Shown here: in pieces, positions 1 through 40,406 of the stretch
Layout of the letters: every line of letters starts with the position of its first letter
Numbering within the stretch: the stretch's first letter is position 1
Position numbers and translations under genes: made by a program
Origin: a virus
Strand: one strand, 5' to 3'
DNA: 40,406 nt
IMG/VR virus record: IMGVR_UViG_3300037296_000136
Coordinates: 1-40,406 of that record
The notes under the pieces: model-generated
Seen by the model: only the letters and a program-made list of their open reading frames with translations
The model's database searches: none
Told to the model about the DNA's origin: nothing

Positions 1-294
1 AACAATAAAAGCTATATAAATAAGGGATTTCAGGGCTAATTAATGTTGGCGGCCGCTAATGTTGGCGCGAACGGCCTTTTTGCAGTAAAATCAACAACTT
101 ATATTGTTGGCCACTTTGGCCCTTTTCAAGGGACTGCTAACATTAGCCATTGGGCCATGTCGCCGCCCTGTTGGTGGAAGAACGACACAGAAACGACACA
201 GGAAACAGGGGGAGTTTTTACAATCGAATGGAAGCGCAGAAGGAGGGCGCGGACAATTCCTTTGCATATGATCGGGAAAGAAAGAGAGACACAA
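1..294. other. repeat-rich leader upstream of terS
   Basis: No convincing gene is seen before the terminase start. The stretch holds short repeats: TAATGTTGGC at 41-50 and 57-66 (16 bp apart), and an inverted near-copy GCTAACATTAGC at 136-147. It also has a CAACAA/TTGTTG hairpin near 91-108, a CCCTT/AAGGG hairpin near 120-132, and two 11-bp direct repeats ACGACACAG(A/G)A at 182-192 and 193-203. If the molecule is circular, this lies between the leftward sigma gene ending the window and rightward terS. It could therefore hold divergent promoters and operators, or the packaging recognition site, which in many headful phages lies in or near terS. The function is inferred; only the repeats are seen. 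Confidence 0.5.
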
Positions 295-798
295 ATGGAA
301 GACGTAAACGACACGCAGAAGACGGGCACAGAAACGGCGGGAGTTTTACCGGCGATAGTTCTGGATGGGCTGACTGACAAACAAGGGGCTTTCGTTGTCA
401 ACTATTTGACCGGGACGAGGGACTTAGCGGAGGCAGCGACGCTAGCGGGTTACGTGGATGGGGTGGCAGCCGCTCGTAGGCTGATGGACCTCCCAAAAGT
501 GCGCGCTGCTATGCATACAACGACGGCAAACAAGCTCACAGCCTACGGAGATGAGGCAATCGAGGTCCTGAGGTTGCTCATGTATAGCAAAGACGAGAAG
601 ATCGCACTTGGAGCCGCCAAAAGCATATCAGACAAAGCCGGTCACAGCGCAGTTTCACACTCTTCGATCACCGGAAAGACCAACGGCGAGCCTGACACGG
701 CGGAAGACATTCGTGCAATGTTGCAGGAAATCCAGCGATTTAATCAGGCGACGACGATCAACGGGACAGCCGTCACAGTAGAGCAAGGCAAGCCCTGA
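295..798 (+). CDS. terS: Terminase small subunit
   Basis: The product is a DNA-recognition subunit that would bind the packaging start site and bring in the large terminase. Residues about 24-70 carry the typical small-terminase helix-turn-helix pattern: LTDKQGAFVVNYL, then AATLAGY, then a leucine/lysine segment ending PKVRAAM. This is the layout of Terminase_2-type proteins, in which an LTxKQxxFV opening is followed by AxxAGY. The length of 167 residues is normal for the family. The frame is open back to base 43, but I place the start at 295 because a purine-rich GAGAG lies just upstream and the family match begins soon after; an ATG at 268 is the alternative. Unusually, the large subunit gene is 5.8 kb downstream. 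Family call good, exact start uncertain. Confidence 0.8.
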   Translation: MEDVNDTQKTGTETAGVLPAIVLDGLTDKQGAFVVNYLTGTRDLAEAATLAGYVDGVAAARRLMDLPKVRAAMHTTTANKLTAYGDEAIEVLRLLMYSKDEKIALGAAKSISDKAGHSAVSHSSITGKTNGEPDTAEDIRAMLQEIQRFNQATTINGTAVTVEQGKP

Positions 799-1050
799 AC
801 AATGTTTCACGGGAGGGGTATAATGATCCAACGCAAATGCAATGGACCAAAATCGCTGGATCATACGCCATTGAGAGGGAAAAAGGACACGCACAGGCAC
901 CCCCTACGGGCCACCTGGGGGGCACCCCACCCCCCACCATACCCTGGCGTTCTTCGCCCCTAGTGTATTCGGCCGTCCGCATAAAATTTTAAATTTTTGG
1001 AATTTCCGGACGCATCCATCTCCTGATCAGTCACAAAGGAGATCGACTAC
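799..1050 (+). promoter_or_regulatory. Intergenic regulatory region with inverted repeats
   Basis: This gap holds no gene. It contains an imperfect inverted repeat, ATGATCCAACG against CGCTGGATCAT, around 822-866. Next comes a C-rich stretch at 899-944. An AT-rich segment at 980-1006 is then bracketed by CGTCCG (974-979) and CGGACG (1007-1012). The AT-rich core between matching arms looks like an operator or promoter for the gene at 1051, but no clear -35/-10 pair can be assigned. A strong ribosome binding site, AAGGAG, lies at about 1037-1042. Confidence 0.4.
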
Positions 1051-1491
1051 ATGAGCAAGCAAACCGCCATGCCCCGCCTTCCCCACTTCCCTTCTGATTG
1101 GAACGTGCGCATCCTGGAAAACATGGAGGGAGCTCACATCCGCCTGTGCGTAGACCTTGCTGTCTCTGTCGTTCTGACGGACGATAGCGAAGGAAACGCC
1201 GTATGGGTTGTAGAGTCGATCGGCAACACCCAGCTTTCCTGGCAGCCTGGTGCTACTGTTATTCCGAACAATCAAGATTCAGTCCCGGCTCTCGTTGCGG
1301 CCGTTGCGTGTAGACTGCCTACTTCATATCGTCCCCGCGATACCGAGTTCTACGCCTGGATGACCGAGAATGGTATTACCGGCGATGACCGTAAGTCACT
1401 GATTGGCAAGTATCGCAACGCCAAGACCTATGGTGACGAAGCTGGTCTCATCCGTTTCGCTTCAACTATTCGAGATGTTATTTCAAAATAA
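1051..1491 (+). CDS. Hypothetical protein, paralogue of the 2119-2724 product
   Basis: I do not recognise a family. The 146-residue product has an N-terminal domain (about residues 9-55) that aligns by eye with the protein at 2119-2724. Both have a P-x-F-P-x-D-W opening, then V-x-I, a charged or small segment, and a hydrophobic strand preceding a V-W or Y-W pair. A second matching block near residues 110-146 pairs a GxxRKxLxxxxxN-type helix with its counterpart in the paralogue. The two genes also share similar leaders (CAGTCACAAAGGAG here, CAGTTACAAAAGGA there). It sits between terS and two tRNA-type genes in an accessory island. It shows no signal peptide or membrane segment. Gene reality is well supported by the ribosome binding site; function is unknown. 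Confidence 0.75.
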   Translation: MSKQTAMPRLPHFPSDWNVRILENMEGAHIRLCVDLAVSVVLTDDSEGNAVWVVESIGNTQLSWQPGATVIPNNQDSVPALVAAVACRLPTSYRPRDTEFYAWMTENGITGDDRKSLIGKYRNAKTYGDEAGLIRFASTIRDVISK

Positions 1492-1543
1492 CTCTCTTTT
1501 CCGTTTCTGTCTTTCTGAAACGTTACCATATAATTCATACGAT

Positions 1544-1617
1544 ACGATTGTAGCTCAGTTGGATAGAGTGCCGGACTGAAACGCCGGAGGTCGCTGGTTC
1601 AAGTCCAGCCAATCGTA
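1544..1617 (+). tRNA. tRNA-Phe (GAA)
   Basis: A full cloverleaf can be drawn by hand. The acceptor stem ACGATTG pairs with CAATCGT. The D arm is GCTC/GAGT. The anticodon loop CTGAAAC carries GAA after T33, the T arm is GCTGG/CCAGC around TTCAAGT, and the discriminator is A. Position 31-39 is an A-G mismatch at the base of the anticodon loop. CCA is not encoded. The anticodon identifies phenylalanine. It is followed eight bases later by a second tRNA-like gene. Confidence 0.85.
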
Positions 1618-1625
1618 TTAAGGGT

Positions 1626-1721
1626 GGGGTGTTAGCTCAACAGGCAGAGCGCGCAGTAAAGACTTGCCGGTAGGTCTTTACATGTAGGGGGCATACGGTT
1701 CAAGTCCGATACACCCCGCCA
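1626..1721 (+). tRNA. Aberrant tRNA-like gene, isotype undetermined
   Basis: The acceptor stem GGGGTGT/ACACCCC, G73 and an encoded CCA are intact. The D arm GCTC-AACAGGCA-GAGC and the T loop TTCAAGT are also intact. The T stem pairs perfectly only if one A is bulged (AT-A-CGG with CCGAT). The anticodon region is abnormal. Instead of a 5-bp stem with a 7-nt loop there is an 8-bp hairpin, GTAAAGAC/GTCTTTAC, with a 10-nt loop. No arrangement gives T33 plus a triplet in a 7-nt loop. The gene is about 20 nt longer than a class I tRNA. It may be a degenerate tRNA, a tRNA mimic, or a tRNA carrying an insertion in the anticodon arm. Confidence 0.55.
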
Positions 1722-1790
1722 CTTTCTTCATATATTTCCTTCTGTTATGGCGTTTTACGCAAATATAATATGTATCAAAAGGAGACGATT

Positions 1791-2054
1791 ATGACCGACA
1801 ACACAACCGAATGCTACAAAATATCCATCCCTTGGTATATGCACGCCGCGCCATATACGGCTATAATCGCGATAATAAACGCGTTCCTGCAACTCTCAGG
1901 TCTGTATAGCTTTATGTTTGGCTTTTACGGAGACATATTAGGATTGGCCATCGGCATTTCTCTGATATATCCTATAACTCAAACGTTCCTGTTCTCGTAT
2001 CGCATGAAGCGCATAATACGGAATGGCCCGACGGGCTACCTTGAAATAAATTAA
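1791..2054 (+). CDS. Small two-helix membrane protein
   Basis: The 87-residue product has two hydrophobic stretches, about residues 20-43 (AAPYTAIIAIINAFLQLSGL) and about 47-70 (the GFYGDILGLAIGISLIYPI region). A basic tail, RMKRIIRN, follows and suggests the C-terminus is cytoplasmic. The frame opens earlier at 1770, but the ATG at 1791 follows AAGGAG at good spacing, so I use it. It lies between the tRNA-like gene and the second paralogue in the accessory island. No family is recognised. A role at the host membrane, for example superinfection exclusion, would fit its position and size but is only a guess. Confidence 0.65.
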   Translation: MTDNTTECYKISIPWYMHAAPYTAIIAIINAFLQLSGLYSFMFGFYGDILGLAIGISLIYPITQTFLFSYRMKRIIRNGPTGYLEIN

Positions 2055-2118
2055 CAAATCTATTTCTGTCTGTCTTTCAACGCACCCAAGTCCTTTTCAG
2101 TTACAAAAGGATACAGCA

Positions 2119-2724
2119 ATGAAAACGACGTCTTACCAAATCCCTTCCTTCCCCGCTGATTGGACCGTCTCCATTCGTAGCTCAATGGGCAGCGCGCCAG
2201 TGCGACTGTGGGTCGAGGATATCTCCGTTATCCTGATGGATAGCGGTATCTCCTGCTACTGGTCCATTCTGGATGACGAAGGAAGAGAGCGGAAATTCTA
2301 CTTCAACGAGCACGAGAAGTTGGTCGAGGTCCTCTCCGAAATCGTCAAGGAAAAAGAACGTGCCAACGAAGAGGCACCGCGAAACACCGGCGAAGACTGG
2401 GATGAGGTAGGCTTCCTGGACGCGAACGAGCTGCAAGGCCCTGAGCGCAAGCGTCTGATGGATCAGTTCAAGAATCTGCGTAAGCACGAGGACAACCGCG
2501 CTTTCTTTCATCTACTGCAAGCCTGCATGGATGAGGGCATGATGATGGCATACGACGTGATCGAAGATATGGCCGACAACATTGTTGAGCTGGAAACCGA
2601 GAACGACAAGTTGAAGACGCAGTGCGCTGCGGCTCAGATCAATGACAAGACCCTTCGTATGATGATGATGTCGCCGTATCCTGGCAATGGCCTGGGCGAA
2701 CAGCTCGCGCGGTGGAAGATCTAA
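2119..2724 (+). CDS. Hypothetical protein, longer paralogue of the 1051-1491 product
   Basis: The 201-residue product shares its N-terminal domain with the protein at 1051-1491 (F-P-x-D-W, V-x-I, V-R-L-W, then a Y-W pair). It also shares a later helix, GPERKRLMDQFKNLRKHED, matching GDDRKSLIGKYRNAKTYGD in the shorter paralogue. It adds a C-terminal extension with a likely coiled coil around residues 148-175 (VELETENDKLKTQ) and a methionine-rich tail. It is acidic overall. The leader, with AAAAGGA upstream of the ATG, resembles that of its paralogue, so gene and leader appear to have been duplicated together. A hairpin terminator follows. Function is unknown. Confidence 0.75.
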   Translation: MKTTSYQIPSFPADWTVSIRSSMGSAPVRLWVEDISVILMDSGISCYWSILDDEGRERKFYFNEHEKLVEVLSEIVKEKERANEEAPRNTGEDWDEVGFLDANELQGPERKRLMDQFKNLRKHEDNRAFFHLLQACMDEGMMMAYDVIEDMADNIVELETENDKLKTQCAAAQINDKTLRMMMMSPYPGNGLGEQLARWKI

Positions 2725-2751
2725 CCACCTTCTATCTTTCTGTCTTTCTTT

Positions 2752-2787
2752 CCCCGGCTTGGTCTCTTCACGGAAGCCCTGCCGGGG
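2752..2787 (+). terminator. Hairpin terminator candidate after the accessory island
   Basis: A 7-bp perfect stem, CCCCGGC (2752-2758) with GCCGGGG (2781-2787), is followed by TTTGTCGTT. The 22-nt loop contains the GGAAGC box of the late-promoter candidate, so the end of one unit and the start of the next overlap. The T-run is short, so termination strength is uncertain. Confidence 0.5.
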
Positions 2788-2802
2788 TTTGTCGTTAAAT
2801 CC
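2772..2802 (+). promoter_or_regulatory. Late promoter-like element, copy 1
   Basis: GGAAGC at 2772-2777, an 18-nt spacer with G at position 14, then TAAATCC at 2796-2802, followed five bases later by AAAAG. It is one of six elements with identical spacing. It lies 29 nt upstream of the tail fibre ATG. I infer a -35/-10 pair for a phage-encoded sigma factor; a structured RNA is the alternative. Confidence 0.6.
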
Positions 2803-2831
2803 CTGTCAAAAGAAAGAAAGACAGGGAACCC

Positions 2832-3788
2832 ATGGCACTGCCTGAGACCTACACGCGAACGACTTCCTTTACCGAAGCTCAGGCCGAAGCTCCTGATGTC
2901 CCTCAGTCCGGTGTTGATCTGGACCGCGAGTTCGACAACGCCGGCTCTATTCTAAACGAGCTACGCTCCAACCTCGCTAAGATCCAACGTGACGACGACA
3001 AGCTGCGCAACGGTGTGGTCCATTTCTATTCTCTCTCCCAAGAGGTTCTGGACTTCATTACCGCCAATGGCGGCTCAGGCGTGTTTGTCCCAGCCGTTGG
3101 GGATGATGGCGAAGCCCTGCCCGATACGGGCTCTGGCGGCTCTACTGGTGGCTCTGGCGCGGTATACTTCCGTCAGCTACTGGATACGCCCAACTCTTTC
3201 ACCGGTGCAGCTGGCAAGATTCTCCGTGTCAATGATTTGGAGACGGGTTTTGTCTATGACGACGAGACCAGTGTCGAGGTCAAGTTCAACGACCTGACGG
3301 ATACACCTGAGATCTCGGAGGCCAACGCTGGCTTGTTCGCACGCTCAAATGGAACGGTCATTGAGTTCGCTGCCCTGCCGATTGATCCCGATGGCGCATA
3401 TGCACGCCTTGATGAGGAAAATGATTGGACCGGCCAGTCACAAAAGAACCTACATCTGAACAACTACTCAGAACAGATCGTGGACCTGGGCACAGCCTCT
3501 GGCACGATTGAGCTGGATGCTCAGGCGGGAAACATGTTCCGGCTCAATGCAAACGGGAACTGCCTGTGGAATATCGTCAATAAAGAAGCAGACAAAGGCT
3601 TCTCATTCACTGTGCGCCTCACAAGCACCGGCACGAACGGTCACACCTGGTTCTCCGGTATCGACTGGGGCGACCATGGCGAGCCAGTGCTGGAAAGCGG
3701 CAAGACCGCGGTCCTGAGCTTTGTCGCGTGGGATGAGGGTTCGGTTGACGGCTTCATTACCCGATACGTAGCACCTGCGGTCGAATGA
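2832..3788 (+). CDS. Tail fibre protein
   Basis: The 318-residue product looks like a host-binding fibre. Its first 75 residues, with an FTEAQAEAP segment and a helical DREFDNAGSILNELRSNLAK stretch, resemble a virion-attachment domain. A glycine-rich linker (GSGGSTGGSG, about residues 98-107) follows, then repeated F-x-D-L-x-D-T-P motifs. The C-terminal 110 residues have the pattern of many phage fibre tips: VDLGTASGTIELD, then FRLNANGNCLWNI, then FSFTVRLTSTGTNGHTW, then VLSFVAWDEG. The ribosome binding site is AGGGAA. It is preceded by a promoter-like element and followed by a larger spike gene with its own element. Family assignment is from overall pattern, not a catalytic motif. Confidence 0.7.
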   Translation: MALPETYTRTTSFTEAQAEAPDVPQSGVDLDREFDNAGSILNELRSNLAKIQRDDDKLRNGVVHFYSLSQEVLDFITANGGSGVFVPAVGDDGEALPDTGSGGSTGGSGAVYFRQLLDTPNSFTGAAGKILRVNDLETGFVYDDETSVEVKFNDLTDTPEISEANAGLFARSNGTVIEFAALPIDPDGAYARLDEENDWTGQSQKNLHLNNYSEQIVDLGTASGTIELDAQAGNMFRLNANGNCLWNIVNKEADKGFSFTVRLTSTGTNGHTWFSGIDWGDHGEPVLESGKTAVLSFVAWDEGSVDGFITRYVAPAVE

Positions 3789-3797
3789 TACAGTAGC
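3784..3797. repeat. Partition-site-like sequence at the fibre gene end
   Basis: AATGATACAGTAGC is the exact reverse complement of the 14 bases at 28664-28677 within the candidate parS repeats. It spans the fibre stop codon. It is immediately followed by a GTAGC/GCTAC palindromic region, GCGTAGC-N7-GCTACGC (3796-3816), which forms a strong hairpin. Binding by the partition protein is a guess based on identity alone. Confidence 0.35.
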
Positions 3798-3805
3798 GTA
3801 GCAAC

Positions 3806-3836
3806 AGAAGCTACGCGCTGGGCTGCGGACAAGTCC
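3806..3836 (+). promoter_or_regulatory. Late promoter-like element, copy 2
   Basis: AGAAGC at 3806-3811 (one change from GGAAGC), an 18-nt spacer with G at position 14, then CAAGTCC at 3830-3836 and AAAA four bases on. The first box straddles the loop and stem of the GCGTAGC/GCTACGC hairpin. It is 24 nt upstream of the ATG of the large tail spike gene. Confidence 0.55.
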
Positions 3837-3860
3837 CGTTAAAACAACGAGAGACGAGTA

Positions 3861-6620
3861 ATGTTCGCACCCGGCCGCACACGATTAGCATCAACCAGTG
3901 ACTATACCGCCTATCCTGATGTCGAGATCATTGATCCCGTTACTCCCGCGCCGCGTCCGGATCTGCCTCCGACTTATTCCGGTCCAAATCAACCTGATGT
4001 GCCCGGTGAAGATGACTGGCGCGAGGACACGCCCGACGAGGACTTGGACCGCGATGACATCGACTCCTCTCAGTCCCACAGCTTGCAGCGCGTGCGCCTA
4101 TTGCGCACCGTCCCTAGTGCCGTCGTCTCCGTTGGGAATGGCGTAGCCGCGCATCGCCCGGTCTTCCAAGGCTCCACGGTCAACTCTGATGATCTGAATT
4201 TCGACAACCGCTGGTTCAACGTTCAGACAACTGGCCTGAACAACCCACGCGAAGTCGCGGTGAAGTCGGATGGCACAGCCTATGTGATCGACGCCGAGGG
4301 ATTGAAGACCTCAACGGATGGATCGACCTTTACAGCTGTCAGCATGGGCAACACCGATCCGGTCCAGCCTATCTCCCTGTCTTTCTTTCTTTCTGAGGGG
4401 GAGGAGTGCCTGGCCGTTCTGACGATCGACAACGTTCTGTATTACTCGGACACTGCACAGGAAGTCTTCACGCGGATTGCGTTGGCTGATGTTGCAGCTG
4501 CATCCTCATTTGACGTGCCGGTTCAAGCTATCTGCGTGCGCGCTCTGGGCGGCGTTCTAGGCGTGCTGGTGAATGATACGACCTCGCACCGGGTTATCTA
4601 CTCGGACGCGCCTGAGGCCCCGGAAAAGTGGGTCTCCGCTGGATTTGGCGACGATGGGTCCAGCGTCCTGCGCGTGATGGGCGGAGATCTAGCTTATGAG
4701 CTGCCCGGCACAGGCGGTGATGCAGCTCTGCTGCCATTCTTCCACGGAGATCTGAGCGCAGCTGACAAAGGCAAGTGGCAGTATGAGCCAGACAGCAATG
4801 CGCACAGCCCTTTGGACCCTGATGGTATTCTCAGTGCGGCTGATCCGGGCTCGCCCTTTGAGGCGCGCAACGGCGCTCCTGTTCCTTATCCGGATTCAAC
4901 AGATGCGGCGCGGGTTGTCGGCTTATTCAGCGCGAAGACAATCGGCGTTCCTGCTAAGGCCGGCATTCGCATGATCAATCAAGACTGGAATGTTGCCGAT
5001 CAGAACTTCTCCATAGCAGATGAAGGGCAGTGGTATGCGACAAATGACAGTGGGACGCTGACAGTTGAAGGCGTGAGCAGTTCAATTATTACCCTTGGCC
5101 GTGATCAAAAGATTGAAGGGACAGAGGTAATTGTGCTTGGAGGTGCGAAGGTCGGAGATCGTCCTGTCTATATCAAATACACGAATATTAGGAACGATTT
5201 TGAAGATCCTGGTGATTATCTCATCATGAGGTCCAACAAAACTTTTAGTTTTATCTCCGATCGCACTGATAGCGACAGCAGTCTCTATGGCATTATAGCG
5301 ATGGATATTTCATTCTTCTACGAGGACAATGATGAGCCAGCCTTGATCTCAGGTTCATTCTATATAAACAATTTGTCCGATTTTTTTCGTGAAGGTTATG
5401 GATTAGAGTGCGCGGATGGTTCTGCAATTCTTCGTGCTGATACTGGTTATACATTGACGCCTGTTCCCGCAGGAATGATGAGCATCATTTCTCATTATCG
5501 TAAAATCAATTCCAATGGTGGCGACAGGGCCGTTTGGATAGACATGGAAAAATCATCCGGTTTCCGGATGCTACTAGATTTGCGGCATGGAACAGTGAAT
5601 TACGGATTTCGCGTGAGTGAAACCAAGGACGCTGTCGCCACTCTGGATATGAACGGGAAAATCTTTCAGGGATATCCGGTATCTGGAAGTGCAAACACCA
5701 GTGTGCCATTAATCAGCAAGCCTGATGATACCGGGGACATAGGACTGCAAGCTGTCACATTGACCTACTATGGCGGGGACAATGCACCACTAACACTTGC
5801 TGAGCGCGTAAACCTTGAAGCCGATAGCACTATCACAATGCCGGTCACGGTTTCACGCACGCAGATTGGCGAGCTTGTGGAGACAAATGACATTCACTCC
5901 ACGCCGGATGCGTTCAGCCAGATATCAGTAAACGCTCCTGTTGGAGCCCTGGATGAATACGGGGACTTTGTTCTCGGCCATTACGCTGAGCTATCGTTGA
6001 ATGGTAGCAGCGGCATCGAGTTCTCTGATGTCTCACTCAGGTATGTTGCTCGCAATGAAACCAAGGCCGCCGGCGATCTCATGGTGGGCGGCGATGGCCT
6101 GACCTTAATCCATTCGTCAGATCTGAAAACGTTCGAACCGATTGAGATCTCTGGCGGCGTATCCGACGCCTCTGTCCTCTTTCTTTCTTTCAACAACGTG
6201 ATGAAGGTTGGACTGAGCAAGGCATCCGAGCGCGACAAGTCCGCGGTATACTACTCGCAAGCTGACGGAGCTTTAAAGGTCTATGACCTGCCGGGTATCC
6301 CATCCTGCATTGGTATCGACCGCGTGGCCGGAGAAGACTTCCTTCGCACAGCAGATCCAGCACAGGCCGTATTCGAGATCAGCCGCACCGATGATCATTC
6401 TGTGGATTTGGGTTTCATTTCACGCGGCACGTTTGAAGTGTTCTTCCCGCAAAAGCCCGTCGAAGTCGAAGTAATCTCAACCTTTGAAGGAACAATCCAG
6501 CAGATCGAGCAAAACGGGGCAGAAGAGTGGGTCATCCGCTTTCTGAACGGGAATAAAAAGCCCCTCGCCCACGCATACAAAAATGGAATTGAGCTGATCG
6601 AATACGTCAGAACGGTATAA
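3861..6620 (+). CDS. Large tail spike / receptor-binding protein
   Basis: The 919-residue product is rich in beta strands. It has a proline- and aspartate-rich N-terminal arm (residues 1-75). This is followed by sialidase/BNR-like propeller motifs such as SDGTAYVIDAEGLKTSTDGS (about 134-153), with a related HSSDLKTFEPI near 750. Residues about 395-640 (bases roughly 5040-5780) are visibly more AT-rich than the flanks and use different codons, as if this central part had been exchanged. It sits between the first fibre and terL and has its own promoter-like leader. A host-binding or surface-polysaccharide-degrading role is likely, but no catalytic residues can be assigned. Confidence 0.65.
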   Translation: MFAPGRTRLASTSDYTAYPDVEIIDPVTPAPRPDLPPTYSGPNQPDVPGEDDWREDTPDEDLDRDDIDSSQSHSLQRVRLLRTVPSAVVSVGNGVAAHRPVFQGSTVNSDDLNFDNRWFNVQTTGLNNPREVAVKSDGTAYVIDAEGLKTSTDGSTFTAVSMGNTDPVQPISLSFFLSEGEECLAVLTIDNVLYYSDTAQEVFTRIALADVAAASSFDVPVQAICVRALGGVLGVLVNDTTSHRVIYSDAPEAPEKWVSAGFGDDGSSVLRVMGGDLAYELPGTGGDAALLPFFHGDLSAADKGKWQYEPDSNAHSPLDPDGILSAADPGSPFEARNGAPVPYPDSTDAARVVGLFSAKTIGVPAKAGIRMINQDWNVADQNFSIADEGQWYATNDSGTLTVEGVSSSIITLGRDQKIEGTEVIVLGGAKVGDRPVYIKYTNIRNDFEDPGDYLIMRSNKTFSFISDRTDSDSSLYGIIAMDISFFYEDNDEPALISGSFYINNLSDFFREGYGLECADGSAILRADTGYTLTPVPAGMMSIISHYRKINSNGGDRAVWIDMEKSSGFRMLLDLRHGTVNYGFRVSETKDAVATLDMNGKIFQGYPVSGSANTSVPLISKPDDTGDIGLQAVTLTYYGGDNAPLTLAERVNLEADSTITMPVTVSRTQIGELVETNDIHSTPDAFSQISVNAPVGALDEYGDFVLGHYAELSLNGSSGIEFSDVSLRYVARNETKAAGDLMVGGDGLTLIHSSDLKTFEPIEISGGVSDASVLFLSFNNVMKVGLSKASERDKSAVYYSQADGALKVYDLPGIPSCIGIDRVAGEDFLRTADPAQAVFEISRTDDHSVDLGFISRGTFEVFFPQKPVEVEVISTFEGTIQQIEQNGAEEWVIRFLNGNKKPLAHAYKNGIELIEYVRTV

Positions 6621-6633
6621 AGAAAGAAATAAA

Positions 6634-8322
6634 ATGAGCCAACAGAACGCGGGTCAACCCGCGCAGGCTTCACCGCTTGGGGGCATGTCCCCCGAGCAAT
6701 TGGTGATCTACCAGCGCGACCTAGAACTCAAATTGAAAATCATGGAAGCGAAGACGGACTTCGGTAAGTTCTGCGAGCTTATGGTTCCTGATCCTGACTT
6801 CGAAGATGATCCCCTTAAAACATCATATCAGTTCAGGCCGCATCATAAGTTGATTATGGATCGGGTTCTTTCGCTGATCTCGCCGGATTCAAAGCAGTCT
6901 CGACTGGGCGTCAGTGTGCCTCCTCAGTCAGGGAAAAGCTTCATGTTGAGCCTGCTGTTCCCAATCTGGTTCCTGGGCCGCAATTCGCGTGAGCGGATCA
7001 TCATCGCAGGATACTCATCCCAGTTCGTCGTCGATAACATCGGAGTGCCAATCCGCAGGATGGTAAAGACAGAGATGTTCCAAAGAATATTCCCTGACTT
7101 CAAGCTTGATTTAGATAAGGCAGAATTCATTACAACTGAGCAGGGCGGGTCCATTACCTTCGCTGGAAGGAACTCTTCAATCACGGGGAGGTCGGCGACT
7201 TTGATTTTGGTCGATGACCCATATAAAGACTATGAGGAAGCTTTTTCTGACGTAATTCGTGAGAAGATCCACAAGTGGTTTCGGAACTCAATTGTATCTC
7301 GTATCCGTAGGCGCACGAAGTGTATAACTTTACACACGAGATGGCACACCGATGATATCTTGGGCCGCAATGCTGATCCATCGCACCCTGAATATGCCAA
7401 GGATCCTGACCACCGTAAGGTTGCAGATAGCTGGAACTACCTGAACATCCCGGCCATTTGTTCAATCGAATCTGCGGAGATGCTTAACGAATACCTGGAT
7501 GACGGCGAGGAGCCGTTCGTTGAAGGGGATTCAATCTGGCCGGATGAACATGATCTGGAAACGCTCGAGCTGAAACGCCTGGCGGATCCTGTTGAGTTCT
7601 CCGCGCTGTATATGGGGCAGCCCAGCCCTGATACCGGCGCGTTCTTCGATGTCGAAGGCTTGCAGTCCATTGGATCGGCCTCAATGCCATACTCCAAGGA
7701 GCGTGCTGAGGAAATTAAGATCTATGCGGGCTGGGATGTTGGCTTGACCACGAGCCGCAAGCGGGACGCAACAGCGTTCGTCGTTGGCATGTTGGATGAA
7801 AGGACGGGGAACGTCTATATTCTGGACGCGCTGCACATTCGATTGAGGCCTGAGGATATGATCGAGAAGGTGCTGGACATGTGCGAGCGGTGGAACCCCA
7901 TCGCCATCTGGCACGAAAAGGGACAGATTGACCACGCCATCGGTGGCACCCTGCGTGACGCGATGAAGAGACGGAAGGTGTGGTTTAACTTCCAAGCTCA
8001 GTCATTGAAGGGTGACAAGGAAATCCGTGCTCAGGGTATCCGGACATTGATCGCCCAAAAGCGGATGTGGTTCCCAAAGGACAAGACATTCTGGGCCGGC
8101 GCACGCGCAGAACTCCTGCAATTTCCAGCGGGTTTACACGATGACTTCGTGGACGCGCTGTCCTGGTTCGGCAAGTCGATCGGTCACATGATCTCATCCG
8201 ACGCATCCAATCCTCATGTCGAAGAGAAGCCTATCGAGTCCGGGACTATGGCTTGGTTCAAGGCATCAATCGAACGCGAGGATGCGAACAAGGCAATCAC
8301 GATGAAGCGCGTCAGACGCTGA
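6634..8322 (+). CDS. terL: Terminase large subunit
   Basis: This is the ATP-driven DNA packaging motor and nuclease. The ATPase domain has a Walker A-type loop PPQSGKS (about residues 96-102) and a Walker B strand LILVDD (190-195). A T-R-W-H coupling motif lies near 235-238. The RNase H-like nuclease domain has AGWDVG with an acidic residue at 368, and LHDDFVDAL near 501-509, supplying the usual acidic cluster. The length of 562 residues is typical. Translation would start 13 bases after the spike gene stop, within a purine stretch AAAGAAAGAAAT rather than a canonical Shine-Dalgarno. It is therefore probably co-transcribed with the spike gene. Its small partner is encoded far upstream at 295-798. 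Confidence 0.95.
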   Translation: MSQQNAGQPAQASPLGGMSPEQLVIYQRDLELKLKIMEAKTDFGKFCELMVPDPDFEDDPLKTSYQFRPHHKLIMDRVLSLISPDSKQSRLGVSVPPQSGKSFMLSLLFPIWFLGRNSRERIIIAGYSSQFVVDNIGVPIRRMVKTEMFQRIFPDFKLDLDKAEFITTEQGGSITFAGRNSSITGRSATLILVDDPYKDYEEAFSDVIREKIHKWFRNSIVSRIRRRTKCITLHTRWHTDDILGRNADPSHPEYAKDPDHRKVADSWNYLNIPAICSIESAEMLNEYLDDGEEPFVEGDSIWPDEHDLETLELKRLADPVEFSALYMGQPSPDTGAFFDVEGLQSIGSASMPYSKERAEEIKIYAGWDVGLTTSRKRDATAFVVGMLDERTGNVYILDALHIRLRPEDMIEKVLDMCERWNPIAIWHEKGQIDHAIGGTLRDAMKRRKVWFNFQAQSLKGDKEIRAQGIRTLIAQKRMWFPKDKTFWAGARAELLQFPAGLHDDFVDALSWFGKSIGHMISSDASNPHVEEKPIESGTMAWFKASIEREDANKAITMKRVRR

Positions 8323-8323
8323 C

Positions 8324-8354
8324 GGAAGCCCCCTACCCTTGCGCGTGCAAATCC
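8324..8354 (+). promoter_or_regulatory. Late promoter-like element, copy 3
   Basis: GGAAGC at 8324-8329, an 18-nt spacer with G at position 14, then CAAATCC at 8348-8354 and AAA five bases on. It starts one base after the terL stop and ends 23 nt before the portal ATG, leaving just enough leader for the GGAG ribosome binding site. No strong hairpin overlaps this copy, which favours a promoter over an RNA element. Confidence 0.6.
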
Positions 8355-8377
8355 ATGGCAAACGCTGTGGAGATAAC

Positions 8378-10399
8378 ATGCGCAAGGAAGATGAAGTGGA
8401 CGACAGCCGGTCGTCCTTGGTCAATCGCTGGGTAACGGAAGTCAAAGCTGCTGAGCAGTTTTGGAAGCCGCAGTTAGACCGCATGCGCGAAGGCCAGTCC
8501 TACGCGCGCCATGGCTGCAACAAAGCCAACTGGGATCCCCGTGAGAAGTATACGGTTAACCTCGTTAAGAAGCATATCACGAACCTGACGAATGCAGTCT
8601 ATGCTAAGAACCCGGCCCCTGAGGTCGAGGTGAATAGCAAGATCGAATATCAGTATTGGGACGGCGACGCCGGAACGAAGATGATGGCGCAGCAAGCGTT
8701 GGGTCAGGTCGGCGGCGACATCAATATGCTGCATATGCATGCGCCGCAAATTGCAATGATCCTTCAAGATATCCAGCAGGCCGATGACCGCATCTCGCGG
8801 TTGAAAAAGATGGGCAGGACCATCGAGATCCTGTTCGGAAATGCGCTCAAACAGAACAAGGGAAAGCAAGGGATCAAGGGGGCGGTGCGCCGCGCCGCGA
8901 CCTGCGGTGTAGCATATGCTAAGGTTGGCTATCAAAGGGAGATGGATCGCCGGGCCGAGGACAACGAGGCCAATCTATCGGATGCACGCGCACGTCTGGC
9001 TGTGATCGAGCGACTGAAAAATGATGCGGACGCTGGCGACATCTCGGAGTCAGACGCTGAGTATGAAGAACTTTCCCTATCAATTGAGCATTTGCAGAAT
9101 GAAAAGGAAATCATCCTACGCGAAGGCCTGACGCTGACGTTCCCGCGATCGACAGCGATCATCCCGGACACAGCACTGGAAGATCTGAACGGCTTTGCCG
9201 GCGCACGGTGGGTTGCCGAGAAGTTCATGATGACCCGCGATCGCATCGTGGAATCCTTTGATCATGATGTCAGCGGCTATGCCAAAAAGGTTAAGTCCGA
9301 GACGGACGTTCGACTGGCCCGCGGCGAGCAGCGCAAGGACTCTCAGGAGGCCTATACGGTCTATGAGATCTGGGATCGTAGCACTGGCATGCGTCTGGTT
9401 GTCTGCGAGGGATACCCTGACTTTTTGCAGAACCCTGTGGAGCCTGATGTTTTCATCGAGGACACACTGCCATTTTTCGCACTGACACTGAACGATGTTG
9501 AGGACGAGGAAGATCCATTCCCGCCGTCAGACGTTGAGCTGCTGCGTCACCCTCAGGACGAATATAACCGCGCACGCGATGGTCTGGCCGATCACCGGTA
9601 TGCCAACCTGCCCCGCTGGTTTTACCAGGACGGTGCTGTTTCTAAAAAGGATGCTCAGGCTTTCGCGAGCTCATCTCCTTGGAGCGTCGTTGGCGTAAAG
9701 ATCGACGGCACGCAGGACTTGGACAAGGTGTTCAAGCGCGCCCCGGTCCCCGGAATCGATTGGAACCTTTATGGCACCAGCGACATCATGGACGACATGG
9801 TGCGCGCAGGCGGAACGCCGGAGTCCAGCTGGGGCGCGATGAACGCTAATGGATCTGCGACCGAAGCCTCTATCGCTGAGGACGGCCGCGTCTCTGCAAT
9901 GTCCTCTGCAATTGATGATCTGGACATGTGGCTATCTGATATTGCCGAAGCATCCGGCCGGATCTTCATGCGTGAGATGAGCCTCGAGGAAGTGAAGCGT
10001 ATCGCTGGACCAGGCGCGGAATGGTATGAAAGCCAGACCGCTATGGCTGACATGGTGCAGGAAGTTCACCTGACCATCAAGGCAGGCAGCTCGGGCAAGC
10101 CGAACCGTTCTAAGGAGCTGGCAGCTTTGGAGCGCATGATGCCCTTCATGATGCAGATGCCGGAGGCAGATGTCCCGAAGATTTGGGACGTGATGCTGCA
10201 AGCATTGGGCACCAACTTCCGCGCCGCCGATTTCTTAAAGCCAGGCGCGCCTTCTATCGCCGCTCAAAACGCAATGGCGACCGGAGCTGGGTCAGCCGAG
10301 GGCATGCAAGGCGGGATGAATGCGCCGACCGCAGGGCCTGCGCCAGGCGGGCGCACAATGCCAGGCGACGTCCAGAACAACGAGACACGGATGGGATGA
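8378..10399 (+). CDS. Portal protein (P22-like)
   Basis: The 673-residue product would form the dodecameric ring through which DNA enters and leaves the head. The N-terminal region has a tryptophan-containing helix and the NLVKKHITNLTNAVY segment, followed by KNPAPEVEV, as expected of podovirus portals. A long helical crown is suggested at the C-terminus, ending in a glycine/methionine-rich tail. An upstream TTG at 8339 keeps the frame open, but ATG 8378 with GGAG upstream is the better start. The position directly after terL and before scaffold and capsid is the standard order. The P22-like label rests on length and pattern. Confidence 0.85.
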   Translation: MRKEDEVDDSRSSLVNRWVTEVKAAEQFWKPQLDRMREGQSYARHGCNKANWDPREKYTVNLVKKHITNLTNAVYAKNPAPEVEVNSKIEYQYWDGDAGTKMMAQQALGQVGGDINMLHMHAPQIAMILQDIQQADDRISRLKKMGRTIEILFGNALKQNKGKQGIKGAVRRAATCGVAYAKVGYQREMDRRAEDNEANLSDARARLAVIERLKNDADAGDISESDAEYEELSLSIEHLQNEKEIILREGLTLTFPRSTAIIPDTALEDLNGFAGARWVAEKFMMTRDRIVESFDHDVSGYAKKVKSETDVRLARGEQRKDSQEAYTVYEIWDRSTGMRLVVCEGYPDFLQNPVEPDVFIEDTLPFFALTLNDVEDEEDPFPPSDVELLRHPQDEYNRARDGLADHRYANLPRWFYQDGAVSKKDAQAFASSSPWSVVGVKIDGTQDLDKVFKRAPVPGIDWNLYGTSDIMDDMVRAGGTPESSWGAMNANGSATEASIAEDGRVSAMSSAIDDLDMWLSDIAEASGRIFMREMSLEEVKRIAGPGAEWYESQTAMADMVQEVHLTIKAGSSGKPNRSKELAALERMMPFMMQMPEADVPKIWDVMLQALGTNFRAADFLKPGAPSIAAQNAMATGAGSAEGMQGGMNAPTAGPAPGGRTMPGDVQNNETRMG

Positions 10400-10407
10400 A
10401 AAAAGTG

Positions 10408-10432
10408 GGGGGAGCGCGGAAGCAGCTCCCCC
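10408..10432 (+). terminator. Strong hairpin between portal and scaffold genes
   Basis: GGGGGAGC (10408-10415) pairs with GCTCCCCC (10425-10432), an 8-bp GC-rich stem with a 9-nt loop that contains GGAAGC. No T-run follows. It may be a partial terminator, a processing site, or simply overlap with the promoter-like element. Confidence 0.4.
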
Positions 10433-10448
10433 TACTGCCGTCAAGTCC
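10418..10448 (+). promoter_or_regulatory. Late promoter-like element, copy 4
   Basis: GGAAGC at 10418-10423, an 18-nt spacer with G at position 14, then CAAGTCC at 10442-10448. It is 30 nt upstream of the scaffold ATG, so it would serve the scaffold and major capsid genes, the most highly expressed in most phages. Confidence 0.6.
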
Positions 10449-10478
10449 CAGACGTAACAACTCGGAAATGGGCGATAA

Positions 10479-11414
10479 ATGACCGAAGACGCGACGCCAG
10501 CGGATTTCAACGAAGAAGACCAGATCAACGATCAGGTTGAGATCTTGGACGATAACACCACCGAAGAGGTGGATGAGCAGGAAGCAGCTATTGAGGCAAT
10601 TCTGGCAGTTCGCCGGGAAGCCGAAGGTGCAGACGGCGAGACAGCGGATTCGTCCGACGCTGATGAGGATGACGACACGGAGGCTCTCAACGGAGATGCT
10701 GTCGAAGAGGATGATACCTCCGAGGCAGATGACGAAGAGGACACCAGGTTCGACAAAAACCCACGGTTCCAGCAGCTCATTCGTGAGCGAAACGAACTGC
10801 GTGAGGCGGCGTCGAAGGGACAACTTACGGACGAAGACCGCGAGTTGCTGGCTGCAATCAAATCGTATCGGGATAACCCCGATGGCGCGATCAAAGCCTT
10901 AAACCCAATTCTGGAAGATCTCGGTGCTCTGTCCGGATCCGGACCTTTGCCTGACGACTTAGCGGAAGCGGTCGAGATGGGAGAGATCTCGGAGCAGTAT
11001 GCAAGAGACTTGGTAAAAGCCCAGGCCCATCAGAAGGCCGCTACTGCACGACAAGAGCAATATGAGCAGGAGCAAGTGCGCCGCGCTCAGGAGACCCACC
11101 TTACTGAGGTGCGTAGCCGATACACCGAGATCGAGGCCAAGTTCCGCAAGTCCGATCCTGACTACGACAAGAAGCAAGAACTCGTTCAGAGCCTTGCTCT
11201 CCGGATGGCTCCGGGCGGCGTCAAGTCTGCTGACCAATTGGTCGAGATCATGACGGCGGCAAAGAAGAAGGTCGATGAGGCCTACGGAGTTGCCAAGCCT
11301 AAGCCCAAGCCGGTCAGGCCAGTCTCAGGTCAAGCACCAACCCGCACCCAGCGTAAGCCTCAGTCGTATGATGATATCATCAATGATCGTCTGAGTCAGC
11401 CGCGAGCCAAATAA
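10479..11414 (+). CDS. Capsid scaffold protein
   Basis: The 311-residue product is strongly acidic in its first 90 residues (runs of Glu and Asp around DADEDDDTEAL). It continues with helical, coiled-coil-prone stretches around residues 95-120 and 170-215, and ends in a basic proline/lysine tail (KPKPKPVRPV). This charge layout is characteristic of podovirus scaffolding proteins, which fill the procapsid and contact the shell through a basic C-terminus. It lies between the portal and capsid genes, the usual place. Assignment rests on context and composition rather than sequence motif. Confidence 0.8.
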   Translation: MTEDATPADFNEEDQINDQVEILDDNTTEEVDEQEAAIEAILAVRREAEGADGETADSSDADEDDDTEALNGDAVEEDDTSEADDEEDTRFDKNPRFQQLIRERNELREAASKGQLTDEDRELLAAIKSYRDNPDGAIKALNPILEDLGALSGSGPLPDDLAEAVEMGEISEQYARDLVKAQAHQKAATARQEQYEQEQVRRAQETHLTEVRSRYTEIEAKFRKSDPDYDKKQELVQSLALRMAPGGVKSADQLVEIMTAAKKKVDEAYGVAKPKPKPVRPVSGQAPTRTQRKPQSYDDIINDRLSQPRAK

Positions 11415-11429
11415 TAAAAAGGAAAAACA

Positions 11430-12491
11430 ATGGCTCTTACAACTGCTGAGATTCAAGACATCTCAAATCGCACATTGGACTTTCACGTTCGCGAAAGCGA
11501 AGTGCATTTCCAAAACATCCAGGATCGCCCACTTCTGCGTGACATGAAGAAGAACATGAAGGACTTCCCAGGGACAAAAGAGTTCCTGACCATGGATTAC
11601 CAAGAGTTTGCCGGTGGCAATTTTGGCGGCATCGAATCGGAAACCGACAAGCTGACGTTCGAGAACTACCACTTGAACAAAAAGCTTCAGTATTCCTACC
11701 ACGAGCACTTCTCTGGCCTCAAAGTCAGCATGAAGGAACTCGAGCGTCGGGGCATTGATGTCAAGGATACGTCCAACGGTTTTAAAGGCGCATCTCCGGC
11801 TACTGGCTCGGAAAAAATTGCACTGCAAAGTGTGCTAAAAGAGAAGAACGCTGCACTGTCGGAAGACTGGGCATCGGGTATGAACCGTTACCTGTGGGCT
11901 GACGGCACAGCAGACGCCAAGGGTATGGCCGGTATCACCGCGCTGATCGTTGACGATCCCGATGCTGCTGGTCTGACCATCGGCGGCATGACCAAGGTGG
12001 ATAGCCCTTATTGGACTAACCGTGCAAACGTTGGCATGACTTGGACACGCGCACAGGCTGGCGACTTCCTGTTGTTCGAAACCATCCAAGATGAGCTGAT
12101 CCAGCTGCGTCGTTACGCTGACGGCCGCACCCCAATCCACAAGGGTTATGCTGGTTCTGACATGATGTCCGCGCTGCGGGCTGAGCGTCGGGCAATGGGC
12201 GTTGGCGAGCAGAACGGTTTCACTGGCACGAAAGACGTCAGCGTCGGTGCAGTCGTCATTGATTCGCTCGTTGTCGAGTATGACCCGTCACTAGACGATA
12301 TGGGCATGACCAAGCGTCTCTACATTGTTGACCATAAGTCGATCAACCTGTGGTGCCTGCAAGGTAAGGATATGCGTATCCACGCCCCCGCGTCGCCACA
12401 CGATGAGCTGGTCTTCTACAAGGGTCTTCTGACCTCTGGTCAGGTGGCCGCATCGAGGCGAAATACTAGTGCGGTCCTCGCCTTCACTTGA
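11430..12491 (+). CDS. Major capsid protein
   Basis: The 353-residue product fits a podovirus major capsid protein. It has a mixed alpha/beta composition and an early RPLLRDMKKNMKDFPG segment. A mid-protein pattern, GMAGITALIVDDPDAAGLTIGG followed by YWTNRANVG, is commonly seen in shell proteins of this type. It begins 16 bases after the scaffold gene with AAAAAGGAAAAA as ribosome binding site. It is followed by a GC-rich terminator hairpin, consistent with a heavily expressed gene. I see no separate decoration domain. Confidence 0.85.
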   Translation: MALTTAEIQDISNRTLDFHVRESEVHFQNIQDRPLLRDMKKNMKDFPGTKEFLTMDYQEFAGGNFGGIESETDKLTFENYHLNKKLQYSYHEHFSGLKVSMKELERRGIDVKDTSNGFKGASPATGSEKIALQSVLKEKNAALSEDWASGMNRYLWADGTADAKGMAGITALIVDDPDAAGLTIGGMTKVDSPYWTNRANVGMTWTRAQAGDFLLFETIQDELIQLRRYADGRTPIHKGYAGSDMMSALRAERRAMGVGEQNGFTGTKDVSVGAVVIDSLVVEYDPSLDDMGMTKRLYIVDHKSINLWCLQGKDMRIHAPASPHDELVFYKGLLTSGQVAASRRNTSAVLAFT

Positions 12492-12506
12492 TCGGGAAAT
12501 AATTGG

Positions 12507-12526
12507 GCGGGGGATTTTTCCCCCGC
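12507..12526 (+). terminator. Terminator hairpin after the major capsid gene
   Basis: GCGGGGG (12507-12513), loop ATTTTT, CCCCCGC (12520-12526), then TTAAA. An outer imperfect stem pairs GATCGGGAAAT before it with ATTTCCCAATC after it. As no promoter-like element is seen before the next gene, this probably attenuates rather than stops transcription. Confidence 0.65.
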
Positions 12527-12578
12527 TTAAACATACCCATTTCCCAATCACTTGAAACCGAAAGAAAGAAATACAGAA

Positions 12579-12905
12579 ATGACCTTTCCAATTTACCGCT
12601 GCAAGATTTCTCTGAATGGCGATCGCCTCAATCAGGTTATCAAAGAAGCAACCGCTCCTGAGATCCGCACCTTGGGTGCTGTCCATGGCAAAACCTCAAT
12701 TGAAGACCTGACCGATACCGGCAAGGTTCTAAAAGTAACCTCCGATCAATTGGCTGAAACGCTTTCGCGTCGCTATCAAGTGCGCGGCCAAAACAAGTTC
12801 CTTGAAATGTTCCAGCAAGTCGTTGCTTCGGGTCAGCTGCCCAAGACAATCGACGGCGTGAAGAGCGTCAAAGAGACCGTCAAGAAACTATCGACCGAGG
12901 ACTAA
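12579..12905 (+). CDS. Small virion or head-assembly protein, hypothetical
   Basis: The 108-residue product is lysine-rich and mostly helical, with an N-terminal strand (IYRCKISLNG). It is not recognised. The open frame extends back to 12552, but ATG 12579 is chosen because it lies just after the purine stretch GAAAGAAAGAAAT and away from the capsid terminator. It is followed five bases later by the adaptor gene. Position between capsid and adaptor suggests a minor head or completion protein. Confidence 0.6.
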   Translation: MTFPIYRCKISLNGDRLNQVIKEATAPEIRTLGAVHGKTSIEDLTDTGKVLKVTSDQLAETLSRRYQVRGQNKFLEMFQQVVASGQLPKTIDGVKSVKETVKKLSTED

Positions 12906-12909
12906 ATGA

Positions 12910-13575
12910 ATGGCTACCGGGACAACCGTCCAAGACATGCTGGAAATGCTGCGCCTCGAAATCGGGGCGTCGCTTAATCCTGCGCACGGCGACGGCGAGA
13001 CACGGGGCCATATCATTGACCTGAGGATTGCTCAGGAAAACATCTACGACGAGCACGTCTGGCCGGGGTTCGATATCCGAAAGGATATCACCTTGGAGGC
13101 GGGCTCGTATCTCTACACAATCCCTGATGACATGGACTTGTCCAAAGCAGTGACTGTGTGGATTGAAGTGGACGGAGAATGGCGCGAGATCAATCGCGGC
13201 TTTGATACCGGAGACTTTGGAATTTCAGACCCGGAAGTAGGCGAGACCGCTGATCGGGTTTTGGCGTGGGACATCGTTTCACGTCCTGATATCGACGCTG
13301 ACCGGCCTATGATCCAGATCTGGCCAGCACCCAACAAGGCTATGACTTTGCGCTTTGAAGGTCGTCGCAAGCTGAGGTCCCTGCGTTTGCAGACGGATCG
13401 CTGCGAGCTTGATGACCAGCTCATTGTCTTAGCCGCATCAGCTAAGATCCTTGCGCGTCGTGCGGACCCGGCATCAGGCCCGGTGCGCGGCGCGTTCAAG
13501 GACAGGCTGAAAATTATCAAGAACGATCAGGGTGGCTACGGCCCCTCTGTCTTCCACTTTCACAAAAGAAAATAA
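12910..13575 (+). CDS. Head-tail adaptor protein (gp4/gp11-like)
   Basis: The 221-residue product has features of adaptor proteins that sit under the portal. An N-terminal helical region (TVQDMLEMLRLEIG) is followed by a strand segment, LEAGSYLYTIPDDM, preceding K-A-V-x-V-W. Further on are IQIWPAPNKAMTLRFEGRRK and a C-terminal helix containing AASAKILARRADP. The P-D-D and I-W-P-A-P motifs are common in this class. Spacing, GAGGA ribosome binding site and location after the capsid gene agree. Named by pattern and order. Confidence 0.7.
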   Translation: MATGTTVQDMLEMLRLEIGASLNPAHGDGETRGHIIDLRIAQENIYDEHVWPGFDIRKDITLEAGSYLYTIPDDMDLSKAVTVWIEVDGEWREINRGFDTGDFGISDPEVGETADRVLAWDIVSRPDIDADRPMIQIWPAPNKAMTLRFEGRRKLRSLRLQTDRCELDDQLIVLAASAKILARRADPASGPVRGAFKDRLKIIKNDQGGYGPSVFHFHKRK

Positions 13576-13590
13576 GAGCAGGATAAAACC

Positions 13591-13914
13591 ATGTCGTCCC
13601 TACCCCGCGAGAAAGGCCCCGCCGAGCGTAACTCAGAGCACGCTCAGATCACCATCCCCGGTGCAACACACCGCGTAACGATCGCGCCGGCCGCAACGTG
13701 GGACTCTACTGCGCTGGCAGAAGATACGACTTGGGTCATGCTGGACATTGAAGGCGAAGTTATTGCCAAGCGGTCTGACCGCATGGAAGACGCAGGGTTT
13801 CCTCTGCGCGTTGGCGGCGTCTACTCCAAAGGCATTCCCGAAGGTGCACTCCTCGTCCTTGTGAATGAGGGCAGCGCAGATGCCATCGTGAATGTGATGG
13901 AAGCTGGTGCCTAA
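13591..13914 (+). CDS. Small structural protein, hypothetical
   Basis: The 107-residue product is rich in short strands (THRVTIAPAATW, TTWVMLDIEGEV, GALLVLVNEG) and is probably a beta-sandwich or trimeric fibre accessory. An AGGA ribosome binding site precedes it. Its stop codon overlaps the next ATG (TAATG at 13912-13916), so the two proteins are translationally coupled and probably act together. It is not recognised. Confidence 0.6.
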   Translation: MSSLPREKGPAERNSEHAQITIPGATHRVTIAPAATWDSTALAEDTTWVMLDIEGEVIAKRSDRMEDAGFPLRVGGVYSKGIPEGALLVLVNEGSADAIVNVMEAGA

Positions 13915-15515
13915 TGTTCATTCCATTTTTCCCAAAAGGCCGCGGTCTTACTGCGGGTTTGCCCGGAGATGGCTCCGTTGATCCTGGCACTGGTAATCCT
14001 GGTGGCACGCCGGAGGCACCTGTTGAGACGCAGGCCGATACTGTTCCCGTAACAGGCTCCTTTACAATTGAGATCAGTCCGAATGCTGTGACCGTTGGCG
14101 AGAATGTCATCACGTCGCAGAACGGCAATATCTCTCTTTCTGTCTTTGAAGTGGCTGGCTACGACATTCTGGCTAACGTCGGTGTCGAGTATTCTGACGC
14201 ATCCAAAACGATCACGCCAACACTGTCTGGTGGGGTCTATACTGTCGAGATCACGACCGTTGGTGAAGTTGATATCACATACGACATTCAGTATTCCGAT
14301 ATCCGCATCGTCAAGGAAATCGTAACTAAAACCGAATACATTACCGATCCTTTGGTGATCTCATACAGCCCAACAGTTGTGCGTATCAACGGCGGCGACC
14401 TGCCTGCGCGCAATGACAACATCGTTGTGGGAACGTTCGAGCTGGAAGGGACGGATCTTCTGCCTCTGGCTGGAACGAGCTTCACGGTCGGCACGCTGGA
14501 CGTTGCGTCTGGGATCGCTGGGGATGAAACGACATTCACGATCACACCGCAATCGGCTGACACGCAGATCAATTACTCAATCGAGTGGACTGACGAAGGT
14601 CCGGTTTCTGCGGAGCCTGCTGCTGGTGCGGTCGAGAGTGACTCAACGGTGTATTTTACGGACGAGACAATCGTCACGGAGCATTTGCCAGATACATTCG
14701 GTGATGAGATTGCTGTCTTCACACAAGCCGGAAAGACGTTCAAGGCTCATGTTTTAAAGGGGACAAAGAGTGTCATTCCCGCTGAGGACATGTTCATTCG
14801 CGCCTTATATGTGCCAGGTGGATCAGGTGGCGGGGCGTCTTATGCTGGCCCTGCTTTTGAAGCTGGGGGCGGGGCCGGGTCAGCGGCGACCATTATCAAT
14901 GCCTTTTTGAAAGCCGGCGAAGCTCAAAGCTGCGGGATTCAATCTGGCGCATCTGGTGGCACTAGCACAGGCGTTGCTGGCGGGAATACAAATGGAGGCA
15001 TTTTCTTGGGGTATTCGTTCCCAGGAGCTGTCGGCGGAGCGTCGTTGTCAAAGAACCCAGTCAACCTCGCTAACATCGCAAACTACGGAGGCTTCACAGC
15101 ATCCGACAAAACAGTGACCCGAGCCCCTGTATACGGCGGCTTCCGTAGCGGAGAGTCAACGGTATCTACGACCGACCCAGGGTGGGCGGCTGGATCAGGC
15201 GGCGCGGGCGCAGGTAGCCCAGGTGGCGACACTATTACGGCTGAACGCAAGGCTGGAAAAGGTGGTGAAGGATTGGATATCTCGCAGGAGTTCCCCTTCT
15301 ACCATCTGAAAAAAGTCTCAGCTGGCGGCCCAGGCAGTGCGAGATCCAAAGATGGAGAGCCAGTATTTCAAGGCGACCCTGCATCGACTGGCTCTGGCAT
15401 ATTAGAGCCAGCTGCTCCGAATACAGGAAACGGCGGGGGAGCCGGCGGCAACTCCAATATTGACAAAGGCAACGGCGGCTCAGGTCTTATCATCATTAAA
15501 TACAGGATCGCATAA
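13914..15515 (+). CDS. Glycine-rich adhesin-type tail fibre
   Basis: The 533-residue product has a proline/glycine linker, then two repeats of a beta domain with recurring I-S-P/Y-S-P and VG-x-F or VGTFE units (about residues 50-140 and 145-235). The C-terminal 240 residues are glycine-rich (GGSGGGASYAG, GAGSAATIIN, GGGAGGNSN) and end in GGSGLIIIKYRIA. That ending is typical of glycine-rich receptor-binding tips that form polyglycine-type sandwiches in tail adhesins. It is coupled to both neighbours by overlapping stop/start codons. A receptor-binding role is likely. Confidence 0.7.
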   Translation: MFIPFFPKGRGLTAGLPGDGSVDPGTGNPGGTPEAPVETQADTVPVTGSFTIEISPNAVTVGENVITSQNGNISLSVFEVAGYDILANVGVEYSDASKTITPTLSGGVYTVEITTVGEVDITYDIQYSDIRIVKEIVTKTEYITDPLVISYSPTVVRINGGDLPARNDNIVVGTFELEGTDLLPLAGTSFTVGTLDVASGIAGDETTFTITPQSADTQINYSIEWTDEGPVSAEPAAGAVESDSTVYFTDETIVTEHLPDTFGDEIAVFTQAGKTFKAHVLKGTKSVIPAEDMFIRALYVPGGSGGGASYAGPAFEAGGGAGSAATIINAFLKAGEAQSCGIQSGASGGTSTGVAGGNTNGGIFLGYSFPGAVGGASLSKNPVNLANIANYGGFTASDKTVTRAPVYGGFRSGESTVSTTDPGWAAGSGGAGAGSPGGDTITAERKAGKGGEGLDISQEFPFYHLKKVSAGGPGSARSKDGEPVFQGDPASTGSGILEPAAPNTGNGGGAGGNSNIDKGNGGSGLIIIKYRIA

Positions 15516-15763
15516 TGGCAAACATCGCAATTTTGGACGACAATGATATTGTCATTGATATCGTTGTCGTCAGTAACCGAGACATCAAAGATGAGAGCGG
15601 AGTTGAGCAGGAAGAGCTTGCCATTGCTTTTTGTGAAGAGAACATCGGCCCAGGCAATTATGCAATGACATCGTATAATGGGAACATTCGCGGCGTCTAC
15701 CCTCACCTGGGCATGAAGCTGTTCCGTGACCGGGATGTCTATGACTGGCCTGAGGAAGCCTGA
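15515..15763 (+). CDS. Small fibre-associated protein, conserved type
   Basis: The 82-residue product begins MANIAILDDNDIVIDIVVVSN, has an internal Glu-rich segment and carries the block YAMTSYNGNIRGVYPHLGM. I recognise this general pattern from small proteins encoded near structural genes of marine phages; their function is not established to my knowledge. It overlaps the adhesin stop codon (TAATG) and is followed two bases later by the nozzle gene. It could be a fibre tip cap or chaperone. Confidence 0.6.
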   Translation: MANIAILDDNDIVIDIVVVSNRDIKDESGVEQEELAIAFCEENIGPGNYAMTSYNGNIRGVYPHLGMKLFRDRDVYDWPEEA

Positions 15764-15765
15764 TC

Positions 15766-17769
15766 ATGGTTATGATCGCACGGCACCAGCAGGGCCTAGA
15801 TCTGCGCAACCATCCGTCCAACACTCCTCAGGGCAGCTTCATTGAGCTGCGCAACTGCCACCTCAATCGCGGCGGCGAAGTCGAGAAGCGAAAGGCGTTT
15901 GTAGCATACGCTACACTACCATATGTTACAGTAGGATTGTTCTCGTTCTCAGGAGCCCTTGTCGTATTCGGCACAGGCCCGCGTCCTGAGATGGATCCAA
16001 AGATTGGATACGAGCAGATCAACACCACGAAGACGCTGGAAGCAGTCAATGGAGCCACGCGCTTCAACGGCGGGATCTATGCTGTCTGCCGGTTCACGGA
16101 TGGCTCAATCGGCCATTACTACAAAGGCGAGCCTGTCGCGTATTGGCAAGAGAACTCCTTCGCAAATGTTGATACGGCAGATGCTGTGGCTTCATATCTG
16201 GCGGACCGCATCGACTCCGACGCGTCCTACTTGGCCAATGCATCGGGCTCCATGATCACGGTCGAGGGCGCAGACTTCGACTATGTGGCGCGGGTTCTGG
16301 GCGGCGAAGGTTTGATCTCGGGGACTGAGACTCAAGCGTATCAGGCCAGGCAAATTGCAGCGTCAGCTCAGGCCAGCCTCGTCGTTTCTGGCGCAGATAC
16401 GCAGGATATCACGAGCATTACCGTGGATGGCATCGAGGTTCTCGGTGCGACAATCGCATGGGCAACTGATGACGAGACGTTCGCGCAGGCCATTGCAGAT
16501 CAGATCACAGCATACAGCGGCTATGTCGGAGAAAGATCGGAGAACACAGTCATCCTGACTGCGCCAATCGCAACCGGAGCATCACAGAACGGCAAGGCCT
16601 TGGCTGTCTTCGGTAGCGCGACCTTCACGAGTGTGACGAACATGCTGGGCGGGCAGGACGAAGTAGGTGAGCAATCACGTATTGTCGAGTTTGCAATCAC
16701 GCCGCCATTCAATCCGGACGCAACATATCAGATCGTGCTGAACGGCAAAGGCTTCTCTAAGTTCGGCGGGGCCTACATCAGTTCCGATTTCGTGAGAACA
16801 TACCAGCGGCGCGTCTTCGCAGTTGCAGGGGAATATCTTTACTTCTCGGCACTAGGTGACGGGACAGAGTGGGAAGCATTCGTTGCAGGGGAAGAGGGAA
16901 ACGAGGAGCAGTCCATCGGTGCAGGCTTCCTGCATATCTCTGACTACGCGGGGGATAGCTCACTGGTCCGCAGCGTTGCACCTTTCGGTGAACAGCTGGC
17001 AGCCTTCTCAGGCAATTCCATTACATTGATCAGCACGAACCCAGATCCGAAGCTCATCGGTGTAACCAAGATCATCGAAGGCACAGGCACGAAGTATGCA
17101 AACGCGGTATATCCGCTGGGTGCATCGGACCTTCTGTATGTCTCAGAGACGGGGATCAACTCACTGCGTCTGCGCGAGCAGATCGCATCCGAATATGCAG
17201 AAGACATCGGCGCGCCAATTGACAGTATGGTCGTAAAGCTGGCGCGTGCGCTGGGCGAAAGCAAACTGGAAAGCCTTTGTGCTGCCTCAGATCCTGACGG
17301 CCGCACCATGTTCTTCATCGGAGATAAGGCTCTCGTTCTTTCTTTCTTTCCGTCGATGGGGATCAAAGGTTGGTCGCTTTATGATCTGCCCGGTGTGGTG
17401 GATTCTGTGGCCCGTATCAATGATCGCTTGTTCATACGCTGTGGAGACGAAGTGTTTCTGTATGGCGGCACTGACGGGGAAACCTACGATGGCACAGAGG
17501 CCGTGGCTATCACGGGATTTGATGTAGCCGGCAACCCGCACGCGGATTCGAAGAGCACAGAAATCGTCGCACTGGTAACCGGTGAGTGGAGGCTGAACGC
17601 CCTGCTTGACCCAAAGCGGCTGAATGTCCGGCACTCGCTGGGACGCTTCAACGACAGCGACGAAGAGACTGGCCGGCACAAGGTCAACCTAAGCTCAAAG
17701 GCCATAGCCATAGAGGCACGCACCACGTTCCCAGGACCATGTGTTCTGCACCGCGCCGGCATTGAGTAA
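15766..17769 (+). CDS. Tail nozzle / tail tubular protein B-like
   Basis: The 667-residue product starts with a pattern typical of podovirus tail nozzle proteins. QQGLDLRNHPSNTP is followed by FIELRNCHLNRGGEVEKRKAF, where such proteins have a Q/G-rich start and a GG-x-x-KRPG-like loop. The rest is beta-rich with propeller-like strands (e.g. YAVCRFTDGSIG, RVFAVAGEYLYFSALGD, SLYDLPGVVDSV). The protein would extend the adaptor ring into the tail tube. A GAGGA ribosome binding site precedes the ATG. A promoter-like element follows the stop codon, marking the start of the next unit. Confidence 0.75.
   Translation: MVMIARHQQGLDLRNHPSNTPQGSFIELRNCHLNRGGEVEKRKAFVAYATLPYVTVGLFSFSGALVVFGTGPRPEMDPKIGYEQINTTKTLEAVNGATRFNGGIYAVCRFTDGSIGHYYKGEPVAYWQENSFANVDTADAVASYLADRIDSDASYLANASGSMITVEGADFDYVARVLGGEGLISGTETQAYQARQIAASAQASLVVSGADTQDITSITVDGIEVLGATIAWATDDETFAQAIADQITAYSGYVGERSENTVILTAPIATGASQNGKALAVFGSATFTSVTNMLGGQDEVGEQSRIVEFAITPPFNPDATYQIVLNGKGFSKFGGAYISSDFVRTYQRRVFAVAGEYLYFSALGDGTEWEAFVAGEEGNEEQSIGAGFLHISDYAGDSSLVRSVAPFGEQLAAFSGNSITLISTNPDPKLIGVTKIIEGTGTKYANAVYPLGASDLLYVSETGINSLRLREQIASEYAEDIGAPIDSMVVKLARALGESKLESLCAASDPDGRTMFFIGDKALVLSFFPSMGIKGWSLYDLPGVVDSVARINDRLFIRCGDEVFLYGGTDGETYDGTEAVAITGFDVAGNPHADSKSTEIVALVTGEWRLNALLDPKRLNVRHSLGRFNDSDEETGRHKVNLSSKAIAIEARTTFPGPCVLHRAGIE
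15910..15920. repeat. Short partition-site-like sequence
   Basis: GCTACACTACC matches 28694-28704 in the partition locus and lies between GTAGCATAC and ATATGTTACAGTAGG. An 11-base match is expected by chance in 40 kb, so it is listed only because longer relatives occur elsewhere. Confidence 0.2.
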
Positions 17770-17773
17770 GACC

Positions 17774-17804
17774 GGAAGCCCTCGGGCTTCCCGTCATCAA
17801 ATCC
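17774..17804 (+). promoter_or_regulatory. Late promoter-like element, copy 5
   Basis: GGAAGC at 17774-17779, an 18-nt spacer with G at position 14, then CAAATCC at 17798-17804. Here the first box is in the stem of an 8-bp hairpin, GGAAGCCC (17774-17781) with GGGCTTCC (17784-17791). That hairpin could also terminate the upstream unit. The downstream gene starts 27 nt later. Confidence 0.6.
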
Positions 17805-17831
17805 AACGCAAGAACAATAAGTGGAACAACC

Positions 17832-18527
17832 ATGTTAACTACATCGCCAGGCTTTTCGCCGACTCCGCCTAGTGCTGCTGATTTGTCTGCTCGCATGGCC
17901 GACATGCGGATCAACATGGACAACGGCCAAAGCATTAATATTCCCGGTCAACAGATTGATCGCATTCGCGAAGGCGACCAGAACCTCGGAGGTTTTGTCG
18001 ATCGCATCGCGGGTGCCGGCCAGGAATACCAGGATAATCTAGCTGCACAGCGTGAGCAGATTAATGGCCAGGTGGAAAGCCAGGCGAACCGCGCCGGTTA
18101 TGACGCTGAGACTGCATATCGCAACAACGCACAGCAAGAGACGCGCTCAGCCTACGATCAAACCCGCGAGCAAGACACATACAGTGCATTTGGATCCGGT
18201 CAGAACGGCGGGTCAGCTGCACAGATCCGCACGGCGAATGTCTTTGGATCATACCAGGCGCGCCAGATGGCTGATGAGATGGCGGCCCTGACGGCCGGTG
18301 ATCAAGCCCGCGGTCAAATCTACGCTCAGGAAAGCATGCTCAACGGAGCTGCGGATGTAGCGATGGGGATGGGCTACCAGAACGAGACCAACCTTTTCAA
18401 TCTCTACAATCAAACGAAGTTTCAGGGGCCCGACCCCATGTCCGTTTATCTGGATGACCTCTTCGGACAAGCACAACAAGAGGCCGCGCTCTACGGCGAA
18501 GGCATCGACCCAAGGAGCATTTTCTAA
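17832..18527 (+). CDS. Internal virion protein A candidate
   Basis: The 231-residue product is rich in glutamine, asparagine, alanine and aspartate and almost cysteine-free. It shows helical stretches such as DNLAAQREQINGQVESQANRA split by flexible segments. This composition, and its place ahead of three similar genes, match ejected internal proteins of podoviruses. Its stop overlaps the next start (TAATG). No enzymatic motif is visible. Confidence 0.6.
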   Translation: MLTTSPGFSPTPPSAADLSARMADMRINMDNGQSINIPGQQIDRIREGDQNLGGFVDRIAGAGQEYQDNLAAQREQINGQVESQANRAGYDAETAYRNNAQQETRSAYDQTREQDTYSAFGSGQNGGSAAQIRTANVFGSYQARQMADEMAALTAGDQARGQIYAQESMLNGAADVAMGMGYQNETNLFNLYNQTKFQGPDPMSVYLDDLFGQAQQEAALYGEGIDPRSIF

Positions 18528-19207
18528 TGGCCAATTTATATCAAGGTTATAACACCCAGCAGGACGCCATCACGAAGTATGGCGACAAGACCGCTGATCG
18601 CATTAACGGCGTAAACCGGACGAACCAAGGCGAGATCCAAAAGGCGCGCGATGCGTTCGGCAACATGTCAGGCAGATTGTCCGGGTTCTCCAACGATAGC
18701 GCAAAGCGTGCAGCCGCAGCGCGGTCCAAGATGATGGGTTCAGTGGCTCAGCCGCAGTCAGTGCCAACCTCAGGCCCAGGAGCTGCTCTGGCGGCCCGCA
18801 CAGGGGCTGTGAACACAGTGCAGCTCGGCACCCAAGCTGATGCAATGGCGACCGGCTACGGCCAGTCCACTGCACTGGCAGACATGGCACGTCAGAATGG
18901 GCTTGATGGCCAGGCAATCACCGACGCTCAGCGCGTCATGGGGATAGGGTATGATAGCATAGGCTACGGTAGTGTAGCTGATCAGGATAAGTTGAACGGC
19001 GAGCTTTCTGTCGGGGAGATCCAGCGTCAGCTGGCTTTTGGTCAGCGCAATGTCACAGCGCAAAAGGCGATCGGTGACAAGACGAGAGCAGATGCACTGA
19101 TTGCACAGCAGCGCGAGCAACAGATCGCACAGCAGAAGGCCGAGGCCTTAGCTCAGCAGCAGAAATACGCAGAGCTGATGGAACAACTCTACCGCAGCCA
19201 GTTATAA
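18527..19207 (+). CDS. Internal virion protein B candidate
   Basis: The 226-residue product is alanine/glutamine-rich. It has a long C-terminal helix (ALIAQQREQQIAQQKAEALA, about residues 188-207) likely to form a coiled coil, and an N-terminal half with small residues. It is coupled to the preceding gene by a one-base overlap. A 16-bp sequence matching the partition locus lies within it at 18963-18978. Probably an ejected protein; no known domain is recognised. Confidence 0.6.
   Translation: MANLYQGYNTQQDAITKYGDKTADRINGVNRTNQGEIQKARDAFGNMSGRLSGFSNDSAKRAAAARSKMMGSVAQPQSVPTSGPGAALAARTGAVNTVQLGTQADAMATGYGQSTALADMARQNGLDGQAITDAQRVMGIGYDSIGYGSVADQDKLNGELSVGEIQRQLAFGQRNVTAQKAIGDKTRADALIAQQREQQIAQQKAEALAQQQKYAELMEQLYRSQL
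18963..18978. repeat. Partition-site-like palindrome inside a virion gene
   Basis: GCTACGGTAGTGTAGC is the exact 16-bp reverse complement of 28694-28709, the palindrome GCTAC-N6-GTAGC beside the parA promoter region. Upstream TATGATAGCAT also resembles the TATCAT-containing iterons. The host gene encodes an ordinary coding segment here, so the identity is not explained by protein homology. Confidence 0.4.
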
Positions 19208-19221
19208 AGAAAGAAAGACAG

Positions 19222-20217
19222 ATGGCACAGAACCCTTTTTACAACCCGAATGATAACTATGGCACTGGCTTTGGCGGTATCGCTGCGAAGGCTGGATATG
19301 TTGGCGCGTCGAATGATGCCCGCAAAACTAAGCAAATGACGCGACAGTTCGAACAGGACGACTTCCTGTCCCGCTTAGCAGGTGCGAAGGCGGCTGCTAG
19401 ATCAGCAGGCGGAAGCGGCGCGGCTGATCTGGCGAAGGCTCAGTATGACGCCATGCATGAGAAGCGCACATGGCAGGTGGATCGGGATGTAGCCGACGCA
19501 GATAATAAGCTCAAAGAACAAGAATGGTCCGGCCGAGAGAGCGCAGAGGCAGCAGCTCGCAGCGGTGATCCATACGCGTTCCTTGGTCAAATGTTTCGTG
19601 CCGGAGAGGTTGCAAATCTAGAAGGTGCAAACCGCTACCTGAATGCGAATAACCCGAACATCTCTACTGAGGAGTTGGTCAACAGCAACGCGGCCTACGG
19701 TAAGTTCACTGGCGAAAATGAATATGCTTCATATGACCACATGATTGACCCAGAGTTTGGTGCAAAAAGTCGTAACACAAATAGGATGTCCTTTACAGAG
19801 CATAACAAAGTTAGGGAGGCTGCAATGAGCGCAGCATCTGGCGGGGACGTGGAAAAATACCAAAGACGACTGCAGGAAAACCCGGCTCTTAATGCAGCAG
19901 TAGAGCAGCATATCAATGAACGAGCTGCCGCAGGAGATTTTGCGGGGGCAATCTCAGGAGTGCCGCAGATCGTAAAAGCTTACGAGGACGCTATTAAGCC
20001 CACTTACAGTAAGGGTGTTCAGGATCTGATCGACTTCCGAGACAGGAAAATGAAAATGACGGAAGGCATGGGAAAAATGAAGGCGGCTGGGTTTGAGCTG
20101 CCTCCAAGCGGAAGCATAAACGACATAAGCCTCCAAGAACTATTTAAAGACCCGAACGATACAGCTTGGTTTGACAAGCTTAATGGGACGGGGGCTCACA
20201 AGTTTTTCACGGAGTAA
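19222..20217 (+). CDS. Internal virion protein C candidate
   Basis: The 331-residue product has a Gly/Asn-rich start (PFYNPNDNYGTGFGGIAAKAG). It continues with alanine-rich helices and charged segments (EKRTWQVDRDVADADNKLKE). The C-terminal part becomes more AT-rich in DNA and lysine-rich in protein. Translation would rely on the purine run AAAGAAAGAAAGACAG before the ATG. Position suggests an ejected or scaffold-associated internal protein. No recognised enzyme motif. Confidence 0.6.
   Translation: MAQNPFYNPNDNYGTGFGGIAAKAGYVGASNDARKTKQMTRQFEQDDFLSRLAGAKAAARSAGGSGAADLAKAQYDAMHEKRTWQVDRDVADADNKLKEQEWSGRESAEAAARSGDPYAFLGQMFRAGEVANLEGANRYLNANNPNISTEELVNSNAAYGKFTGENEYASYDHMIDPEFGAKSRNTNRMSFTEHNKVREAAMSAASGGDVEKYQRRLQENPALNAAVEQHINERAAAGDFAGAISGVPQIVKAYEDAIKPTYSKGVQDLIDFRDRKMKMTEGMGKMKAAGFELPPSGSINDISLQELFKDPNDTAWFDKLNGTGAHKFFTE
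20110..20140 (+). promoter_or_regulatory. Weak late promoter-like element, copy 6
   Basis: GGAAGC at 20110-20115, an 18-nt spacer again with G at position 14, then CAAGAAC (two changes from CAAGTCC) and AAA five bases on. Unlike the other copies it lies within a coding region, about 80 nt before the giant internal protein gene. It may be a degenerate promoter or a coincidence. Confidence 0.3.
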
Positions 20218-20220
20218 GAC

Positions 20221-23200
20221 ATGGCAGGATACAACGGTAACGGTCGGAACCTTTCTGACAGGGAACCAGAACAAGAGTTGAATCCTGCCTCAAAAGGTAA
20301 AATGCTTGCCGCCATTGAAGCCGAGCGTATGGCTCTCGAGGAGAAAAACAAGGGCTACGGCCTTGGCAATTTCCAAAGAGATGCGACCCTTGCAGTAGGG
20401 GGAGCCATACTTGATGCAGGCTACGGTGTTGCTCAAAAAGGTATGGAGGCGTCGCCTCATATCAATAAGTTTTTCAGCAAAGCGGGCCTTGATGCGAAGT
20501 ATGCGATGGGCTTCCTAAGTCCAGAAGAATACGATGAGCAGCTCAAGCAAGTTATTGCAATGCGCGAAATCGAAAAGATGGGCGTTGACTCGTGGAAGCG
20601 CGGTGCCGGCGAGTTGACTGATATGATGCAGGAAGCCCGAGAGGGTTTTGGTATCGGTGATCCTACAATGGTCGAAGATTTCATCCGTGCCGCTGCCCCT
20701 GCCGTAGTCGGTGGCACTATGGGTGCAAGTCGCATGGTTGGCTCAAAGCTCCTGAACCCAAAGAATACAACTGGGATCAAGCGCGCCCTTGATTTTACTG
20801 GGGGTATCGTTGGCGGCTTCGTTGGTGATTTCGCATCTACCCACACGGCCCGCAGTCATGAAAATACCAAGGGTCTCGGCAACGTTGTCGAGGACAAACT
20901 TGGATGGGAAAATATATTCGCAATTGATGAAGGCGACAGCGGCTGGGAAACCTCGTTCAAGAGGGCCGGCGAAGGCGCACTGATTGGTGGCGCGGCCGAG
21001 GGCGTGATGCGTGCTATTGGAGCTGGCTCACGATCCGTCAAAGCTTCCCGCTTGAAGGCAGCTGTCGAGGCTGAGAACGCTGCTGCGAAAAACATGGAAG
21101 ACTTCCCGGATATGGCAGGGCCGACTGCCGTCGATGACCTGTTCCCGGAAGAGATTATTGCGGATATGCCGCCACAGGCTATGCCTGCACCTACTATTAA
21201 ACGGCCGATGCCGCCGCAAGCTATGCCCGCTCCTACGGCCAAGCCGATGTCCTTGCGTCTACTACCTGCGCCGGAAGTTAATCCAGATGGTTCACTCGTT
21301 GCACGCGAGGGTGCTCCAATTAACATCCGACCTGATATGGTGTCGGAGCCTCAGGTTGTTTCCCCATCAGATCTCAGGACTAACCCTGCGCCTGGTGTTA
21401 AAGCTGTTATTGACGATGTAGTAGCTACGACTGATCCAATCCCCGCGCCCCGAGCAGATGCTGAGAGCCCGACGAAGAAGCGCGTCGCATTCAAGAATGT
21501 CGAAAAAATCCAGATCCCTGACAGTAATAGGGTAGCAGTGCGTGCGGCCGATATGCCGAGCACTAAGGTCGGTGCGTCTGCTATTCTAAAAAGCTATGAT
21601 TTTAGCAGGCCTATTGTGTCGGATAATTATATTTCTGACGGAGCTATGGTGTTTCGCAAGGACGCAGCCCCAGATTTGGCCTCAGCTTTCGAGGGATCAA
21701 GCAAGAAGATGGCTAGACAAGATGGCGAAATGGAGGGCGCCTTCGGAGGAGATGCTGATGTTTCCGTCGAGTGGATAGGTGGATCATCTTTAACGCGCAA
21801 CGCTGACAGGATCCAAAGTTACAGCATGATCGGGCGCACGCCTGACGGTCAGCTTGTTTCTATGAATCGTAATTACAAGCAGTATATCGACCAAAATGGG
21901 ATGGAGGCGCGCTACTTTTCTAAGGAAGATGGCGCAGGCAAGTTCATGGTATACAAGGGAGACCAGCAGGTCGGCATGGTTTTGCCCGTTCGTATTGAAT
22001 CGCTTGAAGCTATTGCGGCTAAGATCGAGACACCTACTGCTGCAAAAGTGGAAGCCGCCCCCTCTCCAAAGAGTAATGCTCCCAAGGCCAAAGCAATTGC
22101 GCCAAAGACTGCCGCTGAGATGAAGGCTGAGATGAGCGATGTCCAAAGAAATGCACACTGGAACGGTTTGGACCAGCCGATCAACAGGGCTGTGGTCAAA
22201 GCCAATTACTCGCCAGAGAGTGAAGCAATTCGCGACCTGGCCGTCGAGGACCTATATCGCCTAGCTGCTGAAAACAACGGCAAAGGGATAGTGGATCGCA
22301 AGCCGATCAAGGAGAAGATCAAGGCACGCAGCGAGCAGGCAATCAAGGACATCGAAGCGTTGGGTGTGCCTGATGCAAAGAAAGCACCCGCAAAGAAAGC
22401 ACCCGCAAAGAAAGCACCCGCAAAGAAAGAAACAAAGACAGCTGCCCCAAAGAAGGACGAGGCCCTCTCCGCCAAGGCGGTTACTGCGAAGGATATCAAG
22501 AACGCTGATGATCTCATCAAGCGACTGACAACTCGTGCGCGTGAAATTGGCGGGGATGATTTCTCTCTTTCTTTCGTTCGCGGCCTGGTCGATGGCAAGG
22601 GTGAGGCATCATTCAATCGCGCAGCCCGTGTGATGAAGGTGTCTCTGGACGCTGATGATCCAATGGCAGCACTGGATCACGAGATCGTTCACGCATTGTG
22701 GAAGGGTCTATCGAAGGCCGATCGCGGTGCACTGGAACGCGCCGGCAAGACATGGATCAAGAAATACGGGATCGACAAGCACGAGCACTACTCCAAGCTT
22801 TCACAAGTCGAGCAGCTGGAAGAGGCTGTCGCGCACCATATGGCAGCTATCACAAGAGGTGATATCAAGCCGGCCGGCGCAATGCAGCGTATCTACGATA
22901 CCATCAAGAACGGCCTCGAGCGGGTTCGCAGCTTGCTGAACAATGAGGGCTTCCAGTCATCCGATGACGTGATGAAGAAGATCCGCAATGGCGAGATGAA
23001 AGGGAAAGTTGACGCACCCAAAGCGGTCAACGCACCGAAAGGCGCGCTGGATTCAACGAGCACACTGGCTTATTCGATGCCTCCCAAGGGCGGACTAGGT
23101 TCAGGCAAAGGCCATTTGAACAAGGCATACGGCCGCGACGTCGAGGGCTTATTCGAGATCGGACGCACAGTATCCACCAAGTTTGCCAGCGCGGTTGATG

Positions 23201-25551
23201 CAGTAAAAAAGATCAAGGCAAACCCGGCCGGAGCCCGCGCATCAGTCAAGGACTTGTCCCTGGCAATGACATCGCATGCGCGCTCCGGTGTGTTCTTCTC
23301 TCAGGCCTCCAACACATACGCGCGTATCCGCAAGGCGGCATACCATAACCGCCCCACTGAAACGTTGGAGAAGTTGCAGCGCAAGCTGGTCAAGGTGCGC
23401 GATGGGAAAATATCCAGAGAGACATACAACGAGACCGTCACGAAGATGAACGGCAGGGTAAACAAGGCGTTCGAGACAGCAATGAAGCCGTTCGAAACCA
23501 AGGCTGACTTGGAGAGCCGCCTGATTATCCGTGACATCCTGGTCGAGACAGATGGAAAGCTGGCTGCGAAATACGCGGACACCGAGATTGGAGAGTCTGC
23601 AAAGATTCTACGCAAGATGCTGAAAGAACTGGTCAAGTCCGCACGTAAAGAGGGCATGGAAATTGGATCTGTTGAGAACTATTTCCCGCGTATCTTTGAT
23701 ATGGATAAGGCAATCAAGAACCCTGAGGACTTCAAGAAAGCTGCGCGGGAATACTTCACGGCTCATCGGCCCGAGAATGCTAAGACTGCCAAGGATATCG
23801 AGGGTTATGTCGATGACCTGTATAGCACGATGTGGAGCGGCAAGCACGGCTATGCTGTTGGCGACAACCCACTGACCGCATTCAAAGCCAAGAACGGTGC
23901 AACCCAGCACGCGAAGCCGCGTCGCCTGGGGCCGGAGGCTGACATGTTCTTCAAGGAGTTCCTGGAAACAGACCCAATGGTTGTGCTGCCAAAGTATGCG
24001 AACGCCATCGCTGAGAAGGCTGCATGGGAAAAGCACTTCCCGGATGCGGAAATGAAGGAGCTGTTCGAGCAGCTAGTCAACGAGGGTAACGAGGAGTTTC
24101 TGGACGAGATCCAGAAAGAGATCCTGAGCAGCACGGGTAATCGCAAAGGTTGGGGCGCAGACAGTGCCGTCGTGCGTAACGTCGTATCTGCTTTGCAGAC
24201 ACTGGCATCGGTAGCCCTGCTGCCGCATACCGTGATCACCTCCTTGTCAGAGCCACTACTGCTCTTTGTTCGCTCCAACTGGGCGGGCGATGGGCAGTCC
24301 TTCATGGGCAACGTCAAAGACCTGCACAAGAACTTCTCCGAAGCATACAAGGGCGTGGACTCCACGTCTGAGGCCCGCGAGATGGCGCGCTACTTGGGTC
24401 TGATCATGGGTGATATGGCTGACTCTGTTCTGGCTGCACGCATGGGCGGCGGTCTGGATACTGGCTGGTCCCAGAAGATCACGAACACATTCTTCCGTGC
24501 CTCCATGCTGTCGCAGTGGACTGATGCAAACCGCGTGATGGCCGTCAAAGGTGCGCGCCGTTCTATCGACCTGTCGATTAAGAAGGCAATCGAGAAGGGC
24601 GATAAGCACATCATCAAGGACCTTGCTGCCATGGGCATCGGAAAGGAGCACCTTGCCGAGCTGAAAAAGCTTTTGGATAATGCCGATGTCGATGAGTATG
24701 ACGAGAAGTTCATTAGCTGGGAGCAGCTTGATGAAGCAAAAGACATTGGCGAGGTATACGGCAACGCCGTGCGCCGTTTCACTGAGGACGTGATCGTATC
24801 TCCAACGGCCGTGGATCGTCCACGCCTGGCAACGCACCCGATCTTCAAGCCGGTCTATGGCCTGACAGCTTACATGTTCGGCTTCCAAGGCCGGGTCATG
24901 AACCCAAACCTGAAGCGTGCAGCTGAGGGCGCAGGTCGCATCAAGAAAAACGCTAAGGCTGTAAAGGCTGGCGAGATGACTGGCAACGAAGCGGCCATGG
25001 ATGTTCTTCGTGACATGGGTCCACTGCTGGCATTGCTGACAATCATGCCGGCCGCACAGGCAGGCGCAACTGAGATCCGCTCAAAGCTGGTTGGCTCCAA
25101 AGGCTACGATGACATGGAGACCGCGGCTTACATTCAGCTGATCGCATCACGTGCAGGTCTACTTGGTAGCCTTGATTATCCAATAAACGTGCTGACCGGT
25201 GTGCGTTATGAGAAAGACATTGCAACAGCTCTGTCTGGTCCAGCACCGTCTGTCGTTTTGGATATCGTCAAGAACGGATACGTGGGCATAACCAACGCAC
25301 GCAAAGCTGCAAAGGAAGGCAAGGACGGCACGAGCGCGAAGCGCATGGTTGCCGACGCTGCGTTCGATATGTTGAAGCCTATCGTAAACACATCAATCTC
25401 TTCGTTCTACCCAATCGGCGGCCGCGTTATGCAAGGTGCAACTATGATCGGTGTTCAAGGCGTATCGCGTAAGTCTACACAAGAGGGCTTTGTGAACTAC
25501 TTCGGCGGCGAGAAAAAAGAGCGCGGAAAGAAAGAAACCCTGCGCTGGTAG
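20221..25551 (+). CDS. Giant internal virion protein with HExxH metallopeptidase motif
   Basis: The 1776-residue product is the largest gene and lies where podoviruses encode ejected internal proteins. Seen in it are small glycine-rich hydrophobic segments near residues 155-215, and proline repeats with PPQAMPAP twice near 317-341. A lysine-alanine repeat (KKAPA three times) lies near 720-735. A zinc protease motif HEIVH follows at 820-824, with a likely third ligand in an EEAVAHH helix at 867-873. A long helical C-terminal half holds a hydrophobic stretch LLALLTIMPAAQAG around 1600. The spacing resembles gluzincin-type sites. I infer a multifunctional ejected protein that may open the cell envelope or cleave a host target. 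The N-terminal third is less GC-rich than the rest. Confidence 0.75.
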   Translation: MAGYNGNGRNLSDREPEQELNPASKGKMLAAIEAERMALEEKNKGYGLGNFQRDATLAVGGAILDAGYGVAQKGMEASPHINKFFSKAGLDAKYAMGFLSPEEYDEQLKQVIAMREIEKMGVDSWKRGAGELTDMMQEAREGFGIGDPTMVEDFIRAAAPAVVGGTMGASRMVGSKLLNPKNTTGIKRALDFTGGIVGGFVGDFASTHTARSHENTKGLGNVVEDKLGWENIFAIDEGDSGWETSFKRAGEGALIGGAAEGVMRAIGAGSRSVKASRLKAAVEAENAAAKNMEDFPDMAGPTAVDDLFPEEIIADMPPQAMPAPTIKRPMPPQAMPAPTAKPMSLRLLPAPEVNPDGSLVAREGAPINIRPDMVSEPQVVSPSDLRTNPAPGVKAVIDDVVATTDPIPAPRADAESPTKKRVAFKNVEKIQIPDSNRVAVRAADMPSTKVGASAILKSYDFSRPIVSDNYISDGAMVFRKDAAPDLASAFEGSSKKMARQDGEMEGAFGGDADVSVEWIGGSSLTRNADRIQSYSMIGRTPDGQLVSMNRNYKQYIDQNGMEARYFSKEDGAGKFMVYKGDQQVGMVLPVRIESLEAIAAKIETPTAAKVEAAPSPKSNAPKAKAIAPKTAAEMKAEMSDVQRNAHWNGLDQPINRAVVKANYSPESEAIRDLAVEDLYRLAAENNGKGIVDRKPIKEKIKARSEQAIKDIEALGVPDAKKAPAKKAPAKKAPAKKETKTAAPKKDEALSAKAVTAKDIKNADDLIKRLTTRAREIGGDDFSLSFVRGLVDGKGEASFNRAARVMKVSLDADDPMAALDHEIVHALWKGLSKADRGALERAGKTWIKKYGIDKHEHYSKLSQVEQLEEAVAHHMAAITRGDIKPAGAMQRIYDTIKNGLERVRSLLNNEGFQSSDDVMKKIRNGEMKGKVDAPKAVNAPKGALDSTSTLAYSMPPKGGLGSGKGHLNKAYGRDVEGLFEIGRTVSTKFASAVDAVKKIKANPAGARASVKDLSLAMTSHARSGVFFSQASNTYARIRKAAYHNRPTETLEKLQRKLVKVRDGKISRETYNETVTKMNGRVNKAFETAMKPFETKADLESRLIIRDILVETDGKLAAKYADTEIGESAKILRKMLKELVKSARKEGMEIGSVENYFPRIFDMDKAIKNPEDFKKAAREYFTAHRPENAKTAKDIEGYVDDLYSTMWSGKHGYAVGDNPLTAFKAKNGATQHAKPRRLGPEADMFFKEFLETDPMVVLPKYANAIAEKAAWEKHFPDAEMKELFEQLVNEGNEEFLDEIQKEILSSTGNRKGWGADSAVVRNVVSALQTLASVALLPHTVITSLSEPLLLFVRSNWAGDGQSFMGNVKDLHKNFSEAYKGVDSTSEAREMARYLGLIMGDMADSVLAARMGGGLDTGWSQKITNTFFRASMLSQWTDANRVMAVKGARRSIDLSIKKAIEKGDKHIIKDLAAMGIGKEHLAELKKLLDNADVDEYDEKFISWEQLDEAKDIGEVYGNAVRRFTEDVIVSPTAVDRPRLATHPIFKPVYGLTAYMFGFQGRVMNPNLKRAAEGAGRIKKNAKAVKAGEMTGNEAAMDVLRDMGPLLALLTIMPAAQAGATEIRSKLVGSKGYDDMETAAYIQLIASRAGLLGSLDYPINVLTGVRYEKDIATALSGPAPSVVLDIVKNGYVGITNARKAAKEGKDGTSAKRMVADAAFDMLKPIVNTSISSFYPIGGRVMQGATMIGVQGVSRKSTQEGFVNYFGGEKKERGKKETLRW
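22375..22429 (+). repeat. 15-bp tandem repeat encoding KKAPA units
   Basis: GCAAAGAAAGCACCC is repeated three times (22375-22419) and a fourth partial copy ends in GAAAG. Read in frame it gives alternating KKAPA units, a histone H1-like basic linker within the giant internal protein. A variable copy number between relatives would be expected. Confidence 0.85.
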
Positions 25552-25554
25552 CGC

Positions 25555-25585
25555 GGAAGCCACCTCCGGTTGAGCAGGCAAGTCC
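25555..25585 (+). promoter_or_regulatory. Late promoter-like element, copy 7 (lysis genes)
   Basis: GGAAGC at 25555-25560, an 18-nt spacer with G at position 14, then CAAGTCC at 25579-25585 and AAAA four bases on. It starts three bases after the stop of the giant protein and ends 21 nt before the endolysin ATG, so it would drive the lysis cassette. Confidence 0.6.
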
Positions 25586-25606
25586 CCTGTAAAACCGGGG
25601 GAACCG

Positions 25607-25987
25607 ATGGCAGACTATGCATGGGGCACACGCAGCCTAACAAATCTAAACGAATGCGACGAACGCTTGCAGCGAGTGCTAACCGAGGCACTCAAAACGA
25701 GCCCGATGGATCTCATGGTTATCGAGGGTCACCGTCCCCGCGATGAGCAGAACGCAGCCTATGCGTCTAAGAACAGTAAGGTCAAATGGCCGCACTCAAA
25801 GCACAATAGCATGCCTTCTCGGGCGGCAGACGTCGTGCCTTTACCGCTGAACTGGGACGACAAACGCGCATTCGACACGATGGGTAAGCATATCCTGGCG
25901 ACCGCGAAGCGTATGGGCATTGACGTGCAGTGGGGTGGAGACTTCAAGACGTTTTATGACGGCCCTCACTTCCAGTTAAAAGGGTAA
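25607..25987 (+). CDS. Endolysin, M15 family peptidoglycan endopeptidase
   Basis: The 126-residue product matches VanY/M15-type L-alanyl-D-glutamate peptidases used as endolysins. The zinc ligands appear as H66 in SKHNSMPSRAAD, D75 in the same motif, and H121 in DGPHFQL. The GHRP segment near 41-44 is also typical. It has no signal peptide, so it should need the holin to reach the cell wall. It starts after GGGGGA and is followed four bases after its stop by the holin candidate. Confidence 0.9.
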   Translation: MADYAWGTRSLTNLNECDERLQRVLTEALKTSPMDLMVIEGHRPRDEQNAAYASKNSKVKWPHSKHNSMPSRAADVVPLPLNWDDKRAFDTMGKHILATAKRMGIDVQWGGDFKTFYDGPHFQLKG

Positions 25988-25991
25988 GCCC

Positions 25992-26381
25992 ATGTTTCCC
26001 TTTCCAGATGATGCTGGGCGTGCAGCTGTCGCCGGCATTGCTGGCGGCATTGTTCGCTGGCTTACATTACGCGAGAGCCCCAAGGAAGGTGCAGTCGCAC
26101 TCGTTGTTGGCGGCATCACAGCCGTATATCTCAATCAAATCGTTGCACCGGTTCTAGAACCATACCTCGGGCAGATCGCGCCTGGGACTGCTTCGTCTGT
26201 CGGAGCCTTCGTGTGCGGGCTGGCAGGCATAAGTCTAACCGGGTTGATCATGGACGTGATCAGGATCCGACGTGGAAAACTACCGCCGTTACCGCCTGAG
26301 ACACCGATCGCTGATGCGGTGCACAAAGCCGTTAATATCGCAACGCAAGACTGCGGCTCGGGGTCCGATCATGCAAAGTAA
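25992..26381 (+). CDS. Holin candidate
   Basis: The 129-residue product has hydrophobic stretches near residues 12-25, 34-55 and 66-90 (e.g. GAVALVVGGITAVYL, SSVGAFVCGLAGISLTGLIM). A basic turn, RIRRGK, follows them, and the tail is charged. This layout, its size and its place between endolysin and spanin fit a three-helix or two-helix holin that opens the inner membrane. No family-specific motif is recognised, so the assignment is mostly by context. Confidence 0.65.
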   Translation: MFPFPDDAGRAAVAGIAGGIVRWLTLRESPKEGAVALVVGGITAVYLNQIVAPVLEPYLGQIAPGTASSVGAFVCGLAGISLTGLIMDVIRIRRGKLPPLPPETPIADAVHKAVNIATQDCGSGSDHAK

Positions 26382-26481
26382 TGAGGGACTGAAAAGAACC
26401 GCTAAAAGAGAGGGCCGCGTGTGGAGCGTAGCCCTCATCATCATGATGTTATATATTACGGGAACAGGAATACTGACGTGA
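26371..26481 (+). CDS. Tiny single-helix membrane protein in the lysis cassette
   Basis: A 36-residue frame opens within the end of the holin gene. It has a basic N-terminus (KRTAKREGR) and one membrane helix (VWSVALIIMMLYITGTGIL). Its TGA stop overlaps the GTG start of the next gene by four bases (GTGA), which supports real, coupled translation. It could be an antiholin, a pinholin-like helper or an alternative start product. No clear Shine-Dalgarno precedes it. Confidence 0.5.
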   Translation: MQSNEGLKRTAKREGRVWSVALIIMMLYITGTGILT

Positions 26482-26852
26482 TCCGCATCCTGTTTCTTTC
26501 TTTCTTTTTTCTCCTGGCCAGTTGTAGCGTGCTAAATCCGGTGTCGCTCCTGACAGGCGGCGGTCCAAAAGTCGCGGCAAATGTGCAGGCAGGCAAGACC
26601 AACACGCAGACGATCGGCACAACGAAGCTGGTTGAGATGGCCGGTCCTGTTGCGAGCCCCGAGAATGTCGGCACATTTAACCAGAACACGAACCAGTCCG
26701 CAGACGACAGGGTTGTCACAGCTGACCGCGTGGAGACCGTGGTCGTGAATCAGATCCCGATGTGGCTGCTGGGAGGAATGTTCGCGCTGGTCATCCTGTT
26801 CGGCATCGTCGGATGGTTGTCCCCTCAGCCGCGATGGCTGGACTGGGACTGA
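26478..26852 (+). CDS. Unimolecular spanin (u-spanin) candidate
   Basis: The 124-residue product begins with a lipoprotein signal: a hydrophobic core (LFLSFFFLL) and a lipobox ending L-A-S-C at Cys16. It ends with a transmembrane helix (IPMWLLGGMFALVILFGIVGWL near 94-115) and a short tail. A lipidated N-terminus in the outer membrane plus a C-terminal inner-membrane anchor is the layout of T1 gp11-type u-spanins, which fuse the membranes at lysis. I use the GTG at 26478, after AGGAA and overlapping the previous stop, rather than the ATG at 26421, because only the former exposes the signal peptide at the N-terminus. Confidence 0.75.
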   Translation: MIRILFLSFFFLLASCSVLNPVSLLTGGGPKVAANVQAGKTNTQTIGTTKLVEMAGPVASPENVGTFNQNTNQSADDRVVTADRVETVVVNQIPMWLLGGMFALVILFGIVGWLSPQPRWLDWD

Positions 26853-27087
26853 ACGTATCGTGAATCTCGAGTTGGACAACGCAACATGTTGTGAGTATGT
26901 TGCTCATCGACATAGCGGAGAACCATACCCCACAAAAGAAAATCGCCCATCCTCTAAAAAAGAGGAGGAGCGAGAATCCAGAAGAACTAAACCAACCTCT
27001 GGATACTCGCCTTCTCTCACCATTGCAAGCCTGAATTCGCGATTCAGGTAACGCAGAAGCTATGTCTGGGCGGACAGGAGAATGAAG
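26853..27087 (+). promoter_or_regulatory. Intergenic region with several hairpins
   Basis: No gene is seen here. GCAACAT/ATGTTGC arms lie near 26880-26902. CCTCT/AGAGG follows near 26950-26965. The most striking structure is GCGAG-A-ATCCAGA (26970-26982) with TCTGGAT-A-CTCGC (26998-27010), 12 paired bases around one A-A mismatch and a 15-nt loop. A CCTGAAT/ATTCAGG hairpin lies at 27030-27048, just before the GGAG ribosome binding site of the next gene. The set may combine a late terminator with an operator or riboregulator for the gene at 27088. AGAAGC at 27055 resembles the late element but lacks the second box. Confidence 0.45.
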
Positions 27088-27744
27088 ATGACGACCTCAG
27101 CACAGCTGGCGGCCGCGCAGGACGCTATTGCCCGGACCATGAAGACCGCAGGATACTCAAATCAGGCCATCGAAAAGGCCATGAAACTCTTAAAAAATAG
27201 GGCTCCCTCGTGCGCGCCCGCGAGCGCGCCCGCGAATACAGATACAAATACAAATACCTTTTCTGAGATTGATCAGGATGGAAGGATGCTGGACTTGACC
27301 GCAGGCACGCCGGCCGGATGGGTCATCGAACAGATCAAGGATGCACTGAAAGCCCGCGACATTCCCGAAGATCAGTGGGGCAGAGCATGGGCTTGGTTCA
27401 GAAGCTGGAACTTGGACAGTCAAGGTAAGGCCCGAATCGCAATGCGCGCACTCAAAGGCTGGCTGAGAACTTGTAAGCTGGGGATCACACGTAAACTCGC
27501 AGCAAAACCGACCGAGCAGAAAGCCAAGGCCGTGCGGCCTGAGCCACCAGTCGAGTGTTCGAACGGGAAATTGTGGGATTACTGCGTGGCCAGATCGGGA
27601 TCGCTATCGCAGATGGCACGTCAGAAACTGGGAGGGAAATACTTCGAGCGACTCCGTGAGCTGACGGGGCAAGGGGTATCACCAGTGGAGGCCGCCTGCC
27701 GGGTGCACTATGGGGCAATCCTGACAGGCGAGCTGGATGTTTAG
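27088..27744 (+). CDS. Hypothetical protein, possible DNA-binding or replication-linked role
   Basis: The 218-residue product is basic, with an N-terminal helical region (SAQLAAAQDAIARTMKTAGY) and a Cys/Ala/Pro-Thr/Asn low-complexity linker (about residues 42-60). A conserved-looking tryptophan-rich segment (WGRAWAWFRSWNLD) and a helical C-terminus with MARQKLGGKYFERLRELTG follow. I do not recognise a family. It is the only rightward gene between the late block and the leftward early block, and its last four bases overlap the end of the leftward RHH gene. I start at 27088 rather than 27082 because AGGAG is then properly spaced. Its DNA contains GC palindromes and an ATACAA repeat. A replication initiator or late regulator is conceivable. 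Confidence 0.55.
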   Translation: MTTSAQLAAAQDAIARTMKTAGYSNQAIEKAMKLLKNRAPSCAPASAPANTDTNTNTFSEIDQDGRMLDLTAGTPAGWVIEQIKDALKARDIPEDQWGRAWAWFRSWNLDSQGKARIAMRALKGWLRTCKLGITRKLAAKPTEQKAKAVRPEPPVECSNGKLWDYCVARSGSLSQMARQKLGGKYFERLRELTGQGVSPVEAACRVHYGAILTGELDV

Positions 27745-27950
27745 TCTAATTTTTCCTTAGCATCTTTCAGATCCAGCAGTTCTTCCAGCAGGTCGGCCAT
27801 CGACATTTTGGAACGTCCGGATTTGCACGCCGCCTGAAAGCGGTATTTTAGCTCAGGGCTCATGCGGATGTTGACCTGTTCTAAGACCGGCCTTTGGTCG
27901 CGTGACTTCCATCCGGAGTCGATTGCTTCTGGTATAATTTCACGTTTCAT
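27741..27950 (-). CDS. Ribbon-helix-helix DNA-binding protein, ParB/ParG-like
   Basis: The 69-residue product has a ribbon-helix-helix layout after a flexible N-terminal arm. The strand VLEQVNIRMS (about residues 22-31) is followed by helix PELKYRFQAACKSGR and helix SMADLLEELLDLKD. Small RHH proteins encoded right after a short ParA are the centromere-binding partners in type Ib partition systems such as ParG and omega. Its ATG overlaps the ParA stop by four bases, so production is coupled. It probably binds the iterons upstream of parA, both for segregation and for autoregulation. Confidence 0.7.
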   Translation of the reverse strand: MKREIIPEAIDSGWKSRDQRPVLEQVNIRMSPELKYRFQAACKSGRSKMSMADLLEELLDLKDAKEKLD

Positions 27951-28633
27951 TTCTGACCTCCGATCAGTTCTAGGATTTCTGAAACCACGTCCTGTGCATA
28001 CATCATGGCTTTGTTCTTCACGTTGGGAGACGCATCTTCAAGGCGAGCAATGGTCGAACCAGTCGCTATCATCTGACGAAAGGCTTCGTTCTTCGGCATC
28101 TGATGGTGCATAAGACGCATCCCGGGATCAGCTTTGACCTTCTGATAGATCTCTTCATCGGATCTGCCACGGCCAACGACGACTGTATTGGTCAGGATAG
28201 TGCAGTAGGGGATGAATGAGCGCGTCATCTTAGATGCGCGCTGGACCTCAGCGACTGTGCTGCGCGCTTTGGTATGATCCAGACTAGTTTCCTGCATCGG
28301 TATGACCACAAGGTCAGCTTGCGTGATCGCGTATGTAGCGAGCAAGGTCTCTGATCCCTCGAGGTCGATGATGGTATAGTCATTGGCCGCCTCGGACCGT
28401 TCGATCTCGGCGAGGATAAGCTTCTCTCCATCGCTTGCGATGGTATCAAGGCCAGCAGGAATAAGATCGGAGTGAGCGCGGCTGGCAGCCCATGTGTCGA
28501 TCGACGTCGGCCGTGCGGGGTCAGTGTCGATGAACCTTACTTTCTTTCTTTCTGCCAGCAGTCCGGCAACGGCAAGGGCGGTCGTTGTTTTGCCGGTCCC
28601 GCCCTTCGAGTTTGCGAATACGATGACTGTCAT
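27947..28633 (-). CDS. parA: ParA-type partition ATPase
   Basis: The 228-residue product has the deviant Walker A motif KGGTGKTT at residues 10-17, the IDTDPARPTS switch region near 39-48, and a YTIIDLEG Walker B-type strand near 86-93. It lacks the N-terminal helix-turn-helix of type Ia ParA proteins, so it fits the short type Ib class. It would form ATP-dependent assemblies on the nucleoid to segregate phage-plasmid copies. It overlaps the preceding recombinase-like gene by four bases and the RHH gene by four bases, forming one leftward unit. Confidence 0.9.
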   Translation of the reverse strand: MTVIVFANSKGGTGKTTTALAVAGLLAERKKVRFIDTDPARPTSIDTWAASRAHSDLIPAGLDTIASDGEKLILAEIERSEAANDYTIIDLEGSETLLATYAITQADLVVIPMQETSLDHTKARSTVAEVQRASKMTRSFIPYCTILTNTVVVGRGRSDEEIYQKVKADPGMRLMHHQMPKNEAFRQMIATGSTIARLEDASPNVKNKAMMYAQDVVSEILELIGGQK

Positions 28634-29556
28634 TTGTCTGTTCCATCTGATTGCGTATCATATGCTACTGTATCATTTGCTACCGTATCATTTGCTACAC
28701 TACCGTAGCAATCGTCAAGCTGTTCATAAAAAGGAACTTCGACATTGGGCTCATTTTGTATCAGGCCAAGCTCTTCAAGCCAGCCGAGGTAGGAGTTTTG
28801 CTTCAAGCACAGCGGGGATTTCAGCGCGGGGTTCCAGTGCCCCAGACCTTCGAGGCGTGTGATCAGCTTGCGGATGCTTGCAGATGTCCAGCGTCCGGAG
28901 CTTTCCTTACGGCCAGCATTGAGCGTTGGGATTTTGCGCAGGTTGAACTCATCAGCAATAGTCAGCTGGGTGAACGGCTTGCCGCTACGATGAAGACGGA
29001 CGGTGGCAGCAATGAGATCCTCAGCAACCTTGAAGGCGTGAGCATCGGCGCGATTGCGTGAGCGATCGCCAGAGTTAATGTATTGTTCATCATCACGGAT
29101 GGCACCGCGTGTTGTCGAGACAAGGCGCAATGCTTTGATGTGCTCGTCCGACATCTTTGCCTTGCGAGTAAGCTGCGTCACGCCATCTTCGGTCGTCGTA
29201 TCAATGTTCAGATCAACGAAGATGACATCAATGCCCATCTCATTTAGGCGCTGGGCCTGAGACAATGCGTGAGCTGGGGTGTTATAGAACGCGTCTGTAT
29301 CATAGAACATGATCGCATCGCAGTCGCCTTCAAGCGCCATTCGCATGGCCTTGTGCCCAGCTTTGCGAGAGTCGAACGCGGTATCCCCGGCCACATTATC
29401 AGTGACGTATCCTACACATGTGTAGCCGGGGCGTTGGTTAACGTAACCCATGCAGATCGCGACCTGATTGCTGATCACTTCATCCGAAGCTCCGGGCAGG
29501 GCGCGTGCATAGATTAGCACGGTCTTGTTGCTGTCGAGGTCGCTCATGTTTGCCAT
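28630..29556 (-). CDS. Serine recombinase-like protein lacking catalytic residues
   Basis: The 308-residue product follows the resolvase-domain plan. It has a Y-x-R start (IYARALPG, residues 15-22), a later NQ and Cys, GYVTDNVAGDTAFDSRKAG, a hydrophobic strand DAIMFY, then IDTTTEDG where active enzymes have IDTTTPMG. The nucleophilic serine expected two residues after R18 is replaced by L20. The two arginines of the DRxxR motif are A89 and N92. A downstream helical region (residues about 125-235) could be the DNA-binding part. It begins the parA unit. I infer a DNA-binding protein without recombinase activity, perhaps a second partition or copy-control factor. A GGA ribosome binding site precedes it. 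Confidence 0.65.
   Translation of the reverse strand: MANMSDLDSNKTVLIYARALPGASDEVISNQVAICMGYVNQRPGYTCVGYVTDNVAGDTAFDSRKAGHKAMRMALEGDCDAIMFYDTDAFYNTPAHALSQAQRLNEMGIDVIFVDLNIDTTTEDGVTQLTRKAKMSDEHIKALRLVSTTRGAIRDDEQYINSGDRSRNRADAHAFKVAEDLIAATVRLHRSGKPFTQLTIADEFNLRKIPTLNAGRKESSGRWTSASIRKLITRLEGLGHWNPALKSPLCLKQNSYLGWLEELGLIQNEPNVEVPFYEQLDDCYGSVANDTVANDTVAYDTQSDGTDK
28655..28710. repeat. Iteron-like 15-bp tandem repeats, candidate parS
   Basis: Three 15-bp units of the form GTATCATWTGCTACN lie at 28655-28669, 28670-28684 and 28685-28699. The palindrome GCTAC-N6-GTAGC at 28694-28709 overlaps the last unit. They sit directly upstream of parA, where type Ib partition sites commonly lie. They also fall inside the 3' end of the recombinase-like gene, where they encode a VANDT repeat. 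The TATCAT core resembles the WATCACW heptads bound by omega-type RHH proteins. Function is inferred. Confidence 0.6.
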
Positions 29557-29615
29557 TGTGTCATTCCTTCTCTTGGCTGATCAGGAAATAGGAATCAGCA
29601 CTGACAACCAAAAAA

Positions 29616-30230
29616 TTATTTAACGATAAATGGATGGGGCGTAGAAAAGATGTCGTTAAACAGGGACATTTCACAATCAAAACCAAAGCCGTCGAGGTAG
29701 GGTTTTGCCAGTTCAAGGCCGGACATGAGGGGAAGTTTTGAGACAGAGATCAGCGCGCCGTCGTGGTCGGTCCAGGCCTTGGTCCATTTAACCGCGGCTA
29801 CCAGGCTATCATCTGCGTAGATAAGCTCATCAACGACCGTGAGCGTCCCGGCTTTCTTGGTGCCGGCGGTCTTATCGTTCATCGCATCGAGGACCAGCTT
29901 GGCCAAGTTGTCGATATCAGGGCGGGCAAGGTGGACTTGACCGGCGCGGTGCGGGTCCTTCTTAGGTTTACGCAGCCGTGAATCAGCGATCATGAAGTGA
30001 ATATTGATTTCCAGACCAGATCCGTCTGCGAGCCAGGCGTCAATCTCATGCCTGTAAACTGTTGCTGCGGCTGAGGCCGTAGCGTGAACCTCATCATACC
30101 AGTTCTGTGCGTTCTGATCGAGGCGAGAGATAACTCTTCGACCGGCGAAGCGGGGCCGTGGTTGGGGGATCGGCTTTCCAGCCACGGCCATATACAGTGT
30201 GTCATCGTTCAGCTTAAAAGTTCCGGGCAT
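29616..30230 (-). CDS. rusA: RusA-like Holliday junction resolvase
   Basis: The 204-residue product has the RusA signature. A PQPRPRF basic start near residues 22-28 is followed by RPDIDNLAKLVLDAMN (about 103-118) with the essential aspartates, then VVDELIYADDSLVAAVKWTK carrying the later acidic residue and the lysine. RusA dimers cut four-way junctions made during recombination-dependent replication or packaging. It is longer than typical RusA (about 120 residues) by a C-terminal extension of unknown role. It follows the helicase gene in the leftward operon. Confidence 0.85.
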   Translation of the reverse strand: MPGTFKLNDDTLYMAVAGKPIPQPRPRFAGRRVISRLDQNAQNWYDEVHATASAAATVYRHEIDAWLADGSGLEINIHFMIADSRLRKPKKDPHRAGQVHLARPDIDNLAKLVLDAMNDKTAGTKKAGTLTVVDELIYADDSLVAAVKWTKAWTDHDGALISVSKLPLMSGLELAKPYLDGFGFDCEMSLFNDIFSTPHPFIVK

Positions 30231-30260
30231 TTACTACCTCTTGTTGTTGCGGGGACCCGG

Positions 30261-32279
30261 CTATTCGCCGGGGTAGAGACTGGGGGTCAGTGCCCAATCA
30301 TCGCGGTCTTGCGAATGTATTTGCTCAGCGTCGCCGTGCAGCTGGGACTGGACCAGATACTTGGTCATGATCAGATCTTGCAGAGCCAGGTTCAGGTGGG
30401 CTTGGTTCACATCGGACGCGAACATGGCGCGAAACTCGTGGAAGTTATTCACGGTCATCGGGGAGCCGTTCATAGATGCACGCTCGGCAACTTCCAGGAT
30501 CTCGCCTTTAAGCGGTTCATGATCGGCACGATCAGGATTGACAGGGACAAAGAACTGACGCGAGCCGGGACGCGCCTCAACGGCGGGGTGATCCGGAGAA
30601 GCTGCAATCATGTTGGCAGCCAGAGCTTCATCGAGCAGGCTCATGATCTGCTTCTGTGATGCCTTCGCAATCTCCTTTGGGCGAGAGGTGCGCAGCTCAT
30701 CGCGGTGCGCAGCATACGCACCGGACTTCATCACAGGCTTGCCAGCGGCCCAGCATTTGCAGATCCAGTCGGACACAACAGAGAGCAGGGCATTGAACTG
30801 CTTGGCGTTACCTGCACGGATCTGATCAGTCACGTCGAAGAGACGTCCATCTTTCCTTTGCAGAGTGCGACGGCCCTGATACGTCCCCGGCCGGTTGTCC
30901 TTCACGATCCATTGATAAATGTAACGGTTCTGGTTGCGGTTGTGATCGTAGTCATCTTTCAATGCTTCTTTCATCTGCAACTGACGGTCTTCTGGAACGC
31001 GGAAGAACATGCGCAGCTGGCGCACGCCGCCGACGTTAGCGATCGAGCCCATGACGCCGTTGGCGACCGTGTTACGCGAAGAGCTATCGTCCAGATCGGC
31101 GCCGGATTTATTGGTGTGCATCAGGATATTGACCACGCAATTCAGGGCGTCAGCCAGGTTACCGAACGCGCTCAGGATAGGGTTGATGACATTGTAGGAG
31201 TTGGCGTCTGCGCCAGGGCAGACGTGGCCGATGTGGTCGATGCCGATATAAACGATCTCTTCATCGCGGGCCTTGGCCATGGCTTTCATCTGGTCGATGA
31301 AGTCGTAGTAGCCCTTGGTCGGGGAGGGCGTGCCACTCGCGGGATCAAAGGCCAGGAACTGGGTGTTGCTATCAACACCGACCATGGAGCGCAGGATCAT
31401 GCGGTTGCCGATGACGGCGGGGTTCAGACCATACTGCTCGCAGATTTGGTGAACGATATGGTGCAGAGATTGCTCGTCTTCTTCCCACGAGATCACGAGA
31501 GAGATGCCGTGGCGTTGCAGTCGCGAGTTACCGACCGTGGGCGCAGCACCTTTACCGTCCCATGCCGCGCACAGAATAGCTTCCAGGATCGTCGTGTGCG
31601 TCTTACCTACGCCCGGAGGACCAGCGGTAGCGATCAGACCCTTAGCGACCAGCAGACCGCCCTCGTCGGTGCCGTCTGGGGAGCTGAACAGGAACTGAAT
31701 AGGGTCAGGCTTGGCAGAAAAGCGGTCAATGCCGAAGTCGGCCCACGATTTTTGCAGCTTGTAGGTCGCAGGCTTGGTGAAAAGCTTCAGCAATTCGACC
31801 TGCAACGAGGAGTCCATCGGAATATCGGTAGGGGAGAAGCCCGAAACATGGTCAGGGTTCTTACGATCTGGCTCCCATACGCGGATGCTTTTGACGCCGG
31901 CCTTCTTCAACGCATCAGTGATGACGTTGCAGCTAACGAAGGAGGACTCATTGTTGCGGGGCATCAGAATGATGTCCTGATCAGCCAGGCGATCGAGCTC
32001 CACAGAAGTCACATCGGTCTCAACGTAGGAGATCCACGTCGCACGGTAGCCCATCTGGTGCAGACGCGTGCCGGAGGGCTGGTCATGGGCCAGGATAATA
32101 GGCGCCTCGGAGGATCCCCCAAGGATATCGTCGATCAAAGGCAGGGGCTGAACACCAGCCTGACCGGGAAAAAGAAAATCGAGATTGTCATGGGTGCCCG
32201 AATTAACGGACACCAAAGCTGGGCGTGGTGGCACGATATCGTGCCGCATTTCTTGGGTTGCATCAAATGTCATTGTCAT
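30261..32279 (-). CDS. RepA/DnaB-type replicative helicase with degenerate TOPRIM region
   Basis: The 672-residue product has a RecA-fold core with Walker A AGPPGVGKTHT and a strand ending VYIGIDHIGHV as Walker B, in the style of AAA_25/RSF1010 RepA hexameric helicases. Ahead of it (about residues 50-155) lies a TOPRIM-like region. There the expected glutamate motif reads AHDQPSG, and the PDxD motif reads PRNNESS, so primase chemistry seems lost. The frame is open to 32525, but that overlaps the nuclease gene; M at 32279 is the sensible start. With no polymerase in the genome, it should recruit host replication proteins. Confidence 0.8.
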   Translation of the reverse strand: MTMTFDATQEMRHDIVPPRPALVSVNSGTHDNLDFLFPGQAGVQPLPLIDDILGGSSEAPIILAHDQPSGTRLHQMGYRATWISYVETDVTSVELDRLADQDIILMPRNNESSFVSCNVITDALKKAGVKSIRVWEPDRKNPDHVSGFSPTDIPMDSSLQVELLKLFTKPATYKLQKSWADFGIDRFSAKPDPIQFLFSSPDGTDEGGLLVAKGLIATAGPPGVGKTHTTILEAILCAAWDGKGAAPTVGNSRLQRHGISLVISWEEDEQSLHHIVHQICEQYGLNPAVIGNRMILRSMVGVDSNTQFLAFDPASGTPSPTKGYYDFIDQMKAMAKARDEEIVYIGIDHIGHVCPGADANSYNVINPILSAFGNLADALNCVVNILMHTNKSGADLDDSSSRNTVANGVMGSIANVGGVRQLRMFFRVPEDRQLQMKEALKDDYDHNRNQNRYIYQWIVKDNRPGTYQGRRTLQRKDGRLFDVTDQIRAGNAKQFNALLSVVSDWICKCWAAGKPVMKSGAYAAHRDELRTSRPKEIAKASQKQIMSLLDEALAANMIAASPDHPAVEARPGSRQFFVPVNPDRADHEPLKGEILEVAERASMNGSPMTVNNFHEFRAMFASDVNQAHLNLALQDLIMTKYLVQSQLHGDAEQIHSQDRDDWALTPSLYPGE

Positions 32280-32340
32280 TCTTTCTTGGCTGTAATTGGA
32301 AGGTTGGTCTAAGCCGGAAAGACGGAAATATTTTTTGACA

Positions 32341-33150
32341 TTAGTTGCCGTTAAGACCCAGTAGTTGAAGGTATTCCTTCGGTGCTGGGCCGTGACACTT
32401 CTCGCGGTAAGGGCAGACCTTACAGGTAAAGTGGTTCCTATCGTCAGAAATGCGTGGAACAATTTCAGGATCGGGGTCATCCAGGATTGAATCGGCGCGC
32501 CGGCCGTAATAATCCGCAGCCTCACGGTTGAAATAGATCAACTCGGCGTGGACCTCGGAGGTATCCTTGTTCATCACGGTAAAGATGGCAGGGTTGATCG
32601 TCAGATCGCGCACTACGCCGTCAATGACAGGGCGAATACGGTCCATATAGATAATGCATTGTGCCCAATAGTGCTCGTAGTGCACGAAAATGCCGTCACG
32701 CAGCACAGATTTGAAGCCTTCATCGTTAAGACCCTTGCATTCCCACAGCGCAGGAAGCTGGAACGGCGTCTCCGGAGGGCCGCCCATGATCACGCCATCG
32801 CTATGGCCTTTGAGCCTGCCATTCTTGGCAGAAAACCCGAACTGTTTGCCGTCATCATCGACAGCGCGCAGGTCATATGCCCGCTTGATCAGGCCAATCT
32901 TGTAGTCTTCGATCAGATGACCGCGGGCAAAGGTGCGCAGCAGGCGCGGGTCATCAAAGTTTTCCTTTCCAATATACGAATATCGGACGCGGCGTTCGCA
33001 CGGATAGCCCAGGTATGAACCTCCAAGGTAATCTCTTTTGGGTGTATTCATTTCCTCTTCGACAAGGTGCTTGTCGATTGGGTTCCAGAAATGAGGCGTG
33101 ACGTTGCGCACATGCCCGTAGAATTGGCGGCGTTGGAAATGCTGGCTCAT
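32341..33150 (-). CDS. Cas4/RecB-like PD-(D/E)XK nuclease with Fe-S cysteines
   Basis: The 269-residue product carries a PD-(D/E)XK nuclease site: H78, D118 in GHSDG, then E137 and K139 in WECKG. Cys51, plus three cysteines near the C-terminus (C-x2-C-x5-C in FTCKVCPYREKC), match the four-cysteine iron-sulfur staple of Cas4 and AddB enzymes. Such phage nucleases process DNA ends for single-strand annealing by a RecA-like or Erf/Sak protein. The start at 33150 follows GGAG and overlaps the preceding small gene by four bases; the frame upstream of it is not used. Confidence 0.8.
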   Translation of the reverse strand: MSQHFQRRQFYGHVRNVTPHFWNPIDKHLVEEEMNTPKRDYLGGSYLGYPCERRVRYSYIGKENFDDPRLLRTFARGHLIEDYKIGLIKRAYDLRAVDDDGKQFGFSAKNGRLKGHSDGVIMGGPPETPFQLPALWECKGLNDEGFKSVLRDGIFVHYEHYWAQCIIYMDRIRPVIDGVVRDLTINPAIFTVMNKDTSEVHAELIYFNREAADYYGRRADSILDDPDPEIVPRISDDRNHFTCKVCPYREKCHGPAPKEYLQLLGLNGN

Positions 33151-33365
33151 GAATTGTCTCCTGACAGTCTGGAAGTGATTTGATCTGCTGCTTCTTCGGG
33201 ATCTGGGAAGCCAAGCAGCTGGCAATAAAGGATTGCCGTGTTGCCGCTTAATACGCGGGCTCCGATCTCTTGTTGTGCGGGGAACTTGCTCTGCAAATCG
33301 CATGAGGCGCGGCGAATAAGGCGAGCAATTAAGTCTTGGTCGTGGCTAAGGTCATCAAGTTTCAC
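33147..33365 (-). CDS. Small hypothetical protein between helicase and nuclease
   Basis: The 72-residue product starts at GTG 33365, overlapping the helicase stop (GTGA), after GGGAGG. It ends by overlapping the nuclease ATG. The four-base overlap at both sides and a strong ribosome binding site support a real gene. It is helical (LIARLIRRASCDLQSKF) and not recognised. It may be an accessory subunit of the neighbouring enzymes. Confidence 0.65.
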   Translation of the reverse strand: MKLDDLSHDQDLIARLIRRASCDLQSKFPAQQEIGARVLSGNTAILYCQLLGFPDPEEAADQITSRLSGDNS

Positions 33366-35023
33366 AGCGACAACCTCCCGCGACGGATTTCATCGAGTAA
33401 AAAGTGTGTGCCAATTGTTAAGGAAGCCTCGTATTTGGTGAGTTGTCGCTGGGGAATTGTGATATCGTTGTCGCGATACACTTTCATTTGCGCAGGGCTG
33501 GGTGGTTCACGGTGCCATGACGCGGATTTGCGAGACGTGGAGGTCAAGCGAGAGATCTTCGTCAGCGCGTCATCGAGGACAGTGCAGACTTCATCGAGAG
33601 ATCCAATCAGAACCTCAGTAGGACGGCCGCGAGCCGGGGACATGAAGCCCTTCCAGGTGCCATCATCACGACGACGGGCGACAACCAGGCCCTCAAAGGA
33701 CTGAGCTGCACGCGTAGAGGGACCAAGCTCCATCCAACGCCACTTCGACTTCTTGGCCAGAAGATCAATGTCGATCATCTTGACTTCGAAAATCTGGTTC
33801 TTGCCCTTCACACGGACAGGAAAGTCTTCGCCGCAGTTGGGGCATTCACGCGCATTGAGAGGGACAATGAACTTACACTTGGGGCAATTCTTCGTGGGAG
33901 CCTTACCATTACCTTTGACGACATCGAGCTTTGGAGCTTCGAACAGATCCGGGTGACGCACGAGGGACGCGCCATAGTCGCGCACAAGGCAGTCAGTCTT
34001 GATCAAGCCGGGGAAACGCAGAGGATCGACGCGGCGTAGACCACGGCCAAGCATCTGAGTAAGCAGTCCCTTGGATCCAACGTTGCGTTGGTTCAGGATG
34101 CAGGATGTAGGTTGGTCGTCAAAACCTTCGGTCAGCATCAGGCAGTTAAAGACGACGGTATCGCAGGACTTGGACTTGTATTCGGCCAGAATGTCTTTCT
34201 GTTTTTCTTTCGCGACCTTGGAATGGAGACTGAAGGAGTCGATGCCAGCACCGCGAAAGGCCTCGGCGTAAAGATCAGCACTCGCTGTTGATGGGGAGAA
34301 GGCCAGAGTCTTGCGGCGTTCACAGTTTGCGAGCCAGTCCTTGACGATTGCGTCCACAGTGACGTTCTGGTTCATAATCGCGGCGACCTCAGGGTCATCG
34401 CCCATTGGAGAGAACGAGCGGGGCCGGTCCTTGACGATCTCATCGACGCCAACGGAGATGCGGGCCGCCTTAGGGGGCACAAGGATGCCCTCAGCGATCA
34501 TCTCGTGGATCTCAATGATGTGGGCGCAGTTCGTGATGCCGGCAGCACTCAGAGGCTTGCCGTCGCCGCGCTCAGGCGTAGCCGTAATGACCAGCAACAT
34601 GATGTTTGGATTGATTTCCCGAGCACGATTGATGGTTGCAACGTATCCCGGAGCAGCTGCGCGGTGGCCTTCGTCAATGACGATCAAGTCATAGTGGCGC
34701 ATGTCATCCAAGTTCTGCTGAACAGTTTGGATCGAGCCAAACACAGCACGCGGCGCGTCCCATTCCCGCTGGGGGCCTTGGACAATGCCAATCTCAGAGG
34801 CTGGGACACCGAGCGCATCCATGAATGTTTGGGAGTTCTGCTCAATCAGGTGCCCCGTGTGTTGCAACACGAGGACGCGGCCGCCGATCAGGCCAGCAAT
34901 GAAGCTCAGGATGGCAGTCTTGCCCGATCCGGTTGGCGCGATGATCAGAGTATTGAGGAACTTACGCAGCGCGGCAACACCGGCGGATACCGCCTTCGTC
35001 TGGTAGTGCCGCGGATCATACAT
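33362..35023 (-). CDS. DEXH-box superfamily 2 helicase with zinc finger
   Basis: The 553-residue product has SF2 motifs: APTGSGKTAI (motif I), VIDEGHRAA (motif II, DEGH), TATPERGDG (motif III) and QMLGRGLRR (motif VI). A C-x2-C-x10-C-x2-C zinc ribbon (CPKCKF ... CPNCGE) follows around residue 400. The C-terminal 130 residues are unassigned. The family resembles phage SSL2/UvsW-type helicases that remodel branched DNA. I begin at 35023, overlapping the upstream small gene's stop, although the frame is open to 35152. Confidence 0.85.
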   Translation of the reverse strand: MYDPRHYQTKAVSAGVAALRKFLNTLIIAPTGSGKTAILSFIAGLIGGRVLVLQHTGHLIEQNSQTFMDALGVPASEIGIVQGPQREWDAPRAVFGSIQTVQQNLDDMRHYDLIVIDEGHRAAAPGYVATINRAREINPNIMLLVITATPERGDGKPLSAAGITNCAHIIEIHEMIAEGILVPPKAARISVGVDEIVKDRPRSFSPMGDDPEVAAIMNQNVTVDAIVKDWLANCERRKTLAFSPSTASADLYAEAFRGAGIDSFSLHSKVAKEKQKDILAEYKSKSCDTVVFNCLMLTEGFDDQPTSCILNQRNVGSKGLLTQMLGRGLRRVDPLRFPGLIKTDCLVRDYGASLVRHPDLFEAPKLDVVKGNGKAPTKNCPKCKFIVPLNARECPNCGEDFPVRVKGKNQIFEVKMIDIDLLAKKSKWRWMELGPSTRAAQSFEGLVVARRRDDGTWKGFMSPARGRPTEVLIGSLDEVCTVLDDALTKISRLTSTSRKSASWHREPPSPAQMKVYRDNDITIPQRQLTKYEASLTIGTHFLLDEIRRGRLSL

Positions 35024-35207
35024 CCGAAGGATCCACATGACCGGCGAGGTGAACATCACAACCAGTAGCTTTGCGGTGCGCGTCAGCGGCGTCGTAATTG
35101 GTGGTAAGGGTGAAGCCTTCCTGTTCATCCATGCAGAAGAAGCAGTGGCCAACTTCGACAGCGATCAGATCAGCAATGTCGGAAAGTTTCTGAAAGTTCT
35201 TGGTCAA
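35016..35207 (-). CDS. Small hypothetical protein, possibly metal-binding
   Basis: The 63-residue product would start at TTG 35207 with GGGGA eight bases upstream, and its stop overlaps the helicase ATG. It contains HCFFC and a later C-x2-H-x3-H arrangement (CDVHLAGH), which could bind zinc. No family is recognised. Coupling to the helicase suggests an associated role. The TTG start lowers confidence. Confidence 0.5.
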   Translation of the reverse strand: MTKNFQKLSDIADLIAVEVGHCFFCMDEQEGFTLTTNYDAADAHRKATGCDVHLAGHVDPSDV

Positions 35208-35292
35208 TGTATTTCCCCATCATAAGAAAGCGATTCTTTATGATGAGGAATTGGGTTCGTTACTCAGAGACGGAACTAAATAGTAAATTAAT

Positions 35293-35619
35293 TTACGCGG
35301 ACATTTCGATCAGCTGTTGTTCGGATTGAAGAAGTGCAATCAGGTCGGCAATACTACCGGATCCACGAACAGTGCCTTGCGGCAGAGCGATATCGAAAGA
35401 GATCAGATCTGATGGGGAAACATTATCAGGCACAGGATTGCCGGGAACGATGGACGCAGCTGCGAGATCAGCCTTCCAGTTGATCAAGGTCTGACGGGTC
35501 ACACCAGCCAGCTCAGCAAGGGCGGTGTAGGTCAGGCGTTCCTCTTTGTGGCGCACAAACAGTGCGGCCTTTTCTTTGAGGGTCATCTTGGATGGGCGGC
35601 CTGCGATGTTAGCAATCAT
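35293..35619 (-). CDS. Helix-turn-helix DNA-binding protein
   Basis: The 108-residue product opens with MIANIAGRPSKMTLKEKAAL and has a clear helix-turn-helix, YTALAELAGVTRQTLINWKA (about residues 30-49), with the A-x-x-x-G pattern. The remainder is a strand-rich tail. It lies downstream of a candidate small RNA with its own terminator and ahead of the helicase genes. A role as repressor or replication regulator is plausible. The start is set by GGAG nine bases upstream of ATG 35619. Confidence 0.7.
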   Translation of the reverse strand: MIANIAGRPSKMTLKEKAALFVRHKEERLTYTALAELAGVTRQTLINWKADLAAASIVPGNPVPDNVSPSDLISFDIALPQGTVRGSGSIADLIALLQSEQQLIEMSA

Positions 35620-35691
35620 TTCTCTGTCTCCTGTTACACACAGAATATAAGAAACAAAAAGCCAATTCAAAAAACTTTATTGCCTGAATGC

Positions 35692-35714
35692 AAAAAGACC
35701 CCGGAGATCCGGGG
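35692..35714 (-). terminator. Rho-independent terminator, minus strand
   Basis: On the minus strand CCCCGG-ATCT-CCGGGG (35699-35714) is followed by TCTTTTTG. The six-base GC stem and five consecutive Ts make a convincing intrinsic terminator, ending the candidate small RNA. Confidence 0.75.
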
Positions 35715-35823
35715 CCTATTTGTAGATCATCGCCGCGACACCACAGCAGCAGCAAAGAAAGGAGTCGAGATTGGAATCCGGTGTCGCGGCTTGAACAGAA
35801 AGAAGTCGAATGACAAACGACCT
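35692..35823 (-). ncRNA. Candidate structured small RNA
   Basis: No gene fits here. On the minus strand a TATAAT box (plus-strand 35830-35835) precedes about 130 nt that end in a strong intrinsic terminator. An 11-bp perfect stem (GCCGCGACACC at 35732-35742 with GGTGTCGCGGC at 35780-35790) occupies its middle, with a 37-nt loop. This is the classic layout of a small regulatory RNA: own promoter, internal stem and terminator. It lies between the SSB-like gene, which has its own terminator, and the HTH gene. It might act on replication or immunity. Transcription is inferred. Confidence 0.5.
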
Positions 35824-35858
35824 CTGACAATTATATGGGTATGGCATTCCAGTTTGTG
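35819..35858 (-). promoter_or_regulatory. Promoter candidate with TATAAT box, minus strand
   Basis: A perfect TATAAT lies at 35830-35835 (as ATTATA on the plus strand). No good TTGACA is found at 17 bp. AGAGGTC just downstream (35819-35825) also occurs twice upstream of the SSB-like gene and may be an operator half-site. Confidence 0.45.
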
Positions 35859-35881
35859 AAGAACTTTTATTCAATTAAATG

Positions 35882-35918
35882 AAAAAAGATTACGGGGAGC
35901 CGGGGCGTCAGCCCCGGC
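35882..35918 (-). terminator. Terminator after the SSB-like gene
   Basis: On the minus strand GCCGGGGC-TGAC-GCCCCGGC (35899-35918) lies eight bases beyond the SSB-like stop, and a six-T run follows about nine bases after the stem. The stem is strong; the gap before the T-run makes efficiency uncertain. Confidence 0.65.
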
Positions 35919-35925
35919 GTGGTTC

Positions 35926-36516
35926 TCAGAACTTGATTTCGTCAGACGAATTGTTGTCCTGTGCGCGATCGCTCTCATAATCTTCCATGCCCAGTCCATT
36001 GTCGTATGGATCCGGAGCCTGAGTGACGGCAGGAGCTTCATCAGCGACAGGGTTCAGCTTGAACCAGTCGTCAACGGTGCGGTGCTCTTGCGCTGGGCTC
36101 AGGAAGCGTTCGATCTCAACGAACGGCTCGCCCTTGCTGTCCAGGTTGGAACTCAGGCCGGTCTTGATAGCGCACTTGCCAGCGTCCAGAAGGTTACGGG
36201 CGAATACTTTGCGATCGGAGATACGGAATGCCTCGGGATGGCTCTCCATGGTCTTGCCATTTGCAAACATGATGGCGCGGTAAGCGGCGGTCAGCGAGTA
36301 TTCGGTCGCCTTGGGATTGCGGTGATCCAGAACGAATACTTTTGAGATGATCCACTTCTGGGGATACAGAACGAACTCGAGGCGAACGATCTCATGGCCG
36401 GAGCTGTTCACGTCTAGTAGCTTGCCGCGCTCGGGCTGCTGGATCTTTGCCAAGCTTAGAGTTCCTGCTGCGGGCTTGCCGCCACCGCCAGTTCCGGGTT
36501 GAGTTGCGTCGAACAT
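35926..36516 (-). CDS. Single-stranded DNA-binding protein-like
   Basis: The 196-residue product has strand-rich sequence (IVRLEFVLYPQKWIISKVFVL) compatible with an OB-fold. It ends in a flexible acidic tail closing with SSDEIKF, similar in character to the acidic tails with a terminal phenylalanine of SSB and T7 gp2.5. It is encoded between the Sak4/Acb2 genes and the helicases, where SSBs are usual in this kind of operon. A role in coating single strands and recruiting helicase and annealing proteins is inferred. AAGGA precedes the ATG. Confidence 0.6.
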   Translation of the reverse strand: MFDATQPGTGGGGKPAAGTLSLAKIQQPERGKLLDVNSSGHEIVRLEFVLYPQKWIISKVFVLDHRNPKATEYSLTAAYRAIMFANGKTMESHPEAFRISDRKVFARNLLDAGKCAIKTGLSSNLDSKGEPFVEIERFLSPAQEHRTVDDWFKLNPVADEAPAVTQAPDPYDNGLGMEDYESDRAQDNNSSDEIKF

Positions 36517-36621
36517 ATAATCATCCTTCGTTAATGTCTAAAAAGGATCTCGGTTCGAAGAACAAAATCGGAAAACAAATACACAAATAATTAATTGGCT
36601 TACTACACATGAACAGAACGC

Positions 36622-36639
36622 GACCTCTCACAGACCTCT
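36622..36639 (-). promoter_or_regulatory. Operator-like direct repeat upstream of the SSB-like gene
   Basis: GACCTCT occurs at 36622-36628 and 36633-36639 (plus strand), 11 bp apart, about one helical turn, and again at 35819-35825 beside the small-RNA promoter. The pair lies between a hairpin at 36675 and the SSB-like gene in an AT-rich leader. Shared regulation is a guess. Confidence 0.35.
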
Positions 36640-36674
36640 GCTCATTAACTGGCTCGACACAATAGAGTGGGGGC

Positions 36675-36694
36675 CCGGGGGCGCGAGCCCCCGG
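36675..36694 (-). terminator. Hairpin after the Acb2-like gene
   Basis: CCGGGGGC-GCGA-GCCCCCGG (plus strand) forms an 8-bp GC-only stem 14 bases beyond the Acb2-like stop codon. No T-run follows on the minus strand, so it may be rho-assisted or only stabilise the 3' end. Confidence 0.5.
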
Positions 36695-36707
36695 ACCTGA
36701 TGTCTTA

Positions 36708-37061
36708 TCAGGCAGTCACACCCTTGACCGACCACATAACGGCCTCCTCGGCTTTCGTGATTGCCAGGGAAATCTCTCTACTTGGTCCCGCCGACCTGAT
36801 CGCCGTAAGAAGATCTTCCCCAGCATCTTTGATGCGCTGGACAGTTGCCTTCTCTTCGTCTGACAGAACCCGATACTGATGACGCACAGTGTTGTTCGTT
36901 GTGCGCTCATCAGATGTGCCGGAGACGGACGAGCCGCCTCCAATGATCTCATAAATCTCTGCATGAATTTCGCGCTGGGTCTCGTCATCGAAGTCCGTGA
37001 TGTCGATGCCACGGCGAGCATTCAGCGCGTCGATAATGCGGGTAACTTTGGTGGTGCTCAT
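36708..37061 (-). CDS. acb2: Acb2-like anti-CBASS cyclic nucleotide sponge
   Basis: The 117-residue product ends with the block QYRVLSDEEKATVQRIKDAG, then SREISLAITKAEEAVMWSVK and GVT. This is the helical hairpin found in Acb2/Tad1-type proteins: an R-x-L-S-x-x-E opening, an I-K-x-x-G helix, then R-x-x-x-L-A-x-T-K-x-E-x-A-x-M-W. Acb2 proteins form hexamers that bind cyclic di- and trinucleotides and block CBASS defence; some also affect Thoeris signals. A longer N-terminal extension (about 55 residues) is unusual. It overlaps the Sak4-like stop by one base (TGATG), so it is expressed early with recombination genes. Confidence 0.8.
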   Translation of the reverse strand: MSTTKVTRIIDALNARRGIDITDFDDETQREIHAEIYEIIGGGSSVSGTSDERTTNNTVRHQYRVLSDEEKATVQRIKDAGEDLLTAIRSAGPSREISLAITKAEEAVMWSVKGVTA

Positions 37062-37903
37062 CAGAACGGCAGCTTCTTGGAGTGGGACACAGCGCGGACC
37101 TTGACGCCAGCACCGATCTTGTCGAGCACGACCTGCATGTTGGCGGGCTCCATGCCGGACGCAGCTGCATTGTCGGAGGCACGACCCAGCGTGTAGCTGC
37201 GATCTTTCAGAGAGAACTGATCGTTGTCCGAACCGGTCGCGACGCCAGGCTTGTTCTCAAACAAAATGTAGCGGAACTCTTCGCCGGCTTTGACGCCTTT
37301 GCGCAGCATACCGATCTGGCTCAGCTCATCAAAGAACTTGACCTTGGCGGAGCCGCCCTCGGCGTTCAGCTTATACAAACCTTCGACCAGATCGTCTTCG
37401 ACTGGATTGCAGACTGCGGTGAAAACCACATGAACTGGAATCTGCAAAGCGTGCGCAAAGAACCAGTTGATATCGCGGCTCACGCGGCCGTAAGCACCGC
37501 GGGGATCCTTCTTGCCTTCCTTCGTGAAACCATCAGCAGATCGTTCAGCGCGAGCGACCAGCATCCGCGTGTAGCGCGTGTAGGAATCGACGAAGACAGC
37601 CTCGGTGCCGGGGAATACTTCTTGGAAAGTTCCACCGCGTTGTTCGACCATCCGCGCATAGCGAGCAGGGCCAAACATTTCCTCATCATCTGCGAATACA
37701 TCCGGACCGGCGAGCCATGTCATGACGTCCTCAAACTTTTCCAAAGTCGTGCAGTCCAGAATGCGACCATCGAAGCGATCGTCCAGCGGAGCGGTGCCAC
37801 CTTCGGTGTCAGCAACCAGTGACAAACCTTCAAAGGAATTGATCAGAGTTGTCTTACCGGTTGAGGGCTCAGCGATAATGCCAAGGCGTGCGAGTTTTCC
37901 CAT
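37061..37903 (-). CDS. Sak4-like RecA-fold recombinase ATPase
   Basis: The 280-residue product has Walker A EPSTGKTTL at residues 12-20 and a Walker B strand AVFVDSYTRY near 100-110, with the compact RecA-core layout of phage Sak4/AAA_24 proteins. These assist single-strand annealing together with the phage SSB. The tail ends KKLPF. It is encoded with an SSB-like protein, a Cas4-like nuclease and RusA, which supports a full annealing pathway. The GGA ribosome binding site lies just upstream. Confidence 0.8.
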   Translation of the reverse strand: MGKLARLGIIAEPSTGKTTLINSFEGLSLVADTEGGTAPLDDRFDGRILDCTTLEKFEDVMTWLAGPDVFADDEEMFGPARYARMVEQRGGTFQEVFPGTEAVFVDSYTRYTRMLVARAERSADGFTKEGKKDPRGAYGRVSRDINWFFAHALQIPVHVVFTAVCNPVEDDLVEGLYKLNAEGGSAKVKFFDELSQIGMLRKGVKAGEEFRYILFENKPGVATGSDNDQFSLKDRSYTLGRASDNAAASGMEPANMQVVLDKIGAGVKVRAVSHSKKLPF

Positions 37904-37914
37904 TTGGTTTTCCT

Positions 37915-38349
37915 TTACTGGGTTTTAATGACGGGGGATTTGAGTGTGATCTTTGGAGTGGAGAAGCGGACAGTCGTGCACTCAGCGACGGCAGCTTTGA
38001 GATCAGGCGGCATCTCATCCAGAGACTTTGCGGTGATCTTATATTCGGAGTTAATCCAGTCGCAGACGTCGGGCCGCTGGGCGATTAGCTCAGCAAGTTT
38101 TTCCTGATCGACTTTGACGGAGCGAGTAGTTTCAAAAGCAATTGCAATATCGCCAGGCAGATCACGGCGGACCGTGTTTACCTGTTTGCCCTTCTTCGCA
38201 ATGTCTTCTGTTTGTGCAGCCCGGAGCGAGAGCAAATAGCGTTCGCGGATGTGAGAATTAATCTCATCCAAGTAGGCCTTGGCGTCGGCTTGATCGGCGA
38301 CGGCTTGCTCTTGCAACGCGGCGAGTTCGGCGTGAGATAAATGTTCCAT
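37915..38349 (-). CDS. Conserved hypothetical protein ahead of the Sak4-like gene
   Basis: The 144-residue product is helical at its N-terminus (HAELAALQEQAVADQADAKA, likely coiled coil), with a central TRRDLPGDIAIAFET segment and a C-terminal strand-rich part. I have seen similar proteins beside recombination genes in phages but cannot name the family. It begins the leftward early operon, right after a symmetric operator-like region. CAGGA precedes the ATG. Confidence 0.65.
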   Translation of the reverse strand: MEHLSHAELAALQEQAVADQADAKAYLDEINSHIRERYLLSLRAAQTEDIAKKGKQVNTVRRDLPGDIAIAFETTRSVKVDQEKLAELIAQRPDVCDWINSEYKITAKSLDEMPPDLKAAVAECTTVRFSTPKITLKSPVIKTQ

Positions 38350-38381
38350 CGGTCGTCCTGCTTGTGGTGTAAACAGGACTT

Positions 38382-38445
38382 GGTATCGTCATAAGTTTTG
38401 CAGAAAGAGAAAGGCAAAAAACTTTTCGATACCACTTCATTGGTA
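38382..38445. promoter_or_regulatory. Divergent promoter/operator region
   Basis: GGTATCG (38382-38388) and CGATACC (38427-38433) form an inverted repeat 38 bp apart. TACCA (38430-38434) and TGGTA (38441-38445) form a second, overlapping pair. They lie between the leftward early operon and the rightward ECF-like sigma gene, so a shared regulator could bind here. AT-rich DNA between the arms suits promoters, but no firm boxes are assigned. Confidence 0.45.
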
Positions 38446-38467
38446 GACATCAATGGAGACAATTAAG

Positions 38468-39052
38468 ATGGCAAATCATTTATCCGCGCAGGAAAGAAAT
38501 CGGCTCGCAAGTCTGGGCAAAAACGGCTGCGAAAAATCATTCGGGCAGCTCATGGAAAGCATGAAAGGGAAGATCATAAATGCACAGAGAACGCTCTGGG
38601 TAAATGACAACGCGATCGACAAGGACGACATCTTCCAGGACACATGCATCGAAGTTTTTAATTCGATGAAATCGTTCGATCCGGAAGCCGGACGGGCCGA
38701 AGATTGGATCATGCAAATTGCGCGCCGCCGCGTCATGAGATTGATGGAAAAAGTAAACCGCCGGTCAGTTCTTACTCAGATTGCGAGCGATCAGATTTAC
38801 AGATCAGATGCGCAAGAGTTCAAAGAAAAAGAGAACACAGATTCCATCACTCAATCAGAGAAGAATCCGTATCTCAGCGACGTGTTGGACATGCTGATTG
38901 ACAAGTCAGATTTAACCGAAGAGCAGGCCGAAATGATTGCCCTAATTCGTGCAGGAAAACCACTCGGACGGAGCCGGTTTAACACCACAGCCCGAGCCCT
39001 GAGAAAGCTAAATGAAACGGCCTGCGAAATGGTAGACGATCTGATAGCATAA
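38468..39052 (+). CDS. ECF-like sigma-70 family factor
   Basis: The 194-residue product has a sigma region 2. FGQLMESMKGKIINAQ is followed by DKDDIFQDTCIEVFNSMKSF, FDPEAG and an RAEDWIMQIARRRVMRLMEK helix, the layout of ECF factors. Region 4 is poorly conserved, though a C-terminal helical part (LTEEQAEMIALIRAG onward) could fill it. I use ATG 38468 because GGAGAC is correctly spaced, not the ATG at 38453. It would redirect host RNA polymerase. It may read the GGAAGC-N18-YAARTCC elements, since ECF -35 boxes are GGAAC-like; that link is inference. Confidence 0.75.
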   Translation: MANHLSAQERNRLASLGKNGCEKSFGQLMESMKGKIINAQRTLWVNDNAIDKDDIFQDTCIEVFNSMKSFDPEAGRAEDWIMQIARRRVMRLMEKVNRRSVLTQIASDQIYRSDAQEFKEKENTDSITQSEKNPYLSDVLDMLIDKSDLTEEQAEMIALIRAGKPLGRSRFNTTARALRKLNETACEMVDDLIA

Positions 39053-39624
39053 GGCCTGTGAAATATAGCAAAAGCAGAGTGCACCCCATTTTGCGGTATT
39101 GCGCCTACTCATCAGGTTTATCTTATGAGTTTCTCTTATATCTAAACTGGGCGTCAGATGATCCCCGGTTTATATAAAAGAGAGCAATTTATCAGTCATG
39201 AACGCGTCAGCACAGATAAGCACACAGCGTTCATGACTTACCGGAATTATCAGTCACACACCGTTAGCACAGATAAGCGGATAGAAATACCTCGGCACCA
39301 GGTTTTATATCGGCGAAAAGTCGGCAACATATTGACGACGATCTGATGCTTATGGTGTGTGGCGATGAAGCATTTCCGACTTCGGAATTGCGCTTCCGGT
39401 GCCCATGCCCGAGACCAGTAATGCGGTATACTCATCCATGAGTTTCAGCATTAAGCCAGGCGAGGGTCACGCGTTTTTCCGCGTGAAGTTCTGCGCAAAA
39501 CTGCAAGAGAAAAAGCACCGACCGGTGAAGTTTTCTATTCAGATTATGCGCAGAATTGTGTTGACTTTTGCGAGCGATCAGCGAAGTTTTTTGAAAGGAT
39601 TTGAGAAGAAAAGTTCTCTCCTTT
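39053..39624. other. Repeat-rich DNA between convergent sigma genes, no convincing gene
   Basis: This 572-bp gap is the longest without a gene. It holds ACTCAT/ATGAGT arms (39107-39130) and a hairpin AAACTGGG/CCCGGTTT (39144-39171) that may end the upstream sigma transcript. Next come two direct repeats described separately. A palindrome TTCCGACTTCGGAA lies near 39376. A frame of 67 codons at 39438-39641 lacks a ribosome binding site. Both flanking genes point into it, so it is not a shared promoter. Origin, partition site or untranslated RNA are possibilities. Confidence 0.5.
39189..39278. repeat. Paired 32/33-bp direct repeats with internal dyads
   Basis: TTATCAGTCA-N-CGT-AGCACAGATAAGC occurs at 39189-39221 and 39247-39278, identical at both ends and variable in the middle. 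Each copy is bounded by TTATC and GATAA. In addition GTCATGAACGC (39195-39205) pairs perfectly with GCGTTCATGAC (39227-39237). Two iteron-like units with an 11-bp hairpin suggest a replication origin, an operator or a structured RNA. Confidence 0.7.
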
Positions 39625-40299
39625 TCAGAACAGATCCGTGAATTCTAAGTCGGTAAACTGGTCGCGAAGTTCTTCCATTCCTAGATTAATTCGGTTACGA
39701 ATTTGTTGTCCGGAGAGACCAAGTTCTTCCGCGATATCGTCACAGCGACGGCCTGCTAAGAAGCGTTCGCGAATAGCAAACGCGTAGGTCGGGCGGATGC
39801 TCGCGAGAGCTTTTTCCAGCAACAAATTGCGGCGGCGTTCGTGCAATTCGGACTCAACTTCTTCGGCAACTAGGGCCTCAGTTTCGAAGTCATTTGAGGA
39901 CGGCTGGATAGCCGAGAGCACGGTAGAAACTTCCATCGTCGTGACATCCAAACGCTCTGCGATGGCAGCGATAGCGTCCACATTGTCGCCGTCCGATGCG
40001 CCAAGTTCGCGCAAGATCCGTGGCGCGTTCGCGAAGATTTTTTGGGAGCGGCGCGAGGATTGCTTGCACAAAAACTGAGAGTCTTTTTGGTAGCCGAGCA
40101 GCGCGAACCGGACGGAGTCCTGCACATAAGATGACAGGTGACCCTTCATGGGATCGAAGTCAGGCATGGCCTCGATGATGCCCATTCGCGCGACTTGGCA
40201 GAGGTCCTCCCGATCGTTTGCGGTGCGAGAAAATAGGCGGGCCTGCTTACGGATCAGGGGCGCATACTGTGTGAGAATATCATTGATGTTGTGTTCCAT
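39625..40299 (-). CDS. Sigma-70 family factor with regions 2 and 4
   Basis: The 224-residue product has region 2 with REDLCQVARMGIIEAMPDFD followed by SSYVQDSVRFALLGY, matching the EDLxQxGxxGLxxAxxxFD pattern of group 2-3 sigma factors. Region 4 has ALASIRPTYAFAIRERFLAG and the helix-turn-helix CDDIAEELGLSGQQIRNRIN. A region 3-like helix lies between (DAIAAIAERLDVTTMEVSTV). It is a full alternative sigma resembling RpoH or FliA groups. No clear Shine-Dalgarno precedes the ATG; TATAAG lies three to eight bases upstream, so a leaderless message is possible. Confidence 0.85.
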   Translation of the reverse strand: MEHNINDILTQYAPLIRKQARLFSRTANDREDLCQVARMGIIEAMPDFDPMKGHLSSYVQDSVRFALLGYQKDSQFLCKQSSRRSQKIFANAPRILRELGASDGDNVDAIAAIAERLDVTTMEVSTVLSAIQPSSNDFETEALVAEEVESELHERRRNLLLEKALASIRPTYAFAIRERFLAGRRCDDIAEELGLSGQQIRNRINLGMEELRDQFTDLEFTDLF

Positions 40300-40406
40300 A
40301 CTTATAAGATCGGAACGTTTTTCTGGTCGGGAAATGAAAAGACAAACTGAATGAGACGGTCCGCGCCTTCACGAAAAGAAAGACAGAAAGACAGACACAG
40401 AGACAA
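40300..40406. other. Terminal intergenic region with purine-rich repeat
   Basis: This stretch is upstream of the leftward sigma gene. Its last 39 bases are a purine-rich run with repeated AAAGACAG units (about 40373-40394), echoing the GAAAGAAAG motif found through the genome. No match to the first bases of the window is seen, so no terminal repeat is evident. A promoter for the sigma gene probably lies here. Confidence 0.4.

Follow-up and report, generated by a model that had tools for sequence, protein, structure and literature searches.

The window, a 40,406-nucleotide stretch of viral DNA analysed over its whole length, carries a strict bipartite element in eight plus-strand copies that accompany virion and lysis genes. 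These elements are very probably the late promoters of the phage, and their sequence context suggests that they are probably read by a sigma factor of the phage itself. At four copies, RNA that reads through from upstream is predicted to fold promoter-side sequence over the ribosome site of the next gene, and the folding models leave it evenly balanced whether this acts as a translational lock. The explanation taken whole (late promoters, a phage sigma factor, likelier the one encoded at 39625-40299, and four translational locks) appears fairly likely to us. The copies are:

230-260, plus strand: probable further copy, CAATTCC with one departure, 22.1 bits; predicted start 266
2772-2802, plus strand: putative late-promoter element, copy 2; predicted start 2808; precedes the tail-fibre-like gene 2832-3788
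3806-3836, plus strand: putative late-promoter element, copy 3, AGAAGC variant; predicted start 3842; precedes gene 3861-6620
8324-8354, plus strand: putative late-promoter element, copy 4; predicted start 8360; precedes the portal gene 8378-10399
10418-10448, plus strand: putative late-promoter element, copy 5; predicted start 10454; precedes the scaffold-position gene 10479-11414 and the major capsid gene 11430-12491
17774-17804, plus strand: putative late-promoter element, copy 6; predicted start 17810; precedes genes 17832-20217
20110-20140, plus strand: probable weak copy, CAAGAAC, 20.3 bits; predicted start 20146
25555-25585, plus strand: putative late-promoter element, copy 8; predicted start 25591; precedes the endolysin gene 25607-25987

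An earlier, sequence-only reading of this DNA had reported the six copies from 2772 to 25555 other than the weak one as all plus-strand, all intergenic and 21-30 nt ahead of a start codon, and a pattern scan and leave-one-out matrices confirmed this. The pattern RGAAGC-N18-YAARTCC has six exact matches on the plus strand and none on the minus strand of the 40,406-base record, vs none in 100 dinucleotide shuffles. Because this exact pattern was itself fitted to the six sites, we added the leave-one-out test, in which held-out copies scored 18.5-24.8 bits and the top non-site on either strand 11.9-15.0 bits. A 17-position matrix, built from the conserved columns only with measured background and used at a cut-off of 20 bits, identified eight sites on the plus strand of the whole record and none on the minus strand; by chance, such sites arise at 0.005 per shuffled plus strand, and 2 Mb of unselected phage DNA contained one. 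Only the complete 17-position consensus stands out; blind counts of short word pairs (6+3 and 5+4 letters) did not distinguish the motif from shuffles.

The two additional sites differ in standing. The copy at 230, absent from the sequence-only reading, probably precedes the small terminase gene if the terminase starts at 295; the upstream frame 43-294 has a coding signal of -0.05 bits per codon, vs a mean of 0.34 and a minimum of 0.01 for known genes. The weaker copy at 20110, which that reading had proposed, holds up as a site but is not intergenic: it sits in the 3'-terminal part of gene 19222-20217 and 80 nt ahead of gene 20221-25551, which encodes 1776 aa. A matrix that includes the variable spacer positions leaves it outside the top 30, whereas the conserved-position matrix with measured background recovers it. 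The 1776-aa ORF is a single reading frame of about one eighth of the genome in the position of ejection or internal virion proteins, with a weak match in one relative only.

The eight copies share the extended consensus C[G/A]GAAGC-N13-GY-N3-YAARTCC-N5-RAA. When the second box is numbered -12 to -7, the first box falls at -36 to -31 with an 18-bp spacer. Invariant in all eight are GAAGC, G at -17, a pyrimidine at -16, AA at -11/-10, C at -6 and a purine at the predicted +1, six bases past the last C of the second box. The G at spacer position 14 and the pyrimidine at position 15, described earlier for six copies, thus hold in 8/8; C precedes the first box in seven copies, and A occupies +3 in seven. 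A layout with an 18-bp spacer is ordinary sigma-70-family promoter geometry and exceeds the length of promoters for single-subunit phage RNA polymerases. In the mechanism that we propose, the host RNA polymerase core with a phage sigma factor, likelier the RpoH/SigB-like protein encoded at 39625-40299, would bind the element with CGGAAGC as -35 box and YAARTC as -10 box, assisted by GY at -17/-16, and would start transcription at the +1 purine.

Among the phage genes we recognise those for terminase, portal, major capsid and endolysin, and the minus strand encodes a ParA-like ATPase and other early-type genes. The six exact copies occupy intergenic gaps of 55-107 nt, with predicted leaders of 16-25 nt. 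Between 2725 and 25606, seven intergenic gaps reach 50 nt or more, and six of them contain the element. Each promoter would drive a short plus-strand block of virion or lysis genes, with early genes on the opposite strand. Geometry, strand, placement and the purine at +1 together argue well for the late-promoter reading, which the sequence-only reading had also offered. The exceptional gap (12492-12578), after the major capsid gene, has a symmetrical GCGGGGGATTTTTCCCCCGC hairpin instead of the element. Genes for tRNA-Phe(gaa) and tRNA-Leu(aag) lie at 1543-1721, in the late-strand leader region. The ParA-type partition ATPase (27947-28633; ParA_partition E 6.6e-29, under the family cut-off) is adjoined in the region 27741-29556 by two ORFs recognised by eye, one small and CopG-like, the other resolvase-like, and the record may be that of a phage-plasmid.

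Two sigma-70-family proteins are encoded by the phage:

39625-40299, minus strand: sigma factor with Sigma70_r2 and Sigma70_r4 (Pfam) and a region-3-like segment; preferred candidate reader
38453-39052, plus strand: ECF-like sigma factor, region 2 alone recognisable

Reading of a -35 box requires sigma region 4, and contact at -17/-16 is usual for sigmas having region 3; for these reasons we favour the 39625-40299 protein over the ECF-like one, which has no recognisable region 4. If a phage sigma factor reads the elements, the reader is somewhat more likely to be this protein than the other. It resembles SigB/F/G, FliA and RpoH, and its single-sequence AlphaFold model, of middling confidence and confident in the C-terminal two thirds only, has sigma32 and SigB as top but weak fold matches; the model of the ECF-like sigma was too poor for use. 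The sequence-only reading had argued from a GGAAC-like first box to an ECF sigma, and this argument has proved weak. ECF promoters combine a GGAAC-type -35 with a CGTC/GTC-type -10 at 16-17 bp; here the first box, GGAAGC, is close and the second, YAARTCC, is unlike. Of that interpretation the late promoters stand, the ECF argument does not, and a phage sigma factor is the best reading of the genome, which combines a repeated, fixed-spacing bipartite element ahead of late genes on the late strand with a sigma-70-family protein that has region 4.

Head-gene similarity, at about 30-38% identity, places the phage in a large group of podovirus-like contigs. The closest named relatives, Rhizobium phage RHph_N65 and Microcystis phage Mae-Yong1326-1 (TerL and major capsid about 29-33%), carry neither an annotated sigma gene nor a copy of the element. 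Among TerL and capsid relatives (160 loci, 50 whole records) we found no element sets, and the 50 records contained no sigma region 2; the search of related phages that had been suggested as a check therefore did not recover the element as a set. Exact motif scans of IMG/VR and of GTDB species gave single matches only and no record with several copies. In one relative the match lies where the scaffold gene would be, probably within coding sequence. A scan with both sigma proteins as queries gave no match, and searches of plasmids and phages gave distant matches only, the sole phage match at E 0.006. No relative turned up that carries the element or one of the two sigmas, so covariation of sigma with promoter could not be shown. 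Their pairing is consistent but rests on one genome: IMG/VR and GTDB species yielded no further record with repeated copies, and the head-gene relatives have no sigma factors.

We calculated the energy cost of freeing the ribosome site (-17 to +3), once in RNA from 75 nt upstream of the predicted start and once in RNA from the start itself. The cost was 17.8 vs 4.6 kcal/mol at 2772 (shuffled-upstream p 0.025), 10.2 vs 2.1 at 3806 (p 0.010), 21.1 vs 7.2 at 8324 (p 0.005) and 16.7 vs 5.4 at 25555 (p 0.005), read-through RNA being given before promoter-started RNA. These figures were stable under six other settings, and the cost drops while the 5' end shifts from about -30 to +1. No lock is predicted at 230, 10418, 17774 and 20110. 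Fisher's combined p is 2e-4 for the eight genes that follow an element, vs 0.13 for 17 control starts; a rank test of element genes against controls gives p 0.07. The predicted structures are:

2737-2827, plus strand: predicted read-through hairpin over the ribosome-binding site of gene 2832; arms 2737-2752 and 2812-2827
3776-3879, plus strand: predicted read-through helix; promoter spacer and upstream RNA paired with the start-codon region of gene 3861
8333-8399, plus strand: predicted read-through helix, CCTTGCGCGT with ATGCGCAAGG, over the portal start codon; the 5' arm is the promoter spacer
25551-25636, plus strand: predicted read-through helix, CCTCCGGTT with AACCGGGGG, over the endolysin Shine-Dalgarno; the 5' arm is the promoter spacer

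The promoter spacer forms the 5' arm at 3806, 8324 and 25555; at 2772, a 16-bp 5' arm lies just upstream of the element, and all four 5' arms end before +1. In read-through RNA the stretch upstream of +1 would be folded over the next gene's ribosome site, whereas RNA begun at the promoter would come without the 5' arm and leave that site open for translation. Tentatively, promoter and lock may even be built as one unit, in which the spacer DNA doubles as the anti-RBS arm and translation of several late cistrons, portal and endolysin among them, is confined to RNA of their own promoter, giving cistron-by-cistron late control by a new sigma-promoter pair.

Genes 1051 and 2119, which have no element, also have ribosome-site hairpins. 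Small hairpins at 1018-1040 and 2091-2111 pair the Shine-Dalgarno with a TCCT-type arm (TCTCCTgatcagtcacaAAGGAGA and TCCTTTTcagttacAAAAGGA, respectively) ahead of ORFs 1051-1491 and 2119-2724, which look paralogous by eye; opening cost against shuffles gives p 0.025 for 1051 and 0.005 for 2119, and the hairpins are possibly translational repressor sites. On the minus strand, the leaders at 38349 (GTCCTG...CAGGAC) and 36516 (ATCCTT...AAGGAT) have similar, statistically weaker complementary arms around the Shine-Dalgarno (p 0.06 and 0.26).

The promoters may be correctly identified and the hairpins nonetheless have no part in translational locking, being incidental or acting on transcript stability. 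We take this possibility seriously: only 4/8 copies have them, the two non-element genes are similar, and the rank test stays at p 0.07. It accounts less readily for a 5' arm that coincides with the promoter spacer in three of four cases and ends before +1 in all four, with shuffled-upstream p of 0.005-0.025. The structured flanks (z down to -5.9 against shuffles) could also be taken to mean that the element is no promoter but serves RNA or DNA processing or regulation, for instance as a structured RNA, an operator or a recombination linker. We consider this very unlikely, because hairpin position differs from copy to copy, the orientation is always that of the late genes, and the fixed 18-bp spacing, the A at -11 and the +1 purine are promoter features. 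A single RNA fold shared by the eight copies was rejected (alifold energy 0), and an Rfam search matched only a tRNA, with no conserved, covarying fold of a structured-RNA family. The sequence-only reading had rightly seen no common fold in the hairpins and had missed the pairing of promoter-side RNA with the downstream ribosome-binding site at four copies. For the hairpins at 10418 and 17774, intrinsic terminators were rejected, a T run being absent downstream.

If the elements are promoters, a host rather than a phage protein could recognise them. Host RNA polymerase with an alternative sigma of ECF type would fit the GGAA of the first box, which is similar to known ECF GGAAC boxes; this is unlikely given that the phage carries two sigma genes of its own and that the strict consensus occurs only 27 times in 84,980 bacterial and archaeal species, once apiece in 27 unrelated records, with no genome holding a set. 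Still less probable is an arrangement like that of T4 middle promoters with MotA, where a phage activator would bind the first box and host sigma-70 would read the second. The -35 location of the first box and the start-site purines are compatible with it, but YAARTC is not TATAAT-like, the window has no more sigma-70-type sites than its shuffles, and two sigma genes make an activator unnecessary. Recognition by a phage sigma factor is the reading with which we compare known systems below.

The late promoters of T4 have no box other than a TATAAATA-type -10. The present phage shares with T4 and its gp55-dependent late promoters a late-promoter transcript that would come without the 5' arm of an RBS-hiding hairpin, and an endolysin among the genes with a known or predicted lock; here, unlike in T4, the arm comes from the promoter spacer itself at three of the copies. 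In T4 genes e, soc, 49 and I-TevI, the ribosome site is hidden in read-through RNA and free in late-promoter RNA (PMC3014915, PMC2988022), and a gene e-type arrangement is predicted at 4/8 copies of our element. Should the locks prove real, they would carry a mechanism known mainly from T4-type phages over to an unrelated phage whose sigma factors are of bacterial type, and the promoter sequence would be under double selection, as DNA and as RNA. The Bacillus phage SPO1 has a sigma cascade, gp28 and gp34, with one sigma per later class (PMC9429907), and its likeness to the present phage, by description alone, lies in having phage sigmas. In phiEco32, the phage ECF-type sigma gp36 drives middle and late genes, a resemblance to our case; the difference is that gp36, being without region 4, uses a single box (tAATGTAtA) and no -35 (PMC8948821).

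A close parallel in layout is the phiEco32-like Salmonella phage 7-11, whose sigma gp47 drives eight bipartite late promoters, GTAAtg-16-aCTA, before late genes (PMC8948821); we located this consensus before 8/8 genes in the 7-11 genome record. Both phages are podophage-type and have about eight bipartite promoters of one consensus with a spacer near 16-18 bp, serving late plus-strand genes with a phage sigma and early genes on the opposite strand (PMC8948821). The boxes differ (GTAAtg/aCTA in 7-11 vs CGGAAGC/YAARTCC here), as does the presence of two sigma genes here. Pairwise alignment of gp47 with the two sigmas was not significant (E 0.52 and 4.2), a comparison that can miss divergent homologues. 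With an assumed start, locks are predicted at two of the eight 7-11 promoters, 11851 (13.4 vs 5.0 kcal/mol) and 29282 (19.7 vs 3.6 kcal/mol), the latter just before genes that include an Rz-like spanin. A 2015 motif-only prediction of 7-11 promoters (PMC4331800) disagrees with the consensus mapped later, which is the main reason why our confidence is not higher. The class of system is already known, and this phage would bring new instances of it, namely its consensus, its two sigma factors and the predicted overlap of promoter and lock, offering a concrete candidate sigma-promoter pair of the type foreseen by the authors of the 7-11 study. The consensus is unusually strict and the sites are few, so the pair is easily tested in vitro, and tight, orthogonal promoters such as these could serve as useful parts.
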